The translations under genes and the position numbers were made by a program. The notes beneath the pieces are model-generated. The model made no database searches. It saw nothing but the letters and a program-made list of their open reading frames with translations, and had not been told where the DNA came from. DNA of 64,000 nt, taken from positions 37,650-101,649 of IMG/VR virus record IMGVR_UViG_3300024306_000021; one strand, written 5' to 3'. The DNA is from a virus. Below, piece after piece: positions 1 to 64,000 of this stretch; position 1 is the stretch's first letter, and every line of letters starts with the position of its first letter.

Positions 1-1891
1 CAGATATCTGACCTTCGGGGTCAAGTACCATCATGAATCCGCCGTGACCTTGAACACTCATGTTACGTACAACAACAGCGTCATTGGCTAAGAACACATC
101 CATTTCGTCGTTATTCTTGGGAGTGCTTGAGTAGTCCAGCGGATCTGTTAGATAGTGATAACCGTATTCTGTGGTCGAGACACGGATTCCGTCGATGATA
201 GGATCTCTACGGAAATATAATCTAGCCCAAGGGGATCTGCTGATTCCTGGTTTTGGTCTGATCTGGACACGTCTAAATTCTGTTCCTTTGATAGAAACGT
301 TAGCTGCTAGACGTATAGGAAAATGTTCGTAATAGATACCACTTTCTACTTCAATAGTAACTTGTACGTTCTTGGTAGCTTGGCCGTATTCTATTTCTTC
401 TCCTACAAGAAGATTACCAGTAAGTGTTTGTATATCAAATATTTCGTTGCCTAGATTATCTATTTCGGCAGCAAAGTTAACGATTCTAGCTACAGCACCT
501 GAAGTTAATCCTCGTAATAGTTGACCATCTGATAGATCGTTGTCAAAGTCGGAACCTAGATTTTCTGTAGTTATGGTTATTCTTGGTAGATAGATATCGA
601 TAGTTGGAATAGATGTATATCCAGAACCATTGCTTACGATATTCACATCCTTGATAACTCCACCTACTTCTATAGGAGTGGCTTCTGCTCCTAATGTAGG
701 AGATCCTCCTGAGAATATGGCAGAAGCAGAACCGTAATTGCTACCTCCATTAGTAACTATGATGCTACTGACTTTCCAGGTAGCCGATATCCTAGCACCG
801 TTACCGGTTCCTCCTACGAGAGTGATATTGGTTATATTATCAGGTAATGCGCTATAGACACCTGCTTCTACGATAGAAAGTTGAGTAATGCCGCCTGTGA
901 TATCTTTGGCTTCTACACGCACCTGTGCTGGAATAACAGGAGTACCTCCAGATAGCGTTAACACATCTCCGAGTTCGTACCCAGTTCCTACGATAGGGAT
1001 AGTGAAAGAATCGACGCCCATCCTTGCTACTGCTGTAGCACCTACTCCTGACAAGGGAGAAGCAGCAAACGAATAAAGTGTTGAATTCTTGGTACCAAAA
1101 TCGTAGGTAAGTTTCTTTCTATAAGGACCTAGTTCAAATGGAGCACTGTTAATGATCTGCTCTGCTACTTGAGCAGCATAGCTAACAGTAGCATAGGCAG
1201 CTGACCAAGAACGTCCTCTTTGGTTTTCTGGAATATCTGTTCTATTGTCGCTACCATTTTTAGCAACAAAGATGTTATTAGCACTGGTAAATGTTTTGCC
1301 ATCTACATAAGATTTTGTAGCAGCGATTAACCCATTGTAGTTGGCATCATCGCTTTGTATAGGATTTCTGCTTAGGATCAGCGGACCAGTCATAGTTCCC
1401 CATTCTGTCCTAATAGCATTAGTGTTTGGATCTCTAGCATTTACGCCAGCTAGAGATAATTTTCCGTCTACATATCCTTTTGTAGCAGCATCTGTATCTA
1501 ATTGAGCTGGACTAAGATTTGTTAGACGTTTGAAATTAGAGTTTAAGTTGGCAGCAAGTGTTGGAGTGGCATCGTTGATCAACGCAGAAGCTAGAGAACT
1601 AAAACGGATAACTCCTGGATCTACTTGGTTGATAACTAGAGTAGCATCACCTACTAGTTCTTTAAAAACAATTTCTTCAGTTACACCATCAACGACCAGT
1701 ATTTTATTTGAATCAGCTAGGCGTATCTGGCTAGGTGTGTCAGATAGCCCAGTAAAGGACAGTTTACCTTCTTGTCCTAGAATAGCATATAGTTCTGTGA
1801 AATTTTCGTTGACTTTCTTAAAACTGTCACGAATACTGTCGCCGGTACCGTCATTGCCTTCGATACCAATATTAATCTCTTGTCTAGCCAT
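1..1891 (-). CDS. Tail-fibre-like virion structural protein (C-terminus beyond window)
   Basis: The reading frame is open from the ATG at 1891 to the window edge, so about 630 N-terminal residues are seen and the end is missing. The first 40 residues contain RDSFKKVNENFTELY, a module found at the start of tail-fibre and baseplate-associated structural proteins of marine T4-like phages. Further on are glycine- and serine-rich beta-type repeats and two 'AATK.YVDGK' segments like those of fibre proteins that trimerise. A good ribosome site (CCGGAG) precedes the ATG, and a late-type box CTAAATA lies at 1924-1930. Role as a fibre or fibre-connector is inferred from these motifs. The exact position in the tail cannot be told. 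Confidence 0.85.
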   Translation of the reverse strand, partial: MARQEINIGIEGNDGTGDSIRDSFKKVNENFTELYAILGQEGKLSFTGLSDTPSQIRLADSNKILVVDGVTEEIVFKELVGDATLVINQVDPGVIRFSSLASALINDATPTLAANLNSNFKRLTNLSPAQLDTDAATKGYVDGKLSLAGVNARDPNTNAIRTEWGTMTGPLILSRNPIQSDDANYNGLIAATKSYVDGKTFTSANNIFVAKNGSDNRTDIPENQRGRSWSAAYATVSYAAQVAEQIINSAPFELGPYRKKLTYDFGTKNSTLYSFAASPLSGVGATAVARMGVDSFTIPIVGTGYELGDVLTLSGGTPVIPAQVRVEAKDITGGITQLSIVEAGVYSALPDNITNITLVGGTGNGARISATWKVSSIIVTNGGSNYGSASAIFSGGSPTLGAEATPIEVGGVIKDVNIVSNGSGYTSIPTIDIYLPRITITTENLGSDFDNDLSDGQLLRGLTSGAVARIVNFAAEIDNLGNEIFDIQTLTGNLLVGEEIEYGQATKNVQVTIEVESGIYYEHFPIRLAANVSIKGTEFRRVQIRPKPGISRSPWARLYFRRDPIIDGIRVSTTEYGYHYLTDPLDYSSTPKNNDEMDVFLANDAVVVRNMSVQGHGGFMMVLDPEGQIS

Positions 1892-1923
1892 TATAAACTC
1901 CGGAAAAAGCTACTTGCTCCTAA

Positions 1924-1930
1924 TATTTAG
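1924..1930 (-). promoter_or_regulatory. T4-like late promoter box CTAAATA
   Basis: CTAAATAT on the minus strand lies about 33 bp upstream of the structural gene starting at 1891. It matches the late-promoter box seen at other gene starts in this window. Confidence 0.6.
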
Positions 1931-1963
1931 CCCAAAATTCTATAAGCCGAATGTAAATATCTT

Positions 1964-2251
1964 ATGTACTTGAAACAACTGACACGTACCACAGAATACA
2001 CTAGACCTAGCAAGCTAGGTAAGGATCATGTCTATACGAGAGAAAAGACTGTGGCGGTATTCCGTTGCGACAGTTGTGATGAAGAATTTGAAAGAGATCT
2101 AAAACACATAGACCATAGGCGTCTAAGTAACAATTATTTCCATTGCTGCTCAAAGTGCGATGTTAAACGTTTCGCACAGAAAAAAGGAGTAGATAGGAAA
2201 AAGATATGGGACATGCCCGCTAGCAGTCTGTTACCTGTTAGCAAATATTAA
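1964..2251 (+). CDS. Small zinc-ribbon-like phage protein
   Basis: This 95-residue basic protein has CDSC at residues 37-40 and CCSKC at residues 66-70, a spacing that suits a zinc ribbon. Similar small proteins (beginning roughly MYLK-LTRT-EYTRPSKLG) occur in marine T4-like phages, and none that I know has an assigned role. It stands alone on the plus strand between two minus-strand genes. A weak late-type box (TGTAAATA, 1952-1959) ends four bases before the ATG and there is no clear Shine-Dalgarno site. It may bind nucleic acid, but that rests only on the cysteine pattern and charge. Confidence 0.75.
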   Translation: MYLKQLTRTTEYTRPSKLGKDHVYTREKTVAVFRCDSCDEEFERDLKHIDHRRLSNNYFHCCSKCDVKRFAQKKGVDRKKIWDMPASSLLPVSKY

Positions 2252-2264
2252 TGCTCACTTAAGG

Positions 2265-2347
2265 ATGCCCTCGGGCACGACTCCTACTATCATCCTCGCC
2301 CAGCAGCCGGGCACACCTATGTAACGATAACGTCCTAAGGTAGGTGT
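2265..2347. other. Structured spacer holding a 23S rRNA helix-69/71-like segment
   Basis: The gap between two convergent genes holds small GC hairpins (2266-2277, about 2298-2312). It also has a 7-bp hairpin pairing 2313-2319 with 2341-2347. Its 21-base loop and right arm contain GTAACGATAACG and TCCTAAGGTAG (2321-2343), nearly identical to the conserved 23S rRNA segment around helices 69-71 that is also the I-CeuI site. The spacer may act as a bidirectional terminator. Why it resembles rRNA is not known. Confidence 0.5.
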
Positions 2348-2348
2348 T

Positions 2349-2669
2349 CTATACTTTGAAACTTTCCCCACACCCGCAGCGAGCAGTTTCGTTGGGGTTT
2401 TTAAAATCAAACCCTTCGTTAAGTCCGTTTTTGATCCAATCCATTTCTAAACCTAGCAGGTACACTAGAGATTTCTTATCTGTGTAAATGTTAACACCAT
2501 TGCTTTGCCAAACGTCATCATGCTCGTTTGGAGTGTCGACATATTCTAAAACATAAGCAAGACCTGAACATCCGGAGTTTTTTACTCCTACTCTTATGCC
2601 CAATCCTTTGCCTCTGCGTTCTAACTGTGTCTTTACTTTTTCAGCTGCTAGTTCCGACAGTGTTATCAT
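2349..2669 (-). CDS. iscA: A-type Fe-S cluster carrier (IscA/ErpA family)
   Basis: A-type carriers accept Fe-S clusters from a scaffold and pass them to apo-enzymes in the cytosol. The 106-residue protein has the three family cysteines in the usual places: Cys34 in NSGCSGLAY, and Cys98 and Cys100 in RCGCGESF. Its length matches cellular IscA. The start overlaps the end of iscU by 29 bases, so the two are translated from one message and probably work as a scaffold-carrier pair. No cysteine desulfurase or ferredoxin is visible, so sulfur would come from the host machinery. IscA and ErpA cannot be told apart from this sequence. Confidence 0.93.
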
Positions 2670-3060
2670 TTAATTCAGTTTCTCTTTGCTTTCTACGATA
2701 ATCTTCAATGGCTGATTTAATAGCATCTTCTGCGAGGATAGAGCAGTGGATCTTGACGGGGGGCAAAGCGAGTTCTGCTGCGATAGCCGAATTTTTAATC
2801 GTACCCGCTTGGTCGAGCGTCTTACCTTTAAGCCATTCGGTAACGAGCGAGCTACTCGCAATCGCCGAACCGCACCCGTAGGTTTTAAACTTTGCGTCTT
2901 CGATGATTCCATTTTCATCTACCTTTATTTGAAGTTTCATCACATCGCCGCAAGCAGGTGCCCCAACCATACCAGTACCAACGGTAGGATCAGACTTATC
3001 AAGACTACCCACATTGCGGGGGTTTTCATAATGATCAATAACCTGGTTGCTATATGCCAC
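2641..3060 (-). CDS. iscU: Fe-S cluster assembly scaffold IscU
   Basis: IscU builds [2Fe-2S] clusters with sulfur from IscS before transfer to target proteins. The 139-residue protein keeps all ligands: Cys37 and Asp39 in [11 protein letters not shown], Cys63 in [13 protein letters not shown], and His105-Cys106 in [12 protein letters not shown]. The LPPVK motif (residues 99-103), which the HscA chaperone recognises, is also intact. It therefore looks functional and able to use the host Isc machinery. It sits directly upstream of iscA and 135 bp from a superoxide dismutase gene. Seven radical SAM proteins in this window would each need Fe-S clusters, a plausible reason for carriage (inference). 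Confidence 0.95.
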
Positions 3061-3062
3061 GA

Positions 3063-3179
3063 TTAGTCCTTAATAAAAAAACCTTTGACTTTATCTTCCA
3101 AAGCCTTAGCCCAAGATGGCTGTGGAATATGCCAGCCCACGAATGCACCTACTAAAATCCAAAATACTGTTTCTAACAT
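3063..3179 (-). CDS. Small single-span membrane protein
   Basis: A 38-residue protein begins at 3179 after a good ribosome site (AAAGGAG). An N-terminal hydrophobic stretch (VFWILVGAFVGW) is followed by a charged amphipathic tail ending FFIKD. Very similar tiny proteins with a 'VGAFVGW..PQP.WA' core occur in T4-like marine phages, but I know of no assigned role. It lies between the SOD gene and iscU and is probably cotranscribed with both. Confidence 0.7.
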   Translation of the reverse strand: MLETVFWILVGAFVGWHIPQPSWAKALEDKVKGFFIKD

Positions 3180-3195
3180 GTTTGGTCTCCTTTAG

Positions 3196-3753
3196 TTATT
3201 GTAATCTATCATTTACTATGGCCCAATCTATTATGCGCCAAAAGTTATTCATATATTTGTCTTTGTCTGCTTGGTAATCTAATGCCCAAGCGTGTTCCCA
3301 CCAATCTACTAACAGTGCTATCCTAGTAGGATCACCGGTGATATTATGATTTTTTATAGTCTTTATTTCACCTTGTCTGTCCATAAACACCCAACCGCTG
3401 CCCTGTATAGTCATAGCAGTTTTTAAAAATTCTTCTTTAAAACTGTCGAACGATTTGTATTTTCTTTCTATAAGTTCTTCACTAGCACCGAATGGGCGAT
3501 TAGCACCACCGGGCGGCTTTAGCTGTGAAAAATAAATGTTATGTAGTACTGCTCCGCCTTTATTAAAATCTGAATCACCTTCACCTTTATTGTAACGTTC
3601 TACGTAGGCTTTAGCTAGCTTACCATAATGATAATCCAGAGTTTTTTCACTCAAAACAGGATCTAGCTCGGTTCTTTTATAAGGCAGTGGCTCTTGCCTG
3701 AGCTGTTTGTCTGCTACTTCTATTAAATTGATATAGGTCTTTATGTCCTTCAT
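3196..3753 (-). CDS. Fe/Mn superoxide dismutase
   Basis: The enzyme converts superoxide to O2 and H2O2. The 185-residue protein has the four metal ligands of the family: His42 (YHYGKLAKAYV), His71 (AVLHNIYF), Asp150 and His154 (VDWWEHAW). The typical C-terminal helix region DYQADKDKYMNNFW follows. No signal peptide is seen, so it is cytosolic. The metal cannot be assigned reliably by eye. The gene precedes iscU-iscA on the same strand, and the phage also has ahpC/ahpD, so an antioxidant set is likely. The ATG follows a late-type box (GGTAAATA) by exactly five bases with no ribosome site, suggesting a leaderless late transcript. Confidence 0.92.
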   Translation of the reverse strand: MKDIKTYINLIEVADKQLRQEPLPYKRTELDPVLSEKTLDYHYGKLAKAYVERYNKGEGDSDFNKGGAVLHNIYFSQLKPPGGANRPFGASEELIERKYKSFDSFKEEFLKTAMTIQGSGWVFMDRQGEIKTIKNHNITGDPTRIALLVDWWEHAWALDYQADKDKYMNNFWRIIDWAIVNDRLQ

Positions 3754-3758
3754 GACTA

Positions 3759-3766
3759 TATTTACC
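3759..3766 (-). promoter_or_regulatory. Late promoter box for the SOD gene
   Basis: GGTAAATA on the minus strand ends five bases before the SOD ATG. With T4 late-promoter geometry the start site would be the A of the ATG. Confidence 0.5.
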
Positions 3767-3768
3767 AG

Positions 3769-3775
3769 CTAAATA
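3769..3775 (+). promoter_or_regulatory. Late promoter box CTAAATA
   Basis: CTAAATA on the plus strand precedes the gene at 3794. A strong ribosome site (TAAGGAG) lies between them. Confidence 0.5.
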
Positions 3776-3793
3776 GGCTGTAAGGAGATTAAC

Positions 3794-4063
3794 ATGATTA
3801 AATTTCTAAAACAGCTTTTTGGGTTTGGTACAACTGTATTACCGGCAGGCAGTCCTACTACAGATAGTTCTGCGGTAGCTGTAGCTAATTCTACACCAGT
3901 AGCCCCATATAAAGTTGAACCACCAGTTAGCGTAGCTGAAGCTGCTACAGAAGCTGCTGTAAAGAGCATTCCTACTCCAAAGAAAAAGGCTCCTGCTAAG
4001 AAGCCTGCTCAGAAGAAAGAAGGAACGCCTAAACGCGGCCGTAAACCAAAATCAGCAGCCTAA
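3794..4063 (+). CDS. Ala/Pro/Lys-rich protein with AT-hook-like tail
   Basis: The 89-residue protein begins MIKFLKQLFGFGT and then becomes low-complexity. Its last 30 residues are very basic (KKKAPAKKPAQKK) and end with KRGRKPKS, which looks like an AT-hook and histone-H1-like tail. A good ribosome site TAAGGAG precedes the ATG. DNA binding is inferred only from charge and the GRKPK motif. The 3' end overlaps the convergent uvsE gene by 12 bases. Confidence 0.75.
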   Translation: MIKFLKQLFGFGTTVLPAGSPTTDSSAVAVANSTPVAPYKVEPPVSVAEAATEAAVKSIPTPKKKAPAKKPAQKKEGTPKRGRKPKSAA

Positions 4064-5080
4064 CTGTTGCGCTTCTTCGTATAGTGCGAAACTAGCTAGA
4101 TTTTTAGCTTTGCTCTCGCACATGATATCGAAGTTGTCTCGGAAACTCAGAGCCCATTCGTTTGCTGGTTGATTCCAGTAAAAGTTAGAATGAGCTCTGA
4201 GTTTTTGTTTTTTGTATCCTTGGCTCAGCAGTTGGGCCATATCAGGAAGGGTATACATGTCGTGTCCAACCAATATATCTTCACGGCTGACAGAGTAATG
4301 AAGCACAGGGCGGCTAGCACCCCGCCAGCTATCAATAATCCTTTTAACACGGTCGTCATTAGCATCGATATATTCTCCTGAGTTTACCCAATGATGATGT
4401 ATATCTAGTACAAGGGCACAATCGTTGACTAGCTCGATGCTGTCTTCTATGCCCCAAGTCATTTCATCATTTTCGATAGTTAGCGTGTTACGGGCCTCGG
4501 GAGTCATCCTAGCCAACGCAGCACGTATTCCCATTGGGCCTTGTCGGCCTGCGATATGAACATTGATTTTAAAGTCTTGAAACGTTTTGCCATATCCCAT
4601 CCAGCGAGCCATGTCCACATGATATTCGAACTCCTCTATAGAGCGACTAACAACGTCATCATTATCACTAGCCAACACACAAAATTGACCAGGGTGAAAG
4701 CTAAGGCGTACCCCCCGACTGCGTCCCAGATCGCCCACACTCGAAAAGGCTCTTTCAAGATGTAAGCGGACATCAGGCTGACGATAATAGTAAGACCAGC
4801 TAGGCTCAGTGTAGACAGGAAGAATATCACTGCTAAGGCGGACCATACGGAGTTCATCGGGTAATTCTCCTACACGTTCGACAAGTTTACGAGTAGCTTC
4901 GATATTAGCATTAGCTAGATCCCATAGCTTTTGTTCTGCTACTTCTCTCGTCTGTCTATTTAACCATGCCACAGTGGTGCTACCTGTATTGTACTGCTTA
5001 CAGTCGTCCTTCTGTTTGATGCCGTCGATTTGGCTAGGACCGTCGATCCATTTACAGGCAAACCCTATACGTTTAGTCAT
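4052..5080 (-). CDS. uvsE: UV damage endonuclease (UvdE/UvsE family)
   Basis: UVDE nicks DNA 5' of UV photoproducts and starts an excision pathway independent of UvrABC. The 342-residue protein has the TIM-barrel signatures: RIGFACK at the start, RLSFHPGQFCVL, INVHIAG, LTIENDE, and VLDIHHHW. The Glu, Asp and His residues are typical metal ligands. Length is normal for the bacterial family. The start overlaps the upstream nucleotidyltransferase gene by four bases (ATGA), so they are translationally coupled. A phage in sunlit water would gain from this repair. Confidence 0.93.
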   Translation of the reverse strand: MTKRIGFACKWIDGPSQIDGIKQKDDCKQYNTGSTTVAWLNRQTREVAEQKLWDLANANIEATRKLVERVGELPDELRMVRLSSDILPVYTEPSWSYYYRQPDVRLHLERAFSSVGDLGRSRGVRLSFHPGQFCVLASDNDDVVSRSIEEFEYHVDMARWMGYGKTFQDFKINVHIAGRQGPMGIRAALARMTPEARNTLTIENDEMTWGIEDSIELVNDCALVLDIHHHWVNSGEYIDANDDRVKRIIDSWRGASRPVLHYSVSREDILVGHDMYTLPDMAQLLSQGYKKQKLRAHSNFYWNQPANEWALSFRDNFDIMCESKAKNLASFALYEEAQQLGC

Positions 5081-5487
5081 TTGTTGCTTTCTGCGTCAAC
5101 TACACGCTGTCTTAATTCGGTTGTGGAAAAACTGTGCCTGCGTCTATTGAAATGATATTCCATCGGTAGACCGCTGCCAGTAAAATCTTTGTCTATGTAT
5201 TCTTCTCCTAATATTCTAACATCAATAGGAAAAGAATTCAAGATATCGTAGAGCTCTTGTTCTGTAGCATATGGAACGATCTGATCCACATGCTTACAGC
5301 CATTAAGCTGTACCCACCTTTCAAATACACCTTGTACAGGTTTATTCTTGTGTGGCCGATCTAGTGTGGGATCGGTCTGTAATCCCACAATTAGATAATC
5401 GCATTTTGTTTTAGCTTCTTCTAGCATCATCACATGACCTGCGTGGAACAGATCAAACGTAGAGCAAGTAAAACCAATCTTAGTCAT
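5077..5487 (-). CDS. HxGH nucleotidyltransferase (cytidylyltransferase-like)
   Basis: This 136-residue protein has the HAGH signature (residues 15-18, LFHAGHVMML) near the N-terminus. FSTTELRQRV near the end corresponds to the ISTSxLR-type nucleotide-binding motif. The size and layout match the TagD/glycerol-3-phosphate cytidylyltransferase group, but many phage relatives have unknown substrates. It overlaps uvsE by four bases and the upstream gene by eight. Activation of a sugar or polyol phosphate for surface or DNA decoration is possible, given the two glycosyltransferases nearby. Confidence 0.85.
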   Translation of the reverse strand: MTKIGFTCSTFDLFHAGHVMMLEEAKTKCDYLIVGLQTDPTLDRPHKNKPVQGVFERWVQLNGCKHVDQIVPYATEQELYDILNSFPIDVRILGEEYIDKDFTGSGLPMEYHFNRRRHSFSTTELRQRVVDAESNK

Positions 5488-5941
5488 TTTTATCCTTGGT
5501 AAGTTCGCACATTAGCATAAAATGTTCATATGCCTTGCGAACACTTTCGTTTTGTAAAAGTTTTTCAGCTTCTTCTACCATAGCAGCGACTCCGACTTCA
5601 GCAACTTCTCTAGCAGATGGGTGAACAAGGCCACGAGCTTCTTCTCCCCATACTTTGATAAGATTGTTCCAAGCATCTATTTCTGCCTGGGTCATAGCTT
5701 TGCGTTTTGGTCGGACTTCTGTCGCTTGATAGACAGCACGACTGATAGCATCTTCGGCAATTCGGCCTGCTGCGATCATAGCAGCGTAGTTTGGATTGAT
5801 ATTGAATCTTCGACTAGAACCTCCCGGATATACACTGACCAAATGATTTCCTTTTGGAAAGCTATCCAAATATTCGCTGTCATATTCCGAAACCGGAACA
5901 TAACGGCGTCCTACTTTTTTATAGAAGATAGTCTTAGTCAT
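5480..5941 (-). CDS. Conserved T4-like phage protein with AYExY C-terminal motif
   Basis: A 153-residue protein of unknown function. The start (MTKTIFYKKVGRRYVPVSEYD) resembles a family common in marine T4-like phages. The C-terminus contains ESVRKAYEHFMLMCEL, a short helical motif also seen at the ends of three other proteins in this window (18751-19131, 19684-20100, 60677-61078). A sigma-70 promoter (TTGACT-17-TATAAT) lies immediately upstream, so this gene heads an early operon with the nucleotidyltransferase and uvsE. Confidence 0.8.
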   Translation of the reverse strand: MTKTIFYKKVGRRYVPVSEYDSEYLDSFPKGNHLVSVYPGGSSRRFNINPNYAAMIAAGRIAEDAISRAVYQATEVRPKRKAMTQAEIDAWNNLIKVWGEEARGLVHPSAREVAEVGVAAMVEEAEKLLQNESVRKAYEHFMLMCELTKDKND

Positions 5942-5947
5942 AGTCTT

Positions 5948-5976
5948 ATTATACTATCAACAGAGCTATAAGTCAA
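5948..5976 (-). promoter_or_regulatory. Sigma-70 promoter
   Basis: Minus strand TTGACT (5971-5976), 17-bp spacer, TATAAT (5948-5953). It sits just upstream of the gene starting at 5941. Confidence 0.85.
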
Positions 5977-5986
5977 TATATACAGT

Positions 5987-6820
5987 ATGAAATTTGATCT
6001 CTACACCAATTTCGGGGCCATGAATAGTCCGCCCATATTCGAATCCTTTGCTCGAGGTTTGAAAAAATTTCGACACGAAGTCGTTTATAATTCCGGAGAC
6101 GGTGACGTAGCCGTTATCTGGAGTGTGCTTTGGTATGGTCGTATGAGATTCAACAAAGCTGTTTTTGATTCATATAGAGCCCAAAACAAGCCGGTAGTAG
6201 TTTTGGAAATCGGCGGACTGAAAAGAGATATCACTTGGAAGATAGGAGTCAACGGCATAAACGCAGGACACTATTTTGTACAAGGTCCAAAAGATTCGAC
6301 ACGTAGAAAGAAATTAGGAATAGAACTACAGCCTTGGAAGAACAATGACGGAAAGATAATCATATGTTCTCAACACGCACACAGCCAACAGTGGGCAGGT
6401 CAGCCTGATCCTATTACCTGGACCAAAAATATAATAGAAGAAGTTCGAAAGTATACAGACAGGAATATAGTGTTGCGCCAACATCCTAGATTTAAGTTTG
6501 CGGTTAGTGGAGTGGAAGTTGACGATTCTAAACCTTTCCAACAAGAACTTCTGGATGCCTATTGTGTTATTAACCATAATAGCAATCCTGGTATCGAATC
6601 TGTTATAGCAGGAGTTCCGGCTATAGTAGATAGAAGCAGTTTGGCAGCACCTGTTTCTGCTACTGATATTTCTTTGATCGAAAATCTACCAAGATTGGAT
6701 AGAGAACAATGGGCTAATGATATTTGTTGGTGTGAATGGACTGAAGATGAAATGAGAGAAGGCATTCCTCAGAGCCTGCTTTCGCCCTATCTCCAATTGT
6801 CTACGATAATAGGATCTTGA
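5987..6820 (+). CDS. Glycosyltransferase-like protein (GT-B/capsule type)
   Basis: The 277-residue protein shows alternating Rossmann-like segments. Its second half has IIICSQHAHS, VLRQHPR and NPGIESVIAGVPAIV. The last resembles the nucleotide-sugar-binding G-x-E-A/S motif of GT-B glycosyltransferases and capsule-export proteins. No signal peptide is present. It is a lone plus-strand gene, and its end overlaps the convergent GT-A-type gene by 34 bases. Together these suggest sugar transfer to DNA, virion or host glycans, but donor and acceptor cannot be told. Confidence 0.7.
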   Translation: MKFDLYTNFGAMNSPPIFESFARGLKKFRHEVVYNSGDGDVAVIWSVLWYGRMRFNKAVFDSYRAQNKPVVVLEIGGLKRDITWKIGVNGINAGHYFVQGPKDSTRRKKLGIELQPWKNNDGKIIICSQHAHSQQWAGQPDPITWTKNIIEEVRKYTDRNIVLRQHPRFKFAVSGVEVDDSKPFQQELLDAYCVINHNSNPGIESVIAGVPAIVDRSSLAAPVSATDISLIENLPRLDREQWANDICWCEWTEDEMREGIPQSLLSPYLQLSTIIGS

Positions 6821-7485
6821 ACTTCGTGTACCATAGGATACCCGTGGAAGGCCAACACAGCAGTTTCTTTTAAAACTTTGGGATTAGATACGAATTTAAA
6901 TTTTGAATTCTTACCGAAGCCTAAAATTTCATCCCTAGTTCGTACTTCCCATTTATAACTTTTGATCCATTCGTCTGGATAGAAGTAAATGTTATTTTTG
7001 TGTAGATCATATATCCAATCTTGATCTCCGTGTAGTCTAGCGCAGATAGTTTCAAATTTGACTACAAAATCATCCCATATATTAGAAAATTTTCCTGCTG
7101 GCCAACGCATGACTGCGCTGCCTAATTTTTGATAATCTCTCCTAAACACACGACCAGGGTCTCTCAGTCCTACAAAATCTCCTGACCTATAGGAAATCAA
7201 ATGATCGATGTTTCGTACAATGACCATATCTAGATCTATAAAGAAGCAAGTATCTCCTTCTGGAAAATGATCTTTTTTGAATACATATGGTTTCCACCAC
7301 CAACCTTGTAGGTGATTGTCTGGCAGCATACGTATTTCGATAGCTGTGTTTAGATTTGAAGGATCGTCTGTGAAGCAGACAAAACGATGAGGCACCGTTA
7401 GATGCCTCTCGATCATGTTATACAATCTGTTTACATAATCGGAACTGTACTTGGTTCCGTGTTTTAAACAGATCACATTGAGCAT
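6787..7485 (-). CDS. GT-A fold glycosyltransferase (family 8-like)
   Basis: A 232-residue cytosolic protein starts with a strand and loop (MLNVICLKHGTKY) as in GT-A enzymes. It then carries FVCFTDDP and the metal-binding DxD in FFIDLDMVIVRNID. GDQDWI later matches the family-8 second motif region, and LAFHGYP near the C-terminus fits the third (HF.G.-like). It probably transfers a sugar from a nucleotide donor. It follows the queD-like gene at a two-base gap, so cotranscription is likely. Confidence 0.82.
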   Translation of the reverse strand: MLNVICLKHGTKYSSDYVNRLYNMIERHLTVPHRFVCFTDDPSNLNTAIEIRMLPDNHLQGWWWKPYVFKKDHFPEGDTCFFIDLDMVIVRNIDHLISYRSGDFVGLRDPGRVFRRDYQKLGSAVMRWPAGKFSNIWDDFVVKFETICARLHGDQDWIYDLHKNNIYFYPDEWIKSYKWEVRTRDEILGFGKNSKFKFVSNPKVLKETAVLAFHGYPMVHEVQDPIIVDNWR

Positions 7486-7487
7486 GA

Positions 7488-8027
7488 TTAACCTTCGTAG
7501 ATCGCGGAATTACCTGCGTGTTCGAATACTTCTGCGCTCTTGATCCTCACACCGCTGCCTACAGGATAGCGAGGTTCGAACGCTTTTAGGTAATTGTTTC
7601 TATGATCAGTGTAACGCCAAACTTTACCTGCTTGGAACGTTTTCAAGATATCGTCCATTGTTTTGTATGCCAATTCGGCAAACTTTTCACAACCGACTCC
7701 GTCGACTACACGTAGATCGCAGATCCCTCCTACATCATTCAAACCCAATTCTGCTAGCGTTTGAAATTTTTCAAGATGAGGATCATCATGGGCGACTACC
7801 AAGGTATGATCAAACATAAATTCTGACCATTCTTTGAATGCCTTTAGACCTCCAAAGTCCATGACCCAATTGCGATCATCTAGGGTTTCACTTTCAAAAA
7901 TCAGTTTGATTCCGATAGAGTAACCGTGTAATAGTGAACAATGGCTATGTGTTGAACGCCATTGTCTAAAACAGCATGACAGCCCTCTGTCATTGCCGTA
8001 AGTTTTTGTTGAGTAATATTTTGCCAT
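7488..8027 (-). CDS. queD: 6-pyruvoyl-tetrahydropterin synthase / QueD-like protein
   Basis: QueD makes 6-carboxytetrahydropterin, the second step to 7-deazaguanines; PTPS homologues act in pterin synthesis. The start at 8027 is chosen because CAGGAGACT lies just upstream and the family begins there; the upstream 13-residue extension has no support. The core HSHCSLLHGYSIGIKL matches the family's C..LHGH motif, except that the second zinc-ligand histidine is Tyr. A late promoter box lies at 8128-8135. A QueC-like enzyme is encoded 44 kb away. QueE, QueF and a DNA transglycosylase are not seen here, so a full deazaguanine pathway is unproven. Confidence 0.8.
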   Translation of the reverse strand: MAKYYSTKTYGNDRGLSCCFRQWRSTHSHCSLLHGYSIGIKLIFESETLDDRNWVMDFGGLKAFKEWSEFMFDHTLVVAHDDPHLEKFQTLAELGLNDVGGICDLRVVDGVGCEKFAELAYKTMDDILKTFQAGKVWRYTDHRNNYLKAFEPRYPVGSGVRIKSAEVFEHAGNSAIYEG

Positions 8028-8127
8028 CTCTAGTCTCCTGTAACAAATGAGCAAGTTTGATGACACGCAGAGTATTTAAAGAGGGGTGAGCGTCTTAGTC
8101 CTCGTAACATTTAATAATGTTACAGGA

Positions 8128-8135
8128 TATTTATA
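8128..8135 (-). promoter_or_regulatory. T4-like late promoter TATAAATA
   Basis: A perfect TATAAATA on the minus strand lies about 100 bp upstream of the queD-like gene. An inverted repeat (GTAACAT / ATGTTAC, about 8104-8123) lies in the leader between them. Confidence 0.65.
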
Positions 8136-8141
8136 ACATGG

Positions 8142-8732
8142 TCAAGAGAAATCTTTAAAACTGATTAGTTCCACATTGGGCAGTCGCCATTCTAATGGAT
8201 TAGGCCAATCATCATCGTTGACTATCACAAATGTTAACTCTGGAAAACTTTCGAATACTTTTTTGGTTTGATGTATCCAATAACTAGGATCTATAGCATG
8301 AGAATCGTCTTTGACATAATTGGATGTACCTTTGTACACGTTGTTGACCTTGTCTACTTTTCCATATAGATCAAAAGACATCATGTATACTGTGTCTGTA
8401 CATAGATTGGCAGCTAGCAATATAGCATAAGGTCCACTACCCCATTGGAATGGCTCGTCTGCTCTTTGATCACCTTTATAAGGCAATTTGGGTACCGTAG
8501 TTACTTGGGGATATGATTGAAATTGATCGATCCAATCTGGTCTAGTATAGATGCGACATTGTTTGTTTAATGCTACTGCTTCCGTGACCATTCTTCGATC
8601 TACACAGACCAGATGATCGACATCGTAGTCTCTGATCAGAGCATTACAACCTACTGTGAGATATTTTTTAGTATACGGTGTTAGATCTATGTTTGTTCGG
8701 CTTTCACCGTTTCCTATCGCTAGGACTGGCAT
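8142..8732 (-). CDS. Conserved phage protein with GNGxSR start
   Basis: A 196-residue protein begins MPVLAIGNGESRTNIDL, a glycine-rich beta-loop like a Rossmann nucleotide-binding loop. CNALIRDYDVDHLVCVDR and a GSGPYAILLA segment follow. Such proteins are frequent in T4-like marine phages. The layout recalls the DUF115/Maf-type sugar-transfer proteins, but that link is weak. It lies between a tail-fibre gene and the queD-glycosyltransferase genes, three bases after the fibre gene. Confidence 0.7.
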   Translation of the reverse strand: MPVLAIGNGESRTNIDLTPYTKKYLTVGCNALIRDYDVDHLVCVDRRMVTEAVALNKQCRIYTRPDWIDQFQSYPQVTTVPKLPYKGDQRADEPFQWGSGPYAILLAANLCTDTVYMMSFDLYGKVDKVNNVYKGTSNYVKDDSHAIDPSYWIHQTKKVFESFPELTFVIVNDDDWPNPLEWRLPNVELISFKDFS

Positions 8733-8734
8733 CT

Positions 8735-10177
8735 TTATCCGATCATACCAAACTTGGCCCAGATACCAGGGCTACCGTCTGCTACACATACCCAACCTAT
8801 GGGTTGATTGATAGCAGGTTCTGAATTCCAAACAATATCACCTTTCTTGTAAGTACCATAGATAGGTGCTGCTGAACCATATGACTGTAGTCGATCTGCG
8901 ATCCTGATAGGTCCGTCGACATGTAGTGAAACTGAAGGATCTGGATTCTTGATACCTATACTAACCTTGCCAAATATCTTGACCTGTTTTGGATTATTGG
9001 CATCGCCCACTGTGGTATTACCAGAGCCGTCAATCACGATCCTTGAAGTATCATCTGTGACTAGATGTAATTCATTGCTGGCAAAAGTTCCGATCACAGC
9101 CTTGCTTTGATCTTTAGTGCCTACCATGATTTCTACATTATGCTCGAATACAGATAGCTTGCTGTGTCCTTGTTCTATGCCTATACCAATCCTATCGCTG
9201 ACAGAATTGTAAACGAATACATCATTGAAGTTTACATCTCCCAACACTGTTAGTTTATTAAGATTGCCGACTTCTTTGAGTCTGCTCTTGGAAACTGTGG
9301 GCCCAAGTTCTTTTACACTCAGCACAGACACACTGTCTATCATGTAAGAACGTTCTTGTGCTAGATCTATATTTTGTGAAGACCAAATAGTTTCTTGATC
9401 TTTTAATATCAGTTGTTTAGGACTCTTACCGCTTTTCCAAACTAGCCCTTTTCCTATGATAGGACTGTCTGCTGTCTCTACGAATTCTAATGGTGTAGAT
9501 CTTTCAATCCTGATATCAGTTCTTAATTCTTTTACAGTAATTACTTCAGCAGTAAGTGTGCCAGTAATCCTGGCATCTTTGACTGTGAGTGAGTTTTCTA
9601 CAGCGACATCGCCTTTGATTAAAGGAGTCTTGAGTGCTTCTATCGCTACAGCATCATCTTGGACTACGATCTTTGGACTAGTAGCTACATCTCGTATACC
9701 GGTACTAGCAAAGTTTCTTATAGTACCGCCTGCGATCATATCGCCTGTAAAGGCTCTTTGCGGAATCTGATTGAGTATTTTTTTGTAGTCTACTTCTAAA
9801 TTGGCTCTTAAAATGCCTGATACTGTGAGATCGTTGACTACTACTAGCTCGTTGGCAGTCAATGTTTTAGATACATTTAGATTGGAATCAACGTTGTCGA
9901 TGCTGGCATTTCTAGTTTTGATTCCTGTGTCGTCGATAGTCAGAACAGTTTTTGTAGCAGAATCTCTTATACCAGAGCTGCTGAAATTTTTGATTTTTCC
10001 GCCTTCTATGTGGTCTCCGCTCAATGAACCGTAGGGTACATTCCTGAAAAGACTAGCTAGATTCTGTTCAATAACAGCTAGTATTTCTCCGGGCGCAGTG
10101 ACTTTGTTAGCAGCAGAAATGGCTTTTAGCTCATCAGCCAAGCCACCGAGTATTTGATCAATGTTGGTTTGTTCCAT
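8735..10177 (-). CDS. Tail-fibre-like virion structural protein
   Basis: The 480-residue protein has beta-helix-like repeats. 'GDxIxGGxIxNFxSxGIRD' occurs twice (near residues 55-75 and 143-163), and 'GKVSIGIKNPDPSVSLHVDG' resembles the repeat of phage fibre tips. The C-terminus (GDIVWNSEPAINQPIGWVCVADGSPGIWAKFG) is typical of marine T4-like fibre or tail-collar proteins. It is divergent from the large repeat protein at 10235, and each has a late box in the shared 57-bp gap. No SD site is seen, and the box is nine bases before the ATG. Confidence 0.85.
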   Translation of the reverse strand: MEQTNIDQILGGLADELKAISAANKVTAPGEILAVIEQNLASLFRNVPYGSLSGDHIEGGKIKNFSSSGIRDSATKTVLTIDDTGIKTRNASIDNVDSNLNVSKTLTANELVVVNDLTVSGILRANLEVDYKKILNQIPQRAFTGDMIAGGTIRNFASTGIRDVATSPKIVVQDDAVAIEALKTPLIKGDVAVENSLTVKDARITGTLTAEVITVKELRTDIRIERSTPLEFVETADSPIIGKGLVWKSGKSPKQLILKDQETIWSSQNIDLAQERSYMIDSVSVLSVKELGPTVSKSRLKEVGNLNKLTVLGDVNFNDVFVYNSVSDRIGIGIEQGHSKLSVFEHNVEIMVGTKDQSKAVIGTFASNELHLVTDDTSRIVIDGSGNTTVGDANNPKQVKIFGKVSIGIKNPDPSVSLHVDGPIRIADRLQSYGSAAPIYGTYKKGDIVWNSEPAINQPIGWVCVADGSPGIWAKFGMIG

Positions 10178-10186
10178 AGTACGAAT

Positions 10187-10194
10187 ATTTATCC
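10187..10194 (-). promoter_or_regulatory. Late promoter box GATAAATA
   Basis: Minus-strand ATAAATA box nine bases upstream of the structural gene that starts at 10177. Confidence 0.6.
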
Positions 10195-10207
10195 TTTGTC
10201 AAAAACA

Positions 10208-10214
10208 ATAAATA
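10208..10214 (+). promoter_or_regulatory. Late promoter box ATAAATA
   Basis: Plus-strand ATAAATA about 20 bp upstream of the gene at 10235, followed by an AAAGGACAGG ribosome site. It forms a divergent pair with the box at 10187-10194. Confidence 0.65.
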
Positions 10215-10234
10215 CTTGGTAAAAGGACAGGATA

Positions 10235-13200
10235 ATGCCAGCGATTTCAACTAGCCCGATAACGTTTAACCCTGCTACAGCGGTTAACATTGGTACAGAC
10301 GTAATTACAAAGAACAGCCACGGATTCAATAATTATCAAGGTGTTATATATTATAACGGTGGCGGAACCAGTATAGGCGGATTAGTAGACGGACACAAGT
10401 ATTACATTATCTATCTCACAGCCAACACATTTAAACTGGCAACCACTGAGCAAAATGCTAGGGAAATCGTTCCTATAGATCTGCTGTCAGTTGGATCTGG
10501 GTCGAATCATTTGCTAGTAGCTGATTATACTTTTCCTTATGATACAGCCTATATAGACACCTTTAGGACTGTGAGATTTTTCCATCCTACACTGCCTGTT
10601 GTTGGATCTACCCTGGAAGCCAAAAGTGTCAGAGACAGCCTAAACATAACTTTAGGTGCTGGTATGTTTGTCAACGGTATCGATCAAGATACAGGATCTG
10701 TGAACATTAACTCTGCTGAATACAGCATGACTGTTCCTTTAGCAACTACAGATATCAACCTTAGCAGCACAGCAGGTGCTAATCAAAGCATCACTATAAC
10801 TCCTGTGCGTGGTATTTCTATCACACGCGGCGGCCCACAAGAATTAAAATTCGAAAGTTTCGGTGTTACAGAAACTGACAATCTACAGTCTGTGACTACT
10901 AGAGGCAACATAACCAGCAATACCATTTATGTAAAAAATTTAGTAGTCGCTGATATCGAAAGCAGCGACGGCGGGCTATCTGGTATCACAATCAGTGCTG
11001 GTGACAACGTTACAGGTACTGGTACCATTGGCAATCCACTATTGCTCAGTCCCGATGAAACACAAAGCTCGTCGGCTGCTAGGACTGTTACTATCAACTT
11101 CACAGCAGCCGGTGACGGTATGCTAGATTATACCGCTGTTTATAAAGTATTAGATAGTATAGTATCAGGATCTGTCGTACTACAAAGGCAAGATCCTAGC
11201 ACATTGATTTGGTCAAATCTAGACAGCGCCAGCGGTGTGGTGGCTTTACAAAGTTATCAAATCAGTAACATATATTCAGAAGTTTATAATGGAGCAGTAA
11301 ATTATAGGATAATCATTGATTGGACTGGCAATACTGGCAATGTTAGTTATAGGATAAGAGTTTCATTCAATCCTGCGCCTGTAACTGGTGTTACCATGTT
11401 GACCACCGACACTGACAATCAGACACTGACATTGGGCAGCAGTGGCGGCACTATCTATCTTAACAGTCGTGTTGACACTAATGGTCTAAGGATTTTTGAA
11501 AATAACATCATAGGTACTAATTCCAATGATGATATAGTTATAGATCTAAACGGAACAGGTGCTTTAGAGCTAAGAGCTACTACATTAAAGACCGATCAGA
11601 CTTCGTTTAATCTGATCAATACTACAGCTACTACATTGAATATAGGTGGTTCTGCTACTACCATAACGATGGGAGCAGCAACAGGCACTTTCAATATCAA
11701 CAATCCTACACTGACCACTCCTAACCTGAGCACGTTCAATATGAACGGAGCAAATCCTAGTGTCAGTACTACTAGCACAGGTACTGCTTCAGTATTCAAT
11801 ACTAATGCTCTTACCGGTAATCTATTTGGAGCGGCTACGGCAGTTAACATAGGAGCCAACAGCGGAACGCTGACTATTGGCAATCCTACAATTACCGGAA
11901 CGAATGCTACATCATTGAATCTAAATGGTTCATCGCCATCTATCACGACAACATCGACAGGCACAGTGTCTGTGTTTAATACTAATGCAGTGACTGGAAA
12001 CCTGTTTGGCGCAGCTACTACGATTGACATTGGTGCGTCGGGAGGAGCAGGAACATTAACGATCAAAAATGACAACGTTGTTATAAATGGTGATCTACAG
12101 GTTAAAGGTGGCGATATAACCACTAACCAAACTTCGTTTAATTTAATCGATGGCACAGCAACAACAGTCCAGGCATTTGGCGCAGCCACTACATTGACGT
12201 TCTCAACAGCTGGCGGTACAACTACATTTAGAAGTGATGTAGTGATCAACCAAGATCTACAGATCAAAGGTGGCGATCTAACCACTAACGCACTTACATT
12301 CAATTTGTTGAACACTGATGCTACTACGATCAATGCCTTTGGCGCAGCGTCAACAGTTAATCTTGCTACAGTTGGAACGACTATAGAGATTGGAAATTCT
12401 AGTGGTACGACAAATATCAATAACAATCTTGTAGTAGACCTTGATCTACAGGTCAAAGGTGGTGATATAACCACAGACCAAACTTCGTTTAATCTGTTGA
12501 ATACCACAGCGACAACAGTTAATGCCTTTGGAGCAGCCACTACAGTAAGCATCGGTGCTGCTACAGGTACAACAACTGTTAATAACGCATTGACAGCAAG
12601 TCCAGCAAATTTAAATGTGACATTTAGTCCCACAGGCACAGGTACTGTGACAGTAAATCCTGCCACAGCTGGTACAATCAATAATATGAGCATTGGTGTA
12701 ACGACCGCGGCAGCAGGTCGTTTCACTACACTAAAAGTAAAAGATACAAGTGCTGCGTTTGACTTATCAGTTATTCCTACAAGTTCTACAGCGTTAACGG
12801 CAGGACGTTCTCTAACAGTTGACGTTATTAATGCCGACCGCACAGTTAAATTAAACGGCAATATTGATTTAGGCGGAAACCTAACAACTGCTAACGCTCT
12901 TACAACTAGTGGAAACTTTGCTCTTACACTGACAACAACAAACACTACAAACGTCACATTGCCTACAACTGGCACCCTAGCCACACTAGCAGGATCTGAA
13001 AGTCTTACAAACAAGAAACTAGGAAGCCTAACTTCAAACGGTATTGTGACTACATCTGGCGGAGATGGTACATTAAGTGTAACAGCAACCACAGGTAGCG
13101 GTAGTGTTGTTCTCGGAACCAGTCCTACTATCAGCGGCACTTCAACTAGCATCACGAATGTAGGAACGTTTGCCTTACGCGATACTAGTGCTGCTTTTGA

Positions 13201-13924
13201 TCTAACGATAGCTGCGACTAGTTCGACAGCGTTAACCGCAGGTAGGACATTGACACTAGATGTCGTAAATGCTGCTCGAACAGTTAAACTAGCTGGCAAT
13301 ATCGATATTGCCAATAATCTAACTACATCTGGTAATTTTGCTCTTACCTTAACGACTACAGCATCTACAAGTGTAACACTGCCAACTACGGGTACATTGG
13401 CCACACTAGCAGGATCAGAAAGTCTAACTAACAAGAAACTTGGTAGTTTGACTTCGAATGGTATCGTAACTACTTCAGGTGGTGATGGCACCCTCAGTGT
13501 GTTGTCAACAACAGGTACCGGCAACGTTGTATTGGGATCAAACCCAACATTAGTTTCACCAACTTATGGCAATTCTAGTTCGACTTCTGATGCCGATGCT
13601 ACGGTTGATGCTTCGACAACGACTTTCTATGCTTATGTCCAGAGCGCATCTGGTACAGCAAGAACTATCAATATCAGTAATCTTACAGCCGGTAGAGAAG
13701 TCAGGATCTATCTAAGAAATACTAACGCAGCTACTAAGGCTATCACGATTACAGCTAGCACTACTGCTTCTGGTTTTGCCAACGTAGCGATGGCAGGAAG
13801 TTTTGTAGGAGCCAATGCTGTAGGTCAAGTCAGTGCTAGTACAATAACTCTAGCAGCCACTAGTGGTACAGCTATGGTTACCGTGTTTAATGCCAACGGC
13901 ACCATAGCTGGTTCAGCAGTTTAA
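10235..13924 (+). CDS. Giant repeat-rich tail fibre / adhesin
   Basis: The 1229-residue protein is rich in Thr, Asn, Ser and Gly. Residues about 440-840 hold repeats of the type 'TSFNLLNTTATTVNAFGAATT..IGAATGT'. Later there are two long copies of a 'TTSGNFALTLTTT...VTLPTTGTLATLAGSESLTNKKL' block (near residues 905 and 1030). The TGTLATLAGSESLTNKKL element is widespread in phage fibres. The N-terminal 250 residues are not repetitive and may attach to the tail. It probably forms a trimeric host-binding fibre. Repeats at DNA level make it a site for recombination and length variation. The long opposite-strand frame across it is an artefact of composition. Confidence 0.88.
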   Translation: MPAISTSPITFNPATAVNIGTDVITKNSHGFNNYQGVIYYNGGGTSIGGLVDGHKYYIIYLTANTFKLATTEQNAREIVPIDLLSVGSGSNHLLVADYTFPYDTAYIDTFRTVRFFHPTLPVVGSTLEAKSVRDSLNITLGAGMFVNGIDQDTGSVNINSAEYSMTVPLATTDINLSSTAGANQSITITPVRGISITRGGPQELKFESFGVTETDNLQSVTTRGNITSNTIYVKNLVVADIESSDGGLSGITISAGDNVTGTGTIGNPLLLSPDETQSSSAARTVTINFTAAGDGMLDYTAVYKVLDSIVSGSVVLQRQDPSTLIWSNLDSASGVVALQSYQISNIYSEVYNGAVNYRIIIDWTGNTGNVSYRIRVSFNPAPVTGVTMLTTDTDNQTLTLGSSGGTIYLNSRVDTNGLRIFENNIIGTNSNDDIVIDLNGTGALELRATTLKTDQTSFNLINTTATTLNIGGSATTITMGAATGTFNINNPTLTTPNLSTFNMNGANPSVSTTSTGTASVFNTNALTGNLFGAATAVNIGANSGTLTIGNPTITGTNATSLNLNGSSPSITTTSTGTVSVFNTNAVTGNLFGAATTIDIGASGGAGTLTIKNDNVVINGDLQVKGGDITTNQTSFNLIDGTATTVQAFGAATTLTFSTAGGTTTFRSDVVINQDLQIKGGDLTTNALTFNLLNTDATTINAFGAASTVNLATVGTTIEIGNSSGTTNINNNLVVDLDLQVKGGDITTDQTSFNLLNTTATTVNAFGAATTVSIGAATGTTTVNNALTASPANLNVTFSPTGTGTVTVNPATAGTINNMSIGVTTAAAGRFTTLKVKDTSAAFDLSVIPTSSTALTAGRSLTVDVINADRTVKLNGNIDLGGNLTTANALTTSGNFALTLTTTNTTNVTLPTTGTLATLAGSESLTNKKLGSLTSNGIVTTSGGDGTLSVTATTGSGSVVLGTSPTISGTSTSITNVGTFALRDTSAAFDLTIAATSSTALTAGRTLTLDVVNAARTVKLAGNIDIANNLTTSGNFALTLTTTASTSVTLPTTGTLATLAGSESLTNKKLGSLTSNGIVTTSGGDGTLSVLSTTGTGNVVLGSNPTLVSPTYGNSSSTSDADATVDASTTTFYAYVQSASGTARTINISNLTAGREVRIYLRNTNAATKAITITASTTASGFANVAMAGSFVGANAVGQVSASTITLAATSGTAMVTVFNANGTIAGSAV

Positions 13925-15129
13925 GCTACCTTAAGCAGGATAGTGTCTTCGTTGATACGTCCGTTGAGCTTGATGTCCACAGCCTTGATATCTTCCAAGA
14001 ACTTGCGCAGTGCTACCTTGCCTGCTGCCTTAAACTCTTTCAACTGTTCTTCGGGTTTACGCAGAGTTTTTTGTACGCTCTTGTTCTCATCGAACCCGAT
14101 GATGGTCGTACCTTTGACACGCAGATCATTGTAAGCTGCCGCTACATATTTGCCCAACTTGCGAGTCTTGGTGTTGAACACCCAAACTTCTTGACTACCA
14201 ATGATATCCGCAGGATTGATAGACACTAGTTTGAGCTGGTCGTCAGTCTTTTTGTACTTCATCTTAGCGACCAACTTGTCCTTAGGCACAGCCTTCTTGA
14301 CACGTGGCTTGCGATTGACTTTGCCTTCTTGCTGTAGCATATCACAAGCACTGATGATCTCTTGGTAAAAATCATGAAGCTTCTTGATATTCTTTTTGCC
14401 TAACCAAGCATATCCTTCTTTCAGCTGCTCGTCTTTGCCTGCCATAGCTTCAACGACTTCGTCGAACGGGCGTTGATAGATTTCTTTGATCACACGAGCA
14501 TGAGCACCTTTACACTCTTTGCCCTTGAGTAGGTTAACGATCTTGATAGCCTTGGGGTCAAACCCTTCAGGATCCATCAAGAAGCTTTCGTGAGCATCTT
14601 CGATTTCCTCGGTCATCTTAAACGCAGCTTCACGCAATCGATCTTGGATGCTAGGCTGAGGCGCAGTAGAAACTTCTTTCTTTTCTTCTTCGGGTTCTTT
14701 GACGTCACGACCGCGTTCAATAGCATCTGCGATACGCTCCCGGAGAAAAATAGTTACAGGTTTAAGTTCGCCCATGGTGCCTGGAAGTTCTTCCCAATGC
14801 TTGGCTTCTTTCTCGTTGAAGTCTGGCATACCAGTACGCAGACAACGAGCGATTATAGCAGCCTGTGTTAGATTGAATCCATTGGCTGCTTTTGCCATAC
14901 GGATATCTTCTGACGAGTATTTGTTTTCTTTCATCCACGCATACAGATCAGGAAGAAGATCTGCGGTCTTGTATTCGGCATAGTAATAGGCTACAGCGTT
15001 ACGGCGAAAACGGTGATACTGTTCGCCAGTCATCTTTTCCCAATCGGTCCACTTTGGATCAGGATTGGCACCTCGACGTGTGCCGGCTGATACGACAACT
15101 TTTTTGGGTTTGGCTTTAGTAACGGCCAT
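13921..15129 (-). CDS. Conserved marine T4-like phage protein, unknown function
   Basis: A 402-residue, lysine- and glutamate-rich protein with a basic N-terminus (MAVTKAKPKKVVVSAGTRRG) and mostly helical prediction in the first 250 residues. I recognise the type from marine T4-like phages but not its role. Residues about 310-345 (GSQEVWVFNTKTRKLGKYVA) look like a compact beta domain. It has its own near-perfect sigma-70 promoter, so it is probably expressed early. Its last four bases overlap the end of the convergent fibre gene. Confidence 0.8.
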   Translation of the reverse strand: MAVTKAKPKKVVVSAGTRRGANPDPKWTDWEKMTGEQYHRFRRNAVAYYYAEYKTADLLPDLYAWMKENKYSSEDIRMAKAANGFNLTQAAIIARCLRTGMPDFNEKEAKHWEELPGTMGELKPVTIFLRERIADAIERGRDVKEPEEEKKEVSTAPQPSIQDRLREAAFKMTEEIEDAHESFLMDPEGFDPKAIKIVNLLKGKECKGAHARVIKEIYQRPFDEVVEAMAGKDEQLKEGYAWLGKKNIKKLHDFYQEIISACDMLQQEGKVNRKPRVKKAVPKDKLVAKMKYKKTDDQLKLVSINPADIIGSQEVWVFNTKTRKLGKYVAAAYNDLRVKGTTIIGFDENKSVQKTLRKPEEQLKEFKAAGKVALRKFLEDIKAVDIKLNGRINEDTILLKVA

Positions 15130-15163
15130 CTATTGCTCCTATGCTGTGTTTAACAATACTATT

Positions 15164-15192
15164 ATTATATGCTCAAATGATAGTGCTGTCAA
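15164..15192 (-). promoter_or_regulatory. Sigma-70 promoter (consensus)
   Basis: TTGACA (15187-15192), exactly 17 bp, TATAAT (15164-15169) on the minus strand. It drives the gene starting at 15129. Confidence 0.9.
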
Positions 15193-15195
15193 CCA

Positions 15196-15351
15196 CTACC
15201 AATGGCGTATGACCCCTGCTATGATAAAAGCATTGGTAATTATATAGCATAATATTATTAAAGTCCTAATCAAGGCTACTATATCGGCTTCTTTGTCTGT
15301 CTTGCCCGATTTTTCACCTAATGCTTTAGCCCAAAGTCTCCAAAATTTCAA
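15196..15351 (-). CDS. Small membrane protein (TTG start)
   Basis: A 51-residue protein read from a TTG at 15351 that overlaps the stop of the upstream gene (TTGA). The resulting start KFWRLWAKALGEKSG and the hydrophobic segment LIRTLIILCYIITNAFIIAGVIRHW resemble a small family common in T4-like marine phages, which supports this start over an ATG 13 codons upstream. One transmembrane helix with a short C-terminal end. Function unknown. Confidence 0.7.
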   Translation of the reverse strand: MKFWRLWAKALGEKSGKTDKEADIVALIRTLIILCYIITNAFIIAGVIRHW

Positions 15352-15683
15352 TACAACCTCACTGTATCTTCTTCGATAGGACCTCTCCAAACGATAGCTT
15401 TGATGCTTTCCAAATCACTGACTGGATTTAATTCCAAATCAATTTGAAGTTGATCTGAGAGATAAGGGTCCATTTCACCATCACCATCGATATGAAATAG
15501 CAATTCTACTTCGCTAGATTCATCAAAACTTCCAGCTTGGATGACATCTCCTACAGCATAAATGCCTATCAATAGTTCTCCCTCTAGGGAATCTTCTGCG
15601 ATATTTCTTATAGCTTTAATGTTGGCTCGCAATCTTTCCAACACATGCTTTCTGTAACCGTCGTCGATAATCATATCAGTCAT
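15348..15683 (-). CDS. Acidic conserved phage protein
   Basis: A 111-residue, strongly acidic protein (many Asp and Glu between residues 50 and 95) with no motif I recognise. It overlaps its upstream neighbour by eight bases and is coupled to the downstream TTG-start membrane gene. It is part of the compact early operon running from 18129 down to 15196. Confidence 0.7.
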   Translation of the reverse strand: MTDMIIDDGYRKHVLERLRANIKAIRNIAEDSLEGELLIGIYAVGDVIQAGSFDESSEVELLFHIDGDGEMDPYLSDQLQIDLELNPVSDLESIKAIVWRGPIEEDTVRLY

Positions 15684-16200
15684 CGTTATCTAGGACAACC
15701 CATCCTAGCTTTTTCAGATCCTCCTTGATTTCATCAGTTACTACGCTTTCTGCCACATATCCTTTTGTGCCATCTTCGTCACCATTACCCAGACCATCAC
15801 CGATACCAGAACAGTACCAGTCAATGTAATCTCCTTGCTGTCGCATGTCTGCGATGATGCCGCCCGCATACCTCCATGAGCAACTCCAAGACTGTTCTTT
15901 TAGGATTGGCAGTACATCTAGTTTTTGGAAATCATTATTACACATGGCAGCATAAAGATTTTGAGAATAAGTTTCGCTAGCACGAGCTTTTTCTAAAATC
16001 CAATCAGTGGTTAGGAGATCGTATTCCATGTTGTTGACACGGCTTTCTGGATCGTCAAACTTGTGCTTATGATCTTCTAAGATTTGTTGGAAGTAATCTA
16101 GATAAGCTTCGTTAGGCTTTTCTCCCTTTTCTTCCATACGTTTGATATAACCATCTTTTTGGAAGGTATGCCTATGCGGGCTCTTGCTTGGGTCACTCAT
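15676..16200 (-). CDS. Conserved T4-like phage protein (SWRYAGG family)
   Basis: A 174-residue protein. The start at 16200 (MSDPSKS) is preferred over a frame extension of four codons that runs into the previous gene. The segment SWSCSWRYAGGIIADMRQQG followed by DYIDWYCSGIGDG is strongly conserved among marine T4-like phages, so it is under functional constraint, but I know no function. It overlaps the downstream acidic protein gene by eight bases. Confidence 0.75.
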   Translation of the reverse strand: MSDPSKSPHRHTFQKDGYIKRMEEKGEKPNEAYLDYFQQILEDHKHKFDDPESRVNNMEYDLLTTDWILEKARASETYSQNLYAAMCNNDFQKLDVLPILKEQSWSCSWRYAGGIIADMRQQGDYIDWYCSGIGDGLGNGDEDGTKGYVAESVVTDEIKEDLKKLGWVVLDNDD

Positions 16201-16202
16201 GA

Positions 16203-16676
16203 TCAGACGCAATCTTGTTCGCTAGCTGCTCTTACAGCTTCAACGTTTTCCTTTTTAGATTGTCTTTGTTTTTTAAATTCTTTTACATCTGCTACAGCAG
16301 ATTTAAGTGTTTCTGCGTAGTTCAATGCCTGTTGTTCAGTCATGATGATAGTAGCCTGATATTTGATATGACCTTTAGTCAATACTTGCCATACTAGTTT
16401 AAATCGACGATACCAATCATTAAACAGTCCAACGAAGAACCAATGTATATTCTGATAGATTTCGTTATTGATATCATAACGAGTTTCTAATTTTTGTGAC
16501 CAGTAATCGGTAGTTTGTTCTGTATGAGTATGAACAGTGACGCCAGTATCTTCGGATTCAACCCAGATGTGATGAGAATGATCGCTGTCCCCGCACTCGC
16601 AGGTTACGGTGTAGTTTTTAGCATCACCGTAATCTCTGTTGATCAAAATACCTTCAGCTGGCTTTTGTGCTTTCAT
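16203..16676 (-). CDS. Conserved phage protein with Cys/His cluster
   Basis: A 157-residue protein. Near its N-terminus TCECGDSDHSHHIWVE combines two Cys and three His residues and could bind a metal. The C-terminal third is a basic coiled-coil-like helix (KQRQSKKENVEAVRAASEQ). Similar proteins occur in T4-like marine phages without assigned role. It overlaps the upstream gene by four bases (ATGA). Confidence 0.7.
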   Translation of the reverse strand: MKAQKPAEGILINRDYGDAKNYTVTCECGDSDHSHHIWVESEDTGVTVHTHTEQTTDYWSQKLETRYDINNEIYQNIHWFFVGLFNDWYRRFKLVWQVLTKGHIKYQATIIMTEQQALNYAETLKSAVADVKEFKKQRQSKKENVEAVRAASEQDCV

Positions 16677-16924
16677 TGTAGATTCCTCGGTGGTAGATCA
16701 TCAAATCCTAACGACCTCATAAGGCGAATCTGTTCTTCTTCGCTCATGTCATCAAAGAGGTCATCATCCATTGGACGACCCATAGATTCGATTTCTTCAC
16801 GAGTCTTGCCTTCGAACATGGCTTTGACTTCTGCGATCAACTCGTCAAGTTCTTCTTGTGTGCCTTCGAATCCATCAAAAGCACCGGGAGCAAATTCCAC
16901 TTTCATTTTCTTTTCTTCGGTCAT
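16673..16924 (-). CDS. Small acidic conserved phage protein
   Basis: An 83-residue acidic helical protein (MTEEKKMKVEFAPGAFDGFEG, then EELDELIAEVKAMFEGKTREEIE). The helical GKTREEIES.G. stretch is typical of small T4-like accessory proteins. No function is known. It overlaps both neighbours by four bases, so expression is tightly coupled. Confidence 0.7.
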   Translation of the reverse strand: MTEEKKMKVEFAPGAFDGFEGTQEELDELIAEVKAMFEGKTREEIESMGRPMDDDLFDDMSEEEQIRLMRSLGFDDLPPRNLQ

Positions 16925-17139
16925 TGTAAAATAGGTCCTGCGAATGTTTTCACTTTGTCTTTACAGTTTACGATGTTTTCTACCATGCTGTCAAACTCGT
17001 CTGGTTTTAACGCAGTCTTATAGATGCTCAAAGCCTGTGCCATCATGACACCTGCGATAGCCATGGCAGAATATTCTCCAGCCATTTTGTCTGTGAATTT
17101 CAAATATTCAACATAGACATTTTCTAATTTATCATCCAT
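16921..17139 (-). CDS. Small conserved phage protein
   Basis: A 72-residue protein of mixed helix with a mildly hydrophobic middle (AMAIAGVMMAQALSIYKTAL), which could be an amphipathic or membrane-associated helix. No motif recognised. It overlaps the next gene by four bases and the previous one by eight. Confidence 0.68.
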   Translation of the reverse strand: MDDKLENVYVEYLKFTDKMAGEYSAMAIAGVMMAQALSIYKTALKPDEFDSMVENIVNCKDKVKTFAGPILQ

Positions 17140-17323
17140 TGTTTCTAACCTTTAGTTGTTGGTCTCTGAATTTACTTCTAACGAACCATTTATACATTTG
17201 CCAATATTGGCTCATAGTTAATTTTGGTTCGTTGAACACGTCATGTTCTTCGCAATTGGCCATATAAAATTGATGTACCCAAAGTCTGAAGAATGAAGGT
17301 TTTTTCTTTTCAGTTAAGTCCAT
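17132..17323 (-). CDS. Small basic aromatic phage protein
   Basis: A 63-residue protein rich in Trp, Tyr, Phe and Lys (FFRLWVHQFYMANCEEHDVF, then SQYWQMYKWFVRSKF). The aromatic-basic helices suggest protein or membrane contact. Function unknown. It overlaps the upstream 271-residue gene by ten bases. Confidence 0.68.
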   Translation of the reverse strand: MDLTEKKKPSFFRLWVHQFYMANCEEHDVFNEPKLTMSQYWQMYKWFVRSKFRDQQLKVRNNG

Positions 17324-18129
17324 AGGCTTTGACGGATTTTAATTAAACGGATCATCATCGCTTCATCTTCTTGTTCGTATTTGCGTTCTAATTTGTGTAA
17401 TACGTCAAGTGCTTTGCGAGATTCAGCTTTTTCCTTTTTGTTCTCATCTTCTGGAAAAATTTCGTCGGGATACTTTACACGACGACGTTCGCAGATAGCT
17501 GACCAACCGCTGACATCATATGGATCTGGACGTTGTGGACGTTCGTACTTCCACCATTTATAAAGGATTTCGATTTCCTTTGCGGCTTCTGCTTGTGCTG
17601 TAGGAACAGCTTCATGCTTCTTATCTTCGTCCAAAAACTCTGCGTTGGTTAATGTTTTGGCCCAATTGAGATACTCCATGGCAGCTTCTTCACAGCGCCA
17701 GTTGCGATACCATCGACGCCACCAAGGATAGCTATACTTTTTACGTGCTTCATCGCTCCAAAGACAATTAGACCATGCTAGTTCGATTTCGACGAAGTCA
17801 ACAAGTTCATTAAAGAGACATGGCAAAAAGCGATTACCCACATCACACCAACTACCAGGTTTGATATCACGACCATGAGCAGTGAGGCAATGAGTACGAG
17901 TAATCCAACGGTTGTTGATATAATAGCGGACATCATTAATCCTATCAGGAACAAACATCCAAACATCTTGGATGTAATCGAGACCTTCTTCGGCAATCCA
18001 ATAGCGGACAGGATGCTTGGCTTTGGCTTCCTTTTTCCAAGTAGCCCAACCTTTAGAAGTTTCGGCAGATGGCTTCATAGTACCACGAAGCCAATCAGCA
18101 AATTTTGAACAGGTCCAATAGTTACGCAT
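17314..18129 (-). CDS. Conserved phage protein, first gene of an early operon
   Basis: A 271-residue Trp-rich protein (MRNYWTCSKFADWLRGT, later YPWWRRWYRNWRCEE). I recognise the family from aquatic T4-like phages but not a function. A perfect sigma-70 promoter lies 25 bp upstream, so it heads the early operon that continues to 15196. Its C-terminal 60 residues are highly charged and helical. Confidence 0.75.
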   Translation of the reverse strand: MRNYWTCSKFADWLRGTMKPSAETSKGWATWKKEAKAKHPVRYWIAEEGLDYIQDVWMFVPDRINDVRYYINNRWITRTHCLTAHGRDIKPGSWCDVGNRFLPCLFNELVDFVEIELAWSNCLWSDEARKKYSYPWWRRWYRNWRCEEAAMEYLNWAKTLTNAEFLDEDKKHEAVPTAQAEAAKEIEILYKWWKYERPQRPDPYDVSGWSAICERRRVKYPDEIFPEDENKKEKAESRKALDVLHKLERKYEQEDEAMMIRLIKIRQSLWT

Positions 18130-18153
18130 CTTTGAGTCCTTTATCTAATTTAG

Positions 18154-18182
18154 ATTATAGAGCAAATTACTTATACTGTCAA
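18154..18182 (-). promoter_or_regulatory. Sigma-70 promoter (consensus)
   Basis: Perfect TTGACA (18177-18182), 17 bp, TATAAT (18154-18159) on the minus strand. It overlaps the 3' end of the oxygenase gene at 18179 and drives the operon from 18129. Confidence 0.92.
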
Positions 18183-18754
18183 CCTATTTCTTTGATATAT
18201 TTGGTGTTAAAACTGACCGTTATTCTAGATTCAGTTTGGTTTGGAAGTGTGCTATGTTCTAACCAACTAGGAAATAAAACCAGTTGTCCAGTGTAACAGG
18301 GCATCACCCAAAAATTGCTGTTGATGTCATTCACCTTTTCTGCGAATTCATACATACGCATAGGAGCCAGCGGACTGTGTAATCTTAATCCAACACTACC
18401 AGGATCTGCCTTGACATAAAAGGCACCTGATATCACACTCAACTCATGTCTGTGAGCATTGACTCTACCTCCCTGTCCTAGAATATTAAACCACGATCCA
18501 GTTATCTTTACTTTTCTAAGTCCCAGCAGTTCGGTATAGTTGTCGACTTCTACCTGTATTCTTTTTTTCAAACCTTCTAGTTTGATGTCATCTAACACAT
18601 TGATATATGTACCATAACTACTAGGTGATTCGTCGACTAGACTATGTGGGTTAGTTTTTTGTCTTTCTATAATTTTTAAAAGCACAGGAATATCTAAATC
18701 TTTGCTAAAATCAGATGTAGCTACTACTGTTGGGAAAAGAGCCTGTGGAGTCAT
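18179..18754 (-). CDS. 2OG-Fe(II) oxygenase (2OG-FeII_Oxy_5 type)
   Basis: The enzyme would use 2-oxoglutarate, O2 and Fe(II) to hydroxylate an unknown substrate. The 191-residue protein shows GSWFNILGQGG then HRHELSVISGAFYV (the HxxxSxxSGxxYV motif with the first metal His), LVLFPSWLEHSTLPN (distal His) and RITVSFN (Arg for 2OG). This matches the PF13759-like family common in marine phages. A second member lies at 31753-32370. It overlaps the upstream gene by four bases. Confidence 0.88.
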   Translation of the reverse strand: MTPQALFPTVVATSDFSKDLDIPVLLKIIERQKTNPHSLVDESPSSYGTYINVLDDIKLEGLKKRIQVEVDNYTELLGLRKVKITGSWFNILGQGGRVNAHRHELSVISGAFYVKADPGSVGLRLHSPLAPMRMYEFAEKVNDINSNFWVMPCYTGQLVLFPSWLEHSTLPNQTESRITVSFNTKYIKEIG

Positions 18755-19131
18755 ATCTTTCTTTGATATCCTGCTAGATTCAATAGCATGGAATACTGTT
18801 CGTAGGCTTTTTTGACAGCTTCGTTTGTATTCCTAAAATTTCTTTCTTCACGTTCTTTTTCCATCAGCATATCGAACATGTCTTTGCCCTGTCCGTGTTC
18901 TCTAGCACGGAAAAACATTTCTTCCATTTCTACTAGAGTCTTTAAACGGCTTTCGGGAATCTGTACTGTGTACAATCTTTCTTCATAAAATTCCGAAGCG
19001 ATATCGATAACATCGGCATCGAGCGGATATGCGAAAAAATTAGGACGCCTATATCTCTGTGTGCGATTCTGATCGTTCAAGATTTGAACTTCGTAATGTT
19101 CGCAGAATTTTCTCAGTTTATCTTTTTCCAT
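18751..19131 (-). CDS. Conserved phage protein with AYExY C-terminal motif
   Basis: A 126-residue charged helical protein. Its C-terminus NEAVKKAYEQYSMLLNLAG shares the short helical motif found at the ends of three other proteins in the window. Function unknown; the shared tail suggests a common partner. It lies between two 2OG-oxygenase genes and overlaps both (4 and 14 bases). Confidence 0.75.
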   Translation of the reverse strand: MEKDKLRKFCEHYEVQILNDQNRTQRYRRPNFFAYPLDADVIDIASEFYEERLYTVQIPESRLKTLVEMEEMFFRAREHGQGKDMFDMLMEKEREERNFRNTNEAVKKAYEQYSMLLNLAGYQRKI

Positions 19132-19687
19132 TTGAAGTGTGTAGATCGTAGTTTACGATACAACGAGGGCCTTTCTTAGGTATACCACCTCCGTGTAGTA
19201 TACGGCCATCGAAGATCACGACTCTTCCTTTCTTTGGGCTGACACGTTTGATGATGTTTTTACCTGATTGATCAAAGAACACAGTATCGCCATCTGCGTC
19301 GTTGACGTAGTAAATTACCACAGTATGCTCACCAGGATAATCTACATGCGGAGCATAATGATCTAATTCTGTATCGTATGGCAATGTTATAAAAACTCTT
19401 GCTACAGGTATACTGTTTATGATAAGATTATTTTCTTGGCAAACTGCCATGGGCACTAGACCGAAGTTATCCATGTGAGTAGAAGTCGCTGTGCTCGATT
19501 TAAGGATGTGTACGAAACTCAGCGGAGCATAAGATCGTTCATCTTCCTTTGCTGTGGTTTCGTACTTACATCTAAAATCTACTGCGGGATGTATGAGCTG
19601 ATCACCTGACTTACCTAAACAGATCATCTCTAGATAATCCTGTAAGTGTTGAGGTATCAGATCATCATAGACTCTTAATAACATCAC
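19118..19687 (-). CDS. 2OG-Fe(II) oxygenase (prolyl-4-hydroxylase-like)
   Basis: A 189-residue cytosolic protein with the double-stranded beta-helix signature of P4H-like oxygenases. APHVDYPGEHTVVIYYVND carries the HxD metal pair, GRILHGGG the distal His, and RCIVNYDL the Arg that binds 2-oxoglutarate. The substrate is unknown; phage relatives have been suggested to modify proteins or sugars. It overlaps the upstream structural gene by four bases. Confidence 0.87.
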   Translation of the reverse strand: MMLLRVYDDLIPQHLQDYLEMICLGKSGDQLIHPAVDFRCKYETTAKEDERSYAPLSFVHILKSSTATSTHMDNFGLVPMAVCQENNLIINSIPVARVFITLPYDTELDHYAPHVDYPGEHTVVIYYVNDADGDTVFFDQSGKNIIKRVSPKKGRVVIFDGRILHGGGIPKKGPRCIVNYDLHTSNGKR

Positions 19688-20100
19688 TTATCTTTTTCTT
19701 CTTGGCAAAGTTTTTCTAGCAATTTGTAATTCTCGTAAGCCTTTTTTAATGCTGCGAATTTTTCTAATTTCTCTGGATCAGGATCCATTAAAATAGCTAG
19801 ACGGTCTTCCATCTTTTCTAAAAGTTTCATCAGACTATGACCTTTGATTTTTACATCGCCATCAAACTCGGCATCGCCTGTTACCTTTATTGAACTACCA
19901 TTACTGCCAGTGGTATAGATAGGAGAAGTAGTCCATGTTGTTCCGCTACTATACGTGTAAGGGCTATTACCACTACCTATAGTAACATTTCCAATCGGTA
20001 TAGTAGTAATACCTCCGACAGTAGCACCAGCAGTAGTGTAGGTAGTGCTACCGGTAGCACCACTACCGACTGTGATAGTATTTGGGTAACATGTGCTCAT
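19684..20100 (-). CDS. Small virion structural protein
   Basis: The first 70 residues are Thr/Gly/Ser-rich and repeat-like (TVGSGATGSTTYTTAGATVGG). Then GDAEFDGDVKIKG leads into a coiled coil (LMKLLEKMEDRLAIL) and the C-terminal motif FAALKKAYENYKLLEKL. This layout, beta-rich head then coiled coil then AYExY tail, is typical of small fibre-associated proteins of marine T4-like phages. It is 138 residues long and sits at the head of the oxygenase operon. Confidence 0.75.
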   Translation of the reverse strand: MSTCYPNTITVGSGATGSTTYTTAGATVGGITTIPIGNVTIGSGNSPYTYSSGTTWTTSPIYTTGSNGSSIKVTGDAEFDGDVKIKGHSLMKLLEKMEDRLAILMDPDPEKLEKFAALKKAYENYKLLEKLCQEEKDK

Positions 20101-20110
20101 GTCGTCTTGT

Positions 20111-20302
20111 TTACTTTGCCTTAGCTTCTTTGCGGGCGTTCTTTTCTGCCGTGATTTCGTTACGGCGTGCCTTGATCAACTTGCTAAGTTCTGCTAGTGC
20201 CTTGCGAGCACGAGTACCTGCGGCACCATTGCCTGCGGTGAACTTGTCATCTTCTGCTTTCCATGCTGTTACTGCTTCTGTGATTTGATTTACTGTTGAC
20301 AT
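20111..20302 (-). CDS. Small basic helical phage protein
   Basis: A 63-residue Ala/Lys/Arg-rich protein with the segment AGNGAAGTRARKALAELSKLIKARR, resembling small histone-H1/Hc1-like proteins seen in marine phages. DNA or RNA binding is likely from composition alone. A ribosome site (TAAGGAAAA) precedes the ATG, and the tRNA-like gene lies 42 bp upstream on the same strand. Confidence 0.75.
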   Translation of the reverse strand: MSTVNQITEAVTAWKAEDDKFTAGNGAAGTRARKALAELSKLIKARRNEITAEKNARKEAKAK

Positions 20303-20343
20303 AATTTTTCCTTAAGTTATGTGTATCTACTTATAGTAGTAAT

Positions 20344-20454
20344 TGGTGTGGCCGGTAGGATTCGAACCTACAAAGACGGCGGCTATGCCTGTGTCCCTTT
20401 CCCGAATGCGTTTCACAACGGATTGGAGGTCTGCCATATTCCACTCACGGCCAC
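20344..20454 (-). tRNA. tRNA-like gene, unusually long, anticodon unresolved
   Basis: Acceptor GTGGCCG/CGGCCAC, a D-arm like that of leucine tRNAs (GTGGAATATGGCAGAC), a good T-arm (TAGGTTCGAATCCTA) and an encoded CCA are clear. The rest is odd. The anticodon stem has a C-C mismatch and an eight-base loop (TTGTGAAA), and the variable region is about 30 bases with its own hairpin. Total length is 111 bases. GTG is the likeliest anticodon triplet but class II shape does not fit histidine. It may be degenerate or have a non-standard job. Confidence 0.6.
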
Positions 20455-20502
20455 AAATTTAGTATAGCAGGAAAGTATTTAAAGTACAACGGTATTTTAG
20501 TC

Positions 20503-20535
20503 AAAAAAAAGCCCTAATCGCTTAGGGCCTTTTTT
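20503..20535. terminator. Bidirectional intrinsic terminator
   Basis: Stem GCCCTAA/TTAGGGC (20511-20528) is flanked by eight A on one side and six T on the other. It ends the pqqA transcript on the minus strand. Confidence 0.8.
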
Positions 20536-20537
20536 GG

Positions 20538-20609
20538 TTATCGATTCATCACGTACATAGTGATTTCGAAACCATATCGCATTTCAACTGCTTCTGGTTT
20601 GGTCCACAT
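20538..20609 (-). CDS. pqqA: PqqA-like PQQ precursor peptide
   Basis: A 23-residue peptide (MWTKPEAVEMRYGFEITMYV, then MNR) after a strong AAAGGAGA ribosome site. It matches bacterial PqqA over its whole length: the MWTKP start, G-F-E-x-T-x-Y core and N-R end. The Glu15 and Tyr19 that PqqE cross-links to make pyrroloquinoline quinone are both kept in the E-x3-Y spacing. It is far too short for random conservation of this pattern. No pqqB-E is visible in the window, so host enzymes would process it. A terminator follows within three bases of the stop. Function as a PQQ precursor is inferred from the family. Confidence 0.88.
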   Translation of the reverse strand: MWTKPEAVEMRYGFEITMYVMNR

Positions 20610-20711
20610 AATATTCTCCTTTATGAAACATACTTGTGTACAGTATGTATCGTAATATTACAGGAAAACCAACTTCAAAAACATAGTGAAAATCATGAAA
20701 ATGATATAAAG

Positions 20712-20737
20712 GAAATAGCGACTCTCGCCGCTATTTC
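20712..20737 (-). terminator. Hairpin terminator after the outer-membrane protein gene
   Basis: A nine-base-pair stem (GAAATAGCG/CGCTATTTC) lies just past the stop codon at 20744, followed on the minus strand by CTTTATAT. The T-run is weak. Confidence 0.6.
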
Positions 20738-20743
20738 AGTTAA

Positions 20744-21421
20744 TTAGAAAGAAACCTTAAGTCCCATTTCTACACCATTGTCAGTGACATTGAAACCGCT
20801 GTCTAGGTTACGGTAGACATTGGCATAGATGGCCTGATTCTGCGTGTAGTTGAAAGTCATACCAGTGCCGATTTGGTGGCTCTGATAGTTGTTGGTAGTG
20901 TCGAACGCATTACGATAACGATATTGAGCAGCGTTCAATGTGATCGAGTCGGTCAGCTTATAGTCTGCGCCAGCACGAGCAACATAGTAAGAAAAGTTAT
21001 TGCCATCGGTATAACGTTCACCGACACCTAAACTTCCCTTGACAGATACAGGACCCATTGGCAGCTTGTAGCCGCCGATGACTTCGATGTTCTGCTTGAT
21101 AGCACCATTGTTTGGTTGTGTTTGGCTGGTTTGGAAATTACCACCAACAAACGCACCACCGCCGATGTTACGCTCAACAGCTACCTTATAGGCATACTTG
21201 TTAGCGGTGTCGTAAACACCGTCATTAGATTCCATTCCGAATCCAAGAGCGATAGTGGTATCAGCACTGGCTACTTGTACTGGTTTTTCAGTAGGCACTG
21301 CTGATACGACTGGAGCAGCCGCAGCAGGCTCAGTCTTCTTCTTCTTTGGTAGATCAGCAGCGATACCGGCAGACGCCAGTGCGATAACTGCTACCGCAGA
21401 CAGTAGTAAAGTTTTCTTCAT
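20744..21421 (-). CDS. Outer-membrane beta-barrel protein with signal peptide
   Basis: The 225-residue protein starts with a clear signal peptide (MKKTLLLSAVAVIALASAG, cleavage near residue 21). The mature end ADLPKKKK... is the N-terminus typical of alphaproteobacterial Omp25/porin-like proteins. Residues 55-225 alternate polar and hydrophobic as membrane strands and end in aromatic GLKVSF, the BAM recognition end. It probably inserts in the host outer membrane, where it could block superinfection or replace a receptor (inference). It has its own sigma-70 promoter, two leader hairpins and a terminator, so it is independently expressed. Acquisition from a host is likely. Confidence 0.85.
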   Translation of the reverse strand: MKKTLLLSAVAVIALASAGIAADLPKKKKTEPAAAAPVVSAVPTEKPVQVASADTTIALGFGMESNDGVYDTANKYAYKVAVERNIGGGAFVGGNFQTSQTQPNNGAIKQNIEVIGGYKLPMGPVSVKGSLGVGERYTDGNNFSYYVARAGADYKLTDSITLNAAQYRYRNAFDTTNNYQSHQIGTGMTFNYTQNQAIYANVYRNLDSGFNVTDNGVEMGLKVSF

Positions 21422-21496
21422 TTTACTTCCTCTAGTTGCTATAGTCCTTGACTATAGAATATTGACACGCATAGCAGTATTGCTATGGAGTAATGT

Positions 21497-21525
21497 ATTA
21501 TAGTGTGACTGTAAATCTAGTCCAA
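21497..21525 (-). promoter_or_regulatory. Sigma-70 promoter for the OMP gene
   Basis: TTGGAC (21520-21525), 17 bp, TATAAT (21497-21502) on the minus strand. A late-type box ATAAATA (21527-21533) overlaps just upstream. The leader contains two hairpins (CATAGCA/TGCTATG and CTATAGTC/GACTATAG). Confidence 0.75.
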
Positions 21526-21529
21526 CTAT

Positions 21530-21724
21530 TTATCTTACCAAACCGCTCTTAGCCTGTTCAATTGCTCTAGCGATTCGTTCTTGCTCCAGGCGAAAGTCTT
21601 CGTCTGTGCGAGATTCTTTAGGCGGGGTCTGGCCCGGACCATATGTAGGCCAACTTTTTCCTACACTTATATAGTCCGGACTTCTCCCTGTGCTTTTATA
21701 GACTCTGATACGTTTTACATTCAT
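21530..21724 (-). CDS. Small conserved hypothetical protein
   Basis: A 64-residue basic protein (MNVKRIRVYKSTGRSPDYIS) with a helical charged C-terminus (DFRLEQERIARAIEQAKSG). No motif recognised. It overlaps the ahpD stop by four bases and is the last gene of the ahpC-SGNH-ahpD run. Confidence 0.6.
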   Translation of the reverse strand: MNVKRIRVYKSTGRSPDYISVGKSWPTYGPGQTPPKESRTDEDFRLEQERIARAIEQAKSGLVR

Positions 21725-22236
21725 GAATTTAATACTCTTGCCACTGATGTAATTACTGCGGCAATGCGTCCTATGTCTCGAAGTTGTTCTACTGTGTAGC
21801 CTTCCTTCTTGAGTGTTTCATAGTGCGCCTTGACGCAGAAATGACATTTGCCTACGATACTGGCAGCAAGGCTATATGATTCAAAACGAGCCTTGGTAGT
21901 ACCGCCGTGGCTGGCAATAGCATTCATGCGTAGCTGTGCTGGCAAACCTTTGAGGTTTGCATCATCAGCCATTTCAACATATGGATACCATACGTTATTC
22001 TGTGCCATGATAGCGGCAGCAGTCAACGCAGCATCGCGCTCAACAGTGTCTTCAATCCCAGACTGAATGAATGTAACCAGCTTTCCATTGCCGGTAGCCA
22101 TGGCTGCGGCGAGTGCGCAACCGTTTGCCTCGATTGGATCCAATGTGCTGCGATTAATAACCGCGTCCAGATTAAGTCTAGTGTCTTTGGCATAATCTGG
22201 CAATGCCTCTTTGATTTGATCTACCCATGTTGTCAT
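21721..22236 (-). CDS. ahpD: AhpD-like alkylhydroperoxidase
   Basis: AhpD reduces AhpC and has weak peroxidase activity of its own. The 171-residue all-helical protein keeps the catalytic set: Glu119, Cys131-x-x-Cys134 (KCHFCVKAHY) and His138, at almost the same positions as mycobacterial AhpD. It lies one gene downstream of ahpC, the arrangement seen where AhpD is the reductant of AhpC. The lipoyl-carrying partner would be host dihydrolipoamide proteins. It overlaps the SGNH gene by four bases. Confidence 0.92.
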   Translation of the reverse strand: MTTWVDQIKEALPDYAKDTRLNLDAVINRSTLDPIEANGCALAAAMATGNGKLVTFIQSGIEDTVERDAALTAAAIMAQNNVWYPYVEMADDANLKGLPAQLRMNAIASHGGTTKARFESYSLAASIVGKCHFCVKAHYETLKKEGYTVEQLRDIGRIAAVITSVARVLNS

Positions 22237-22640
22237 TTTAGTGTCTCTGCTATTTCTTTGTAACCTTTGCCTGTAGGATGTACGCCGTCTTTAGAAAGAG
22301 TGCGGATCGGTAGGACAGTATCGCCATACCTACCCGCAACCTTTTGTACGATCGCTTGTACATCTGGTTTGATAGCAGGAAGGATCCAGTAAACGTGTTT
22401 AGCGATTACCTTTTCTCTGATAGCAAGTATTTCCTTTTCTGTGTTGACACCTTTGTGATCGTTCGAACCTAGACTGATCACAACAAACTTATATTCCATT
22501 CCGTCCAGTGCCGGACGATCGCTGAATTGTTTGTTCCATTGCCAACTGTTGATGCCACCTTTGGCCATTTCAACACAACCAGGTCTAGCCTGGATAGTAC
22601 CTACTGCTATGCTGTCACCTAATATCAAACACTCAAGCAT
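22233..22640 (-). CDS. SGNH-family hydrolase
   Basis: A 135-residue single-domain protein with the four SGNH blocks: GDSIA (residues 8-12, nucleophile Ser10), a Gly in AKGGINS, SLGSNDH and DGVHPTGKGY with the catalytic Asp-His. Such enzymes act on ester bonds of glycans, lipids or peptidoglycan acetyl groups. No signal peptide is seen. It sits between ahpC and ahpD and overlaps ahpD by four bases; the reason for that pairing is not known. Confidence 0.88.
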   Translation of the reverse strand: MLECLILGDSIAVGTIQARPGCVEMAKGGINSWQWNKQFSDRPALDGMEYKFVVISLGSNDHKGVNTEKEILAIREKVIAKHVYWILPAIKPDVQAIVQKVAGRYGDTVLPIRTLSKDGVHPTGKGYKEIAETLK

Positions 22641-22650
22641 GGTTCACCTA

Positions 22651-23190
22651 TTAAAGAGTTTCGCCACCAACCTTACGATTACATGCGCACAACTCGCCAG
22701 TTTGGAGAGCGTCGAGGATACGTAGAGTTTCCTCTGGGCTACGACCAACGTTCAAGTTGTTAACAGTAACGTGTTGGATCTCATTGTTTGGATCAACAAT
22801 GAAAGTGGCACGAAGTGCGGCACCTGCTGGAGCATAAAATACACCAAGCTGTTCGATCAAACTGTTTTCGCCACGCTGTGTATCAGCAAACTGTGTGTGA
22901 GTAATCTTCTTGAGATCTTCGTGTGCGTTCTGCCAAGCTACCTTACAGAACTCATTGTCTGTTGAACCAGTTAGCAATACAGCATCACGGTCTTCGAAAT
23001 CTTTAGACAATTTGTCGTAGGCTACGATTTCAGTAGGACATACGAATGTAAAGTCCTTTGGGTAATACACGATTACTTTCCACTTGCCTGGAAATGATTC
23101 GTGTGTGATATCGAAGAAAGCATCTTCGGGTTGACCAGGCTTGACGCCAGTGATCACAAATGGGTCTAGTTTATTACCAACGGTTTTCAT
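22651..23190 (-). CDS. ahpC: 2-Cys peroxiredoxin AhpC
   Basis: The enzyme reduces H2O2 and organic peroxides. The 179-residue protein has the peroxidatic Cys51 in DFTFVCPTEI and two C-terminal cysteines (Cys168, Cys170 in GELCACNRKVG), as in AhpC proteins that are recycled by AhpD rather than AhpF. ahpD follows two genes on. A sigma-70 promoter and a strong ribosome site (AAGGAGAAAAT) lie upstream. With the SOD gene it completes a superoxide-to-water route, which would protect Fe-S and radical SAM proteins (inference). Confidence 0.94.
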   Translation of the reverse strand: MKTVGNKLDPFVITGVKPGQPEDAFFDITHESFPGKWKVIVYYPKDFTFVCPTEIVAYDKLSKDFEDRDAVLLTGSTDNEFCKVAWQNAHEDLKKITHTQFADTQRGENSLIEQLGVFYAPAGAALRATFIVDPNNEIQHVTVNNLNVGRSPEETLRILDALQTGELCACNRKVGGETL

Positions 23191-23242
23191 ATTTTCTCCT
23201 TGTGTGTGTTAAAACCTGATAGAACTTTTGCTCTATACAGTT

Positions 23243-23272
23243 ATTATATAGTCTATTAAAAACCTAAATCAA
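23243..23272 (-). promoter_or_regulatory. Sigma-70 promoter for ahpC
   Basis: TTGATT (23267-23272), 18 bp, TATAAT (23243-23248) on the minus strand. The -35 lies inside the terminator hairpin of the upstream gene. Confidence 0.7.
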
Positions 23273-23324
23273 TAGGTTTTTTCTAAAAATATTTCTATGA
23301 GCGTTATTGAAAAAATCAATAACG
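23258..23324 (-). terminator. Tandem hairpins ending the upstream operon
   Basis: Hairpin CGTTATTGA/TCAATAACG (23302-23324) follows the stop at 23327. A second hairpin AAAAACCT/AGGTTTTT (23258-23281) follows that and is a likely intrinsic terminator. Confidence 0.65.
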
Positions 23325-23326
23325 TA

Positions 23327-23548
23327 TTATTGGCTGTCTACGGCTTTGACGGCTAGTTCTTGCCAAATCGCGACATCTTCTACATCTGGACCAAATATTG
23401 AACCGTAACTGAGACCTACGGTTTTTTCTAAAAGTACAGACTTGGACTCACTATTAGTTACCTTGAGCAGACCAGTACGTTCGTCGATCCTGGTAACTTC
23501 ACAATCATATATGCTGTCTAGTGTTGAATTCCATATTAGGTTAGACAT
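23327..23548 (-). CDS. Conserved T4-like phage protein
   Basis: A 73-residue protein: MSNLIWNSTLDSIYDCEVTR, then GSIFGPDVEDVAIWQELAVK. The 'FGPDV.DVA.WQ' core is strongly kept in marine T4-like phages. Role unknown. It overlaps the upstream membrane-protein gene by eight bases and ends just before two hairpins. Confidence 0.8.
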   Translation of the reverse strand: MSNLIWNSTLDSIYDCEVTRIDERTGLLKVTNSESKSVLLEKTVGLSYGSIFGPDVEDVAIWQELAVKAVDSQ

Positions 23549-23765
23549 TTTTCTTTTCCTTTTCCTGTTCTATTTGTATCAGTTCTTCTTGTGTAACAAA
23601 TCTTACTGTAGGAAATAATCCGTGTTGTGTATAGAAAAATGTAACTGGTTTCCAAAATCTGTGGATCAAATTATTAATGACGATAACAGCCGCCATGATA
23701 ACAACTACGCCTAACGAAAACAGTACGCAACCGGCTAACCAAACAGCCAGTGAATTCATGTCCAT
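23541..23765 (-). CDS. Single-span membrane protein
   Basis: A 74-residue protein with one strong N-terminal transmembrane helix (VWLAGCVLFSLGVVVIMAAV) and a charged cytosolic tail ending EQEKEKKNV. Function unknown. A sigma-70-like promoter lies upstream at 23794-23822. Confidence 0.7.
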   Translation of the reverse strand: MDMNSLAVWLAGCVLFSLGVVVIMAAVIVINNLIHRFWKPVTFFYTQHGLFPTVRFVTQEELIQIEQEKEKKNV

Positions 23766-23793
23766 AATAAAACCTTTGTAACTTTATTAGACT

Positions 23794-23822
23794 AGTGTAC
23801 TATCTGTTAGTTAGCCTGTCAA
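23794..23822 (-). promoter_or_regulatory. Sigma-70 promoter
   Basis: TTGACA (23817-23822), 17 bp, TACACT (23794-23799) on the minus strand, overlapping the 3' end of the amidotransferase-like gene. Confidence 0.75.
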
Positions 23823-24444
23823 CAAAATCAAGCAGTAATTGGTGATGAACACCGTTATGATATTTGCCTTTCATCCAGCTCTGTAATTCAAACCAGTGTG
23901 GTTCGCTTTCAGGGTGACACCCGATGACTCCTATACGATTTTGTATGATAGCCATAGGATCACCGTTGCTGTATGTGGCTATGGTTTGGAATTTATTTCT
24001 ATTGCCTACTAGTGCGCAGCCATCGTAGAAATACATATTGGTTTTTTGACCGTTCCAAACTACGGGCATATTTTTTGGGTGAGGCCTTCTTGTGTCTGTG
24101 TTTGGGCGTGTGATATATTGTTCAGCATCTACATCTTCTAGTATATCAAAATATCTGCTGCCAGCCCAATAGGCGCCCATACATATGCCCAAATAATATC
24201 CGCCGTTGTCTATAAATTCTTTGACTCGTTCACCGTTTTCTTTGAAAAGTTTGAAGAAGCTGTCGGAATCACCTATGCCTCCGGGCATGGCGATTATATC
24301 GACATCGTCGAAGAAGTCATCTTCTAGACTGTGTTTGCTGAAAATTTTGAAATCGTAATGTGGGCTTAGGGCCCTGATCATGCCGTTGCCGCATTGAATC
24401 GAACATTTTGGGTGGCTGAGAAAAAGAGCTATACGTTTGCGCAT
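23800..24444 (-). CDS. Class-I glutamine-amidotransferase-like protein (BPL_N type)
   Basis: A 214-residue protein with MPGGIGDSD, then GGYYLGICMGAYWAG (nucleophile Cys88 in the elbow) and GCHPESEPHW. These match the biotin-protein-ligase N-terminal/DJ-1-PfpI-like amidotransferase fold (PF09825 type). The biotin ligase domain is absent. The start at 24444 follows a GGTGG ribosome site; an in-frame TTG ten codons upstream is less likely. A late box ATAAATA lies at 24478-24484. Substrate unknown. Confidence 0.8.
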   Translation of the reverse strand: MRKRIALFLSHPKCSIQCGNGMIRALSPHYDFKIFSKHSLEDDFFDDVDIIAMPGGIGDSDSFFKLFKENGERVKEFIDNGGYYLGICMGAYWAGSRYFDILEDVDAEQYITRPNTDTRRPHPKNMPVVWNGQKTNMYFYDGCALVGNRNKFQTIATYSNGDPMAIIQNRIGVIGCHPESEPHWFELQSWMKGKYHNGVHHQLLLDFVDRLTNR

Positions 24445-24477
24445 AAATCCACCAATCAAGGACGCTCCGTCCAAAGT

Positions 24478-24484
24478 TATTTAT
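24478..24484 (-). promoter_or_regulatory. Late promoter box ATAAATA
   Basis: Minus-strand ATAAATA about 33 bp before the amidotransferase-like gene start at 24444. Confidence 0.55.
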
Positions 24485-24528
24485 CTGAGGTATGATTTAG
24501 TATAGCACACGCCAAAATTTAAAACGAG

Positions 24529-25080
24529 CTAAGAATAATCGTAGTTCACCATAATCCCCCAGCTTTCTTCCAAACGTTTTGGACTAGAATCGGCTGCGAA
24601 ATTAACACCAGCTAAACGAGCACCATTGCCCAAATGGAAACGAGCTACAGGATCTTTACGAGCTTGTATGTATTCTCTAATTTCTTCTTCTGTGGGCATT
24701 TCGACGAAATTTTTCCTGAGGCTAGGGATTGGGCTTAGAGTGTAAAGTTGTTCTACACCTTGAGATTTACAGTATGCGATAGCCTGATTGATGATATCGG
24801 CTCCGACACTGCCTGCTGCTCCAGGCAAACGGAATACGGTATAGAACATAGCTACCATTTTCTGTTGGCTAGGGCTAAGGATATCAGTCATTGATTTGTT
24901 AATATGATCTGATAGTTTGGCACAGACCATAGCTACCGGAGTGCCTTCTGGTGCGAAAGCAAACACAGTTCGACCATCGATCAAACGATCATGTATAGGT
25001 ATATCGGGATGTACGGGATCATTTTTCAAAAGGTCTAACCATTCTTGATTAAACCTGAGGTCATCAAGGCCAAGCAGCAT
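24529..25080 (-). CDS. Malonyl-CoA decarboxylase C-domain-like acyltransferase
   Basis: The 183-residue protein is a stand-alone match to the GNAT-fold catalytic domain of malonyl-CoA decarboxylase. YTLSPIPSLR holds the equivalent of the catalytic Ser (Ser116). ARFHLGNGARL holds the catalytic His (His149), and NFAADSSPKRL plus SWGIMVNYDY match the domain's end. The helical N-terminal domain of the full enzyme is absent. It may decarboxylate or transfer an acyl-CoA, perhaps altering host fatty-acid supply, or be a repurposed acetyltransferase. Late box ATAAATA at 25105-25111 and a GGAG ribosome site precede it. Confidence 0.82.
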   Translation of the reverse strand: MLLGLDDLRFNQEWLDLLKNDPVHPDIPIHDRLIDGRTVFAFAPEGTPVAMVCAKLSDHINKSMTDILSPSQQKMVAMFYTVFRLPGAAGSVGADIINQAIAYCKSQGVEQLYTLSPIPSLRKNFVEMPTEEEIREYIQARKDPVARFHLGNGARLAGVNFAADSSPKRLEESWGIMVNYDYS

Positions 25081-25104
25081 TTTATTTCTCCAGGATTATA
25101 TGCG

Positions 25105-25111
25105 TATTTAT
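25105..25111 (-). promoter_or_regulatory. Late promoter box ATAAATA
   Basis: Minus-strand ATAAATAC about 25 bp upstream of the gene starting at 25080. Confidence 0.6.
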
Positions 25112-25128
25112 TGATTTCCAAAAAAAAG

Positions 25129-25153
25129 TCAAAAAAAAAGGACCCTAGGGTCC
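25129..25153 (-). terminator. Intrinsic terminator
   Basis: The palindrome GGACCCTAGGGTCC (25140-25153) is followed on the minus strand by nine T and, after GAC, another T-run. It ends the kinase-phosphoesterase operon just past the stop at 25156. Confidence 0.88.
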
Positions 25154-25155
25154 TT

Positions 25156-25620
25156 TTATTGAGCGTACCAAATTTCTTTAAATCCTTCTTCCTCAGTTGG
25201 ATCTTCCCATCCGTCGATCATGCTAGTAATAACGTGTTCGGGAATTTCTTTACCAGGTCGACTCATCAGCCGACGCATGAGTTCTGTATGCTCGGGTGTA
25301 CGGAATACTACAGCAATATGCTCATATTCTGGCAACATATTGAATTTTCGGGCACGACTTTTGACAGTAGTACTAGTCTGATCCCAAATAATATCTATAC
25401 CATCTTGACGGCATTTGACAACATGATCAGCCATTAGCTTTACTGCTACAGGCATGTATTCAGTAAAAACTTCTGAATAAGTTTTTCCCATTCGTTTTGC
25501 GTAATCTTCTACCCATGCATCGGTGGATACAATACTACAATCTTTGGCCCACTCTTGATTGGAAACCCAGGTAGATTTTCCACTACCTGGGACTCCGATA
25601 AGTTGATAACATTTTGGCAT
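25156..25620 (-). CDS. P-loop polynucleotide-kinase-like protein
   Basis: A 154-residue protein with Walker A GVPGSGKST (residues 9-17), DAWVEDYA after strand 2, and WDQTSTTVKSR, as in the 5'-kinase domain of T4 Pnk and related RNA/DNA kinases. Length fits the kinase domain alone; no phosphatase domain is attached. The metallophosphoesterase gene directly upstream abuts its start, so a nucleic-acid end-repair pair is possible. It could equally be a small-molecule kinase. Confidence 0.82.
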   Translation of the reverse strand: MPKCYQLIGVPGSGKSTWVSNQEWAKDCSIVSTDAWVEDYAKRMGKTYSEVFTEYMPVAVKLMADHVVKCRQDGIDIIWDQTSTTVKSRARKFNMLPEYEHIAVVFRTPEHTELMRRLMSRPGKEIPEHVITSMIDGWEDPTEEEGFKEIWYAQ

Positions 25621-26225
25621 TACATCTCCGGACCGTTGCCGTTTCGAAATCCAACACTTCCACCTTCTGCTTCGATGTTCTTGATAACATCTTCAAACAA
25701 TATAGGCGCAAAGTCCGGAGTCTGTTCTACGCAGACGCAATGATAACGAACATCGTTTTCCTCGCTGTACAAGATTTCTCCTGTGCGAGCATCAACGCCA
25801 CGAGCTTTCTTAACGCGGTTTGCGTGTAAGTGTCCGTGAATGTTAACACCAAAACGTCCCAAGCTGTCACTGTGTACAGGAATATGGCTTAAGATCATCC
25901 CGTTCATAACATGATATGCTCGTAACTCACGGAAGTACTGTCTGTACTCGTCGTCACGGAAGATATCGTGGTTACCACGGATCAAGACCTTGTCACCGTT
26001 CAACCGAGCCAATGTCTTCATTGCCTTGCGGTTTATAACCACGTCGCCTAAATGATAGACCTTGTCCGTGGGCTTGACACGTTCGTTCCAAGCCTTGACC
26101 ATAGCTTCATCCATTTCGTCTGGATCAGTCCATGGACGCAACTTTGTAACACCGTCGTTACGTGTGAAGCGGCACACACCTGCGTGACCAAAGTGCGTAT
26201 CGCTAACTAAAAATACACTAGGCAT
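25620..26225 (-). CDS. Calcineurin-like metallophosphoesterase
   Basis: A 201-residue protein with all blocks of the family in order: DTHFGH (residues 9-14), GDVV, GNHD, SHIPVH and GHLH. It needs two metal ions and could act on nucleotides, nucleic-acid ends or phosphoproteins. It is immediately upstream of the kinase-like gene. A second member of the family is at 63358-64000. Confidence 0.9.
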   Translation of the reverse strand: MPSVFLVSDTHFGHAGVCRFTRNDGVTKLRPWTDPDEMDEAMVKAWNERVKPTDKVYHLGDVVINRKAMKTLARLNGDKVLIRGNHDIFRDDEYRQYFRELRAYHVMNGMILSHIPVHSDSLGRFGVNIHGHLHANRVKKARGVDARTGEILYSEENDVRYHCVCVEQTPDFAPILFEDVIKNIEAEGGSVGFRNGNGPEM

Positions 26226-26239
26226 TGTGCCCTCCTTTC

Positions 26240-26674
26240 TTAAAAATCTTCTAATACTTGTTTGAAGTTGTCGATATCTGAAACACCTTCGTTTTCTTGG
26301 AACTCGATGTCGCCGCCGTAGTAACCATTGTGGCTGTTACGAACTTCGATATCGATATAACCTCGGTCGGTCTTGATAGTCCAGAAGCCATCTTGGATGA
26401 CTTCGTAACCGTCTTCGTCGTCGCTTCGGTTCTCACCCCATCCTTTGTCTTCGGTGTCGATAACAAGAGCACCTTTGATGATGTCAAAGGAGTCGCCTTT
26501 ACCCACACAGTCGACACCAGTGATATGATTTACCCACACACTGTTACAGCAATCATTTCTAGTGTCGTAACGATAGAACTTACCATCGGTCGTACGGAAC
26601 ACAAGGCTCCAGTTTTCGTTACCAACGAACACTCCGTTGATTCTTTTTCCGATCAAATCTTTGAATACTGACAT
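26240..26674 (-). CDS. Conserved phage protein (DUF7448-like)
   Basis: A 144-residue protein beginning MSVFKDLIGKRINGVFVGNENWSLVF. Its middle (CVGKGDSFDIIKGALV) and end (DGYEVIQDGFWTIKTDRGYIDIEV) are beta-rich and resemble a phage family of unknown function. Many charged and glycine residues. It is preceded by its own sigma-70 promoter and is the first gene of an operon with the phosphoesterase and kinase. Confidence 0.75.
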   Translation of the reverse strand: MSVFKDLIGKRINGVFVGNENWSLVFRTTDGKFYRYDTRNDCCNSVWVNHITGVDCVGKGDSFDIIKGALVIDTEDKGWGENRSDDEDGYEVIQDGFWTIKTDRGYIDIEVRNSHNGYYGGDIEFQENEGVSDIDNFKQVLEDF

Positions 26675-26709
26675 ACTCGCCCTCTTTCTTTTACTTTCAT
26701 TCTTTGTCT

Positions 26710-26738
26710 ATTGTAGCACCAAAAAGAAACCCTGTCAA
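26710..26738 (-). promoter_or_regulatory. Sigma-70 promoter
   Basis: TTGACA (26733-26738), 17 bp, TACAAT (26710-26715) on the minus strand. It overlaps the terminator hairpin at 26730-26756. Confidence 0.85.
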
Positions 26739-26756
26739 CCAAAATAGGTTACAGGG
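26730..26756 (-). terminator. Hairpin terminator overlapping a promoter
   Basis: Stem CCCTGT/ACAGGG with partly paired ACC/GGT inside, followed by TTTCTTTTT on the minus strand. It ends the transcript of the phosphatase gene, and its DNA also carries the next -35 element. Confidence 0.65.
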
Positions 26757-26777
26757 CTGTTGTAAAAAAGCCACAGT

Positions 26778-27341
26778 TTAAATATCGCCTTCACGCTGTC
26801 TACGCTCACGACGTTCTGCCGCTAGTGTAAAGACCTTTTCGTTATCAGTATCCCAGTCTATGGTCTTAGGAAGAACGATCCCCGCATCAGTAGTATAACC
26901 ATTGATGGTATGAGGTTCATTCTCGTCGTAGGTCCAACCTAACTGTTTCATCATGCGATGCTTGACTAGAAGATTAGGGCTACGGAAAGCTTCTGTGTCT
27001 CGGAAGCCCATCATGACACCGATTTCACAGACAGCACCCGAACGACAGACTCCGGCTACACAATGGACAACTACATTCATATGCTGTTCCATCGCATGTT
27101 CTAGCAGTCGTACTAGTTCAGCTGCCTGCTCATGCGAGCATCGCATGGCTTCTTCCAAGACCTCATCTTTTTCTTCGACATCCAAGAATTCAAATTGATG
27201 GACCTCGCGGAATTGATAAGAAGGTGTAGGAAACTCCATACCGGGATCTACGATCTGGATCAACATAGAATTGATACCAGCGTCGATGTGGAATCCCTTA
27301 CGGACATCGCTAAGGCTTACGTTCTGTATCCACGGTTTCAT
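26778..27341 (-). CDS. Tyrosine/dual-specificity phosphatase-like protein
   Basis: A 187-residue protein with the phosphatase P-loop VVHCVAGVCRSG (Cys94, Arg100, HCxxGxxRS) and an upstream acidic loop. The layout fits small phage dual-specificity-like phosphatases. The C-terminal 30 residues are very basic and charged (LAAERRERRQREGD). The target may be protein or RNA 5' ends. Neighbours are small unknown genes. Confidence 0.85.
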   Translation of the reverse strand: MKPWIQNVSLSDVRKGFHIDAGINSMLIQIVDPGMEFPTPSYQFREVHQFEFLDVEEKDEVLEEAMRCSHEQAAELVRLLEHAMEQHMNVVVHCVAGVCRSGAVCEIGVMMGFRDTEAFRSPNLLVKHRMMKQLGWTYDENEPHTINGYTTDAGIVLPKTIDWDTDNEKVFTLAAERRERRQREGDI

Positions 27342-27409
27342 TCTTCAACTCCGAAATGTTCTTTAATCAGCCGTGCCGCTGTCGACCTACCTGCCGCCAT
27401 ATTCTGGCG

Positions 27410-27625
27410 TCATTTTCTAAACCTTGGCATTCTTGCTCTAGTTCCAGCGTATTGAAAACAGTCCAGCATGGGTAACAGAGATTCGAGATCGTTTACATCG
27501 TGTCGCAACACCGTACCAGTAATACCTGAGTCAGGCGTAAATGCGTCTACTAACATATAGTAGAGTTTGGTTGTGCCTTCGTCAATCTGAGGCTGAAAAA
27601 TATGTTGTAAATCTTCTATAGTCAT
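27410..27625 (-). CDS. Small conserved phage protein
   Basis: A 71-residue acidic protein (MTIEDLQHIFQPQIDEGTTK) with no recognised motif and a short basic end (ARMPRFRK). A ribosome-site-poor start two bases past a mini-gene suggests translational coupling. Below it, 27342-27409 holds only a 20-codon frame of doubtful reality. Confidence 0.6.
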   Translation of the reverse strand: MTIEDLQHIFQPQIDEGTTKLYYMLVDAFTPDSGITGTVLRHDVNDLESLLPMLDCFQYAGTRARMPRFRK

Positions 27626-27626
27626 T

Positions 27627-27719
27627 TCAGCACCTATGATTCACGTGCCACACACCGTTCTGCCGGAAACGAGCGAAGGGTCCAAAACAAGTCACACAAT
27701 ACAGTTTATTCTTGTTCAT
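27627..27719 (-). CDS. Mini zinc-finger-like protein (30 residues)
   Basis: A 30-residue frame: MNKNKLYCVTCFGPFARF then RQNGVWHVNHRC. CxxC followed by HxxxHxxC-type residues could bind one zinc ion. Its ATG lies inside the end of the upstream gene and its stop is just before the next start, as in other overlapped genes here. It could still be chance, but frame, position and Cys/His content favour a gene. Confidence 0.5.
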   Translation of the reverse strand: MNKNKLYCVTCFGPFARFRQNGVWHVNHRC

Positions 27720-27918
27720 TTTTTATTCCAAATAAAATATCTCCTACATCGCTAGGAAATGTAGCGCCATACGCAGAGATGTATTCGATATCCACAGCTT
27801 CGTCGTCACCGTTTCCTGAACCTATGTAATATTTGATACCTTCATATGGAACATCGACTCGAACGATGCCTACCACATGACCACCACTAAACCACCTAAC
27901 GTCTAAGACTTTCATCAT
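27706..27918 (-). CDS. Small conserved phage protein
   Basis: A 70-residue beta-rich protein (VLDVRWFSGGHVVGIVRVDV, later DDEAVDIEYISAYG). Proteins of this size with 'W.S...VGIV' starts occur in T4-like phages without function. It overlaps its upstream neighbour by four bases. Confidence 0.65.
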   Translation of the reverse strand: MMKVLDVRWFSGGHVVGIVRVDVPYEGIKYYIGSGNGDDEAVDIEYISAYGATFPSDVGDILFGIKNEQE

Positions 27919-28364
27919 GAGATCCTTACGTTGTTTAAAACTTTCAATACTCCAAATAGTTCCTTGCTGTTGTCAGGGCAGAGACGCTGAGGAGGATCAT
28001 CGTAATTGCCGTTGTAGCGAGAAACTTTCTCCAATTTCTTGGGCACGAATCTAGTACCTGGCTTAGTGATAGTGACTTCCCAAGCCCATGCTGATTCGTA
28101 ATAGTTGGTCTTGCGCTTGAGTTTGATCTTGTTGAACTCATAGTTCACACCATCTTGATCAACGATTTTCCAACCATTGGTCTGCTTGCTATAAGAACGT
28201 CCTTCCATCAGACGATTGATCAGTTCTTTTTGCTCGCGTTCGATATCAATGGCTCGCAGGCGATTACCGATACGGATCATGTTAGCAGTAGTAAGACCCA
28301 TCAACTGACTTTGGATCAGGATTCGTTCTTCCTTTTCGCTCAATTTCGCACGTTCTCTAGCCAT
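27915..28364 (-). CDS. Conserved phage protein, unknown
   Basis: A 149-residue basic protein. The start at 28364 (MARERAKLSEKEERIL) is chosen because AAGGGG lies just upstream; five codons further up is less likely. The first half is helical with IGNRLRAIDIEREQKELINRLMEG, and the second half is beta-rich and Lys-rich. It may bind nucleic acid. It follows the DksA-like gene. Confidence 0.7.
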   Translation of the reverse strand: MARERAKLSEKEERILIQSQLMGLTTANMIRIGNRLRAIDIEREQKELINRLMEGRSYSKQTNGWKIVDQDGVNYEFNKIKLKRKTNYYESAWAWEVTITKPGTRFVPKKLEKVSRYNGNYDDPPQRLCPDNSKELFGVLKVLNNVRIS

Positions 28365-28375
28365 GACGGCCCCTT

Positions 28376-28636
28376 TCATTTAGCAGTTAGTTTGCTCAGT
28401 CGTTCATTTCGATCTTGGCAGTATACGCAGTGTGTGACACCAGGTATAGCCAATCTACGCGGTTCTGGAATTTCATCGCCACAGCCTTCGCAGAACTCAG
28501 CGGAAGGTTGCGAACGTTGCTTTTCCAATTTGTCACGCAGTGCTCTCTCTGCGTTCATATTCATCACTAAGCTGTTGATCTGTGCGATCTCAGCTTCTTC
28601 TTCATTGTTATACTCAAAATGCTCATCGCGATTCAT
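28376..28636 (-). CDS. DksA/TraR-like C4 zinc-finger protein
   Basis: An 86-residue protein: a helical N-terminal hairpin, then the C4 finger CEGCGDEIPEPRRLAIPGVT followed by HCVYC (Cys49, 52, 70, 73). This matches the TraR/DksA family, whose short phage members bind the secondary channel of RNA polymerase and mimic DksA-ppGpp. It could shift host transcription early in infection, which fits the consensus sigma-70 promoter directly upstream. The acidic tip residues of DksA are replaced by a short NNEEEAE segment at the start. Confidence 0.85.
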   Translation of the reverse strand: MNRDEHFEYNNEEEAEIAQINSLVMNMNAERALRDKLEKQRSQPSAEFCEGCGDEIPEPRRLAIPGVTHCVYCQDRNERLSKLTAK

Positions 28637-28665
28637 AAAAGTCCTTAAGAATTGAACATGTGTTT

Positions 28666-28694
28666 ATTATACACAAAAACGATCGAAAAGTCAA
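28666..28694 (-). promoter_or_regulatory. Sigma-70 promoter
   Basis: TTGACT (28689-28694), 17 bp, TATAAT (28666-28671) on the minus strand, between tRNA-Leu(GAG) and the DksA-like gene. Confidence 0.85.
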
Positions 28695-28695
28695 G

Positions 28696-28772
28696 TGGTG
28701 CCCTAGGCGGGATTCGAACCCGCAAAACCTACGACCTCAACGTAGTGCGTATACCGATTCCGCCACCAGGGC
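28696..28772 (-). tRNA. trnL(gag): tRNA-Leu(GAG)
   Basis: Anticodon arm CTACG-TTGAGGT-CGTAG, T-arm GCGGGTTCGAATCCCGC, encoded CCA. The D-arm is of leucine type, but the variable region is only about five bases instead of a long arm. Confidence 0.92.
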
Positions 28773-29275
28773 TAATTCATTTTGGGAGAATAATTTGGTG
28801 CTCTAAATGCTAGGACATAATTAGTCGGAAAGTATCCGATCGCGACACTCTTGTCAGTATTGCCTCCCAATACCTTGACATAAGTGACGCCATCGACTAC
28901 TTCATATCCTTTGAAGAATCCCACATGACCACTCCATTCGGCTCGACCTCTACGCAGAACCACGATGTCGCCTTCTTGTGGATTATGTGTAGGATGACCC
29001 CATTTCAAGAAACTGCGAGCCATTAGACTATGAGTTCCTTGTACTCCATTATTCTGTAATACGGCATTTGCCCAACCAGCACACCAAGGAATATGTAAAG
29101 GATCTACGGTGCCTGTTCTGGCCGAATTCATATAATGCTTGAGTTCTTTACGATTAGTTTTAGCATCCATGCCCTCCATACGATGTGCTTCTTCCATGTA
29201 GGGTCTAGCTGCTTGTGTTGTAGTCTGACAGCCACCTAATAACAGGGCAACACAGACTATTGCTATGTTTCTCAT
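28772..29275 (-). CDS. Peptidoglycan hydrolase-like lipoprotein (TIGR02594 type)
   Basis: The 167-residue protein starts MRNIAIVCVALLLGGCQTTT, a lipoprotein signal with lipobox LGGC; the ATG at 29275 follows GGAGG. Beyond it are PWCAGWANAVL (catalytic Cys), a SLMARSFLKWG segment, GDIVVLRRGR, GHVGFF (catalytic His) and VKVLGGN. This is the order of CHAP/NlpC-like amidases of the TIGR02594 family. A lipid anchor would place it at the inner face of a periplasmic membrane, so it may be a lysis or entry-exclusion enzyme. Its end abuts tRNA-Leu(GAG). Confidence 0.85.
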   Translation of the reverse strand: MRNIAIVCVALLLGGCQTTTQAARPYMEEAHRMEGMDAKTNRKELKHYMNSARTGTVDPLHIPWCAGWANAVLQNNGVQGTHSLMARSFLKWGHPTHNPQEGDIVVLRRGRAEWSGHVGFFKGYEVVDGVTYVKVLGGNTDKSVAIGYFPTNYVLAFRAPNYSPKMN

Positions 29276-29286
29276 AATAACCTCCA

Positions 29287-29338
29287 TGTTTTTAAAGGCC
29301 AACTTATTACTTATTTTGGACAAATACCTTTAAAAACA
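29287..29338 (-). repeat. 12-bp inverted repeat before the lipoprotein gene
   Basis: TGTTTTTAAAGG (29287-29298) and CCTTTAAAAACA (29327-29338) are exact inverted copies around 28 bases. In RNA the stem ends right at the GGAGG ribosome site of the lipoprotein, so it may act as terminator or translation control. Confidence 0.6.
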
Positions 29339-29350
29339 TACAGATAAAGA

Positions 29351-29424
29351 TGGTGCTCCCAACAAGAATTGAACTTGTAATTCATCCTTACCAAGGATGT
29401 GTTATACCACTTAACTATAGGAGC
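29351..29424 (-). tRNA. trnT(ggt): tRNA-Thr(GGT)
   Basis: Anticodon arm CATCC-TTGGTAA-GGATG, acceptor GCTCCTA/TGGGAGC, encoded CCA. Confidence 0.95.
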
Positions 29425-29427
29425 CTT

Positions 29428-29510
29428 TGGTGCGAGCGGTGGGACTCGAACCCACAAGCCGAAGCGGGAGATTTTAAGTCTCCTGAGTTTACCGATTTCT
29501 CCACGCTCGC
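29428..29510 (-). tRNA. trnL(taa): tRNA-Leu(TAA)
   Basis: Anticodon arm GGAGA-CTTAAAA-TCTCC, a normal class II variable arm, acceptor GCGAGCG/CGCTCGC, encoded CCA. Confidence 0.95.
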
Positions 29511-29513
29511 ATT

Positions 29514-29589
29514 TGGCCTCCCCGGGCTGACTCGAACAGCCATCTAAACCTTAGGAGTGTCTTGTTCTATCCTGTTGAACTACGGAGAG
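29514..29589 (-). tRNA. trnR(cct): tRNA-Arg(CCT)
   Basis: Anticodon loop CTCCTAA, acceptor CTCTCCG/CGGGGAG, discriminator G, encoded CCA. One weak pair closes the anticodon loop. Confidence 0.92.
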
Positions 29590-29592
29590 TAG

Positions 29593-29670
29593 TGGCCTGC
29601 CCGGAGGGATTCGAACCCCCGACCCACAGCTTAGAAGGCTGTTGCTCTAATCCGGCTGAGCTACGGGCAG
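29593..29670 (-). tRNA. trnR(tct): tRNA-Arg(TCT)
   Basis: Anticodon arm ACAGC-CTTCTAA-GCTGT, acceptor CTGCCCG/CGGGCAG, discriminator G, encoded CCA. Confidence 0.95.
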
Positions 29671-29676
29671 ATGTTT

Positions 29677-30246
29677 TTAACTGTATTCGATATCTCCTGC
29701 TAATACGAATCTATAGTTGTTACTCTGTACTATTCCCGGGCGGTGCCATATCCTGCTTGGATATATCAACCAAGTATAATTATATGGTCTAATAAACAGT
29801 CTGTCATCTGATTCTAGACCGTTTGGAGCCATTTCTGTTCCGCAGGTATCCCGATTGGTAACATCGTCGGGTATATGAAGATACATTATGCCACTGAGCA
29901 TGTTAGTATTTGTTTTATGGTGATGATGATGCCAAAGTTTATCTCGATCCTCGGCACCGTGTAGATTGGTCATAAATGACCAAGCCATCATATTTGATAT
30001 CTTTGCTTCACGTCCTAGATACATGAACACACTGAATATAAAGCTCATACGAAACTTCAACCAACAGGATTCTGGTCTTTGGAATATGTTTTCTTTGGTT
30101 TGGAACTTGGGACTATTTTCAAAATAGTTACCATCTGCTATGACACGCTCGATACTAGAAATAGCCTGATCGACATCCTGTTGTGTTATGACAGAACTGA
30201 AATCATATGTCTTAAAGATGTCGTTACTATCGATGACCGGTATCAT
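29677..30246 (-). CDS. Putative 2OG-Fe(II)/cupin-fold oxygenase
   Basis: The 189-residue protein has a run of five histidines (KLWHHHHHKTNTNM) followed by GIMYLHIPDD, then PYNYTWLIYPSRIWHRPG and NNYRFVLAGDIEY. The strand pattern, His-rich strand, distal H in IWHRPG and Arg near the end fit a double-stranded beta-helix oxygenase as found often in T4-like marine phages. The exact metal ligands cannot be assigned by eye. It lies between tRNA genes on the same strand. Confidence 0.68.
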   Translation of the reverse strand: MIPVIDSNDIFKTYDFSSVITQQDVDQAISSIERVIADGNYFENSPKFQTKENIFQRPESCWLKFRMSFIFSVFMYLGREAKISNMMAWSFMTNLHGAEDRDKLWHHHHHKTNTNMLSGIMYLHIPDDVTNRDTCGTEMAPNGLESDDRLFIRPYNYTWLIYPSRIWHRPGIVQSNNYRFVLAGDIEYS

Positions 30247-30257
30247 AGAAAAAATCC

Positions 30258-30333
30258 TGGAGCGGGCGACGAGGTTCGAACTCGCGACATATAGCTTGGA
30301 AGGCTATCACTCTACCAACTGAGTTACACCCGC
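30258..30333 (-). tRNA. trnG(tcc): tRNA-Gly(TCC)
   Basis: Anticodon arm ATAGC-CTTCCAA-GCTAT, acceptor GCGGGTG/CGCCCGC, discriminator T, encoded CCA. Confidence 0.95.
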
Positions 30334-30340
30334 ATTTTTA

Positions 30341-30688
30341 TTAATCTTCTTTGATATAGCTGGCTGCGACTTTGCGATCGCTTAGTTTCTTTTCTTCCCA
30401 TTCTGCTAGCTTGACTCGATAGTCTTCTTCGGTCAGTCCATGCCAACCGATACACTTACCAGTGGGGCTGCGACCACAACCACATTTACCAATTTCATCT
30501 GCGTTTTCTTCTACAGGCATCTGCATTTCATTCTCCAAATCGTAGTATTCATCTTTCATGACAGCTTCATCAAACAGTTCTGCGTCTGTTTTCTTTTTTC
30601 TGTTAAAGATATTATCCCAGTTATTATCGAATGTCTTTTGATCAACACTAAATGGTCTTGGTTTACTACCTTTGCCGCCGTCACTCAT
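30341..30688 (-). CDS. Conserved phage protein with CDGSH-like cysteine motif
   Basis: A 115-residue acidic protein beginning MSDGGKGSKPRPFSVDQKTF, a start common in T4-like marine phages. Residues about 69-83 (CGCGRSPTGKCIGWH) follow the order of a CDGSH iron-sulfur motif (C-x-C-x2-S-...-C-x-G-x-H), but one residue shorter and with the Asp replaced. It may bind a [2Fe-2S] cluster or zinc. It lies between tRNA-Gly and tRNA-Pro. Confidence 0.72.
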   Translation of the reverse strand: MSDGGKGSKPRPFSVDQKTFDNNWDNIFNRKKKTDAELFDEAVMKDEYYDLENEMQMPVEENADEIGKCGCGRSPTGKCIGWHGLTEEDYRVKLAEWEEKKLSDRKVAASYIKED

Positions 30689-30703
30689 ATATACCTCAAT
30701 AAA

Positions 30704-30780
30704 TGGTCGGAGTGGAGAGATTCGAACTCCCGACCCACTGGTCCCAAACCAGTTGCGCTACCAGGCTGCGCTACACTCCG
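30704..30780 (-). tRNA. trnP(tgg): tRNA-Pro(TGG), copy 1
   Basis: Anticodon arm ACTGG-TTTGGGA-CCAGT, acceptor CGGAGTG/CACTCCG, encoded CCA. A second, dissimilar Pro(TGG) lies at 38367. Confidence 0.95.
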
Positions 30781-30784
30781 AAAC

Positions 30785-30858
30785 TGGTTGCAGGGGGTGG
30801 AATCGCACCACCGATCTCCAGGGTATGAACCTGGTGAGTTACTGCTTCTCTACCCTGC
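30785..30858 (-). tRNA. tRNA with CAT anticodon (Met or Ile2), copy 1
   Basis: Anticodon arm CCAGG-TTCATAC-CCTGG and a clear T-arm. The acceptor has a mismatch at its base, and an extra A sits before CCA. CAT can be Met, initiator Met or lysidine-modified Ile; the stem lacks the GGG/CCC of initiators. Confidence 0.85.
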
Positions 30859-30865
30859 TATAAAC

Positions 30866-31438
30866 TTACAGTAGATTTTCTACTTTCAATGTTTCTGCGA
30901 CATCGTCGCTCAACGGAATTTCTGTCTTGATGTTAGCTTCCAAGATAGAATCGTTGATCTTTTGCTTCTGCTTCTTGAGATTCAAGATCTCAGCCTTGAC
31001 CTTGTCGATCTGTTCCTGGCTGAGCACAGAAGTAGCGACAGTATCGCTGTAGCCGTAAATGCGGCTACGATGTTCGCCCTTGTCATTCTTGATCTTTTCC
31101 AGCTTGCCTGTGAGCACAGCGACATCAGTCACTGGCTTTTGGTTAGCCATTTCTTCCAACTGGCCGATGCGCTTGTCGATGAACGCAGCCTTGGTTAGGT
31201 TGAGATCGATGTCATTAGTAGCGTTGGCTGCGGCTACTAGACCGCGGATGTTGTAAAGAGCCAACAGCAACTTCTGTCTACGAGCATCGCTGGCAAACAG
31301 TTGGTCATTGGCAGCTTTCAATTCTGCTGCTACATCTTGGAATTCGTTCAGTTCGATCGAAGTTTCGACCTTGATGCTACGGATAGCATCATTGATTGCT
31401 GTTTGTAGTGCGTTTGCCTTGCGTAGAGTGATGTTCAT
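30866..31438 (-). CDS. Coiled-coil phage protein with long structured leader
   Basis: A 190-residue, almost wholly helical protein (MNITLRKANALQTAINDAIR ...) with a coiled coil near residues 130-165 (KVKAEILNLKKQKQKINDSI). Similar helical proteins are found in large T4-like phages, function unknown. Its promoter is at 31728-31756, so its message has a roughly 290-base leader that folds strongly. That leader is the main hint of special regulation. Confidence 0.75.
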   Translation of the reverse strand: MNITLRKANALQTAINDAIRSIKVETSIELNEFQDVAAELKAANDQLFASDARRQKLLLALYNIRGLVAAANATNDIDLNLTKAAFIDKRIGQLEEMANQKPVTDVAVLTGKLEKIKNDKGEHRSRIYGYSDTVATSVLSQEQIDKVKAEILNLKKQKQKINDSILEANIKTEIPLSDDVAETLKVENLL

Positions 31439-31439
31439 T

Positions 31440-31727
31440 TCTTTTTCCTTTGATTAATAACGGGTTGGTAAAAGGTCAAGTAATAGACCGGACAACTGAC
31501 AGGGGCGGATCAACGATAACGCCTTTGACAAACCTCAATGTACATAGCACAGAGGCCTGCTTATTTCCGACTATCAACAGACATTCTATTTTGGTATCGG
31601 AACACACAAGCACGGACAGTTTTCAAGACTGTTTGCCAGTATTGGAGCTCGGCATGAAGCCGAACGATTGTCTATCCTCATCTACCCTTTACCTCGCCGG
31701 CTGCGCAGTTTCCTACGCAACAACTCT
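31440..31727 (-). ncRNA. Structured leader or ncRNA upstream of coiled-coil gene
   Basis: No gene is seen in this 290-base stretch, which is transcribed from a consensus promoter. It contains clear hairpins. One at 31616-31632 is a perfect five-base-pair stem with a seven-base loop, ACAGT-CTTGAAA-ACTGT, identical in form to a Ser(TGA) anticodon arm. TCGGC-TTCAT-GCCGA (31649-31663) is another. No T-arm is found, so it is not a tRNA. It may be a cis-regulatory leader or an independent small RNA. Confidence 0.5.
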
Positions 31728-31756
31728 ATAATACGATATTTTGTGTATGCTGTCAA
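31728..31756 (-). promoter_or_regulatory. Sigma-70 promoter
   Basis: TTGACA (31751-31756), 17 bp, TATTAT (31728-31733) on the minus strand. It drives the structured leader and the coiled-coil gene. Confidence 0.85.
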
Positions 31757-32370
31757 GCCATTTTTGGCTTTAATTTCACGTCCCATGCCAAAATAGTTCT
31801 GTGTCCTTGTCCATTCCACGGGTATACTGTATGTGGAAGATAGCTAGGAAACATGACCATCATCATGGGTCGCGGAGAAAATCTCAATTGATCTATAAAA
31901 GTAAACTTGCTGGGATCCTTGACCACAGGAAATCTAAATTCTAGATTGGCATCTGAAGATTGACTTCCTGGATCTAGGTCTGGAACATCTATGTAGATGT
32001 TGCCGCTGATATGTGCGTTATGTGTATGTAAGGCCTGATAGTTACCAGCTGTTTGTCTGATAGTCCAGGCACTCACAAGTTCTGGTTCAAGATTGACTAG
32101 ATCAGGTTTACCCGATTGTCTAGTCAGTGTATCCATGTAATCATAGCATCGTTGTTCCACGAAACTTTTCAATACAGTGACATCCTGACCAAAGTCGTTA
32201 GGCAATAGCTGTATCTGTTGACCGCCTCTAATGCTAATGGATTGATCTCCAGCATCGTTGAACTGAGTCATTTGATGCGCTGTATCTACCATGTTCTTGA
32301 GATAGGCAAAGACATCTGCTGGCAGGTCGTCTACAGCTATCACAGTTGGATTGATATAAGCGTATTTCAT
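31753..32370 (-). CDS. 2OG-Fe(II) oxygenase (2OG-FeII_Oxy_5 type), second copy
   Basis: A 205-residue protein with SAWTIRQTAGNYQALHTHNA then HISGNIYIDVP (metal His in HTHNAHISG), MVMFPSYLPHTVYPWNG (distal His) and HRTILAWDVKL (2OG Arg). It shares the family of the protein at 18179-18754, but the two are only distantly alike. Substrate unknown. It lies between tRNA-Thr(TGT) and the promoter of the coiled-coil gene, on the same strand as both. Confidence 0.86.
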   Translation of the reverse strand: MKYAYINPTVIAVDDLPADVFAYLKNMVDTAHQMTQFNDAGDQSISIRGGQQIQLLPNDFGQDVTVLKSFVEQRCYDYMDTLTRQSGKPDLVNLEPELVSAWTIRQTAGNYQALHTHNAHISGNIYIDVPDLDPGSQSSDANLEFRFPVVKDPSKFTFIDQLRFSPRPMMMVMFPSYLPHTVYPWNGQGHRTILAWDVKLKPKMA

Positions 32371-32384
32371 CTATTGCCTTATTA

Positions 32385-32460
32385 TGGTGCTGCTTGTCGG
32401 ATTCGAACTGACGACCTACTGCTTACAAGGCAGTTGCTCTACCGGCTGAGCTAAAGCAGC
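32385..32460 (-). tRNA. trnT(tgt): tRNA-Thr(TGT)
   Basis: Anticodon arm ACTGC-CTTGTAA-GCAGT, acceptor GCTGCTT/AAGCAGC, encoded CCA. Canonical 76-base gene. Confidence 0.96.
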
Positions 32461-32483
32461 GTATTCTTACTTATATTTGAACT

Positions 32484-32575
32484 TGGCGGTGAGGGCGGGA
32501 TTCGAACCCGCGGTAGACATTTCTGCCTACGACAGTTTAGCAAACTGCTGATTTAAGCCTCTCATCCACCTCACC
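32484..32575 (-). tRNA. trnS(gct): tRNA-Ser(GCT)
   Basis: Anticodon arm GCAGT-TTGCTAA-ACTGT, long variable arm (GTAGGCAGAAATGTCTAC), discriminator G, encoded CCA. Confidence 0.96.
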
Positions 32576-32584
32576 AATGTTCTA

Positions 32585-33004
32585 TTATAACACTGAAACA
32601 GAATCTTTGTCTACAGCATTTGCTCTAGAATAAGGTTCTGGTTCTTCTTTTTTCTCTTCTTTGCCGGGAATAGGTTGTAACCCAGCATTGATAAGAGCAT
32701 TCAGTTTATTTGCTGCTTCGAAAGCAGCGTCTTCGACTTCTTGTGCCAATCTTTGTGCTTCAGCATTGGCTTTTTCATATGCGTCGACTGCGGCTGAATG
32801 GGCAGCATCGGCGTGTTGATATGCCTTCTTCATGGCATCTTCTAGTTTGGCCTTGGCTTTGTCTACGTCCTTGGCCGACTTGTCGGCTAATTCTTTAGCA
32901 TCACTATAGACAGTTGCGGCCGCGTGTAAAGCACGATGAGACAGTCTTCTAGCAGCAGTTTCACTGACTTGTTCTATCTTATGGATAAAGTCCATGATAC
33001 TCAT
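32585..33004 (-). CDS. Ala-rich helical (coiled-coil) phage protein
   Basis: A 139-residue protein that is nearly all helix with heptad-like Ala and Lys/Glu spacing (DAKELADKSAKDVDKAKAKL, then KANAEAQRLAQEVEDAA) and a Pro/Glu-rich tail. It looks like an extended coiled coil such as a scaffold or tape-like accessory protein. Function unknown. A strong AGGAGGAC ribosome site precedes the start. Confidence 0.72.
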   Translation of the reverse strand: MSIMDFIHKIEQVSETAARRLSHRALHAAATVYSDAKELADKSAKDVDKAKAKLEDAMKKAYQHADAAHSAAVDAYEKANAEAQRLAQEVEDAAFEAANKLNALINAGLQPIPGKEEKKEEPEPYSRANAVDKDSVSVL

Positions 33005-33065
33005 GATAGTCCTCCTTGTTTTTTACCGCACTGCGGAACAATGATACTTATCGTGGTATAAGATT

Positions 33066-33707
33066 TTAGAAACTGTATCTGAATGTGTCTATGTCTTCTT
33101 GGAAGAACGCAGCTACTATGGCTTTAGTCCTATCGTTGTAGTATGATCTATAGTCATTATTTTCGGAAGTATTGATCATGGGCAATGGCACATCACAATC
33201 ATAGATCTTTTGTATCTGTTTGAAATCTTCTTCGATATTTTCATATCGCAATATCAAATTTACACCGTCAACATACTGCTTCTGTGTCACGGCACCTTTA
33301 GGCCATGTAGGAGGATATGGAGACAGCATAGGATATAACACAGACCACATTTCGTCTTGTGGAAATTCGTTCATAAACTGATCGAAAGATGGAAACGGAG
33401 ATCTATTAAAATAGTCTCGGACAAAATTTAAATTGTCTTGGCTGGCTTTTCCTGGATTATCATACCATCTACGCAGTTCATAGTAACCACTGACCATGCG
33501 GTCCCAAGGGTTTCTAACTATGCTAAAGCTAAATGGCAAATTGTCTACTGTGTTTTTTAGATCATTGAACGTTACTTTGAGATCAAATTCTTGATACGTG
33601 CTGTTCTTTCTGTTAGATATCAACCAACTCTTGATACTCATACCAGCCACTTTGGGATTGTGTACGAACGCTATGTTCTTTTCACCTGTAACAACAACGC
33701 TACTCAT
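33066..33707 (-). CDS. Sulfotransferase-like protein
   Basis: Sulfotransferases move the sulfuryl group of PAPS to a hydroxyl or amine. The 213-residue protein has the 5' phosphosulfate loop FVHNPKVAGMSIKSWL (residues 14-29) and the 3' phosphate-binding segment FSIVRNPWDRMVSGYY. Both match the carbohydrate sulfotransferase (Sulfotransfer_2) group. No membrane anchor is present. The neighbouring upstream gene is an APS-kinase fusion that could supply PAPS, so the pair is a plausible sulfation module. The acceptor may be a sugar, a fibre or a host glycan. Confidence 0.83.
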   Translation of the reverse strand: MSSVVVTGEKNIAFVHNPKVAGMSIKSWLISNRKNSTYQEFDLKVTFNDLKNTVDNLPFSFSIVRNPWDRMVSGYYELRRWYDNPGKASQDNLNFVRDYFNRSPFPSFDQFMNEFPQDEMWSVLYPMLSPYPPTWPKGAVTQKQYVDGVNLILRYENIEEDFKQIQKIYDCDVPLPMINTSENNDYRSYYNDRTKAIVAAFFQEDIDTFRYSF

Positions 33708-33708
33708 A

Positions 33709-34497
33709 TCAATCCTTCTTGATATTCAACGATTCTCTTATCTTTGTAGCAGAGATATCAGTGATAGATTGATCAAAATGTTCTTGTTCGATCTTGTAAC
33801 CTACATCCCTACCATACGTGATGTTCACGATATTAGGCACAAGCACGATTTGGAATTGACCTTGATACAAAGGATCTAGATCTCTCTTGATAAATCTAGC
33901 CACATCGTAGAAGTTGAACGGATTACTATCATTCCAACCTTGGCAATCACGCACCATGATACAGACTTGACCAGTCTTGGCCAACGCTCTTTCGAATAGA
34001 GCACGATGCCCATCATGCCATGGTTGCCAACGACCTAACATCTGTACAGTTTCTTTGCGATTATTCCATACAGGACGTCTGCGATCGGCCAATATATGAT
34101 CAGAGATAAACGCTGCCCATTTTTCAGCATCTTGTTCAGTGATACGGAAATCATATATGTCTGGTTCTTGGAACATCTTGTTGGTATCTTCATATCTGCC
34201 TTCGCGGATAGTGTCAACCCAAATGGTCCAATCTGCTGAATAGTTTTTTCTAGTAGCTTCTAGAGGTGCTATGAAGTCGGCGATCACGTAACGTGCTTCG
34301 CTTTCATCTGACAGCAGTTTCATCCTGAAGCTTTGCCTGATTCGTCCTTCTTCACTGAAGTCCCAATCATCAAACCGTTTTCTAACAGCATCTGCTTCTA
34401 GGTGTTCGGTATCACCTAATCTAGATTGTAATGCTTTAGCCAGTGTTGTTTTACCTGCTCCTGGCAGTCCGCAGATCAGTATCTTTATAGCTTTCAT
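33709..34497 (-). CDS. APS-kinase-like / HxGH nucleotidyltransferase fusion
   Basis: A 262-residue protein with two domains. Residues 1-135 are APS-kinase-like: P-loop ICGLPGAGKTT, LEADAVRKRF (as DGDNVR), FSEEGRIRQSFR, ADFIAPLEATR and WVDT. Residues 150-262 are an NMNAT/NadM-like transferase: GRWQPWHDGHRALFERAL (His161, His164) and ISATKIRESL. The start at 34497 is used because the upstream extension runs through tRNA-Ser. PAPS made by the first domain could feed the sulfotransferase one base downstream. The second domain is not a typical ATP sulfurylase, so its substrate is open. Confidence 0.83.
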   Translation of the reverse strand: MKAIKILICGLPGAGKTTLAKALQSRLGDTEHLEADAVRKRFDDWDFSEEGRIRQSFRMKLLSDESEARYVIADFIAPLEATRKNYSADWTIWVDTIREGRYEDTNKMFQEPDIYDFRITEQDAEKWAAFISDHILADRRRPVWNNRKETVQMLGRWQPWHDGHRALFERALAKTGQVCIMVRDCQGWNDSNPFNFYDVARFIKRDLDPLYQGQFQIVLVPNIVNITYGRDVGYKIEQEHFDQSITDISATKIRESLNIKKD

Positions 34498-34511
34498 GAT
34501 ACTATTTAATA

Positions 34512-34601
34512 TGGCGGAAGCGGTGAGATTCGAACTCACGGAACCTTTCGGTTCGACGGTTTTCAAGACCGTTGCCATAAACCAGACTCGACCACACTTC
34601 C
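34512..34601 (-). tRNA. trnS(tga): tRNA-Ser(TGA)
   Basis: Anticodon arm ACGGT-CTTGAAA-ACCGT, long variable arm GAACCGAAAGGTTC, discriminator G, encoded CCA. Confidence 0.96.
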
Positions 34602-34606
34602 ATAAT

Positions 34607-34681
34607 TGGTGGGTGATGAGAGGGTCGAACTCCCGACATCCTCGGTGTAAACGAGGCGCTCTACCACTGAGCTAATCACCC
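34607..34681 (-). tRNA. trnV(tac): tRNA-Val(TAC)
   Basis: Anticodon arm CCTCG-TTTACAC-CGAGG, acceptor GGGTGAT/ATCACCC, encoded CCA. Confidence 0.96.
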
Positions 34682-34690
34682 TAAACTTTC

Positions 34691-34836
34691 ACCATTAGTT
34701 AGTAGCATAGTTTACTATCCTCTTGCTACCTATTGTTGATCTGTTACACAGACCAGTTACTAGTATCATAGGCTTCCCGCTTCGGACAAGGTTAGCCTTG
34801 ATCGTAGGCCGACGAGCTATGCTACTAACTAATGGT
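34691..34836 (-). ncRNA. Structured spacer RNA closed by a 20-bp perfect inverted repeat
   Basis: ACCATTAGTTAGTAGCATAG (34691-34710) is an exact inverted copy of 34817-34836. The right arm includes the ACCA end of tRNA-Leu(TAG). The 106 bases between form further hairpins, including GGTCT-GTGTAAC-AGATC, which has the form of an anticodon arm (GTA) although no T-arm exists. On the minus strand it lies between tRNA-Leu(TAG) and tRNA-Val(TAC). Likely a folded RNA released by tRNA processing; role unknown. Confidence 0.6.
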
Positions 34837-34915
34837 GCCCCAAGCGAGACTCGAACTCGCACACCGAAGTACTGGCTTCTAAGACCAGCGTGTCTACCAA
34901 TTCCACCATCGGGGC
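34833..34915 (-). tRNA. trnL(tag): tRNA-Leu(TAG)
   Basis: Anticodon arm CTGGT-CTTAGAA-GCCAG, class II variable arm, acceptor GCCCCGA/TTGGGGC, encoded CCA. Its ACCA is part of the adjacent inverted repeat. Confidence 0.95.
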
Positions 34916-34924
34916 ATTGTTTAT

Positions 34925-34953
34925 ATTATGTAGTCTTTTGTTGACTGTGTCAA
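34925..34953 (-). promoter_or_regulatory. Sigma-70 promoter inside the tRNA array
   Basis: TTGACA (34948-34953), 17 bp, CATAAT (34925-34930) on the minus strand, directly upstream of tRNA-Leu(TAG). Confidence 0.8.
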
Positions 34954-34961
34954 CCGTATTC

Positions 34962-35036
34962 TGGTACCGAAGGTTGGAATTGAACCAACGACCAACGGCT
35001 TATCGGGCCGCTGCTCTACCTCTGAGCTACTCCGGT
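34962..35036 (-). tRNA. trnI(gat): tRNA-Ile(GAT) with C33
   Basis: Stem GCGGC/GCCGT with loop CCGATAA. Position 33 is C instead of the near-universal U. Other arms are normal: acceptor ACCGGAG/CTTCGGT, T-arm GTTGGTTCAATTCCAAC, encoded CCA. Confidence 0.92.
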
Positions 35037-35037
35037 G

Positions 35038-35112
35038 TGGCTGGGGAAACTGGACTCGAACCAATACTGCCTGAGTCAAAGTCAGGTGTCCTACCGATTA
35101 GACGATTCCCCA
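35038..35112 (-). tRNA. trnQ(ttg): tRNA-Gln(TTG)
   Basis: Anticodon arm CCTGA-CTTTGAC-TCAGG, acceptor TGGGGAA/TTCCCCA, discriminator G, encoded CCA. Confidence 0.95.
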
Positions 35113-35338
35113 ATAATGAATTTGAGAGTTGTAGCACCATCGTTATTGCTACCATTCACCCTTCTCCGGATTAGCTAGCGGGACTCGGTACGTCACTCGG
35201 GATACCGGACCAGATAGTACGCCACCTTGTACACGGATCTTCCGATCCGCCGGGCATCGAACCCGCCACCTTCTACTGGGTCGGTCCTTCGAAGAAACCT
35301 AACCAGCGTGTCTTTCTCTTGCTGACACTCTCAAAACT
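35113..35338 (-). ncRNA. Structured spacer RNA with T-arm-like element
   Basis: The 226-base spacer between tRNA-Asn and tRNA-Gln is closed by imperfect inverted arms (35121-35136 with 35320-35335, 13 of 16 paired). Inside are a CGGATC-GGAA-GATCCG tetraloop hairpin (35234-35249), a CGGGTTCGATGCCCG hairpin that looks like a tRNA T-arm (35251-35265) and a GGTA/TACC stem. No complete tRNA or gene can be drawn. Confidence 0.5.
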
Positions 35339-35414
35339 TGGCTCCGGAGGTTGGGATCGAACCAACGACACGCGGATTAACAGTCCGCTGCAACTACCTC
35401 TGTGCTACTCCGGA
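35339..35414 (-). tRNA. trnN(gtt): tRNA-Asn(GTT)
   Basis: Anticodon arm GCGGA-CTGTTAA-TCCGC, acceptor TCCGGAG/CTCCGGA, discriminator G, encoded CCA. T-loop is TTCGATC. Confidence 0.95.
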
Positions 35415-35421
35415 ATAGAGT

Positions 35422-35496
35422 TGGCGACTCGTAGGGGAATCGAACCCCTATGTCCTGCTAGACAGGCAGGCATAATAGCCACTATATGAACGAGCC
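35422..35496 (-). tRNA. trnD(gtc): tRNA-Asp(GTC)
   Basis: Anticodon arm CCTGC-CTGTCTA-GCAGG, acceptor GGCTCGT/ACGAGTC, discriminator G, encoded CCA. Confidence 0.95.
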
Positions 35497-35502
35497 ATAA
35501 CA

Positions 35503-35578
35503 TGGTGGACCAGACAGGACTTGAACCCGCTACCTCCTCGGTGCAAACGAGGCGCTCTCCCAGATGAGCTACTGGCCC
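35503..35578 (-). tRNA. trnA(tgc): tRNA-Ala(TGC)
   Basis: Anticodon arm CCTCG-TTTGCAC-CGAGG, acceptor GGGCCAG/CTGGTCC, encoded CCA. Confidence 0.95.
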
Positions 35579-35587
35579 GAATTTTTA

Positions 35588-35663
35588 TGGTAGCAGTAGT
35601 AGGACTCGAACCTACGATATACACCGTATGAAGGTGCCGCATTAGCCGCTATGCTATACTGCC
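35588..35663 (-). tRNA. tRNA with CAT anticodon (Met or Ile2), copy 2
   Basis: Anticodon arm GCACC-TTCATAC-GGTGT, D-arm GCATAGCGGCTAATGC, acceptor GGCAGTA/TACTGCT, encoded CCA. Identity among Met, initiator and Ile2 cannot be settled by eye. Confidence 0.92.
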
Positions 35664-35762
35664 ATTAACATATTGAAATACACTATATTCAGTTCAAGGA
35701 CACTCTTTAGAATGCGACTCATACTTGCGAACCCGCTACAGTATATTTCAATATGGTAATGG
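35662..35762 (-). ncRNA. Structured spacer RNA joining two tRNA ends
   Basis: Inverted arms of 22 bases (35662-35683 and 35741-35762, about 20 paired) close the whole spacer between tRNA-Lys(TTT) and the CAT tRNA. The arms include two bases of the CCA of tRNA-Lys and the first two bases of the next tRNA, so the tRNA ends are base-paired to each other. The loop region contains a tRNA-like GCGGGTTCGC hairpin piece. Confidence 0.55.
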
Positions 35763-35835
35763 TGGGCCCTGTGAGATTCGAACTCACGACCAACGGATTA
35801 AAAGTCCGCTGCTCTACCTACTGAGCTAAGGGCCC
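35760..35835 (-). tRNA. trnK(ttt): tRNA-Lys(TTT)
   Basis: Anticodon arm GCGGA-CTTTTAA-TCCGT, acceptor GGGCCCT/AGGGCCC, encoded CCA. Confidence 0.96.
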
Positions 35836-35890
35836 AAACGTTTACCAGATTTACCATCATCTCCCATGATAGTTTCCTCCTTTAAAAAAT

Positions 35891-35966
35891 TGGAGCGGGC
35901 GATCGGGTTCGAACCGACGACATTTACCTTGGCAAGGTAATGCTCTACCAACTGAGCTACGCCCGC
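35891..35966 (-). tRNA. trnG(gcc): tRNA-Gly(GCC)
   Basis: Anticodon arm TTACC-TTGCCAA-GGTAA, acceptor GCGGGCG/CGCCCGC, discriminator T, encoded CCA. The 55-base spacer before tRNA-Lys(TTT) holds no gene I can support. Confidence 0.96.
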
Positions 35967-35972
35967 ATTAAA

Positions 35973-36047
35973 TGGTACTCCGAAGGGGAGTCGAACCCCT
36001 CTTTCCGCCTTGAAAGGGCAGCGTCCTGACCGATAGACGACCGGAGC
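35973..36047 (-). tRNA. trnE(ttc): tRNA-Glu(TTC)
   Basis: Anticodon arm CTGCC-CTTTCAA-GGCGG, acceptor GCTCCGG/TCGGAGT, encoded CCA. Confidence 0.95.
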
Positions 36048-36074
36048 ATTAACTGATTTGATTGTCAAACAACG

Positions 36075-36153
36075 TGGAGGACAGGGTGGGATTTGAACCC
36101 ACGGCTTTACAGTTTTGCAGACTGTTCCATTGGACCTCTCTGGCACCTGTCCC
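36075..36153 (-). tRNA. trnC(gca): tRNA-Cys(GCA)
   Basis: Anticodon arm ACAGT-CTGCAAA-ACTGT, acceptor GGGACAG/CTGTCCT, discriminator T, encoded CCA. Confidence 0.93.
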
Positions 36154-36164
36154 TAAGTTTGATT

Positions 36165-36193
36165 ATTGTACTACATTAACTGACTGCTGTCAA
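36165..36193 (-). promoter_or_regulatory. Sigma-70 promoter of the central tRNA cluster
   Basis: TTGACA (36188-36193), 17 bp, TACAAT (36165-36170) on the minus strand. It would drive tRNA-Cys and the tRNAs down to about 34.9 kb. Confidence 0.85.
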
Positions 36194-37681
36194 TCACAAA
36201 GATAATTTTTTGAACTTATAATTCGCCATCAGTTCTTTGAAATCTGGATGATTCCAATCTGTACTCATGTCGATTGCCTTTTGAGGCAGTTTTAATTTTT
36301 CAGATATAGGTAAGTGTCTACCGACATCGCTTAAACTAAAACAGTTTACAGTGAATTTATTGTTAGGATTATCTCTAACTTCTAACCATTCATCCTGTAT
36401 CTGGGTAGCTTCTACTATGTTAAGATCGTCATGCTCCCATTTTAGACAGTCTTCACTAAGAGCTGTTTCTCTCCTAACATACCCGACATTCAAGTTTGCG
36501 CTGCGTTTTACATCAGAATCTTTCATCAATCTATAACCATATGATTGATAGTTTGAACTTATCGAAGATTTTGTATCGAACGAACCTATAGGCACTTCTA
36601 ATACAAACGGACTGAATGATTCGCCACTCCAATTCTCTGTCAACCATCTAATAGTATTGTCTAGGCTTTCTCTATTTTCTTTTGCTAACCCTATGATCAA
36701 ACTAATAGATCCTCGATACAATTTTGTACCATTTGAATGATAATAATTTTTTATATCTATCAACCCTTGTTTGATCTTTTCAGGATCCATTCCTTTGCCA
36801 ACTATCCTGGCAGCATCTCTGTTGAAACTTTCTATACCATAATACTGTCCTAGGAAATTCATCCTAAGCAGTTCTTCTCTATCTCTAGGACGAGATATCA
36901 ATAAATCTGCCCTGACGAATCCTGAGAACCAAGGTCGGAATGAAAGCTGTTCTACAACATCAGCGAACTTGCTGATCTTTTCAGTTCGGTCATTAAATGT
37001 TTCATCTGATACGAGATAGTTGGATACTCCGAATCTATCATAGCTGTCTTGTAATTGTATCCTAGCGTCTTCGGCATCTCTGCTATAGTCGCCCTTGACT
37101 CCTAAGATTGGAAAGTTACAGAAGTCACATTTAAATTTACAACCTCGAGCAAACTCTATAGTCAACCATTCGTTTGAGTCTATGAAATCTCTATCTTCAT
37201 ACTTGACCATGAGACTCTTCATTGGATATGCCGGATACTGTTTGTTAGCATCTATGAGCTTACACCCTTTTGATAACAAATCAAATCTCGGTCTAGGTCC
37301 GTTGCCTTTGTACCATCTAAGGAATTCTAACAGTGCTAGTTCACCGAAACCTTTTATATGTAAATCAAAAGAACTAGTATCAAACTGAGCAGCTACTTGT
37401 CCTCCTGAAATCAACAATACATCTGGGAAAGTAACTTTCAACCATTTGATATAGTTTTCAAATCTTTCAGACATGTTGCTGAAAAGAAAACTAAATCCTA
37501 GAAAGACAGTGTCTTTGTCGATCCGGGATTTTGCTAACTCTTGTAATTCATCTAACTCCCAAACTTCGCAGAAGTCGATAACTTCGATGTCCCAACCTTC
37601 TTCTCTGAGACAATGAGCTATACGATATGCGCCTAGCGTTCGGGTCGGTGAACCCAAAATATTAAAAATAAGACCTTTCAT
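36194..37681 (-). CDS. B12-binding-type radical SAM enzyme
   Basis: The 495-residue protein has an N-terminal cobalamin-binding-like Rossmann domain (SPTRTLGAYRIAHCLREEGW, FLGFSFLFSNM, LLISGGQVAA). The radical SAM cysteines are Cys181, Cys185 and Cys188 in ARGCKFKCDFC. ESFNRDAARIVGKGM and SLIIGLAKENRESLDNTI follow, as in B12-dependent methylases and oxidoreductases. The ATG at 37681 follows TATAAATA by exactly five bases without a ribosome site. It is set among tRNA genes, away from the other radical SAM genes. Substrate unknown. Confidence 0.9.
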   Translation of the reverse strand: MKGLIFNILGSPTRTLGAYRIAHCLREEGWDIEVIDFCEVWELDELQELAKSRIDKDTVFLGFSFLFSNMSERFENYIKWLKVTFPDVLLISGGQVAAQFDTSSFDLHIKGFGELALLEFLRWYKGNGPRPRFDLLSKGCKLIDANKQYPAYPMKSLMVKYEDRDFIDSNEWLTIEFARGCKFKCDFCNFPILGVKGDYSRDAEDARIQLQDSYDRFGVSNYLVSDETFNDRTEKISKFADVVEQLSFRPWFSGFVRADLLISRPRDREELLRMNFLGQYYGIESFNRDAARIVGKGMDPEKIKQGLIDIKNYYHSNGTKLYRGSISLIIGLAKENRESLDNTIRWLTENWSGESFSPFVLEVPIGSFDTKSSISSNYQSYGYRLMKDSDVKRSANLNVGYVRRETALSEDCLKWEHDDLNIVEATQIQDEWLEVRDNPNNKFTVNCFSLSDVGRHLPISEKLKLPQKAIDMSTDWNHPDFKELMANYKFKKLSL

Positions 37682-37686
37682 CAGTC

Positions 37687-37694
37687 TATTTATA
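37687..37694 (-). promoter_or_regulatory. Late promoter TATAAATA placed for leaderless start
   Basis: A perfect TATAAATA ends five bases before the ATG of the radical SAM gene, so transcription would begin at the start codon. Confidence 0.7.
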
Positions 37695-37696
37695 AG

Positions 37697-37774
37697 TGGT
37701 ACCCCTGCTCAGATTCGAACTGAGAGAACTTCTCCTTTTGAGAGAGATGACTTTACCAATTTGTCCACAGGGGC
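37697..37774 (-). tRNA. trnL(caa): tRNA-Leu(CAA)
   Basis: Anticodon arm TCTCT-CTCAAAA-GGAGA, acceptor GCCCCTG/CAGGGGT, encoded CCA. As with Leu(GAG), the variable region is short (about six bases). Confidence 0.9.
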
Positions 37775-37879
37775 AAAGGGCACTAGTGAAAAGAGTGAGT
37801 CGTTCCAATCCACCGACCAAGCAAACACAGCTATGCTCGTGCTTCCTTCTTATCGCCGGCCTTACGGCTAGTGCTTAAA
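37775..37879 (-). ncRNA. Possible structured spacer RNA
   Basis: The spacer between tRNA-His-like (37880) and tRNA-Leu(CAA) is closed by a short GCACTAG/CTAGTGC repeat (37780-37786, 37868-37874). It contains GCATAGC, a string also present in other structured spacers here. No gene seen. Confidence 0.35.
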
Positions 37880-37955
37880 TGGTACCGGCGGTTGGTTTCG
37901 ATCCAACTCCTACTGCTCCACAAACAGTCGTGCTAGCCACTAACACTACGACGGC
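37880..37955 (-). tRNA. tRNA with GTG anticodon, atypical
   Basis: Arms can be drawn with anticodon arm ACTGT-TTGTGGA-GCAGT. However the discriminator is A, position -1 is not G, the acceptor has a T-C mismatch and the T-loop starts ATCGA. It lacks the G-1:C73 pair that histidyl-tRNA synthetase needs, unlike the second GTG tRNA at 38606. Confidence 0.8.
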
Positions 37956-37960
37956 ATACT

Positions 37961-38036
37961 TGGTAGGCGCAGTAGGGATCGAACCTACGACAAACTGATT
38001 AAGAGTCAGCTACTCTACCGACTGAGTTATACGCCC
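37961..38036 (-). tRNA. trnK(ctt): tRNA-Lys(CTT)
   Basis: Anticodon arm GCTGA-CTCTTAA-TCAGT, acceptor GGGCGTA/TGCGCCT, encoded CCA. Confidence 0.95.
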
Positions 38037-38041
38037 GCATA

Positions 38042-38140
38042 TGGTGCCCCTGGCAGGACTCGAACCTGCACACTCAGGCTTATCTGGCCTGTGCTTTGGC
38101 GAGGTATAAGCTCGCTTCTTTACCATTAAGCTACAGGGGC
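38042..38140 (-). tRNA. Oversized tRNA-Ile-like gene with two anticodon-like arms
   Basis: Acceptor GCCCCTG/CAGGGGC, D-arm, T-arm GCAGGTTCGAGTCCTGC and CCA are normal. Between D- and T-arm lie two 5-7-5 hairpins. GCGAG-CTTATAC-CTCGC would give anticodon TAT with U33. CAGGC-CAGATAA-GCCTG would give GAT with A33. If the first is the anticodon arm, the second is a long variable arm, not normal for Ile. Total length is 99 bases. Confidence 0.75.
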
Positions 38141-38155
38141 AAAAACTTTAATAAC

Positions 38156-38230
38156 TGGTGGGCGCGGTGTGACTCGAACACACACTAAGACCGTTATGAG
38201 CGGCCGGCTTCACCTTTAAGCTACACGCCC
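38156..38230 (-). tRNA. tRNA with CAT anticodon (Met or Ile2), copy 3
   Basis: Anticodon arm GGCCG-CTCATAA-CGGTC, acceptor GGGCGTG/CGCGCCC, encoded CCA. Confidence 0.93.
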
Positions 38231-38247
38231 TAGCCAGTTATGATACT

Positions 38248-38275
38248 AATATAGCACATCTAAAAAACGTGTCAA
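38248..38275 (-). promoter_or_regulatory. Sigma-70-like promoter in the tRNA array
   Basis: TTGACA (38270-38275), 16 bp, TATATT (38248-38253) on the minus strand, between tRNA-Phe and the CAT tRNA. Confidence 0.65.
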
Positions 38276-38285
38276 CTAAAAAATT

Positions 38286-38361
38286 TGGTGCCAGCTCTAG
38301 GAATCGAACCTAGTTCAATGGTTCTTCAGACCACCGCTATGACCACATCAGCTAAACTGGC
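38286..38361 (-). tRNA. trnF(gaa): tRNA-Phe(GAA)
   Basis: Anticodon arm GTGGT-CTGAAGA-ACCAT, acceptor GCCAGTT/AGCTGGC, encoded CCA. Confidence 0.93.
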
Positions 38362-38366
38362 ATATT

Positions 38367-38444
38367 TGGTCTGTGTGGTAGGATTTGAACCTACGGCCTC
38401 CTGGCTCCAAACCAGGCCGTCTCCCGGGCTGACATTACACACAG
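38367..38444 (-). tRNA. trnP(tgg): tRNA-Pro(TGG), copy 2
   Basis: Anticodon arm CCTGG-TTTGGAG-CCAGG, acceptor CTGTGTG/CACACAG, encoded CCA. It differs widely from the copy at 30704. Confidence 0.93.
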
Positions 38445-38605
38445 ATAAAAGTCGGGCGCCTAACTATCCTCCTGGGAGGACTCGCTAGATTGTCTCGAAT
38501 AGTCAAGTTTAACATACCGGCTTCAGTCATACTATAGTGTCAACACAGTCAACCCCACTGTGCCTAGACTGGCAGGGACTCTAAACTATCGTCTATCCCT
38601 TAAAA
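38445..38605. other. tRNA spacer with small hairpins, no gene
   Basis: The 161-base spacer holds TCCTCC/GGAGGA (about 38466-38479) and CACAGT/ACTGTG hairpins and two near-copies of TTGAC. I see no gene and no closing inverted repeat. Confidence 0.4.
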
Positions 38606-38678
38606 TGGGGTGCCTTGGGGAATCGAACCCTCGCCTGCTGATTCACAGTCAGCTTTGCTACCACTACACTAAAGACAC
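38606..38678 (-). tRNA. trnH(gtg): tRNA-His(GTG)
   Basis: Anticodon arm GCTGA-CTGTGAA-TCAGC, C73 discriminator before CCA, and a G at position -1 (complement of 38679), the histidine identity pair. Confidence 0.95.
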
Positions 38679-38684
38679 CTCTGA

Positions 38685-38692
38685 AATAAATA
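38685..38692 (+). promoter_or_regulatory. Late promoter AATAAATA placed for leaderless start
   Basis: The box ends exactly five bases before the ATG at 38698, and no ribosome site is present. Confidence 0.65.
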
Positions 38693-38697
38693 TTATT

Positions 38698-39123
38698 ATG
38701 AGCGATGAATACGTTTCAGCATTCAAGCTGCTCATTAACCAAACTAAAGATAGTTACGGGTATGAGCTGCCGTTGTTCGTCGAGCAATATGTAGTCATGT
38801 TGCTCGCCAGCCATATCGATCGTCCAAACTGGATGCCCGAAGATAGTTTCATAGAAACTTATCATAGGATAAAAAACTCACATGATGCTAAGAGCTTAGG
38901 AGACGAATGTCTCTTTCTTTGTGGTGTATTTCCTGACTATGGTCGACGCAAAGGTCTTGACATAGATTACTATGGTGCTATAGGCAGTAACAGTTATAGC
39001 CGAGCAGGTCAAGCACTTAACATCGAAATATTTGATACGTTGAGCCGACATTTTAAATTTGTCAGCAAAGTCATAAATGTTACAGTTAAACCTTCACATC
39101 CAGACATCTTTGGCACCACTTAA
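38698..39123 (+). CDS. Conserved T4-like phage protein
   Basis: A 141-residue protein (MSDEYVSAFKLLINQTKDSY ... LPLFVEQYVVMLLASHIDRP) of a type I recognise from marine T4-like phages, role unknown. A compact helical N-terminal half is followed by YYGAIGSNSYSRAGQALNIE. It is the only plus-strand gene within the tRNA region. The start at 38698 is chosen over upstream frames that cross tRNA-His. Its last 13 bases overlap tRNA-Arg(GCG) on the other strand. Confidence 0.75.
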   Translation: MSDEYVSAFKLLINQTKDSYGYELPLFVEQYVVMLLASHIDRPNWMPEDSFIETYHRIKNSHDAKSLGDECLFLCGVFPDYGRRKGLDIDYYGAIGSNSYSRAGQALNIEIFDTLSRHFKFVSKVINVTVKPSHPDIFGTT

Positions 39124-39188
39124 GGGACTCGAACCCCTAACCTCAACCTTCGCAAGGTTGTGCTCTTATCCAGTTGAGCTAAAGTGGT
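39111..39188 (-). tRNA. trnR(gcg): tRNA-Arg(GCG)
   Basis: Anticodon arm CAACC-TTGCGAA-GGTTG, acceptor ACCACTT/AAGTGGT, discriminator G, encoded CCA. GCG is uncommon; most bacteria read CGN with ACG. Confidence 0.93.
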
Positions 39189-39191
39189 AAA

Positions 39192-39264
39192 TGGCACCGG
39201 ACTAGGGATTTGAACCCCAACGAACGGTTTTGGAGACCGTCATGCTGCCGTTACATCAGTCCGA
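39192..39264 (-). tRNA. trnW(cca): tRNA-Trp(CCA)
   Basis: Anticodon arm ACGGT-CTCCAAA-ACCGT, acceptor TCGGACT/AGTCCGG, discriminator G, encoded CCA. Confidence 0.95.
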
Positions 39265-39271
39265 TAATGAT

Positions 39272-39349
39272 TGGCCGGCCCTGAGAGATTCGAACTCCCG
39301 ACTTCTTGTTTCGAAGACAAGCACTCTGGTCCAGCTGAGTTAAGGGCCG
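39272..39349 (-). tRNA. trnR(tcg): tRNA-Arg(TCG)
   Basis: Anticodon arm CTTGT-CTTCGAA-ACAAG, acceptor CGGCCCT/AGGGCCG, discriminator G, encoded CCA. Its 5' end overlaps the stop region of the next gene by ten bases. Confidence 0.95.
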
Positions 39350-39771
39350 CTAATTTCTGTTCTTCTGCTAGGGCGTATGTTTTCTACGTTTGTAGGATGA
39401 TCTATGATTTGGAAATTGCTAACTTCCGGATCAGGATCTGCTGATAGTGATTCCATCTTAATAGACCAACCGTGTTCTTTGACGGCCTGCTCTACAGAAC
39501 GTGCTATATCATTAGAAAGGTAATTTAATTGGAAGGATTTAGCGTCAAGCAGATCTCGATGAAAGACCATATAAATCGCACTCTTTGTTTCTGCTTCCCA
39601 ATAATAACTACCTACAGGAGTAGCAATTCCGTCTATGATCGCATCCGACCTAATATAAGTCAGTTCTTTAAAATATTCTATTCCTACAAGATCCCTTAAC
39701 CACCCACTGAACTCGTCGATGGTTGTAAAATTAGAATCATTGTTAGTCGTAGTAAATTTAGTAGCTATCAT
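39340..39771 (-). CDS. Hypothetical phage protein
   Basis: A 143-residue protein of mixed alpha/beta type with no recognised motif (DSNFTTIDEFSGWLRDLVG, later GWSIKMESLSADPD). The start at 39771 has AAGGAGA at suitable distance; an ATG two codons upstream is too close to it. A late box CTAAATA at 39791-39797 precedes it. Its end overlaps tRNA-Arg(TCG) on the same strand. Confidence 0.65.
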   Translation of the reverse strand: MIATKFTTTNNDSNFTTIDEFSGWLRDLVGIEYFKELTYIRSDAIIDGIATPVGSYYWEAETKSAIYMVFHRDLLDAKSFQLNYLSNDIARSVEQAVKEHGWSIKMESLSADPDPEVSNFQIIDHPTNVENIRPSRRTEISGP

Positions 39772-39790
39772 AGGCATTCTCCTTGCCTAA

Positions 39791-39797
39791 TATTTAG
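39791..39797 (-). promoter_or_regulatory. Late promoter box CTAAATA
   Basis: Minus-strand CTAAATA about 20 bp upstream of the gene at 39771, between it and tRNA-Tyr. Confidence 0.55.
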
Positions 39798-39805
39798 CGT
39801 GAATA

Positions 39806-39891
39806 TGGTGGAGGCGGTAGGACTCGCACCTACGCTGTTTCTATGTCACGGTTTTACAGACCGCTGCCTTCGCTGCTCGGCACACGCCTCC
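39806..39891 (-). tRNA. trnY(gta): tRNA-Tyr(GTA)
   Basis: Anticodon arm GCGGT-CTGTAAA-ACCGT, class II variable arm, acceptor GGAGGCG/CGCCTCC, encoded CCA. Confidence 0.96.
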
Positions 39892-39901
39892 AAATTATGT
39901 A

Positions 39902-39959
39902 CCACACCTATTCCAGCCGCTATGCGTTTTATCCGTCAGGGGGAGAAGGGTAGGTGTGG
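39902..39959 (-). ncRNA. Stem-closed spacer RNA with GCATAGCGG
   Basis: CCACACCTA (39902-39910) pairs exactly with TAGGTGTGG (39951-39959). The loop contains GCATAGCGG (39917-39925), the same nine bases as the D-arm of the CAT tRNA at 35588. Confidence 0.5.
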
Positions 39960-39960
39960 G

Positions 39961-40023
39961 TAGTTAAGCACTCTCCGCTATGCTGTCATGCCTGTTTCAA
40001 AGGCAAGAGAGAGTGTTTAACTA
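39961..40023 (-). ncRNA. Stem-closed spacer RNA with anticodon-like arm
   Basis: A 15-base inverted repeat (39961-39975 with 40009-40023, one G-U) encloses TGCCT-TTGAAAC-AGGCA, a perfect 5-7-5 arm with GAA in the anticodon place. It also holds a second GCATAGCGG (39975-39983). No T-arm is present. Confidence 0.5.
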
Positions 40024-40134
40024 CACTGGGTTTTTACCACCTGCGTTTCCGCCACAGGCTTCTCATCCCCCAGGCCGCCCACGTTAATAGCCGATGTTTA
40101 TAGTGCCAGCAGGGCCGCGTTCCCTATACACACT
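40024..40134. other. GC-rich 3' spacer after the 62-residue gene
   Basis: GC-rich hairpin-forming sequence (for example GGCCTGGGGGATGAGAAGCC) between the stop at 40135 and the two stem-closed RNAs. No coding frame or tRNA is seen. Confidence 0.35.
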
Positions 40135-40323
40135 TTAGTTCTCAGTAAAGTAACCTAGCTTAACTAAGCAGTTTCTTTCCTGTTTTGCTCTTTCAATCTT
40201 GTCAGCGATCATACGCTGAACACTTTCCTCGTTTAAAACAGATGGAAGCGTTCCATGATATGCTTGCTCGACGATACGATCATTGAGCTTGCTATGATCG
40301 ATGTTTTCGTATTTCCATTCCAT
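40135..40323 (-). CDS. Small phage protein behind a terminator-containing leader
   Basis: A 62-residue charged helical protein (MEWKYENIDHSKLNDRIVEQ). No motif recognised. A ribosome site (AAGGAA) precedes it. Its start lies 23 bases past an intrinsic terminator, and a small frame (40399-40548) and a promoter (40590-40618) lie further upstream, so expression probably depends on read-through. Confidence 0.65.
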   Translation of the reverse strand: MEWKYENIDHSKLNDRIVEQAYHGTLPSVLNEESVQRMIADKIERAKQERNCLVKLGYFTEN

Positions 40324-40341
40324 TCTTCATTCCTTATAAAC

Positions 40342-40370
40342 AAAAACCCCAGGGTTTTTAATCCTGGGGT
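40342..40370 (-). terminator. Intrinsic terminator / possible attenuator
   Basis: Stem ACCCCAGG/CCTGGGGT (40346-40353, 40363-40370) followed by TTTTTG on the minus strand, placed between the 49-residue frame and the 62-residue gene. Confidence 0.75.
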
Positions 40371-40398
40371 CCTTTGAATTCTTGATGTGTAATTTGTG

Positions 40399-40548
40399 TT
40401 ACATCATCGTATCCTTCGTGGACCCCGGCTGTAGCTCTGGTGTACGATCATTAGCGAGACTAATTGAACATACGGGCCAATAGGTGGCATTAAAGCCGCC
40501 CAATTGCGCTTTCTGTATCATTTGTCTATGTAATGTCGATGATTTCAT
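40399..40548 (-). CDS. Possible 49-residue leader protein
   Basis: A frame from ATG at 40548 (MKSSTLHRQMIQKAQLGGFN ...) to 40399, with AAGGAAA about ten bases upstream. It lies between a consensus promoter and a terminator. Composition is unremarkable and no family is recognised. It may be a real leader gene or chance. Confidence 0.4.
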   Translation of the reverse strand: MKSSTLHRQMIQKAQLGGFNATYWPVCSISLANDRTPELQPGSTKDTMM

Positions 40549-40589
40549 TTGCTTCAGTTTCCTTTCTGTTATTTCTAACAGTTAGTCCA

Positions 40590-40618
40590 AGTATAAGTTT
40601 ATTTAGTCTCGTTGTCAA
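40590..40618 (-). promoter_or_regulatory. Sigma-70 promoter
   Basis: TTGACA (40613-40618), 17 bp, TATACT (40590-40595) on the minus strand. Confidence 0.85.
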
Positions 40619-40653
40619 CCCCTAGATTCATTTTTGGTAAAATTGTTGCATTT

Positions 40654-41211
40654 TTACAACACCCATCTACCAAATTGATCTAGTTGCTTAAAAAACAGCT
40701 CAACATCGAGACGCCAAGCAGTTTGTGTAAGACCTCTATAGTATATATCCTTTGTTTTGGAAAGTACACCACTTTTGGCTAATAAAGGACAAAAAATTTC
40801 ATGTACCAGTCTTTGGCTACCTGATTTGCTTTCATTGCTAGTGATGTAAAGATCTTTGTCACGACCGGCCCATTCTATACAGGCAGGTATGAAAAACTGT
40901 GCGGTGTAGTTTTGATGCCGTATGATTCCCCATTTGGTTCTCAAATGATGTAAAGGCAGATCATCAGATAGTACACAAGTCCTGGCGCAGATCCTATAAG
41001 CATTTTCTCCCATCTCAGGAAAAGAATGCGCAGCTACAGCACCAGCAGCTAGATCATTATAATATAAAATCCATGCGGCCCATCGTTCTTCTTTGCTCAA
41101 AGAATCGATCATGATCTGCTGATTGGAATTATTTTCAAAACCTTTGGCTGCTGCTCGCCTGTAAAAGTCCGAAAGATCTAGATCGGGGTTCCAGCGTATG
41201 AGTTTAAACAT
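40654..41211 (-). CDS. Unknown phage protein, possibly GNAT-like
   Basis: A 185-residue protein. Segments WAAWILYYNDLAAGAVAAHS and CARTCVLSDDLPLHHLRTKW recall the strand and acceptor region of GNAT acyltransferases, and YITSNESKSGSQRLVHEIF could be the cofactor-binding part. The match is by overall pattern only. It is the last gene of the run 43774-40654 and overlaps the kinase-fold-like gene by eight bases. Confidence 0.6.
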   Translation of the reverse strand: MFKLIRWNPDLDLSDFYRRAAAKGFENNSNQQIMIDSLSKEERWAAWILYYNDLAAGAVAAHSFPEMGENAYRICARTCVLSDDLPLHHLRTKWGIIRHQNYTAQFFIPACIEWAGRDKDLYITSNESKSGSQRLVHEIFCPLLAKSGVLSKTKDIYYRGLTQTAWRLDVELFFKQLDQFGRWVL

Positions 41212-41887
41212 GTTTTAATGCTTCCTCTACGAAATCTGCTGGATATTCTGATCTAAAGCTGTTCCAACACAGCCAATCGAAAGTGGTCCAGGGTTGCGGA
41301 TCGTTCCAGCTAATCGTGCTTTCAGCTAACACTTTCTTCATCTGTTCCTGTCTCGTAGAATAGATATGGCTTTCTACGTCGGCTATGCTGATATAAGGTT
41401 CGCTGTCGTGATAGGTAAAAAAGTAGTTGATGCTTTTCAACTGTCCGTCGACTAGGAAATAGCTGCTGGGATGCATGCTGTATTTGTGTAATTTTAGCTT
41501 CTTGTGTGCGTCTATGATTTCCAACATCTGTTCACGCCAATTGGGCAACACAGCATCGAAACTGCCAACGTCTAGCTTACGCTGCCAAAAGTCGTTGCCA
41601 TTGACACGCAGATAGATTTTTCTATACTTGTAATCGATGTCTAGTATTTCTGGCACCAGATGACTGTGCGAAGCTCGCATCAGCTGTAGATACTTTAGCT
41701 CACGTTGCCATTTTTCTTCCATCAATTCGGGATCCACTACCTGATTCTGCCCTTGGTGATAGGCAGTATCATTATAGTACCATTGTACGAATACAGTACC
41801 ATCTTCGCTCATAAGGCTGGTATAGATCAGATTGTTGCGCCAAGGTTCTTGCCCTGGCATCTGATTGTAATAGTATTCGTACTTCAT
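41204..41887 (-). CDS. Kinase-fold-like phage protein, copy A
   Basis: A 227-residue protein. The start at 41887 follows TTAGGAGAAAG and overlaps the upstream stop (ATGA). HPSSYFLVDGQLKSINYFF looks like a degenerate catalytic loop of the aminoglycoside/LPS-kinase fold (H-x-x-N then D-F), with the usual Asp and Asn changed. It is a distant paralogue of the protein at 45707-46384: both have 'M...W.RE......R......PE..DI' in the first third. Activity is doubtful; substrate unknown. Confidence 0.65.
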   Translation of the reverse strand: MKYEYYYNQMPGQEPWRNNLIYTSLMSEDGTVFVQWYYNDTAYHQGQNQVVDPELMEEKWQRELKYLQLMRASHSHLVPEILDIDYKYRKIYLRVNGNDFWQRKLDVGSFDAVLPNWREQMLEIIDAHKKLKLHKYSMHPSSYFLVDGQLKSINYFFTYHDSEPYISIADVESHIYSTRQEQMKKVLAESTISWNDPQPWTTFDWLCWNSFRSEYPADFVEEALKHV

Positions 41888-43158
41888 CTTTCTCCTAACC
41901 AAACGGCTCCAGTGGATTCTATAACTGCTGATAGTTCACTTACACGCATATCTATCTCTTCTTGGTCGTGTAGTATATTGGAAAAGATATAGTATCCTAA
42001 GATAGTGCTAGTGTGTATGATAGTCTTGCTGCTTATAAGAGGAAGTATCCAAGGCAATGTCGTAAATAGATCACCACTGATATACGTCTTTTCTATCTTC
42101 TTGATCTTATCCCAATTGGCTAACACTTCTCTGTTATGGTATTTTATTTCATCGGTTATCGCTACAGTATGATTGGGTTCTATCTTGAGATTTCTTTCTT
42201 TGGCATATTTTTTATAAAATTGTTCATAGTCATGCCCATCAAAATTTTCATATAGAAATTTTTTGAATTCTATGTTGTTTGGATTAATATCGTATATCAC
42301 AATCTTCTTGGCATGATTGTAGTAGGCCAAAGTTTCAGCCATAAGCCCATTAGCAGGTGCTATGACTAAGTCGCAGTCGTAGTCTTTGACGATATCATCC
42401 CAATAGAGGGCGTTGATATAATTAAACTTCATAGTTTCGTTGATCACAGATAGTGCTATCTGCTGTGCTGGATCTAGATAATCGCTGCTCTTGAGAGACT
42501 TTAGAGCTTCTGAAAAAGCCACTGTTTTTATATACGGATAGAGATATCCTCTAGTAGGCAGCTGTTCTATCAAGGGATTTTGTCTAATAGGTAATTTGAT
42601 CGTGTCAGAATATCTCCACGACTGATCAAAATTTACTACAGAGTAATCGTTCTCTAAGATATCTGACATCAGCTTGGTTCCAAACTTACCATGTCGTATC
42701 TCTGTACGATCTCCTAATGCTAACCATAAAGGAGCATGACCTTCATGTAAGTCATCTTCGCTTCTTATGAAGTTTTTACCTGTTTCGATATATGAATTAA
42801 AATCTAGATGTTTAACAGCTTTGGTGTTTATAATAAAACACTGTTCCTCTAGATAGGGAGTAAATTCACCTTGGTCCCAGATTAGATGTCCTACAAGTCC
42901 TACATAGTCAGGTATGGAGTGTATCTTTGTCCATAAGTGATCAAAATCTAATATGTAGTCGCCTGCTGTCTGTACAAATAGCCAATCGGCGTCATCTAGG
43001 TAGTTGTTGATTTGGTCATAGTTGTCAATGATATATGTAGGATATCTTCCGTTCACCAGATGCTCCTGACCCGATCTAGTGATCTGGAGCATCTTGTTGT
43101 TCAACCACTCGTCATCAGTACAGCATCGTACTGTGATGAAACTCACCTTTTTCGCCAT
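41884..43158 (-). CDS. Two-domain phage protein, methyltransferase-like second half
   Basis: A 424-residue protein. The first 200 residues include DADWLFVQTAGDYILDFDHLW and ALGDRTEIRHGKFGTKLM, resembling glycan-modifying GT-A-like phage proteins. The second half has DCDLVIAPANGLMAETLAYY then KKIVIYDINPNN, a Rossmann-type SAM-binding pattern. Neither assignment is firm. It overlaps the Asp/Asn-hydroxylase-like gene by 44 bases and has an AAAGGAA ribosome site. Confidence 0.65.
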   Translation of the reverse strand: MAKKVSFITVRCCTDDEWLNNKMLQITRSGQEHLVNGRYPTYIIDNYDQINNYLDDADWLFVQTAGDYILDFDHLWTKIHSIPDYVGLVGHLIWDQGEFTPYLEEQCFIINTKAVKHLDFNSYIETGKNFIRSEDDLHEGHAPLWLALGDRTEIRHGKFGTKLMSDILENDYSVVNFDQSWRYSDTIKLPIRQNPLIEQLPTRGYLYPYIKTVAFSEALKSLKSSDYLDPAQQIALSVINETMKFNYINALYWDDIVKDYDCDLVIAPANGLMAETLAYYNHAKKIVIYDINPNNIEFKKFLYENFDGHDYEQFYKKYAKERNLKIEPNHTVAITDEIKYHNREVLANWDKIKKIEKTYISGDLFTTLPWILPLISSKTIIHTSTILGYYIFSNILHDQEEIDMRVSELSAVIESTGAVWLGER

Positions 43159-43774
43159 GTTCCTTTAATGCTTTCTTCATCATAGATACCCATTCTGGTG
43201 TAGAATCATGATGGTGTACTATCAGATGATACCTATCTATTCCACTGTTATTGATCACTCGATGCTCGTAGCTAAGATTGACCGCATAAGCATCACCTGG
43301 TGAAAAGTCTAGACTACTGCCATCACCCCAATGCCATTCACACCCTTCCGGATTGTTTAGTGCTATGTTTACCATTTCCAATATGCTATGATCGGTGTCT
43401 TTATGTAGACCTATACTGCCACCGGCTTCTAGTAACATAAACCTCACCCGACCAAAACGTTTGCTAGGAAAGACCATCTTGAGCCAAGCCACAGTGACCG
43501 GACATAAATTGGCCCATGTAGTCCATTTCATATCATCACTGGCTGCGTTAGCTGTCTTGTAGCCGTAATCTTCCCAGCTATAGGGTTTGTCATCGCCTAG
43601 CCCGTGTATAGGTAAACTGTGCCAACCTTTATATTGATCACCATCGGCCCGGTATTCTATGAAGTGTTCGCGCAGTGCTTTGGCTTCACTTAGCATTTCT
43701 TCATGCGGAATTTTTAAGTCCAGTTTAAGACTTCTGGCAGTGCTTACCAAATAGTATCGACCATCGTGTATCAT
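43115..43774 (-). CDS. Aspartyl/asparaginyl beta-hydroxylase-like oxygenase
   Basis: A 219-residue protein with the 2OG-Fe(II) core: SIGLHKDTDHSILEMVNIAL (HxD-type metal pair), EWHWGDGSSLDFSPGDAYAV, SYEHRVIN (distal His) and RYHLIVHH (2OG Arg). This matches the Asp/Asn hydroxylase-like family. The start at 43774 is chosen because the late-type box GTTAAATA (43779-43786) ends four bases upstream; the longer frame crosses into the divergent gene's promoter. Substrate unknown. Confidence 0.83.
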   Translation of the reverse strand: MIHDGRYYLVSTARSLKLDLKIPHEEMLSEAKALREHFIEYRADGDQYKGWHSLPIHGLGDDKPYSWEDYGYKTANAASDDMKWTTWANLCPVTVAWLKMVFPSKRFGRVRFMLLEAGGSIGLHKDTDHSILEMVNIALNNPEGCEWHWGDGSSLDFSPGDAYAVNLSYEHRVINNSGIDRYHLIVHHHDSTPEWVSMMKKALKEHGEKGEFHHSTMLY

Positions 43775-43778
43775 CAGA

Positions 43779-43786
43779 TATTTAAC
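43779..43786 (-). promoter_or_regulatory. Late-type box GTTAAATA
   Basis: Minus-strand box four bases before the ATG at 43774; forms a divergent pair with the box at 43804-43811. Confidence 0.45.
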
Positions 43787-43803
43787 TCCGCTGGGAACCA
43801 CCC

Positions 43804-43811
43804 TATAAATA
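43804..43811 (+). promoter_or_regulatory. Late promoter TATAAATA placed for leaderless start
   Basis: A perfect TATAAATA ends exactly five bases before the ATG at 43817. No ribosome site lies between. Confidence 0.72.
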
Positions 43812-43816
43812 ATTTT

Positions 43817-44620
43817 ATGCTCAGAGGAATTAATAATCAACCTTATATAGATATAGAACCTTACCTAAATATGGTAGAGTTTGATCGGTTACAGCCCGAA
43901 ATATACAAAGGGTTTGCTTTGGCTAGGCATCATGCCAAAGAAGGCACATGGATGACTCCTGGATTTACTTTTGATAATATGAGTTATGTCCATAACTGGA
44001 AACCAATTTATCAAGCCATGAAAGACTTTCTCGATCTGCCTGACAGCGATCCTATCAAACAAGCAGGCTTAGAACTGATGCCCAAAGATTTCAAAAATTT
44101 TCAAGAACGTAATATATTCACTAGATATATCAAAATGGCAATGGGGGCATATGATCCATATATCTATTATTTCCTTTGGGAAGAAGGTTCATGGGATGAC
44201 AGAACAGCACCTAGAAAGCTAACACCCGAAGCACAATATTTTCCTAACGTAGTTAATTGGATAGAAAATATGGTAGGAGAAATTTTTGTTGATATAGGTC
44301 GTGTTATTTTCTTTCACTGTGAAGCAGATGGCATTCCATTTGAGCATAGAGATCTAGATGCTGCTAATGGCATCAATGTGATCAAGCCGCATAGGAATGA
44401 ATTTATACACATACGTCCTAATACTAAAAAAGCATTTTATCTTTGGGATCCAGAAACAAAAAACAAAACCTATCTCAATACAAGAGCAGCATGGTGGAAC
44501 GACACTGACTGGCACGGCGGTGAACGCATAATGGAACAGAGTTATGGTCTAAGAATAGATGGAAAATTTACCGACGAGTTCCGTAAGAAATTGGGCATAG
44601 ATCATATAGAGGCCTACTGA
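43817..44620 (+). CDS. 2OG-Fe(II) oxygenase-like protein
   Basis: A 267-residue protein whose second half has FFHCEADGIPFEHRDLDAAN (candidate HxD), HRNEFIHIRPN, NTRAAWWNDTDWHGGE (candidate distal His) and YGLRIDGKF. The order fits a double-stranded beta-helix oxygenase. The start at 43817 is set by the late promoter. It is the first of three plus-strand genes with only one or no bases between them (43817-45723), so they form a small operon. Confidence 0.72.
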   Translation: MLRGINNQPYIDIEPYLNMVEFDRLQPEIYKGFALARHHAKEGTWMTPGFTFDNMSYVHNWKPIYQAMKDFLDLPDSDPIKQAGLELMPKDFKNFQERNIFTRYIKMAMGAYDPYIYYFLWEEGSWDDRTAPRKLTPEAQYFPNVVNWIENMVGEIFVDIGRVIFFHCEADGIPFEHRDLDAANGINVIKPHRNEFIHIRPNTKKAFYLWDPETKNKTYLNTRAAWWNDTDWHGGERIMEQSYGLRIDGKFTDEFRKKLGIDHIEAY

Positions 44621-45171
44621 TGAAACTGTTAATGACTGGACATACTTCTAGCGTAGGACGAGCACTTTGTGAGTTTTATAAGGATCACGAGATAGTGGGT
44701 ATATCTCGTTCTAGTAATTTTGATCTTACCGATCCTGCCGATATTGAAAAAGTTATAGCATTATCTTTAGATTGCGATCACTTTATTAATCTGGCCAATG
44801 TGGGACATTCTCAATGCGACCTACTCTATGGAGTATATAGACTCTGGCAGGAAAATAATAAACCAGGAAAGATAATCAGCTTTGGCACACTGGCTACTGC
44901 TGCTCCTTTCAGTTTATTAAAAAGGATTCCTGTCGATATGTTCATGCTAGGACATAAATTAAGTCTAGAAAAAATACACGCAGAATTATCAATAGAAACT
45001 CCTTTCGGTCCGCAACCTCAGAGCGTATTGATACGGTTTGCTAATTACGGTATGAAAACCGACAAGAGATCTAATGAACCATACAGCACAGAAAAACAAA
45101 TGACTGAGATAGTAGATTTTGTTCTCAAGTCAAACACATATATTTCTAGCCTAGATTTTAGAGAGATTTAA
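44620..45171 (+). CDS. NAD(P)-binding SDR-like protein
   Basis: A 183-residue protein: MKLLMTGHTSSVGRALCEFY is a Rossmann TGxxxxxG loop, followed by FDLTDPADIEKV and FINLANVGHSQ. It is shorter than a full dehydrogenase/epimerase and the Tyr-x3-Lys pair is not obvious. It may act in nucleotide-sugar or small-molecule redox chemistry with the two flanking oxygenases. It shares its first base with the stop of the upstream gene. Confidence 0.75.
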   Translation: MKLLMTGHTSSVGRALCEFYKDHEIVGISRSSNFDLTDPADIEKVIALSLDCDHFINLANVGHSQCDLLYGVYRLWQENNKPGKIISFGTLATAAPFSLLKRIPVDMFMLGHKLSLEKIHAELSIETPFGPQPQSVLIRFANYGMKTDKRSNEPYSTEKQMTEIVDFVLKSNTYISSLDFREI

Positions 45172-45723
45172 ATGGTAAAATATGTAGGTAACTGTTCCGA
45201 GATAATAGATTGGAACAAAGTCATAGAAGATCTAGCCAACCAAGAACCTGCTTATGTAGGTCCTAAGCATGACGTAGGACACGCTGTTCCTGGTGTAGAA
45301 GAAGTAGCAGGCCAACTAAGGAATGCTGGATACAAGATGGCTCACGAGGGAGGCAATGCTAGATGGGATATGTATCTTCCGGGAGTAAATTTTAGTCGAG
45401 ACATCGTCGAGAAATTTATAGATTTTGTAGGCCTTGACGGTTATACTAACTGTTGGATCAGTAGAGTAAAACCCGGTGATGTAGCTCCGTGGCATTGGGA
45501 TATCACTGATGACGAGGAAACATTAATAAAAGAAGGAAGAGGAATGGATAGATTCCATTGCCATATTTCACCTCCTACTCATGGTCATATATTCATAGTA
45601 GAAGATGAATGTCTATATCTCAGAAGGCAAGGAGATGTATTTCGCTGGCCTGAAAGAAGATCATGGCATGCTGGTGCCAACTGTGGGCTGACACCGAAAT
45701 ATACTTTTAATCTTTGGCACTAA
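45172..45723 (+). CDS. 2OG-Fe(II) oxygenase-like protein
   Basis: A 183-residue protein. CWISRVKPGDVAPWHWDITD gives an HxD pair, then FHCHISPPTHGHIFIVEDEC and RRSWHAGANCG supply the distal His region. This fits the Asp/Asn hydroxylase-like oxygenases. It is the third gene of the plus-strand operon and converges on the kinase-fold-like gene, overlapping it by 17 bases. Confidence 0.78.
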   Translation: MVKYVGNCSEIIDWNKVIEDLANQEPAYVGPKHDVGHAVPGVEEVAGQLRNAGYKMAHEGGNARWDMYLPGVNFSRDIVEKFIDFVGLDGYTNCWISRVKPGDVAPWHWDITDDEETLIKEGRGMDRFHCHISPPTHGHIFIVEDECLYLRRQGDVFRWPERRSWHAGANCGLTPKYTFNLWH

Positions 45724-46384
45724 AAATAGCATCATAAACAGCCTGTAGATTATCAGGCCATTTAGAATATTTTAACAATCCAGATTTAAAAATAGTTTCT
45801 ACGTTAACTTGATCATCTTCTAATGCTTCGTCAAATCTAGAATTATCACTTACTAGATCTTTGATATCTTCATAAGGTATCTTGACATCAGTTTTATAAA
45901 CGCAGCTATAAAAATCAAAAGTTCTTAGATTTCCGATTCCATCATAATAATAACTATGTGGATACACTGTTGGTTTAATGATTCCAGCATCGTTATACTG
46001 TTGGGTGATCACACGAAGTATATCTCGTCTCCAAGTAGGATGTCTATTTTCTAGATCTCTACTACCATAGATAACATCGTTGACGGTACCGCCATACCAT
46101 TTAAAAAATATCTTATGATCGGCGATATCTACAAGTTCGGGTGCCCACTGATAGTATCTCACGTGGTTGACGAATTCAACTTCACGTTGCCACATAAGTT
46201 CGACAAACTCTTCTCTATAGCATAGCCTGTCTTGTGATAGCTGGTATTGGCTAGGGTAGTTGTAGTCCATACAGAAAGTCTTTCCATCGGGGCTGACTAA
46301 CGGAGTATAGCACATCTGTGTGGTTATTGAACCACCTTCTTTTTCGGCTTGTTTGTAATAGGGTTTCCAATTATTAGTGTTCAT
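45707..46384 (-). CDS. Kinase-fold-like phage protein, copy B
   Basis: A 225-residue paralogue of the protein at 41204-41887. PTVYPHSYYYDGIGNLRTFDFY keeps a D-F that could be the metal Asp of the kinase fold, and EFVELMWQREVEFVNH matches the shared helix. The ATG lies four bases after TATAAATA (46389-46396) with no ribosome site. Confidence 0.65.
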   Translation of the reverse strand: MNTNNWKPYYKQAEKEGGSITTQMCYTPLVSPDGKTFCMDYNYPSQYQLSQDRLCYREEFVELMWQREVEFVNHVRYYQWAPELVDIADHKIFFKWYGGTVNDVIYGSRDLENRHPTWRRDILRVITQQYNDAGIIKPTVYPHSYYYDGIGNLRTFDFYSCVYKTDVKIPYEDIKDLVSDNSRFDEALEDDQVNVETIFKSGLLKYSKWPDNLQAVYDAIFSAKD

Positions 46385-46388
46385 GAAC

Positions 46389-46396
46389 TATTTATA
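46389..46396 (-). promoter_or_regulatory. Late promoter TATAAATA
   Basis: A perfect box ending four bases before the ATG at 46384, again predicting a leaderless message. Confidence 0.7.
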
Positions 46397-46409
46397 GGAT
46401 AACTACAGA

Positions 46410-47801
46410 GTGAAAGATAAAATCCAAAATTATATAAAGTTAGTTGAAGAGCGCACAGGTACTCCTACTTTTTGTGCGTTGCCATGGATACACATAGCCA
46501 CAAGACCAAACGGTGATGCTAGACTCTGCTGTGTCACTAACGCATCAGGCGCGGCCACAGGTGATCATACAGTAGGGTTGGTAAAGAAAGAAAACGGACA
46601 GCCAGCTAACTTTGGTCGAGAGCTTCCTTTAGATGCGCTGAACAACGAATATATGTGTAGTGTTCGTAAGACCATGCTAGAAGGAAAAATTCCAGCAAGT
46701 TGTACCAAATGTTTCGAAGAGGAATCTAATGGTGTAGTTAGCAAAAGATTATGGGAACTGTACGAATGGAATAAAGAAGGATTGGATTTTAATGACCTTA
46801 TAGATAATACAGATCCTGATGGTAAAATTCCTCCAGTGATCAGATATCTAGATCTAAGATTAGGACATACTTGTAATTTGAAATGTGTAATGTGTAGTCC
46901 TCATGACAGTAGTCGTTGGGTACAGGATTATGACAAATTGGTCAATATGACTAGTAGCAAGACAGTGTTACATCAAATCAACTGGGATCGTAAAGAGTTT
47001 AATAACTATTGGTACGAAAGACCTGAGTTGTGGGAACAGATATTTGATCAGATACCCAACATACGACACTTATATTTTGCCGGCGGCGAGCCCTTGATGA
47101 TTAAGGAACATCGTAAGTTCTTGGATGAAATCATAGCAAGAGGTTATGCTGATAAAATAACATTAAGATACAACTCTAATGGTATACTAGTAGATCAGGA
47201 TATAATAGATGTTTGGTCCAAATTCAAGCAGGTGCGTTTTGCTTTTAGTATTGATGCTGTAGGTGAACGGAATTCGTACATTAGATATCCTACAGCATGG
47301 ACTGATGTAGAACGTAGTCTTAGACTACTAGATAATACACCAGACAATATTCACGTACATATAGCTTGTGCTGTACAGATATTGAACATCAAGCATATCG
47401 CAGATTTTGCCAAATGGAAATTGACACAAAATTTTAAAAAGATCAATAAATTTAAATTAGATGAATATGAAGCAGGCGGCGGAATAATCAATCTACATCT
47501 GTTATACATACCTACATATCTTAGCGCACGGATATTACCAGAGAATGAAAAACAAGAAGTGCGTAATAGTTTTGAAGAATTAAAAACTTGGTTATGGGAT
47601 AACTATAGGCAGGATGATGACTTTTGGAATATCAATCCCTATGGGTGGAAACGTTGGGAAGCTATATTAAAATTTGTTACAGCAGAAGACCATACGCATT
47701 TGTTACCTGACTTTCGAGAATATATAAAAAATCTAGATAGAATAAGACAAACTGAATTTTTATCTATATTTCCGGAGTTACAATCTCTGTGGAGCCTGTG
47801 A
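46410..47801 (+). CDS. Radical SAM protein with N-terminal twitch/SPASM-like domain
   Basis: The 463-residue protein starts at a GTG. Residues 20-110 hold Cys22 (FCALPWIHI), Cys40-Cys41 (DARLCC), Cys98 and Cys101 (SCTKCFEEE), an auxiliary cluster domain placed before the core. The radical SAM motif is Cys155, Cys159, Cys162 (TCNLKCVMC), followed by FAGGEPLM. This layout, SPASM-like first and radical SAM second, is shared with 50332-51597. Such enzymes modify peptides or sugars; the substrate is unknown. It faces the SGNH-radical SAM genes convergently. Confidence 0.9.
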   Translation: MKDKIQNYIKLVEERTGTPTFCALPWIHIATRPNGDARLCCVTNASGAATGDHTVGLVKKENGQPANFGRELPLDALNNEYMCSVRKTMLEGKIPASCTKCFEEESNGVVSKRLWELYEWNKEGLDFNDLIDNTDPDGKIPPVIRYLDLRLGHTCNLKCVMCSPHDSSRWVQDYDKLVNMTSSKTVLHQINWDRKEFNNYWYERPELWEQIFDQIPNIRHLYFAGGEPLMIKEHRKFLDEIIARGYADKITLRYNSNGILVDQDIIDVWSKFKQVRFAFSIDAVGERNSYIRYPTAWTDVERSLRLLDNTPDNIHVHIACAVQILNIKHIADFAKWKLTQNFKKINKFKLDEYEAGGGIINLHLLYIPTYLSARILPENEKQEVRNSFEELKTWLWDNYRQDDDFWNINPYGWKRWEAILKFVTAEDHTHLLPDFREYIKNLDRIRQTEFLSIFPELQSLWSL

Positions 47802-48545
47802 TAAACTATCTGGGATAGTTTTATTTTCTAATTTATTATCCGGCCATAATTTGTCTAGGTATTTGACAAATTCTTCGGGCGTGGGATGTGGATCATTATT
47901 TTCTCTTTTTAGAACATACATAGAGGAAAAACATTCTAATATAGTTTTTTCTATACTTGTATAAACGTCTATATAAGATTCTACTACATCTGGGTGTTCT
48001 ATACTCTTACCAATGTGTTTATTCACTCGAAGATCGATCCAAGCTGACAGCAGCATTTCCGTTCTTATCATATCCGGTGCTGAAAAAGCAAATGGTAAGT
48101 CAGTTGTAAGATACACTAAAGGATACATAGCCAAATGTGCGTAATCACATTTTTTATGTTCTAAGAAAGTCTGTATCGACTTAATGTAAGCTAAGTCTCG
48201 TATTAGGTGAGCTCTAGTGTCTATGGCATATTTTCTCGATTCGGAGTCTGTGAGTTCAGATATAGTTTGGCTGATCCAACGCTTATCAAAATATCTATCT
48301 TCTCTCCCTAACTGGGACCACATTATTATCACTAGATCGTCTGGACCAAAGTTGTGCTTGGCGTCTGCTTCTAATACCGCATTAAAGATATAATGATTGC
48401 CTACTCCCTGTCTACCCCAGTTTTCGTAGTAAGGAATATTCTGTCCTATAATATCTGCCCATGTAGCCCATTTGTATCTGGTAAAGCTACAGCCGAACGC
48501 AAAAAATCTTTTGTACTTTGTCGGATCTAAATTTTTAATTTTCAT
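47778..48545 (-). CDS. SGNH/GDSL-like phage protein
   Basis: A 255-residue protein. RFFAFGCSFTRYKWATWADI places a Ser after Gly-Cys like the GDSL nucleophile; YYENWGRQGVGNHYIF and LVIIMWSQLGREDRYF correspond to blocks II and III; NDPHPTPEEF gives the D-x-x-H of block V. The start at 48545 overlaps the stop of the radical SAM gene upstream. It is likely an esterase or transferase acting with the neighbouring radical SAM proteins. Confidence 0.75.
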   Translation of the reverse strand: MKIKNLDPTKYKRFFAFGCSFTRYKWATWADIIGQNIPYYENWGRQGVGNHYIFNAVLEADAKHNFGPDDLVIIMWSQLGREDRYFDKRWISQTISELTDSESRKYAIDTRAHLIRDLAYIKSIQTFLEHKKCDYAHLAMYPLVYLTTDLPFAFSAPDMIRTEMLLSAWIDLRVNKHIGKSIEHPDVVESYIDVYTSIEKTILECFSSMYVLKRENNDPHPTPEEFVKYLDKLWPDNKLENKTIPDSLSQAPQRL

Positions 48546-49437
48546 TCTTGCTAATAGGTATGTCGGCAGCGCAGGTACAGAAATCACGAGTACATATAAT
48601 CGGTTCTCTAGGTACTGTAAAAGTATCTTTGTATATATTACCTAGACTACCTCCAACTCTACAAGTTGCTCGGTGTACTTCGCCGTCCCAATTTATCATG
48701 AGACTTTCTATACCTGCTTGACATGACCATCCTTTAAATTTATTTAAGTGTAGCTTTATGACATCATTGGCGTGAAGTATTTCTGTTTGATCATCATTTC
48801 GAATTATTGTATTCGGGGACACTGTTGATTGTTTGCTTAATATCCATTGGAGATCTTTTCCATCGTAGCGCATGTCGTCAAACACATTATGGTCACCTTC
48901 AGTCCAGCGTATGCGTCTTATAGCATATTTGATATCTTTATCGTCTAAGAATTCTACAGCTTTCTTCACATCGTCCATATAGTCGTGGTGGGCCATAACA
49001 TTGACAAAGTATTGTAATTTACTTGAATGTTTGATTTCATATATGGTATTCAACACACGGCGCCAGTCATGCTCGAAATGTAAACTGATAACAAGATGTT
49101 GATAAAATTCCGAATTGTCAATATACCACTGAGCAGCTCGAGTACCGTTAGTGGTCACGCTGAGCCAAAAAACTCCTTTGCGTTTAGTATATTCAAAAAG
49201 ATCTTCTATGTCAGGATGTACGCAAGGTTCTCCGCCAGTAAGACTTAATCGTAGCGGACGCCCAATCTCTGATAATTTATCCACGGTCTTTTCTAGTACA
49301 TCAATAGATGTATGCGGACTCCAATTGTCATGTATACTGTCAGGACAATATGAACAATCATAGTTACAGCGTTTACCTATGTTCCATTCTACTTTTAATT
49401 GATCCTGGTGTGGCCAGCGACTAGTTATTGATTTCAT
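48535..49437 (-). CDS. Radical SAM protein
   Basis: A 300-residue protein with Cys24, Cys28 and Cys31 (GKRCNYDCSYC) and LSLTGGEPCVHPD. Extra cysteines near the end (CQAGIESLMINWDGEVHRA, then CRVGG and CTRDFCTC) could bind a second cluster in a short SPASM-like domain. It resembles the protein at 55970-56941 in layout. Substrate unknown. The four-base overlap with its upstream neighbour suggests shared expression. Confidence 0.9.
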   Translation of the reverse strand: MKSITSRWPHQDQLKVEWNIGKRCNYDCSYCPDSIHDNWSPHTSIDVLEKTVDKLSEIGRPLRLSLTGGEPCVHPDIEDLFEYTKRKGVFWLSVTTNGTRAAQWYIDNSEFYQHLVISLHFEHDWRRVLNTIYEIKHSSKLQYFVNVMAHHDYMDDVKKAVEFLDDKDIKYAIRRIRWTEGDHNVFDDMRYDGKDLQWILSKQSTVSPNTIIRNDDQTEILHANDVIKLHLNKFKGWSCQAGIESLMINWDGEVHRATCRVGGSLGNIYKDTFTVPREPIICTRDFCTCAADIPISKNEN

Positions 49438-50339
49438 GTTGTATGTTTAACTAATGTATCATAGAACATAGTAGAATTAAAAAATTCTAACTTAGAAATG
49501 CTATTGGCTTTTGAAAGTATATCTTTGTTCCATTTTTGTTTTATATTATGATTAGGCATATACCATACTAATGGATTCTTTTCATAATCTAAAAATGCTT
49601 CAGTGACGATTACCTTTCCTAATAGATATCTTCCTAATGATAATTTATTTAGATTGTCTATAGGTATATTCATAAAACTGTCGTTTTTCATATACCATTT
49701 GTAAAATTGATTTTCTATTAATTTTTCATAAGGTGCTTGAGTTTGAAAACTCATGACTGTTTCTGTACCTATACTATCTTGTACAGCTAGATCGTTTCCG
49801 TTATCATTATCTAATGCTATGTCTGCCCAGTCTTTGCCTATAGTTTCGTATCCTAGATACAGTGTTCCCCAGTTACTAAATTCTGTTGATAAAAATAATT
49901 TATGATAGGGTTTTATAAGAACTGAAGGCTTTATCTGACCGCAATAAAATTTTATCTGCGAATTCCAATCTATAATTAAATTATTTTCTATCTTATGTAT
50001 TAATTTATTAACAGTATCCCAATCTGGATTATCTTTATTTTCTACGAAACGATTGTGTAAATCGTTAAGCAACTCTCTACTAGGCCTGTTATCAATTTTG
50101 TCAAACCCCAATCGCAAATGGTAGTTGTTTAATTGATCTACATAATTTGCTAGTTCTTGATTAGCGAATTCAGAATCTATTGATAGATTTTCGACTAGAA
50201 TGTTTTGCCAATAATCTTGCCAGCAATGTTGTACAGGATTATCAAACAGATGGTAGTATAAATCTATTCCGTTGTCTAGTGTTATTCTCAGAGTGTTGTT
50301 ACCAAACCCATTACGGAATAAATTTTCTATCTCAGACAT
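49434..50339 (-). CDS. Unknown phage protein linked to radical SAM genes
   Basis: A 301-residue Asn- and Tyr-rich protein with no motif I recognise. The start at 50339 (MSEIENLFRNGFGNN) is chosen because its ATG overlaps the stop of the upstream radical SAM gene; the longer frame runs into that gene. DNGIDLYYHLFDNPVQHCWQ near the start and LYLGYETIGKDWADIALDND in the middle are distinctive. It sits between two radical SAM genes with four-base overlaps, so it may be their substrate-binding partner. Confidence 0.7.
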   Translation of the reverse strand: MSEIENLFRNGFGNNTLRITLDNGIDLYYHLFDNPVQHCWQDYWQNILVENLSIDSEFANQELANYVDQLNNYHLRLGFDKIDNRPSRELLNDLHNRFVENKDNPDWDTVNKLIHKIENNLIIDWNSQIKFYCGQIKPSVLIKPYHKLFLSTEFSNWGTLYLGYETIGKDWADIALDNDNGNDLAVQDSIGTETVMSFQTQAPYEKLIENQFYKWYMKNDSFMNIPIDNLNKLSLGRYLLGKVIVTEAFLDYEKNPLVWYMPNHNIKQKWNKDILSKANSISKLEFFNSTMFYDTLVKHTT

Positions 50340-51597
50340 AGGGTAGGAAATCCTCGTTAACTTCTTCAAATTTCTTTTGATTTCTACTAGTATCTAATCT
50401 ATGATTAAACTCCACACAGTCCTTCCACATATGACTTAGATCCTTAGCATACATATAACTTATTATTCCGTTGATCTGGTTAATTGTTAAATCTTTTAAA
50501 ATAGGATATTGCTGTACCATTTTAAAACCTGGTACTTTATCTCTCATATCCATCAATCTTTCTGCTGCTATTTTTTTCAACGGTTCAGGAAGTACCTGTG
50601 CTGATAAAAGATTAGGATGGTTGACAAAATTATTCCAATAAACAACTCCTAGATCGTCGAGTAAAAATTCTATCATCTGATCTATTTTCATCACGTTACC
50701 GACCTGTACTGCTGCTGAGCATACGATGCGTTTGATATTAGGCATCATCTGTATACGTTTAATATTATCAAGTACAAGTTGCCACTCGCTATTACCACGG
50801 ATATAATTGTAGACATCTCCGATGCCGTCCATGCTTATAGATACCATCACTGATTTAAAATTTGGCCAATAATCATATATGTTTCCGCTCTTGATTCCTA
50901 GAGTAGTACCGTTGGTAGCGTATTTCAAAGTGATATTTTTGCCGTAGGGTTTTAGCATTGACAGTATTTTATAGTGTTCAGGATCCATCAATGGTTCGCC
51001 GCCCGCAAACTCTACACGATCAAAGTAAGGTATATTCTTTTCAAAGCTGTTCCACCAGTTAGGATTGTCTTCGTAGAAGTTAAGATATGGTTTTCTTTTA
51101 AGGTTATTTTTTTCTATAAAATTGATCATAAAGTTGCCTTCTTTTTTATAGAATTCTTCTACTTGGTCCCAATCGTTCCAACTTGTACTATCCATAGGAT
51201 GGCACATGCGACATTTTAGATTACAGAGATTATTCAGCTTAATCTCCATGCTTGGAATCTTAAAAGGCATCTTGTGATCGTCGTCAAGCTCATCTAGAGC
51301 ATTAGGATATAACAAAGATCTTGTTTCAGGAATTCTTCCTGAAATATGTCTAAGCCTCATGCTTTCAACTCCGCTGTCTTCGTCTAACTTACATGAAGCA
51401 CATTCGCTAGGCCATTCTCCGTTTAAGACCTTTCTACGTATTTCACGCATCTTATCGTTGTTCCATATTTCTTCTAGAGAATTATCTTTGATATTTCCTA
51501 TAGGATGACTACGGCAACAGACCAATATAGAGCCGTCTGTACTAGTTGCTAATCCAGTAAATGGATGTAGACAAAATGTTTTACTTTGATTGTTCAA
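50332..51597 (-). CDS. Radical SAM protein with N-terminal twitch/SPASM-like domain
   Basis: A 421-residue protein in the same layout as 46410-47801. An auxiliary-cluster domain comes first (FCLHPFTGLATSTDG, LVCC, ECASC), then Cys125, Cys129 and Cys132 (LCNLKCRMC) and FAGGEPLMD. The likely start is a TTG at 51597 inside the stop of the QueC-like gene; an ATG 27 codons earlier would add residues coded in the overlap. It is coupled to the QueC-like enzyme upstream and the unknown protein downstream. Confidence 0.87.
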   Translation of the reverse strand: MNNQSKTFCLHPFTGLATSTDGSILVCCRSHPIGNIKDNSLEEIWNNDKMREIRRKVLNGEWPSECASCKLDEDSGVESMRLRHISGRIPETRSLLYPNALDELDDDHKMPFKIPSMEIKLNNLCNLKCRMCHPMDSTSWNDWDQVEEFYKKEGNFMINFIEKNNLKRKPYLNFYEDNPNWWNSFEKNIPYFDRVEFAGGEPLMDPEHYKILSMLKPYGKNITLKYATNGTTLGIKSGNIYDYWPNFKSVMVSISMDGIGDVYNYIRGNSEWQLVLDNIKRIQMMPNIKRIVCSAAVQVGNVMKIDQMIEFLLDDLGVVYWNNFVNHPNLLSAQVLPEPLKKIAAERLMDMRDKVPGFKMVQQYPILKDLTINQINGIISYMYAKDLSHMWKDCVEFNHRLDTSRNQKKFEEVNEDFLPYV

Positions 51598-52321
51598 TGG
51601 CCCACTCCCGTTCTTTACACCAGAAACACTTACCGCACGTTGGTACAGTATCTCCTGATATATAATTTTTATAATCAATTCCTTCGAACTCGCCTTCGCA
51701 GCTACGTGTGAGATCGAACAGATCCATAATACCTAATTTTCTATACTGTTTTACTACCCAAGATTTTTCTGTAAATCTAAAAGGATGTAATGCCCAACGA
51801 CCCATGTGTTCCATCATTTCTAGATGTTTATTTGATTCGTTGGGTTCTATATCTCTTTCCTTCATACCTCCTAGATCTATTCCTCTAGGATTACGGGTAA
51901 CTCCGTTGTAATAGGCATCAACATTTTCTTTATGGCATATGTATTCAGAGAACGCACGTATCTGAGCATTGTCGCCACTGACATATTTTCCATATTCATC
52001 TTTTACAATAGCACCTATGTTTCCATATTCTATATCCGGTGCTATAAAATTTACATGTCTTTTAGAAAACACAACATTAGGAAAACGCTTGTTTAATTCT
52101 ACATGTATGACTCTAGCATCGCTTTCTTGCCACGGTCTAGTTTTCCACATACGTACATGACTGATATGATGTACTATAGTTTGTGCTTTGTATTTTTCTA
52201 TAAGATCGCATACTAGATAGGATAATAGAGTGCTGTCTGCACCACCACTGATGCTAACAGCTATATTTTTCCAAGTTGGATCATAAGGTAATAAGACTCC
52301 GTCGATATTATGTATTATCAT
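51581..52321 (-). CDS. QueC-like PP-loop ATPase
   Basis: QueC makes 7-cyano-7-deazaguanine; relatives adenylate and amidate other acids. The 246-residue protein has the PP-loop SISGGADSTLL (residues 23-33) and a QueC-type zinc site: Cys208, Cys229, Cys232 and Cys235 (SCEGEF..., CGKCFWCKERE). The body (RWALHPFRFTEKSWVVKQYR) differs from standard QueC, and phage members near radical SAM genes may use other substrates. It overlaps the PLP-enzyme gene upstream by 14 bases. Confidence 0.8.
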   Translation of the reverse strand: MIIHNIDGVLLPYDPTWKNIAVSISGGADSTLLSYLVCDLIEKYKAQTIVHHISHVRMWKTRPWQESDARVIHVELNKRFPNVVFSKRHVNFIAPDIEYGNIGAIVKDEYGKYVSGDNAQIRAFSEYICHKENVDAYYNGVTRNPRGIDLGGMKERDIEPNESNKHLEMMEHMGRWALHPFRFTEKSWVVKQYRKLGIMDLFDLTRSCEGEFEGIDYKNYISGDTVPTCGKCFWCKEREWAIEQSK

Positions 52322-53201
52322 TATTGTTTTCCAAAAATCTTATCAGTGGGCTTACACCCACTGGTCGTCCATCTTTCAAAGCCAAGTGTATGGCCTTAGT
52401 GGGCTCTAAACCGAAGTCGTTACATACTCTTTGATAACGCTCTCCGTGTGTGTTCCAGAGATAGTCTGGCTGTAAGTTTTTTATGAAATGTGATCCTATC
52501 ATCACAGGTGCTTTATTGACCATAGCAAAGTCATTCATGATAGATATGCTATCTTGATTATCAAATCTATTCCAACGAAGTGCTACCCGGTTCCACCCGA
52601 GACCAAGACCTTTGCTAAGGCTGATGCCAACGGATCTAATAACTTTATTGCTAAAATCAAAATTAATATCACGGCAGCAACCGATCCAAGCGCCATCGAT
52701 GTGTACTTCAATTTTTTTAATTTTACACTCATGTAAAATTTCCTCCATGTCAAAGTGTGGCGCTCCTATTTGAGGAAACGGCATAGCTATGATCAACGGC
52801 AACCCTGGTATCAGACCTCCTACATCTTTGATATATGCTATATTCAATCTTTCATGGTATTTGTAATCTCCACGTAACACCTGTAACGCACCAGTCATAT
52901 AGATGTCGTCGATAAACTGTGTACAGCCAGAGCATATGTCTACTCTGGCAAACGTGTCCAACCCAGTCAAATGGTTTAATGAAGATTTCAAAAACCAATC
53001 AGTCGTTTCGTCTTTGAACTTTTGAAATATGGAATCACTAAAATCTCTATCTATACGTCCGCTCAACACTTCTAAAATAAGAGCGTCGATACGATTGTCA
53101 GACAACGGCTGTGGCCTATCTATTTCTAGATACCTTTCGTCATACTGCTCTGCTACTTTTAAGCGATCCATGAAACTATTTACATCATTAAAGTAGCACA
53201 T
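52308..53201 (-). CDS. PLP-dependent fold-type-I enzyme
   Basis: A 297-residue protein. VHIDGAWIGCC provides the Asp that contacts the pyridine N (Asp169) and GISLSKGLGLGWNRVALRW the Schiff-base Lys (Lys197). ICSGCTQFIDDIYM fits the cofactor phosphate loop. It resembles aminotransferases or decarboxylases but lacks a long C-terminal domain. The start at 53201 is chosen because the upstream 25 codons overlap the divergent gene. It starts the operon PLP enzyme, QueC-like, radical SAM, unknown, radical SAM, SGNH. Confidence 0.78.
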   Translation of the reverse strand: MCYFNDVNSFMDRLKVAEQYDERYLEIDRPQPLSDNRIDALILEVLSGRIDRDFSDSIFQKFKDETTDWFLKSSLNHLTGLDTFARVDICSGCTQFIDDIYMTGALQVLRGDYKYHERLNIAYIKDVGGLIPGLPLIIAMPFPQIGAPHFDMEEILHECKIKKIEVHIDGAWIGCCRDINFDFSNKVIRSVGISLSKGLGLGWNRVALRWNRFDNQDSISIMNDFAMVNKAPVMIGSHFIKNLQPDYLWNTHGERYQRVCNDFGLEPTKAIHLALKDGRPVGVSPLIRFLENNNDNT

Positions 53202-53206
53202 AAATA
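53199..53206 (+). promoter_or_regulatory. Late promoter CATAAATA
   Basis: Plus-strand box ending four bases before the ATG at 53211, with no ribosome site. It overlaps the start codon of the divergent PLP-enzyme gene. Confidence 0.55.
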
Positions 53207-53210
53207 TTTC

Positions 53211-53873
53211 ATGATTACCAAATATCCAAAAAACGTTGATATTGGACCTATAGTAGAGCAGGTCAACAATCTTCATTTTGAAAAAAGATTACAACTAAAC
53301 GAAACAACTGGAAATATCTTAAACGGACCATATACCGTCAAACAGGAATATAAAGGCACACCTTTGGGAGATCTATTAGAGTCATTAGACAACATAGGTG
53401 AAGCACGTCTACTCAAATTAAAATCGGCAGAAAGTTACACAGCTCATTGTGATCCAGACGACAGGATACATTTAGCTATCACTACTAACCTACACTGCTA
53501 TCTCATAGACCTTGACGAACAGAAACTGTATCACATACCTGTAGATGGTCAGTTATGGTATATGGACACCAGCCATACTCATGTGGCAGCAAACTACGGT
53601 GGCAGAGATCGTATACATCTAAACATACGTGTCCCCTTGCCAGCTGTAAAAGAACCTTATCATAGGTTAAGCATAGAACCTAATGATTTTGATTGGAAGC
53701 AAGAAGCATACACTGTGGTGATGAAATTTTTTAATAAAGCCATCAAAGAAAATATCATACAGGGGTTTGAGAAAGTAAATGAGCGAGAAGCATTAATAAA
53801 CTGCGATCTAAAAGTTTTAGATCCTTATGTAGCAGAATTGAGAGCAAAAGGTTTTAGAGTTTTTATATCATGA
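53211..53873 (+). CDS. Aspartyl/asparaginyl hydroxylase-like 2OG oxygenase
   Basis: A 220-residue protein with AESYTAHCDPDDRIHLAITT (HxD metal pair), WYMDTSHTHVAANYGGRDR (distal His) and RIHLNIRVPL (2OG Arg), the order of PF05118-like oxygenases. It overlaps the following radical SAM gene by four bases (ATGA), the only direct oxygenase-radical SAM coupling here, so the two may act in sequence on one substrate. Confidence 0.83.
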   Translation: MITKYPKNVDIGPIVEQVNNLHFEKRLQLNETTGNILNGPYTVKQEYKGTPLGDLLESLDNIGEARLLKLKSAESYTAHCDPDDRIHLAITTNLHCYLIDLDEQKLYHIPVDGQLWYMDTSHTHVAANYGGRDRIHLNIRVPLPAVKEPYHRLSIEPNDFDWKQEAYTVVMKFFNKAIKENIIQGFEKVNEREALINCDLKVLDPYVAELRAKGFRVFIS

Positions 53874-54901
53874 CATTTTATAAAGATACTGTTAAAAAAA
53901 TAGAATTTGAAGTATCCTCTTTCTGTAATGCTAGATGTCCTCTGTGTGTTAGAGAAATGAAAGGTGGCGATCATAGTTTCTTTGCCCAGAAAAATCTAGA
54001 TACTATATTTTTAGAAATCTGTCTTGGGGAAGAATTTGCTAAAAATCTAGAGCATATCTATATCGCAGGAGTGACAGGTGATCCAGCGATGAATCCTCAT
54101 CTACCTAACGTCATACGATGGTTTAGGAATGCCAACCCAGACGTGTTTATAGAAATTTCTTCTAACGGCGGAATACAGAAAGAAACATGGTGGTATGAGC
54201 TAGGAGAATTATTAGGACAGAATAGCAAGATGACTTTCGCTATAGATGGTATGGAAGATACTAATCATATCTATCGTAGAAATGTTAAATGGGCTGCTGT
54301 AATGAGGAACGCCAAATTTTATATAGATTCTGGAGCACCGGCGACGTGGCAGTTCATACCATTTAAGCATAATCAACATCAAGTAGAATACGCAGAAGCT
54401 TTATCTAAAGAGATGGGATTCAAAGAGTTCAAGACCAAGATAACTTATAGGAACGTAATGACTCCTCAGACAGAGATAGAATATGCCGACGATCCTAGAT
54501 ATACTCACGACTTTCCAATATTAGATTTTACTAATAAAGCAAAGATAGAAAAACATTTTGATGAGTTAGATATTTCATGCGCAGCCATCAACGATTCTAG
54601 TTGTTATATTTCTGCCGAAGGACTAGTATATCCGTGCTGTCATCTTGCCAGCCTGATGTTATTACCAGATGACTTTTTACCAGATGAATATGACTGGATT
54701 CCGAAAGCTAAAGAAAGTTTTTCTAGAGATGATATCAGTCTTTACAAGGCAGATATTTTTTCTATATTTGCTAGTAAAACATATATGATGTTAAAAGAAA
54801 ATTGGAACAAAACTATACAAGCAGGTAGGAATCCTATGTGCTCTTTGATTTGTGGAAAGAGCAAAACAGGATCGAGCATTTCACAAAAATTTTATTCGTA
54901 A
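53870..54901 (+). CDS. Radical SAM/SPASM protein, copy A
   Basis: A 343-residue protein with Cys19, Cys23 and Cys26 (SFCNARCPLC). C-terminal cysteines (SCYISAEGLVYPCCHLASL and CSLICG) are typical of a SPASM domain binding extra [4Fe-4S] clusters. It is a close relative of the protein at 54892-55977, which is convergent and overlaps it by ten bases, so they look like an inverted duplication. SPASM enzymes often modify peptides. Confidence 0.9.
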   Translation: MTFYKDTVKKIEFEVSSFCNARCPLCVREMKGGDHSFFAQKNLDTIFLEICLGEEFAKNLEHIYIAGVTGDPAMNPHLPNVIRWFRNANPDVFIEISSNGGIQKETWWYELGELLGQNSKMTFAIDGMEDTNHIYRRNVKWAAVMRNAKFYIDSGAPATWQFIPFKHNQHQVEYAEALSKEMGFKEFKTKITYRNVMTPQTEIEYADDPRYTHDFPILDFTNKAKIEKHFDELDISCAAINDSSCYISAEGLVYPCCHLASLMLLPDDFLPDEYDWIPKAKESFSRDDISLYKADIFSIFASKTYMMLKENWNKTIQAGRNPMCSLICGKSKTGSSISQKFYS

Positions 54902-55977
54902 GAATGATTTTCTAAAAACTGATCGTTTGGCTGTGAAAGTTTTACATTTTTAAACTTGCCACAGATCCTAGCACAAGTGATCAGTTTTTCCTCAGTCCAA
55001 TATTTGTTCCACACAGTTTGATAAGCATTAGACTCAACGACATTCTTTATTCCATTAAATGCATCGATAGCATCCGGACCACCGAGGTCGTTAACTAACT
55101 TGTTGTATTGTGATTTAATTTCGTCGTCAATGCTTTTGTCTACGAACTTGTTATCATAATAAGTTTCAGGAATAGAACTTAACCAGCAGCAGGGCATAAT
55201 CTTTTTGTGTGCGTCTATGTATATTTCTTTTATGTTCTGAACATGACAGGAAATCTCAGCTTCCTTAACCATGCTTTTATAGTTGTTTATGACTTCTTTG
55301 CTGATATAAGTTAACTTGCTGCTAGTAGGTGGATGAATGACATGAGTTGTATTTCCATTCTTGTCATAAACATCAAACTTGGGTTCGCCTACAAATCTAG
55401 AACTAGATTTTAAAACAAACTTTTTAAAGCCCAGTTCTTTTGCTCTAAGCTGGCATTCTTCTACTTGATGTTCGTTGTGTTTAAATTCTAAGAAAGTCCA
55501 TTCGGCATTCCCACCACGCTGTATAAATGCTGTGGCATTTTTAATAACGTTCTCGTATGTTGTTCCTACACGATGTAGACTATGAGTATCTTCTAGACCA
55601 TCGATGCCAAAGTGTACCATATGATCTACAGGTAGTGCTACCGCAAGATCCTGCCACCAGCTGGTCTTACGAGCACCTCCATTTGTGTGTACGCTTATAC
55701 CTATGTTAGGATTGACACTGACAGTGTAACGAACCATATCTATGAATTCATCATTGAGCATAGGATCGCCGAAGTTACCACAGAAATAGATACGCTTGAT
55801 TTGGAAGAGTACTTCGCTAGACATTATTTTCCTGTAGTCATCGAGAGTCCATTCACTGTTGCTCAGCAAAGGATTGGGCAAGCCTCCGTGGTTGTTCCTA
55901 GCACACATAGGACATCGTGCTTGACAGTTATTTGATATCTCTAGGTGTATCTGATACAGTTGATCGAACTTAAACAT
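54892..55977 (-). CDS. Radical SAM/SPASM protein, copy B
   Basis: A 361-residue relative of 53870-54901. Shared features are Cys18, Cys22 and Cys25 (NNCQARCPMC), IYFCGNFGDPMLN, MVHFGIDGLEDTHSLHR and a C-terminal SPASM region (CHVQNIKEIYIDAHKKIMPC, then CARICG). It overlaps the next upstream radical SAM gene by eight bases. Substrate unknown. Confidence 0.9.
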   Translation of the reverse strand: MFKFDQLYQIHLEISNNCQARCPMCARNNHGGLPNPLLSNSEWTLDDYRKIMSSEVLFQIKRIYFCGNFGDPMLNDEFIDMVRYTVSVNPNIGISVHTNGGARKTSWWQDLAVALPVDHMVHFGIDGLEDTHSLHRVGTTYENVIKNATAFIQRGGNAEWTFLEFKHNEHQVEECQLRAKELGFKKFVLKSSSRFVGEPKFDVYDKNGNTTHVIHPPTSSKLTYISKEVINNYKSMVKEAEISCHVQNIKEIYIDAHKKIMPCCWLSSIPETYYDNKFVDKSIDDEIKSQYNKLVNDLGGPDAIDAFNGIKNVVESNAYQTVWNKYWTEEKLITCARICGKFKNVKLSQPNDQFLENHSYE

Positions 55978-56941
55978 TTTTTATCTTTGGTATCTTGCTG
56001 TCAGCACTACTTACGCATCTTTCAGTAACACAGGGCATAGGTTTGGCAAACAATTGGAATGAGTCTAGGGTGCCAATCGGTTCTTCTCTACAGCTATAAC
56101 CTCGCCTGACTTCGTTACCTCTTATTACTAGACTTTGATATCCGCTATTACAGTCCCATCCTTTAAAACTATTAAATCCAAACGCATTGAATCTTTCTGC
56201 TTGATCAAATAGATAGTCTTGTCCACCATCATTTAATCTTATCTGATAAATGTTTTCATCAAATGCTTTCTGTGGGAATCCCTGCTTCATTATGTTGATC
56301 ATCTCTGGCGTGTATCCATCTACGATGGCACTAGCAGTTTCGTTGCTCTGTGGTTTAAGAGTAACATTGATTCCTCTCTTGTGTAAACGTTCGCAGCGTT
56401 CATAAAGTTCAAAAAACTGTTCTGGCACCATGACTTGATTTACAGTCACGTACACAAACTCATCCATCAGCTTCAGACACTTGTCTCCAAACTCTGATTC
56501 TTTGGCAAACTCAGCATGATAGCTGGCAGTAATACTTTTTCTTTGTAACATGCTCACAGCGTTAGCCCAAGACTTCCACCAGTTGATGCTAGGACTTAGA
56601 TTAGTAGTCATGTGTATGCTTTGATAGCTGCTTTCCATTTCGTCGAGGTGTCTAGTCAGTTCCAACAACTGTTTGAAAGTCGTAGGTTCTCCTCCGCTGA
56701 AACTCCAGTGGAATTCATTGAAACCATTCAGCCTTGCCTGTCTTTTGATTTCATCTACTGTTCTTTTATAAACATCGATGCTTTGGAAATCTAACTTATC
56801 ACTGTTAGCATATGGCCAACAGTAAGAACACTTGTAGTTACAAAAACGCCCTAGTATCCAACTGATGTTGAATAAAGGGCGATCTAACATATTGATTTGA
56901 CCGAAATGTTTTATGTTGTTGAATGGAATTTCTTTAATCAT
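55970..56941 (-). CDS. Radical SAM protein
   Basis: A 323-residue protein with Cys34, Cys38 and Cys41 (GRFCNYKCSYC) and WSFSGGEPTTFK. Later cysteines (GWDCNSGYQSLVIRGNEVRR, YSCREEP, CVTERC) suggest an auxiliary cluster. It is most like 48535-49437 in the window. Its start overlaps the stop of the HExxH protein gene by four bases. Confidence 0.9.
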   Translation of the reverse strand: MIKEIPFNNIKHFGQINMLDRPLFNISWILGRFCNYKCSYCWPYANSDKLDFQSIDVYKRTVDEIKRQARLNGFNEFHWSFSGGEPTTFKQLLELTRHLDEMESSYQSIHMTTNLSPSINWWKSWANAVSMLQRKSITASYHAEFAKESEFGDKCLKLMDEFVYVTVNQVMVPEQFFELYERCERLHKRGINVTLKPQSNETASAIVDGYTPEMINIMKQGFPQKAFDENIYQIRLNDGGQDYLFDQAERFNAFGFNSFKGWDCNSGYQSLVIRGNEVRRGYSCREEPIGTLDSFQLFAKPMPCVTERCVSSADSKIPKIKNV

Positions 56942-57600
56942 GGTCTATGACATATCTCTCCTCTGTCTATGGCGAGAATGTTAAGGTATACCATTTTAAT
57001 TACCTTATTAAAAATCTTAGTGTGTGAAAACAGGCTATAGTAGTCTGCTAGATAAGGATCAAACTTAACAGCTTCGGTAAGATGTTGTAACTGTCTTAAT
57101 GACTCTATTCCGTATTGCCTATAAAGATTGTGAGCTATGTTTACAGCGAAACAGAACATTTCATCTTTATCGCTGTAATAGATCTGTTCTTCAGTGCCGT
57201 TGTGTATACAGCTTTCTTGATAGTCTTTAAATTGAAATTGATATCTATGTATGCTCTCGTGACACAGAGCATCGGCTATTTCGTTGATCAACAGCCTGTG
57301 TAGTTTTTCTGTGAGATTGAATTTTTTCTTTTCGCTAGAACAGCAGACCTGTAGCTCTATAGATTTCTTATGAGTTTTTTCGTAGAATCCGTGTATGGTA
57401 AAACAATCCTTTAATCCTGACACTCTACGATAAGTTACTTTGATGCCTACCATATGGCGGCGCTTCATTCTGCGTATGATCTGTATCAGAGATTTAGCAC
57501 TGATCTTTTCTAGAGGAACATGATTTTCGAGATATCGTATCACCCAAAAGGGATCAATGATATCACTTTCTGTAAATAATGCGTCCTTTAGAGAGGTCAT
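56938..57600 (-). CDS. HExxH metallopeptidase-like protein
   Basis: A 220-residue protein. [14 protein letters not shown] holds a zinc HExxH (His114, Glu115, His118), followed 25 residues later by [14 protein letters not shown], whose Glu could be the third ligand. The N-terminal helices ([20 protein letters not shown]) are basic. This arrangement recalls SprT-like or small phage metallopeptidases. Its first 38 bases overlap the end of the IF-1 gene. It leads into three radical SAM-related genes, so peptide cleavage after modification is a thought, no more. Confidence 0.72.
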
Positions 57601-57778
57601 ATACACTAAGCTCTATTTTGACTTCATCGCCCAATAACACCTTTATGTTATTCTGTCTCATCTTACCGCTCAAATGAGCGATAATATTCGGTCCCTCATT
57701 TAGCTGAACCTTAAACATCGTATTCGGAAGAACGTCAACGACCTTCCCCTCGGCAGTAATAAGATCTTGCTTAGCCAT
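57563..57778 (-). CDS. infA: Translation initiation factor IF-1 homologue
   Basis: IF-1 occupies the ribosomal A site during initiation. The 71-residue protein is full length and aligns with bacterial IF-1 throughout: [53 protein letters not shown]. The key basic loop (SGKMRxNxI) and DLSKGRI are intact. A phage-encoded copy could favour phage mRNAs, and would suit leaderless messages (inference). It shares one base with the stop of clpP. Confidence 0.92.
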
Positions 57779-58350
57779 TATGACAACAGATGATCTGCGA
57801 TATTCAATCCAATTGCTTCTTCAACTGTGAGATATACATCACTGGCTGCTAGAAGTTTCTTCTTTATCACGCTAGGTGCTAATCCTGTAGCTTCTTTCAA
57901 AATGTTTAGCATCTTGTCATTACACAAATCATTTTCTCTCATAGTGGCTTTAAGGTCATGATATTTAGCATCCATAGTTTCAGTGAATTGATGACACATC
58001 AAACTGGCATTTTTGGACACGTATCTCTGTCCTCTATCACCGCTGGTAAAAATCAAGAAAGCTGCGCTCATGGCGCAACCTATAGCGACGGTTCTAATCG
58101 TATGTGGACTAGAGCGCATGACATCTATTAGAGCAAATGCTTGATACAGATCACCACCCGTAGAATTTATATAAAGGGTCAGAACCTTGTCTTTAGATTC
58201 GAGATTCTCGTAAGTGATCCATTTGATAGCGGGTGTGATAGTTTCTTCATCGATTTCGCCCGTGAGGAAATACATCGAATTCTCTAATAGTTTGAGGTCA
58301 ATGCGATCTTCTGCGTTGAACTCGTGGAATTTTTTCAACCTTGGCTCCAT
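57778..58350 (-). CDS. clpP: ClpP-like serine protease
   Basis: A 190-residue S14 peptidase with the full triad at positions matching mature E. coli ClpP: Ser95 ([11 protein letters not shown]), His120 (LMCHQF) and Asp171 ([19 protein letters not shown]). The oxyanion strand INSTGGDL is present. The GxS motif has Met-Ser in place of Ser-Met. No ClpX/ClpA is seen, so it would use host unfoldases or process phage proteins such as a prohead protease would. It is followed directly by infA. Confidence 0.92.
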
Positions 58351-58371
58351 ATAGTATTTGTATTACTTAGC

Positions 58372-58740
58372 CTAGAGTAAGATCCATATAAACCAAATGT
58401 AAGTCATCCAGTGTAAAAGTTGATCACCGCCGAACCAAATCCAAAAAGATTTTTTGGTGATATCCTTTTCACCGAATTTAGATTTAATCCAATCTATATG
58501 ATAATGTATAAGACTGTCAAAAATAGCAAAGATTAGAGAAAACCAAAAGTTCAGATAGATCAGGAAAACTATAATAGTACCAACTCCGTGTTGGAAACTA
58601 TGTGTGATACCCACTAGATTACCATATACACCTTTTTGTTTTACCTGTTCGTTAGTTTGGAAAACAAAATCTATCAAAAAGTGCTTGATAGCTAACAACG
58701 CCAAAATTACTATAACTTCGTCTGTTATCATTTCAGTCAC
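58372..58740 (-). CDS. DUF3307-like membrane protein
   Basis: A 122-residue protein with about three transmembrane helices (IVILALLAIKHFLIDFVF, VGTIIVFLIYLNFWFSLIFA, LLHWMTYIWFIWIL). Conserved polar parts include KHFLIDFVFQT, HSFQHG, and HYHIDWIKSKFG, matching the DUF3307 family found in bacteria and phages. Function unknown. It overlaps the dehydrogenase-like gene by four bases. Confidence 0.82.
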   Translation of the reverse strand: MTEMITDEVIVILALLAIKHFLIDFVFQTNEQVKQKGVYGNLVGITHSFQHGVGTIIVFLIYLNFWFSLIFAIFDSLIHYHIDWIKSKFGEKDITKKSFWIWFGGDQLLHWMTYIWFIWILL

Positions 58741-59489
58741 TCATCCCTTAGTAGTTTATTATACGACATTATCGATTGAAGGTAAACGTTGTCCACATCC
58801 ATATTAGCCATAGTAGCTACATCTTTTGGTAGACATTTACCCCCGAACCCGACTTTGCCATCTGGCCCAGGTACTTCGCTTTGCCCAAAACCGATACGCC
58901 AATCTTCGCAGATAGCATCGTGTATTACATTCCAATTTGCTTCATTTTTTTCTGCTATGGAATATAAGCTGTTGAACATGGTTATTTTGGCTGCTAATGC
59001 TGTGTTCAAACCTAGCTTTATGATACTGGCAGTTACGATATCTGTCAGATGCCATTTAGATCGTGTACCATGTTGATATTCTTTAAGCAGAGATTCAACA
59101 GACTGACACATATGATTGGATCCACCTAACACAACGATACTAGGATGGATGGCTTCATATTTGTAATTTTCTTCACGTAAGAATTCTGGCCAATAAACGA
59201 CAGAATGATAATGATCGCTTATGTTGGCAAGAAACTCAGTTTGGCAGGTAGAACGTATGATCACAATACCACCAAACCCTTTTTGTTTAAGTTCGTCGAT
59301 ACATCTAACTATACCAGAATGATCTAGTCCATGTTCGGCCGCAGGTGTAGGCACAGTGATCACAGCATGTTTATATGGTTTAAGATCATCGATAGATAAA
59401 CCAAATGCTGGATCTATATAAGACACTTCCTTGTTAAAAACAAGACCTGTGGCTTGACCTACTATACCTTTGCCGAAAACAACTATCAT
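58737..59489 (-). CDS. UDP-glucose/GDP-mannose dehydrogenase-like protein (short)
   Basis: A 250-residue protein with NAD loop FGKGIVGQATG, VITVPTP, IIRSTCQTEF, VVYWPEFLREENY and GFGGKCLPKD with the catalytic Cys. It covers the NAD-binding and central domains of nucleotide-sugar 6-dehydrogenases but lacks the C-terminal UDP-binding domain (full enzymes are about 400 residues). Such short forms occur in T4-like phages. It may oxidise a small sugar nucleotide or be regulatory. Confidence 0.83.
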   Translation of the reverse strand: MIVVFGKGIVGQATGLVFNKEVSYIDPAFGLSIDDLKPYKHAVITVPTPAAEHGLDHSGIVRCIDELKQKGFGGIVIIRSTCQTEFLANISDHYHSVVYWPEFLREENYKYEAIHPSIVVLGGSNHMCQSVESLLKEYQHGTRSKWHLTDIVTASIIKLGLNTALAAKITMFNSLYSIAEKNEANWNVIHDAICEDWRIGFGQSEVPGPDGKVGFGGKCLPKDVATMANMDVDNVYLQSIMSYNKLLRDE

Positions 59490-59650
59490 AAATCTTCCTT
59501 AGAAAAAGTTTCGTCCATTTGGCAGACATGTATCAAGAATTCTAGATCACTTGCCAATACAGGATCATATTTAAATAGACCCTCAGCTAACTCGAGCAAT
59601 TCTTGATCGTTTAGAGATGCTATAGAATCAATTATCTGCTGTAAGTTCAT
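59486..59650 (-). CDS. Small acidic helical protein
   Basis: A 54-residue protein (MNLQQIIDSIASLNDQELLE ...) read from the ATG at 59650, preceded by AGAGG. Its stop overlaps the next start (ATGA) and its start overlaps the end of the upstream gene, like other genes of this operon. Acidic and helical, unknown function. Confidence 0.68.
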   Translation of the reverse strand: MNLQQIIDSIASLNDQELLELAEGLFKYDPVLASDLEFLIHVCQMDETFSKEDL

Positions 59651-60164
59651 CATGTGCCTCTATAGCTGACTTGAGTGCGTGTTCGACAAACTCGTTAAAA
59701 GTCATGTCGCGTTCATGAGCCATCTTCATATAAGTAAGCAATTCTTCATCTGTGAAGTTAACTGGCACCTGTACTCGGGTGTCGTAATCTTCTTCGTTAA
59801 CGATAGCAACGGCTTTTTCGATCCAATCTTCTTCAACATCAAGATCGGTGAACTTGACCGGTGTACCGTCGTCGCGTTCCCATGCTTCGTCGATAACGGC
59901 ACGTTGTTTACATTCGGCTTCAAACGCTTCGAGGTATTCTGGATTGGTCATACGATAAGCACGTTCACGCTTGTAGTCAAATGCTTCCACTTGATAGACT
60001 TCTTGTGTAGCAGTATCAAACAAGATAGTGACTGTATGTCCGTCGTGGTCACCGTTCCAGCTATCTAGACGATAGGCTGTAGGGCCAAAACATTGCCATT
60101 GGTAATCGCTACCTTCAGTGATGCGATAGTCACAGACTTCCAACCATTGCTTGAGGGTGATCAT
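59628..60164 (-). CDS. Conserved T4-like phage protein with ribbon-helix-helix-like end
   Basis: A 178-residue acidic protein (MITLKQWLEVCDYRITEGSD ... SWNGDHDGHTVTILFDTATQ) that I recognise as a conserved unknown of marine T4-like phages. Its last 50 residues (VPVNFTDEELLTYMKMAHER, DMTFNEFVEHALKSAI) have a strand-helix-helix pattern like RHH DNA-binding or antitoxin domains. A regulatory role is possible. It overlaps the upstream gene by four bases. Confidence 0.8.
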   Translation of the reverse strand: MITLKQWLEVCDYRITEGSDYQWQCFGPTAYRLDSWNGDHDGHTVTILFDTATQEVYQVEAFDYKRERAYRMTNPEYLEAFEAECKQRAVIDEAWERDDGTPVKFTDLDVEEDWIEKAVAIVNEEDYDTRVQVPVNFTDEELLTYMKMAHERDMTFNEFVEHALKSAIEAHDELTADN

Positions 60165-60418
60165 GCTTCTTCCTTTGCTTCCTCGGTTACTTCATTTTTT
60201 TGCTCTTCGACATACGTAGCTCTAATCATACGAATCATCTGCTCACAAGCTAGTTGGTTCATAGTCAGCGTCATGCTGGTAGTACCATCTGTCAACGTCA
60301 AAGTGGTACGTCCATCTGTAGTGGCGCCTACTCTAAAGTATTCTTCTCGGGTTTCTTTTGTCGGAGGCTGTGAATTTGACGTCATTACATTTTCCTTTCG
60401 GTTTCTTTTAAAAAACAT
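60161..60418 (-). CDS. Small phage protein
   Basis: An 85-residue protein. The start at 60418 (MFFKRNRKENVMTSN) directly follows the upstream stop with AAGGA at good distance; an internal ATG at 60385 also has a ribosome site, so two products are possible. The middle (TTDGRTTLTLTDGTTSMTLT) is beta-rich and the end acidic. Unknown function. Confidence 0.65.
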   Translation of the reverse strand: MFFKRNRKENVMTSNSQPPTKETREEYFRVGATTDGRTTLTLTDGTTSMTLTMNQLACEQMIRMIRATYVEEQKNEVTEEAKEEA

Positions 60419-60419
60419 A

Positions 60420-60677
60420 TTAGATTCCTTGTGCGTTTTCGTTACTGTTTTTTTGGTATTCCATTCTACGCTTGCGGCACTCATCTCTGACCTTTGGTGG
60501 AAAGTCTGGACTGATTTCAGCTAGGCGACAATCATAGACTCTGGTACTGCCTTTACCAAGATCGCTAAACAACAATATTCCTGCGCAGACAAGAACTATG
60601 ACCACTACGGGCAAAGTTTCTTTATCTAGATTTGAAGGTTTGAGATGTTTTAACAATTCTCGTAATTTATCTTTCAC
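60420..60677 (-). CDS. Single-span membrane protein
   Basis: An 85-residue protein with an N-terminal basic helix, one transmembrane segment (LPVVVIVLVCAGILLF) and an outer part VYDCRLAEISPDFPPKVRDE CRKRR with two Cys. Small proteins with 'CRLAEISPDFP' occur in T4-like marine phages. Function unknown. Confidence 0.75.
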   Translation of the reverse strand: MKDKLRELLKHLKPSNLDKETLPVVVIVLVCAGILLFSDLGKGSTRVYDCRLAEISPDFPPKVRDECRKRRMEYQKNSNENAQGI

Positions 60678-61078
60678 TATTGGAATGCCTCCATAGCTTC
60701 GTTATCAACATTTTCTGTCATGTGTAACATGAAACGATAAGCGTCCCAGGCTTTCTTGACAGATTCGTTTTCACTTAGTTGTGTAGGATACATGTCTACC
60801 CAAATTGCGTTTTCAGGTTGCATGTGTCGCATAATACCTTGCTTGCGAGGCTGTAGGATCTTATTAGCATACCATAACTGATGTGCTACATCTAAACAGA
60901 TTTCTTCGTCAAGCCCGTATAGATATCCGGGGCGCCCCATATAATTTTTGATAACACCTACTAGATGCTTTTCATCATCGATAGCTGTAGCCGCTATGAT
61001 AAATGCTACATCATCCACAGACAGATATCCTTCGACGATGTCACGAACACAACGACCGAGACTGAAACCGATTTTCAT
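60677..61078 (-). CDS. Conserved T4-like phage protein with AYxxY-type C-terminal motif
   Basis: A 133-residue protein (MKIGFSLGRCVRDIVEGYLS ...). Near the end ENESVKKAWDAYRFMLHMT is the same kind of helical motif found in three proteins far upstream. Related proteins in marine T4-like phages have no role assigned. It heads an early operon under a consensus sigma-70 promoter. Confidence 0.78.
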   Translation of the reverse strand: MKIGFSLGRCVRDIVEGYLSVDDVAFIIAATAIDDEKHLVGVIKNYMGRPGYLYGLDEEICLDVAHQLWYANKILQPRKQGIMRHMQPENAIWVDMYPTQLSENESVKKAWDAYRFMLHMTENVDNEAMEAFQ

Positions 61079-61101
61079 ATAGACTCCTTTAAGTGTTCTA
61101 T

Positions 61102-61130
61102 ATTATAGCACAGCTAAATTGAAAAGTCAA
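61102..61130 (-). promoter_or_regulatory. Sigma-70 promoter
   Basis: TTGACT (61125-61130), 17 bp, TATAAT (61102-61107) on the minus strand, followed by AAAGGAG for the gene at 61078. Confidence 0.87.
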
Positions 61131-61360
61131 GAAGCCCATCGCATAGCAAACATAGTAGCATCATGCTCATTTTGGAAATACCAAATTCGATAATTTTCAT
61201 CTTTGATATCTCTAAATTTGCTATTACAGTGTTCCAAACACCAAACTAATTTTTCTGGAAATTGATCATCGAAAGACTTTATTGGATGATATGTATCGAG
61301 CAACGACATCAGTCGTTGATCGTCTAAAAGATTAAGTTGACCATAGGCAACTACTTTCAT
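61127..61360 (-). CDS. Small LKW-tail family protein, copy 1
   Basis: A 77-residue protein. Its end, WCLEHC..., then IWYFQNEHDATMFAMRWAS, shares the pattern W[CV]xxxC ... WxF..., then MFxLKW with four other small proteins nearby. Its N-terminal half is unlike the others. Function unknown. It overlaps the next upstream gene by four bases. Confidence 0.72.
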   Translation of the reverse strand: MKVVAYGQLNLLDDQRLMSLLDTYHPIKSFDDQFPEKLVWCLEHCNSKFRDIKDENYRIWYFQNEHDATMFAMRWAS

Positions 61361-61737
61361 TTGAATTTAAGATACCACTCAGTGATTTTTGGACCTATGA
61401 ATTTAGCACGTATGGCATACTTGTATCCAAATGCTACATGGTCCGTCATCCTGTACCAACTGGGGGTTTCGAGAGCATTTTTCATTACCCATTGCCCTTG
61501 TTCACTTTTTTGCCAATTGTATAAAGGTTCGGCAGCATATAGATCAGGATCTTCTACATCGCCCATGGTAAACTCATGTACTGTGATTTCTTTTACTTCG
61601 TACAGTTTGTCATCTATAAGCATATAGTTGTTTATCACAGGATATCGAATCCTGCCAGGATCTTGGCTACACCACGATTCGTGTAGCCAATGGTTGATCA
61701 TCCTATCGCTTACACCCCAAGGGTCTCTTCCAGCCAT
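61357..61737 (-). CDS. Unknown phage protein
   Basis: A 126-residue protein (MAGRDPWGVSDRMINHWLHE ... TEWYLKFK). The final WYLKFK resembles, weakly, the LKW tails of its neighbours. The middle is beta-rich and acidic. It overlaps the nucleotidase gene by 28 bases. Confidence 0.65.
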   Translation of the reverse strand: MAGRDPWGVSDRMINHWLHESWCSQDPGRIRYPVINNYMLIDDKLYEVKEITVHEFTMGDVEDPDLYAAEPLYNWQKSEQGQWVMKNALETPSWYRMTDHVAFGYKYAIRAKFIGPKITEWYLKFK

Positions 61738-62201
61738 GGCTTACATTCTTCCCAAGATCTATACATGTGTGCCCTGCCTCCGGCACGTTTCCAATCTTCA
61801 CAGTTAGATTTGCGATCGTCGATCAAGATATCTCCGGGTTGGCAGCGAACCCATTTGTCGAAACTGTATGGTCCCAAGAATACAGGCACTTGTGGAAAAT
61901 ATTTGTTAGCCCAAAATATTTTGTCAGTTGGCGCCCAAGGCATGTCGTTGCCTTTGGGGATAGCAGTTAAGAAGTATAGACCACAGGCATGTTCTGTAGC
62001 ATAAGCAGTTAACCAATTGATCAATTGGTATGCTCCTTCCTTGACTGGTAGTTTGCTATACATGCGTTGATCATCTTTGAGCTTTTGCCAAGTAGCGTCT
62101 GGCAGTATGTCTCCGTCCTTGAACAAAGGTTCGTTAAGATATTCTCTAGCATAGCCAAACCAATCGGCTACAACATCGTCCATGTCGACATAGATATTCA
62201 T
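61710..62201 (-). CDS. 5'(3')-deoxyribonucleotidase-like HAD protein
   Basis: A 163-residue HAD-fold protein: MNIYVDMDDVVADWFGYARE (motif I DxDxV), YFLTAIP (motif II) and GDILIDDRKSNCEDW (motif IV). This is the NT5C layout, which removes phosphate from deoxynucleoside monophosphates. It could tune nucleotide pools or act on modified nucleotides. It sits among the LKW-tail genes and overlaps the upstream one by four bases. Confidence 0.87.
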   Translation of the reverse strand: MNIYVDMDDVVADWFGYAREYLNEPLFKDGDILPDATWQKLKDDQRMYSKLPVKEGAYQLINWLTAYATEHACGLYFLTAIPKGNDMPWAPTDKIFWANKYFPQVPVFLGPYSFDKWVRCQPGDILIDDRKSNCEDWKRAGGRAHMYRSWEECKPWLEETLGV

Positions 62202-62449
62202 TTTATTTTGTTCCCTTCAGCATTGGCCCATTTTAACATAAACATAGTAGCATCGTGATCATTTTCAAACTGCCAGTAAAGAGCATGTACTGATTGAGCT
62301 CTCCATAATCCTTTACACTGTTCTTCGCACCACTTGTTCATCTTCGGCAAAGTTTCGTAACCCACAGTATCAAAATTAATCCTATAAGGAAACGTGGCGC
62401 GAGATCGTGTAGATAGTATAGATCTGATGTCAGCTACTTTTACGCCCAT
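62198..62449 (-). CDS. Small LKW-tail family protein, copy 2
   Basis: An 83-residue protein ending WCEEQCKGLW... then LYWQFENDHDATMFMLKWAN and a short extension. The last 40 residues align with copies 1, 3, 4 and 5. It overlaps copy 3 by ten bases. Confidence 0.72.
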   Translation of the reverse strand: MGVKVADIRSILSTRSRATFPYRINFDTVGYETLPKMNKWCEEQCKGLWRAQSVHALYWQFENDHDATMFMLKWANAEGNKIK

Positions 62450-62721
62450 TTTAACAAAAACATAGTTACTTGTTTTTCACTTTTGAATTGAAATTGGTTC
62501 CAAGCCATGCGTTTACCGCAGTTGTGTTCTGAACACCAGTTGGCTATTTCTACAAATGTTTCTTCTCTAAGTCCAGTCATAGTCACGGCACCGTTTTCGT
62601 AAAGAGCCTGGCATTCTAAAGTGATAGGATGTTCTCGTGTTCGCGACCAAGATAATCCGATCATTCCAAAAGGCAATTGATACTGTCCTTCTCTATCTGT
62701 CAATAGCCTTTTCTTTTTCAT
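62440..62721 (-). CDS. Small LKW-tail family protein, copy 3
   Basis: A 93-residue protein with WCSEHNCGKRMAWNQFQFKS then MFLLKWA at the end. The N-terminal part (LPFGMIGLSWSRTREHPITL) is unique. One base separates it from the gene upstream. Confidence 0.72.
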   Translation of the reverse strand: MKKKRLLTDREGQYQLPFGMIGLSWSRTREHPITLECQALYENGAVTMTGLREETFVEIANWCSEHNCGKRMAWNQFQFKSEKQVTMFLLKWA

Positions 62722-62722
62722 G

Positions 62723-63112
62723 TTATCTCCACTTCAACACAAAAATCATACGATCCATTTCATCGCGGAACCAAAACTTGCGATTATTCATATACCAACG
62801 TTCAGCAGGTTCGGGAGCCTTATCTTCTCCCCACATGTTGCTTCCAGAAGAACCAAAATGTTCTAAACACCATGCGGTCATTTCGTGCCAGTTGCCGCCT
62901 ATAGGCTGTGCGGTATAGTATCTAGCACCGTAGACTTTACCTTCAGATAACACTATATCTGTAAGCTGTGGATAATAGACATCACGAAAGACAGCGTTTA
63001 ATGCCGATACCATGCTTTTACCGATCTGTCTACCAGTTACCTGTACCATGCCGCGCCCTTTGTATTTTGTCATTTTATCAAGCATATCTATTTGCCAAGG
63101 ATGTATTTTCAT
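62723..63112 (-). CDS. LKW-tail protein with terminase-like N-terminus, copy 4
   Basis: A 129-residue protein. Its start MKIHPWQIDMLDKMTKYKGR then VQVTGRQIGKSMVSA resembles the first strand and Walker A loop (TGRQxGKS) of phage terminase large subunits. The rest of the ATPase is missing, and the end joins the LKW pattern (WCLEHFG ... FWFRDEMDRMIFVLKWR). It may be a fusion of a terminase fragment to the tail module, or the tail module may bind something the terminase start once did. Confidence 0.72.
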   Translation of the reverse strand: MKIHPWQIDMLDKMTKYKGRGMVQVTGRQIGKSMVSALNAVFRDVYYPQLTDIVLSEGKVYGARYYTAQPIGGNWHEMTAWCLEHFGSSGSNMWGEDKAPEPAERWYMNNRKFWFRDEMDRMIFVLKWR

Positions 63113-63388
63113 TTACGCCCATTTTAGAGTAAACCAATTGGCTTCTTTGTCGTTTTCGAAAACCCAAACCAAACCCATAGTGTGTACACGGTCTTTACAG
63201 TTGTCTTTGACCCAACGATCGATAGCTTCGCCTTTTTCGTGCGTCATGGGAGAGAGAACGACTTTGCGCCATCCTAGTTCCTGTAAGAGACCAGTCATGA
63301 CTTCAAAGTCAATCTCTTTCCGCATTTCGTTTCCTAGAGATTCGACTATCTGATCTTCTAGACTTCGATTACTATATTTGGATCCCAT
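63113..63388 (-). CDS. Small LKW-tail family protein, copy 5
   Basis: A 91-residue protein ending WVKDNCKDRVHTMGLVWVFE then NDKEANWFTLKWA. The N-terminal half (YSNRSLEDQIVESLGNEMRK) is helical. It overlaps the end of the phosphoesterase by 31 bases. Confidence 0.72.
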   Translation of the reverse strand: MGSKYSNRSLEDQIVESLGNEMRKEIDFEVMTGLLQELGWRKVVLSPMTHEKGEAIDRWVKDNCKDRVHTMGLVWVFENDKEANWFTLKWA

Positions 63389-64000
63389 CCTGTGTTCTCG
63401 CTGTAGTGGCCATCTTCATAGCCACGTGGGTTACATACTATACGAGTCTCACCGATCATATAATCGAAAGGATGATGGGTATGACCATGTGTCCAAAGTT
63501 TAATCTGCGGTCTATCTAAGATAAACTCATCTAAGTTGCTGTGGTATCCACCGTTCATGATCTGATCGTAATGATACTGTGGATGTATGCTCTGATGGCT
63601 AGGACTATGATGCCCAACCACTACGAACTTTTGATCATGCTTTTCAGCTACCACTGTGCTGATGTACTCGAGGCTGAGACGGTGACGCCTGACCGCATCC
63701 TCCGTAGACCAAGGACGATATCCAGCCTTGTCATTGCGGATAGCTCTAAAGTCGTTCATCATTTGACTAACATGTAACAGTGTGAGTGGATCACCCTTGT
63801 TCATATCTGTCCAAAGAGTACAACCAATGAAAGTCACATCACCTATAGTCCTAGCACCATTTTCCAAGAAGTATATGTTAGGATAAAGGTCTTTAAGACT
63901 TTCTAATATATCAAGGCAGTCATAAAACTTGCCATTGTAAAACTCGTGGTTACCGGCAACATAGACTACGTGCGGAAACTGAAAGCTCACACGCTTGAGG
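63358..64000 (-). CDS. Calcineurin-like metallophosphoesterase (N-terminus beyond window)
   Basis: At least 214 C-terminal residues: YVAGNHEFYN, FIGCTLWTD, VVVGHHSPS and THGHTHHPFDY, the GNHE, GH and GHTH blocks of the family. The DxH and GD blocks would lie upstream, and the frame is open to the window edge, so the gene continues past 64000. It could act on nucleotides or RNA ends. Confidence 0.88.
   Translation of the reverse strand, partial: LKRVSFQFPHVVYVAGNHEFYNGKFYDCLDILESLKDLYPNIYFLENGARTIGDVTFIGCTLWTDMNKGDPLTLLHVSQMMNDFRAIRNDKAGYRPWSTEDAVRRHRLSLEYISTVVAEKHDQKFVVVGHHSPSHQSIHPQYHYDQIMNGGYHSNLDEFILDRPQIKLWTHGHTHHPFDYMIGETRIVCNPRGYEDGHYSENTGWDPNIVIEV

Follow-up and report, generated by a model that had tools for sequence, protein, structure and literature searches.

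Gene content and layout of the locus

The genes described here lie in the window, by which we mean the whole 64,000-nucleotide stretch of viral DNA that was analyzed. Genes A to U and one additional gene are as follows.

2349..2669, minus: IscA-like A-type Fe-S carrier (PF01521, 69.2 bits; TIGR02011, 150.3 bits against a cut-off of 150.6)
A, 36194..37681, minus: B12-binding-like plus radical SAM protein (family f7), located in the tRNA cluster and apart from the main block
B, 40654..41211, minus: GNAT-like by eye
C, 41204..41902, minus: kinase-fold protein (profile A3 matches 4eqm, E 8.8e-6)
D, 41884..43158, minus: 424 aa, function unassigned
E, 43115..43840, minus: AspH-type 2OG oxygenase (PF05118, 47.3 bits; cut-off 22.6)
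F, 43766..44620, plus: 2OG-oxygenase-like (H194xD196..H250 in 10/10 family members)
G, 44620..45171, plus: SDR/epimerase-like (PF01370, 30.9 bits, over cut-off)
H, 45172..45723, plus: 2OG-oxygenase-like, family f2 (H108xD110, R127, and H166 in 24/24 members)
I, 45707..46384, minus: paralogue of C, kinase fold (family profile match to protein kinases)
J, 46410..47801, plus: N-terminal-twitch radical SAM (NF033640, 395.4 bits, cut-off 170; PF04055, 51.4 bits)
K, 47778..48587, minus: SGNH-like by eye (family f22, 4 members)
L, 48535..49437, minus: radical SAM, family shared with T (PF04055, 50.8 bits)
M, 49434..50369, minus: no family assigned (predicted model, pLDDT 75.9)
N, 50332..51678, minus: N-terminal-twitch/SPASM radical SAM (NF033640, 328.5 bits, cut-off 170; SPASM, 48.8 bits; PF04055, 34 bits)
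O, 51581..52321, minus: PP-loop ATPase-like, QueC-type Cys site (SGGADS and C208/C229/C232/C235 invariant, 8/8)
P, 52308..53276, minus: probable fold-type-I PLP protein (D194, A196, and K222 invariant, 11/11)
Q, 53211..53873, plus: AspH-type 2OG oxygenase, divergent from P (PF05118, 29.5 bits; cut-off 22.6)
R, 53870..54901, plus: radical SAM, family shared with S (PF04055 below cut-off; phrog_21308, E 8.7e-26)
S, 54892..55977, minus: radical SAM (PF04055, 36.1 bits)
T, 55970..56941, minus: radical SAM, relatives in Bdellovibrionota (PF04055, 47 bits)
U, 56938..57606, minus: HExxH protein (HESIH; SprT-like only at E 0.11)

Starts at 43774 (E), 43817 (F), 50339 (M), 51597 (N), and 53171 (P) are more likely than those of the called genes, and K may start at 48545. 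From B to U, called genes are spaced by at most 25 bases and form seven strand blocks with six strand switches; overlapping genes are present within same-strand runs. Joint expression of the whole set, which the preliminary description had read from short overlaps, is unsupported given these switches, and the seven blocks do not imply a single transcript. The window also contains 33 tRNA genes. A QueE gene is present in the same phage (phrog_2076, E 6.3e-54), and a short ORF at 58737-59489 is UDP-glucose-dehydrogenase-like (phrog_9148, E 4.2e-34; TIGR03026 below cut-off). This ORF and G are the candidates seen for nucleotide-sugar enzymes.

Enzyme families encoded by the island

A profile search of the phage's own record placed PF04055 at seven sites, six of them above the Pfam cut-off of 29.5 bits. 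The remaining one, R, scored 26.3 bits in the genome search and 24.5 bits in the protein search, but it is homologous to S, and the CxxxCxxC motif is kept in 89 of the 90 f0-family members of at least 280 aa, so that the seven radical SAM (rSAM) proteins originally proposed are borne out. The motif is also kept in families f1 (43/43) and f7 (11/11); in the latter, Cys181/185/188 of A are invariant. A matches PF04055 at 43 bits, and its B12-binding stretch matches PF02310 at 26.5 bits, below the cut-off of 32.1. Six rSAM genes (J, L, N, R, S, and T) rather than the five first counted lie in the 46-57 kb interval, with A apart at 36.2-37.7 kb. Enzymes of this superfamily require iron-sulfur clusters and SAM. 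This phage has two A-type Fe-S carriers, and the IscA-like one listed above could supply clusters to the rSAM enzymes.

The four oxygenases reported earlier were also recovered. E and Q exceed the PF05118 cut-off and have the full HxD...H plus distal Arg pattern, which in E (H146xD148..H193 and R203) is kept in 16/16 family members. F and H, for which no Pfam oxygenase match passed its cut-off, were assigned by an invariant HxD...H; a distal Arg263 is found in 9 of 10 members of the F family, and R127 of H sits between the His residues, a position less typical of 2OG oxygenases. In 139 of the 201 hits to P (repeats included), a divergent gene on its upstream side belongs to family f5.

Several other assignments made from the sequence held. 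G is the expected SDR protein, U carries the HExxH motif, and C and I are kinase-fold-like paralogues by their profile match. As active-type kinases with a catalytic-loop and a DFG Asp, C and I were rejected: none of their Asp residues reaches 80% conservation across the 16 members, and among charged, His, and Cys residues of C only R67, E68, K95, and K140 are kept in at least 80%. For K, the claimed SGNH motif is visible by eye but without a match to any Pfam or NCBIfam family. B likewise has no Pfam or NCBIfam family; it has a same-strand CI neighbour in 94 of 122 hits, a count in which loci from different seeds repeat some contigs. D has no Pfam match, one clustered relative (in record G003), two more picked by eye, and no detectable fusion of f3 and f6, the two accompanying families described below.

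The proposed PLP enzyme is probable: no Pfam PLP family matches P (one weak match, E 0.026, is to a phosphoesterase), but its three invariant residues form a pattern that we take to fit fold-type-I PLP enzymes. O is the PP-loop enzyme with a QueC-like Cys site that had been predicted, and its sole PHROG match is QueC-like (E 2.3e-6). As QueC itself it was rejected at PF06508 (14.7 bits, cut-off 22), despite the PP-loop motif and four-Cys site.

The QueC-like features of O, the QueE gene (the one preQ0 partner seen in this phage), and the 33 tRNA genes raise the possibility of nucleotide chemistry, in which the PP-loop, PLP, and rSAM enzymes would hypermodify a base of DNA or a nucleoside of tRNA. 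We regard this as improbable, and a nucleotide product finds little support. O falls below the QueC cut-off, and no QueC was found in the two records of this phage (G000 and G001). Thymidylate synthase (PF00303) was likewise not found in G000/G001, which are possibly partial; among eight records it is present in G004 and G009. To our knowledge, the number of rSAM proteins here far exceeds that in known base-modification pathways.

Conservation of the gene set in related phages

Three non-rSAM proteins were used as seeds in IMG/VR, giving 387 relatives of O, 397 of F, and 239 of P. The best 80 for each seed were kept for locus comparison, with loci extending ∼10 kb either side. Among the best 80 of the 387 O relatives, all 53 loci of at least 18 kb contain J-, N-, S-, and L-type rSAMs and an AspH-type oxygenase; the same loci contain H (50), CI (47), f6 (42), T (39), and P (37). 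When look-alike loci were removed from this set (best 80 of 387), the rSAM and AspH core was found in 45/45, and the order O-N-(M)-L was kept in 42 of these 45 distinct loci (at most two intervening genes allowed, strand ignored). Fisher tests were run on loci seeded by neither member of the tested pair. In the 55 distinct F-seeded loci (best 80 of 397), N and L occur together in 34, N only in 7, L only in none, and neither in 14 (p 2.7e-8).

The preliminary description had set one pathway against independent accessory genes, carried by relatives singly and shuffled with no co-occurrence. That arrangement was not what searches with O, F, and P returned, as the 53/53 O-seeded loci share the core. 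A gathering of unrelated accessory genes in a hypervariable region, with no pathway in common, would fit the strand switches, the 3-17 rSAM matches per related record, the lack of f3 and f6 here, and the several gene pairs without association (T with f6, p 1, and T with f3, p 0.96, in 18 distinct J-seeded loci). It would also fit the loci that lack P or O: P is found in 37/53 O-seeded loci (best 80 of 387) and O in 38/53 P-seeded loci (best 80 of 239), so neither is obligatory within reach. The constant core, the O-N-(M)-L order, and the association of N with L argue against this explanation, which we consider very unlikely.

The record richest in rSAM matches has 17. T4-type capsid (Gp23) and portal genes are present in five related records (G002, G004, G009, G013, and G015); neither was found in G000/G001, which may be incomplete. 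Judged by gene content, many large aquatic phages, including T4-like ones, share this conserved island.

Glycosyltransferase genes in the wider family

No glycosyltransferase was recognized by Pfam among A-U. In part of the loci, the T-S-J trio is accompanied by f3, a GT-A-fold protein, and f6, which is methyltransferase-like. The predicted model of f3 (pLDDT 93) gave 19 Foldseek matches at E ≤0.001, all glycosyltransferases (including ppGalNAc-T, WrtF, and RmlT; TM 0.37-0.43, rmsd >10), and SunS is also among its fold matches. Across 20 f3 sequences, D59 never varies and D57 almost never does. Within reach, f3 was found in 10/53 O-seeded, 5/53 P-seeded, and 2/62 F-seeded loci (best 80 of 387, 239, and 397, respectively). 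Searching the 169-kb record of this phage gave no match to f3 or f6, so a last transfer step would need an unrecognized or host enzyme. Other phage islands contain genes for a carbamoyltransferase, an FkbM methyltransferase, an M6P-isomerase/cytidylyltransferase, and a class III aminotransferase; two by-eye glycosyltransferase candidates in them (f18 and f45) match no Pfam family.

The peptide-glycosylating enzymes among the f3 fold matches, ppGalNAc-T and SunS, are also compatible with peptide or protein modification, in which rSAM/SPASM and 2OG enzymes would act on a phage protein (e.g. a fibre) or a ribosomal peptide and C and I would be kinase-fold substrate binders. SPASM/twitch rSAM families are best known as peptide maturases, and polytheonamide-type pathways combine rSAM/SPASM and 2OG modification of a ribosomal peptide. 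Many peptide-maturase SPASM/twitch models match weakly here, and the B12-rSAM plus AspH-type oxygenases make up a proteusin-like mix. For M, which has no Pfam match and no sequence relative in the PDB, most VIA-align rows carry cyclophilin titles (Z up to 10.3 among these), but the model is modest (pLDDT 75.9) and Foldseek returned nothing at E 0.001. Moreover, a search of 20 island proteins for a PqqD/RRE-type domain was negative at E 0.1, the 39780-40700 gap has no recognizable precursor, and the gaps in B-U are at most 25 bases. On balance, a peptide or protein substrate appears somewhat unlikely.

Bacterial relatives of J (43-48% identity) lie in loci like the island in J, S, T, and partly f6 and f3: nine loci with J contain S (9), T (8), f6 (5), and f3 (4), and eight of the nine are titled as Bdellovibrionota groups. 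The O-N-M-L row was not found in the Bdellovibrionota J-T-S loci, and a pattern search of the genome collection found no relative of O. Six bacterial genomes, close relatives among them, have 11 GT2 genes at most 12 kb from J, against 0.77 expected. They are present in 4/6 genomes, which argues against a nucleotide product; in G026 and G029, GT2 genes are absent out to 20 kb from J. One neighbourhood (L303) contains epimerase, Asn synthase, AT3+SGNH, and GT2 genes. By eye, N-twitch rSAM genes of Poseidonocella and Paenibacillus lie beside ACP/PKS-type genes, so the rSAM family alone does not mean a glycan.

Vibrio phage K566 (254,938-base genome) resembles the island in having a run of N-twitch rSAM genes, two scoring above the NF033640 cut-off and another three scoring 133-155 bits, with two GT8 genes and one weak GT4 match among them. 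Its best identity to J is 21.9%, and no relatives of O or P were seen in that stretch.

Discussion

From these results, the island probably makes or modifies an unusual molecule, a sugar being the likeliest candidate. The conserved, co-occurring gene set partly supports the earlier one-pathway proposal, which left the product class as peptide, sugar, or nucleotide; of these, a sugar or glycan is favoured by the wider family (the GT-A-fold gene in some loci, the bacterial GT2 genes, and the K566 GT8 genes). Our best explanation, offered tentatively, is that the island enzymes jointly make an unusual sugar or glycan unit for a host-surface glycan or the virion. The locus includes the row P-O-N-(M)-L (PLP, PP-loop, rSAM, (M), rSAM), from which an AspH-type oxygenase gene diverges, and the rSAM trio T, S, and J. 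The enzymes would act one after another on a single substrate: P would carry out amine chemistry, O ATP-driven activation, the rSAMs radical carbon chemistry, and the 2OG enzymes hydroxylation. The resulting sugar or glycan unit might then be placed on the surface glycan of the infected cell, blocking competing phages, or on the virion. A broader proposition is more doubtful: a virus-borne multi-step radical pathway, joining the rSAMs with 2OG, PLP, PP-loop, and kinase-fold proteins and having its rSAM core in common with Bdellovibrionota, would yield a glycan or glycopeptide of a new class during infection.

The preliminary description knew of no phage system with this set. Phages of the T4-like type that are rich in rSAM genes are already in print (PMC5332604, PMC7029224), but a description of the present module was not found in the available parts of these sources. 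The T4-like environmental viral genome TARA_ERS488813_N000010 has 12 rSAM genes and an A-type Fe-S carrier (PMC5332604); the phage studied here is similar, with its seven rSAMs, QueE, and two A-type carriers. The available part of that paper regards the rSAMs as Fe-S proteins that depend on a supply of clusters; it names no module, partner enzymes, or product (PMC5332604). Pelagimyophages carry rSAM cassettes in a host recognition cluster; the freshwater (Fonsibacter) genomes of that study are without rSAM genes (PMC7029224). By description the cassettes resemble the island in lying in a region of aquatic T4-like phages that is hypervariable, with glycosyltransferase/LPS genes there, and the accessible text gives the cassettes no function (PMC7029224).

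The island provides a concrete handle on how aquatic T4-like phages use their hypervariable region. Given the need of rSAMs for Fe-S clusters and SAM, a phage that keeps at least seven of them must gain much, and the 387 IMG/VR relatives of O with their conserved core point to a large reservoir of unexplored radical chemistry. With an rSAM core common to predatory Bdellovibrionota, two kinds of bacteria killers would share chemistry; if this is true, phages and these predators would use one chemistry to act on, or hide at, the surface of their prey.

Gene content of the radical SAM region

The window (bases 37,650-101,649 of a 101,649-base virus record) is contained in its entirety, at 99.96% identity, in another record, 169,155 bases long. 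Among the genes labeled A through U, a genome profile search found PF04055 at all seven places proposed to encode radical SAM (rSAM) enzymes (A, J, L, N, R, S, and T), six of them above the cut-off, and the number between 46 and 57 kb is six rather than the five counted in the preliminary description. The N-terminal-twitch family NF033640 includes J (395.4 bits) and N (328.5 bits; cut-off 170). All four predicted oxygenases (E, F, H, and Q) carry the invariant metal-binding residues, and two are backed by Pfam as well.

Other assignments held in part. In the putative QueC-like protein O the PP-loop is intact and four Cys residues are invariant, but the Pfam QueC score of O is 14.7 bits versus a cut-off of 22. 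A profile comparison agreed with a kinase fold for the paralogues C and I, but neither has an Asp retained in 80% of members, and the HExxH motif of U is there but its family match is weak. P, with an invariant Asp and Lys in its family alignment, is by its motifs what we take to be a short fold-type-I PLP protein; its best matches among PDB sequences, at E values of only 0.15-0.43, are to PLP enzymes. No Pfam family was found at E 0.1 for B, D, K, or M. The starts of E, F, M, N, and P were probably called too long, and 43774, 43817, 50339, 51597, and 53171, respectively, are likelier. Joint expression had been read from short gene overlaps; because B through U fall into seven strand blocks, a single transcript is not implied.

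Conservation of gene sets in related loci

Using J as a query returned 39 loci. When 602 ORFs from 19 regions were clustered, two large rSAM families emerged, f0 (92 members, of J, N, R, and S type) and f1 (44 members, of L and T type), along with recurring partners. Whether relatives carry these genes singly and shuffled was tested with the non-rSAM seeds O, F, and P, using the best 80 relatives of each. The main counts cover loci of at least 18 kb (53/80 O-seeded, 62/80 F-seeded, and 24/39 J-seeded) and include near-identical contigs; for P, 53 loci were used among 73 new ones, with seven refound loci counted under their first seed. Each family assignment follows the top match among 25 custom-built HMMs (E 1e-5, frames of at least 80 residues), whose training set overlaps some of the loci scored. 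Look-alikes were dropped for pair tests and order counts.

Number of seeded loci with each family (CI, C/I type; AspH, E/Q type; f3, GT-A-fold; f6, methyltransferase-like)
O-seeded, n = 53, from the best 80 of 387: J, N, S, L, and AspH 53 each; H 50; CI 47; f6 42; T 39; P 37; F 37; R 18; A 16; B 15; M 14; f3 10
F-seeded, n = 62, from the best 80 of 397: CI 62; B 58; H 54; AspH 52; HMPTM-like rSAM 50; A 47; N 47; L 39; J 37; P 37; O 31; S 23; T 4; f6 3; f3 2
P-seeded, n = 53, from the best 80 of 239: J, N, L, and AspH 53 each; H 51; S 50; CI 46; F 41; O 38; T 38; f6 38; f3 5

When identical layouts were removed, J, N, S, L, and AspH were present in 45/45 O-seeded loci. The order O-N-(M)-L was kept in 42 of these 45 (any strand, at most two intervening genes), and P-O-N-(M)-L lay on a single strand in 26 (at most one intervening gene). 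Among 55 distinct F-seeded loci, which were selected without reference to N or L, N was linked with L (p = 2.7e-8) and O with N (p = 0.00097); the link of O with N was also found in 18 distinct J-seeded loci (p = 0.00021). The latter 18 gave no association of T with f6 (p = 1), T with f3 (p = 0.96), or O with T (p = 0.29), and the distinct F-seeded loci gave none of the HMPTM-like rSAM with N (p = 0.5). On these counts and tests the genes form at least two modules, often side by side. One joins the P-O-N-(M)-L row and Q to the T-S-J trio, and the other comprises B-C-...-F-H-I-E. Independent shuffling of the first of these modules was rejected.

rSAM proteins with an HMPTM zinc ribbon (Tes/MJ0619-like; for example L012:5285-6334) gave 159 matches over the loci, repeats included; they are frequent in the F module, and this phage has no member. 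Tandem fatty-acid-desaturase-like genes (f13, assigned by eye) adjoin the rSAM core at L046:17319-18808.

Predicted folds of f3 and M

Near the T-S-J trio, f6 (best Pfam E 0.011, below cut-off) is present in many loci and f3 in some. The next recognized gene is f6 downstream of T in 63/141 cases and f3 upstream of T in 32/141, counts that are pooled over all loci and seeds, repeats included, so that some contigs count more than once. This phage has no match to f3 or f6, and D as a fusion of the two was unsupported (hhalign probabilities 0.1-3.7%). Most loci seeded by O, P, or F also lack f3 within reach. These absences, in this phage and in the relatives, count against a glycan reading.

The f3 model (pLDDT 93.0) was made from a sequence of a saltmarsh-type locus, L035, rather than of this phage. 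At E ≤0.001, 19/19 Foldseek matches were glycosyltransferases (ppGalNAc-T, WrtF, and RmlT), with TM-scores of 0.37-0.43 and rmsd >10. VIA-align returned a GT-A/nucleotidyltransferase fold, the best match being a GalNAc transferase (Z 11.3, rmsd 2.9, 134 residues), and nucleotidyltransferases (IspD and MobA) nearly equaled glycosyltransferases at Z about 10-11. In 20 sequences D59 is invariant and D57 is retained in at least 90%. The model firmly predicts a GT-A/nucleotidyltransferase fold; because nucleotidyltransferases score nearly as high, we only infer sugar transfer as its reaction. Two families guessed by eye to be glycosyltransferases, f18 and f45, had no Pfam match.

Among PDB sequences, no convincing relative was found for f3, F, M, or O, and the M model had no Foldseek match at 0.001. 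For M, VIA-align ranked a mitochondrial ribosome chain first (Z 10.7); cyclophilin titles appear on most of 50 rows (best Z 10.3), and the other rows come from ribosome, spliceosome, radial-spoke, and similar entries, their chains named by entry title only. A cyclophilin-like fold may be considered a weak lead for M.

Carrier phages and other genes

The T4-type capsid protein PF07068 was found in 5/19 records and the T4 portal PF07230 in the identical five (5/17); two of these five, G004 and G013, apparently represent the same phage. Neither was seen in the phage studied here, whose records may be incomplete. This phage has two A-type Fe-S carriers, and at least one is present in 6/19 records; proteins of this kind would assist in loading rSAM enzymes. 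The records behind 25/39 J loci have 3 to 17 rSAM matches each, and one frame may hold two matches. None of these record counts is dereplicated (G000 and G001 are this one phage, and G004 and G013 apparently another). A record with 17 matches also has carbamoyltransferase and cytidylyltransferase/mannose-6-phosphate-isomerase genes (L062:6534-8003 and L062:9530-10285).

Other genes of this phage are as follows.
Window 2349-2669: A-type Fe-S carrier, IscA-like
G000:C1:11208-11510: second A-type Fe-S carrier
Window 22651-23190: AhpC/peroxiredoxin-like, below model cut-offs
Window 28696-39891, minus strand: 33 tRNA genes that together serve all 20 amino acids; gene A lies within the cluster
Window 33709-34578: kinase and nucleotidyltransferase-like fusion (phrog_10255, E 2e-55), its C part NMN-adenylyltransferase-like

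Relatives in annotated phages and bacteria

Three records of annotated phages have a J relative (Vibrio phages K566 and K567 and marine virus AG-345-D19), the two Vibrio phages being the named ones in which a related island was seen, and annotated phages yielded no relatives of T or f3. In the genome collection, 86 pattern-matched stretches contained 0 relatives of O, a pattern that distant ones could escape, and J-type rSAM proteins gave 254 matches, from which 76 loci were kept. Nine of these (L302-L307, L322, L326, and L362), every one from metagenome-assembled genomes, are titled as Bdellovibrionota groups in eight cases and as "bacterium" in L306. They contain S-type proteins in nine (only about 250 bits in L306), T in eight (weak in L307), f6 in five, f3 in four, and a P relative in three, some of the loci being short. 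The J tree is midpoint-rooted only, and such rooting does not resolve the direction of transfer between phage and Bdellovibrionota.

NF033640 was above cut-off in 14/14 carrier genomes, themselves selected by the J search, versus 0/14 controls. In six such genomes, 11 GT2 genes were observed within 12 kb of J versus 0.77 expected from density, none of the 11 being in G026 or G029. The corresponding Poisson p (6.9e-10) assumes more independence than these genomes offer, as several of them are closely related in the J tree. The L303 neighborhood has epimerase, Asn synthase, AT3+SGNH, and GT2 genes. In Poseidonocella and Paenibacillus, NF033640-type rSAM genes are close to ACP/PKS-like genes (by eye), so the roles of N-twitch rSAMs extend beyond a single type of pathway.

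Discussion

T4-like phages rich in rSAM genes are already known: in the parts of the sources available, TARA_ERS488813_N000010 has 12 rSAM genes and an A-type carrier (PMC5332604), and pelagimyophages have rSAM cassettes (PMC7029224). The word "radical" is absent from the available part of PMC12619734. Within the literature searched, whose scope excluded most subscription papers, no paper was recognized as describing the module. Nor did these searches turn up a description of its partner genes, of f3, or of the related loci in Bdellovibrionota and in phage K566.

A biosynthetic pathway had been proposed for this region. A nucleotide product would fit the QueE gene of this phage, its eighth rSAM gene (L056:3976-4821, left of the window in record G001), but is the less likely reading because neither QueC nor a thymidylate-synthase family was found in G000 or G001. 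The main rival is a peptide product. Only two genes of this phage point to sugars, the SDR gene G and a short UDP-glucose-dehydrogenase-like ORF (58737-59489), and the sugar link comes from the wider family. Judged from these sequences, the island most likely makes or tailors an unusual sugar or glycan, which would be destined for the host surface or the virion.
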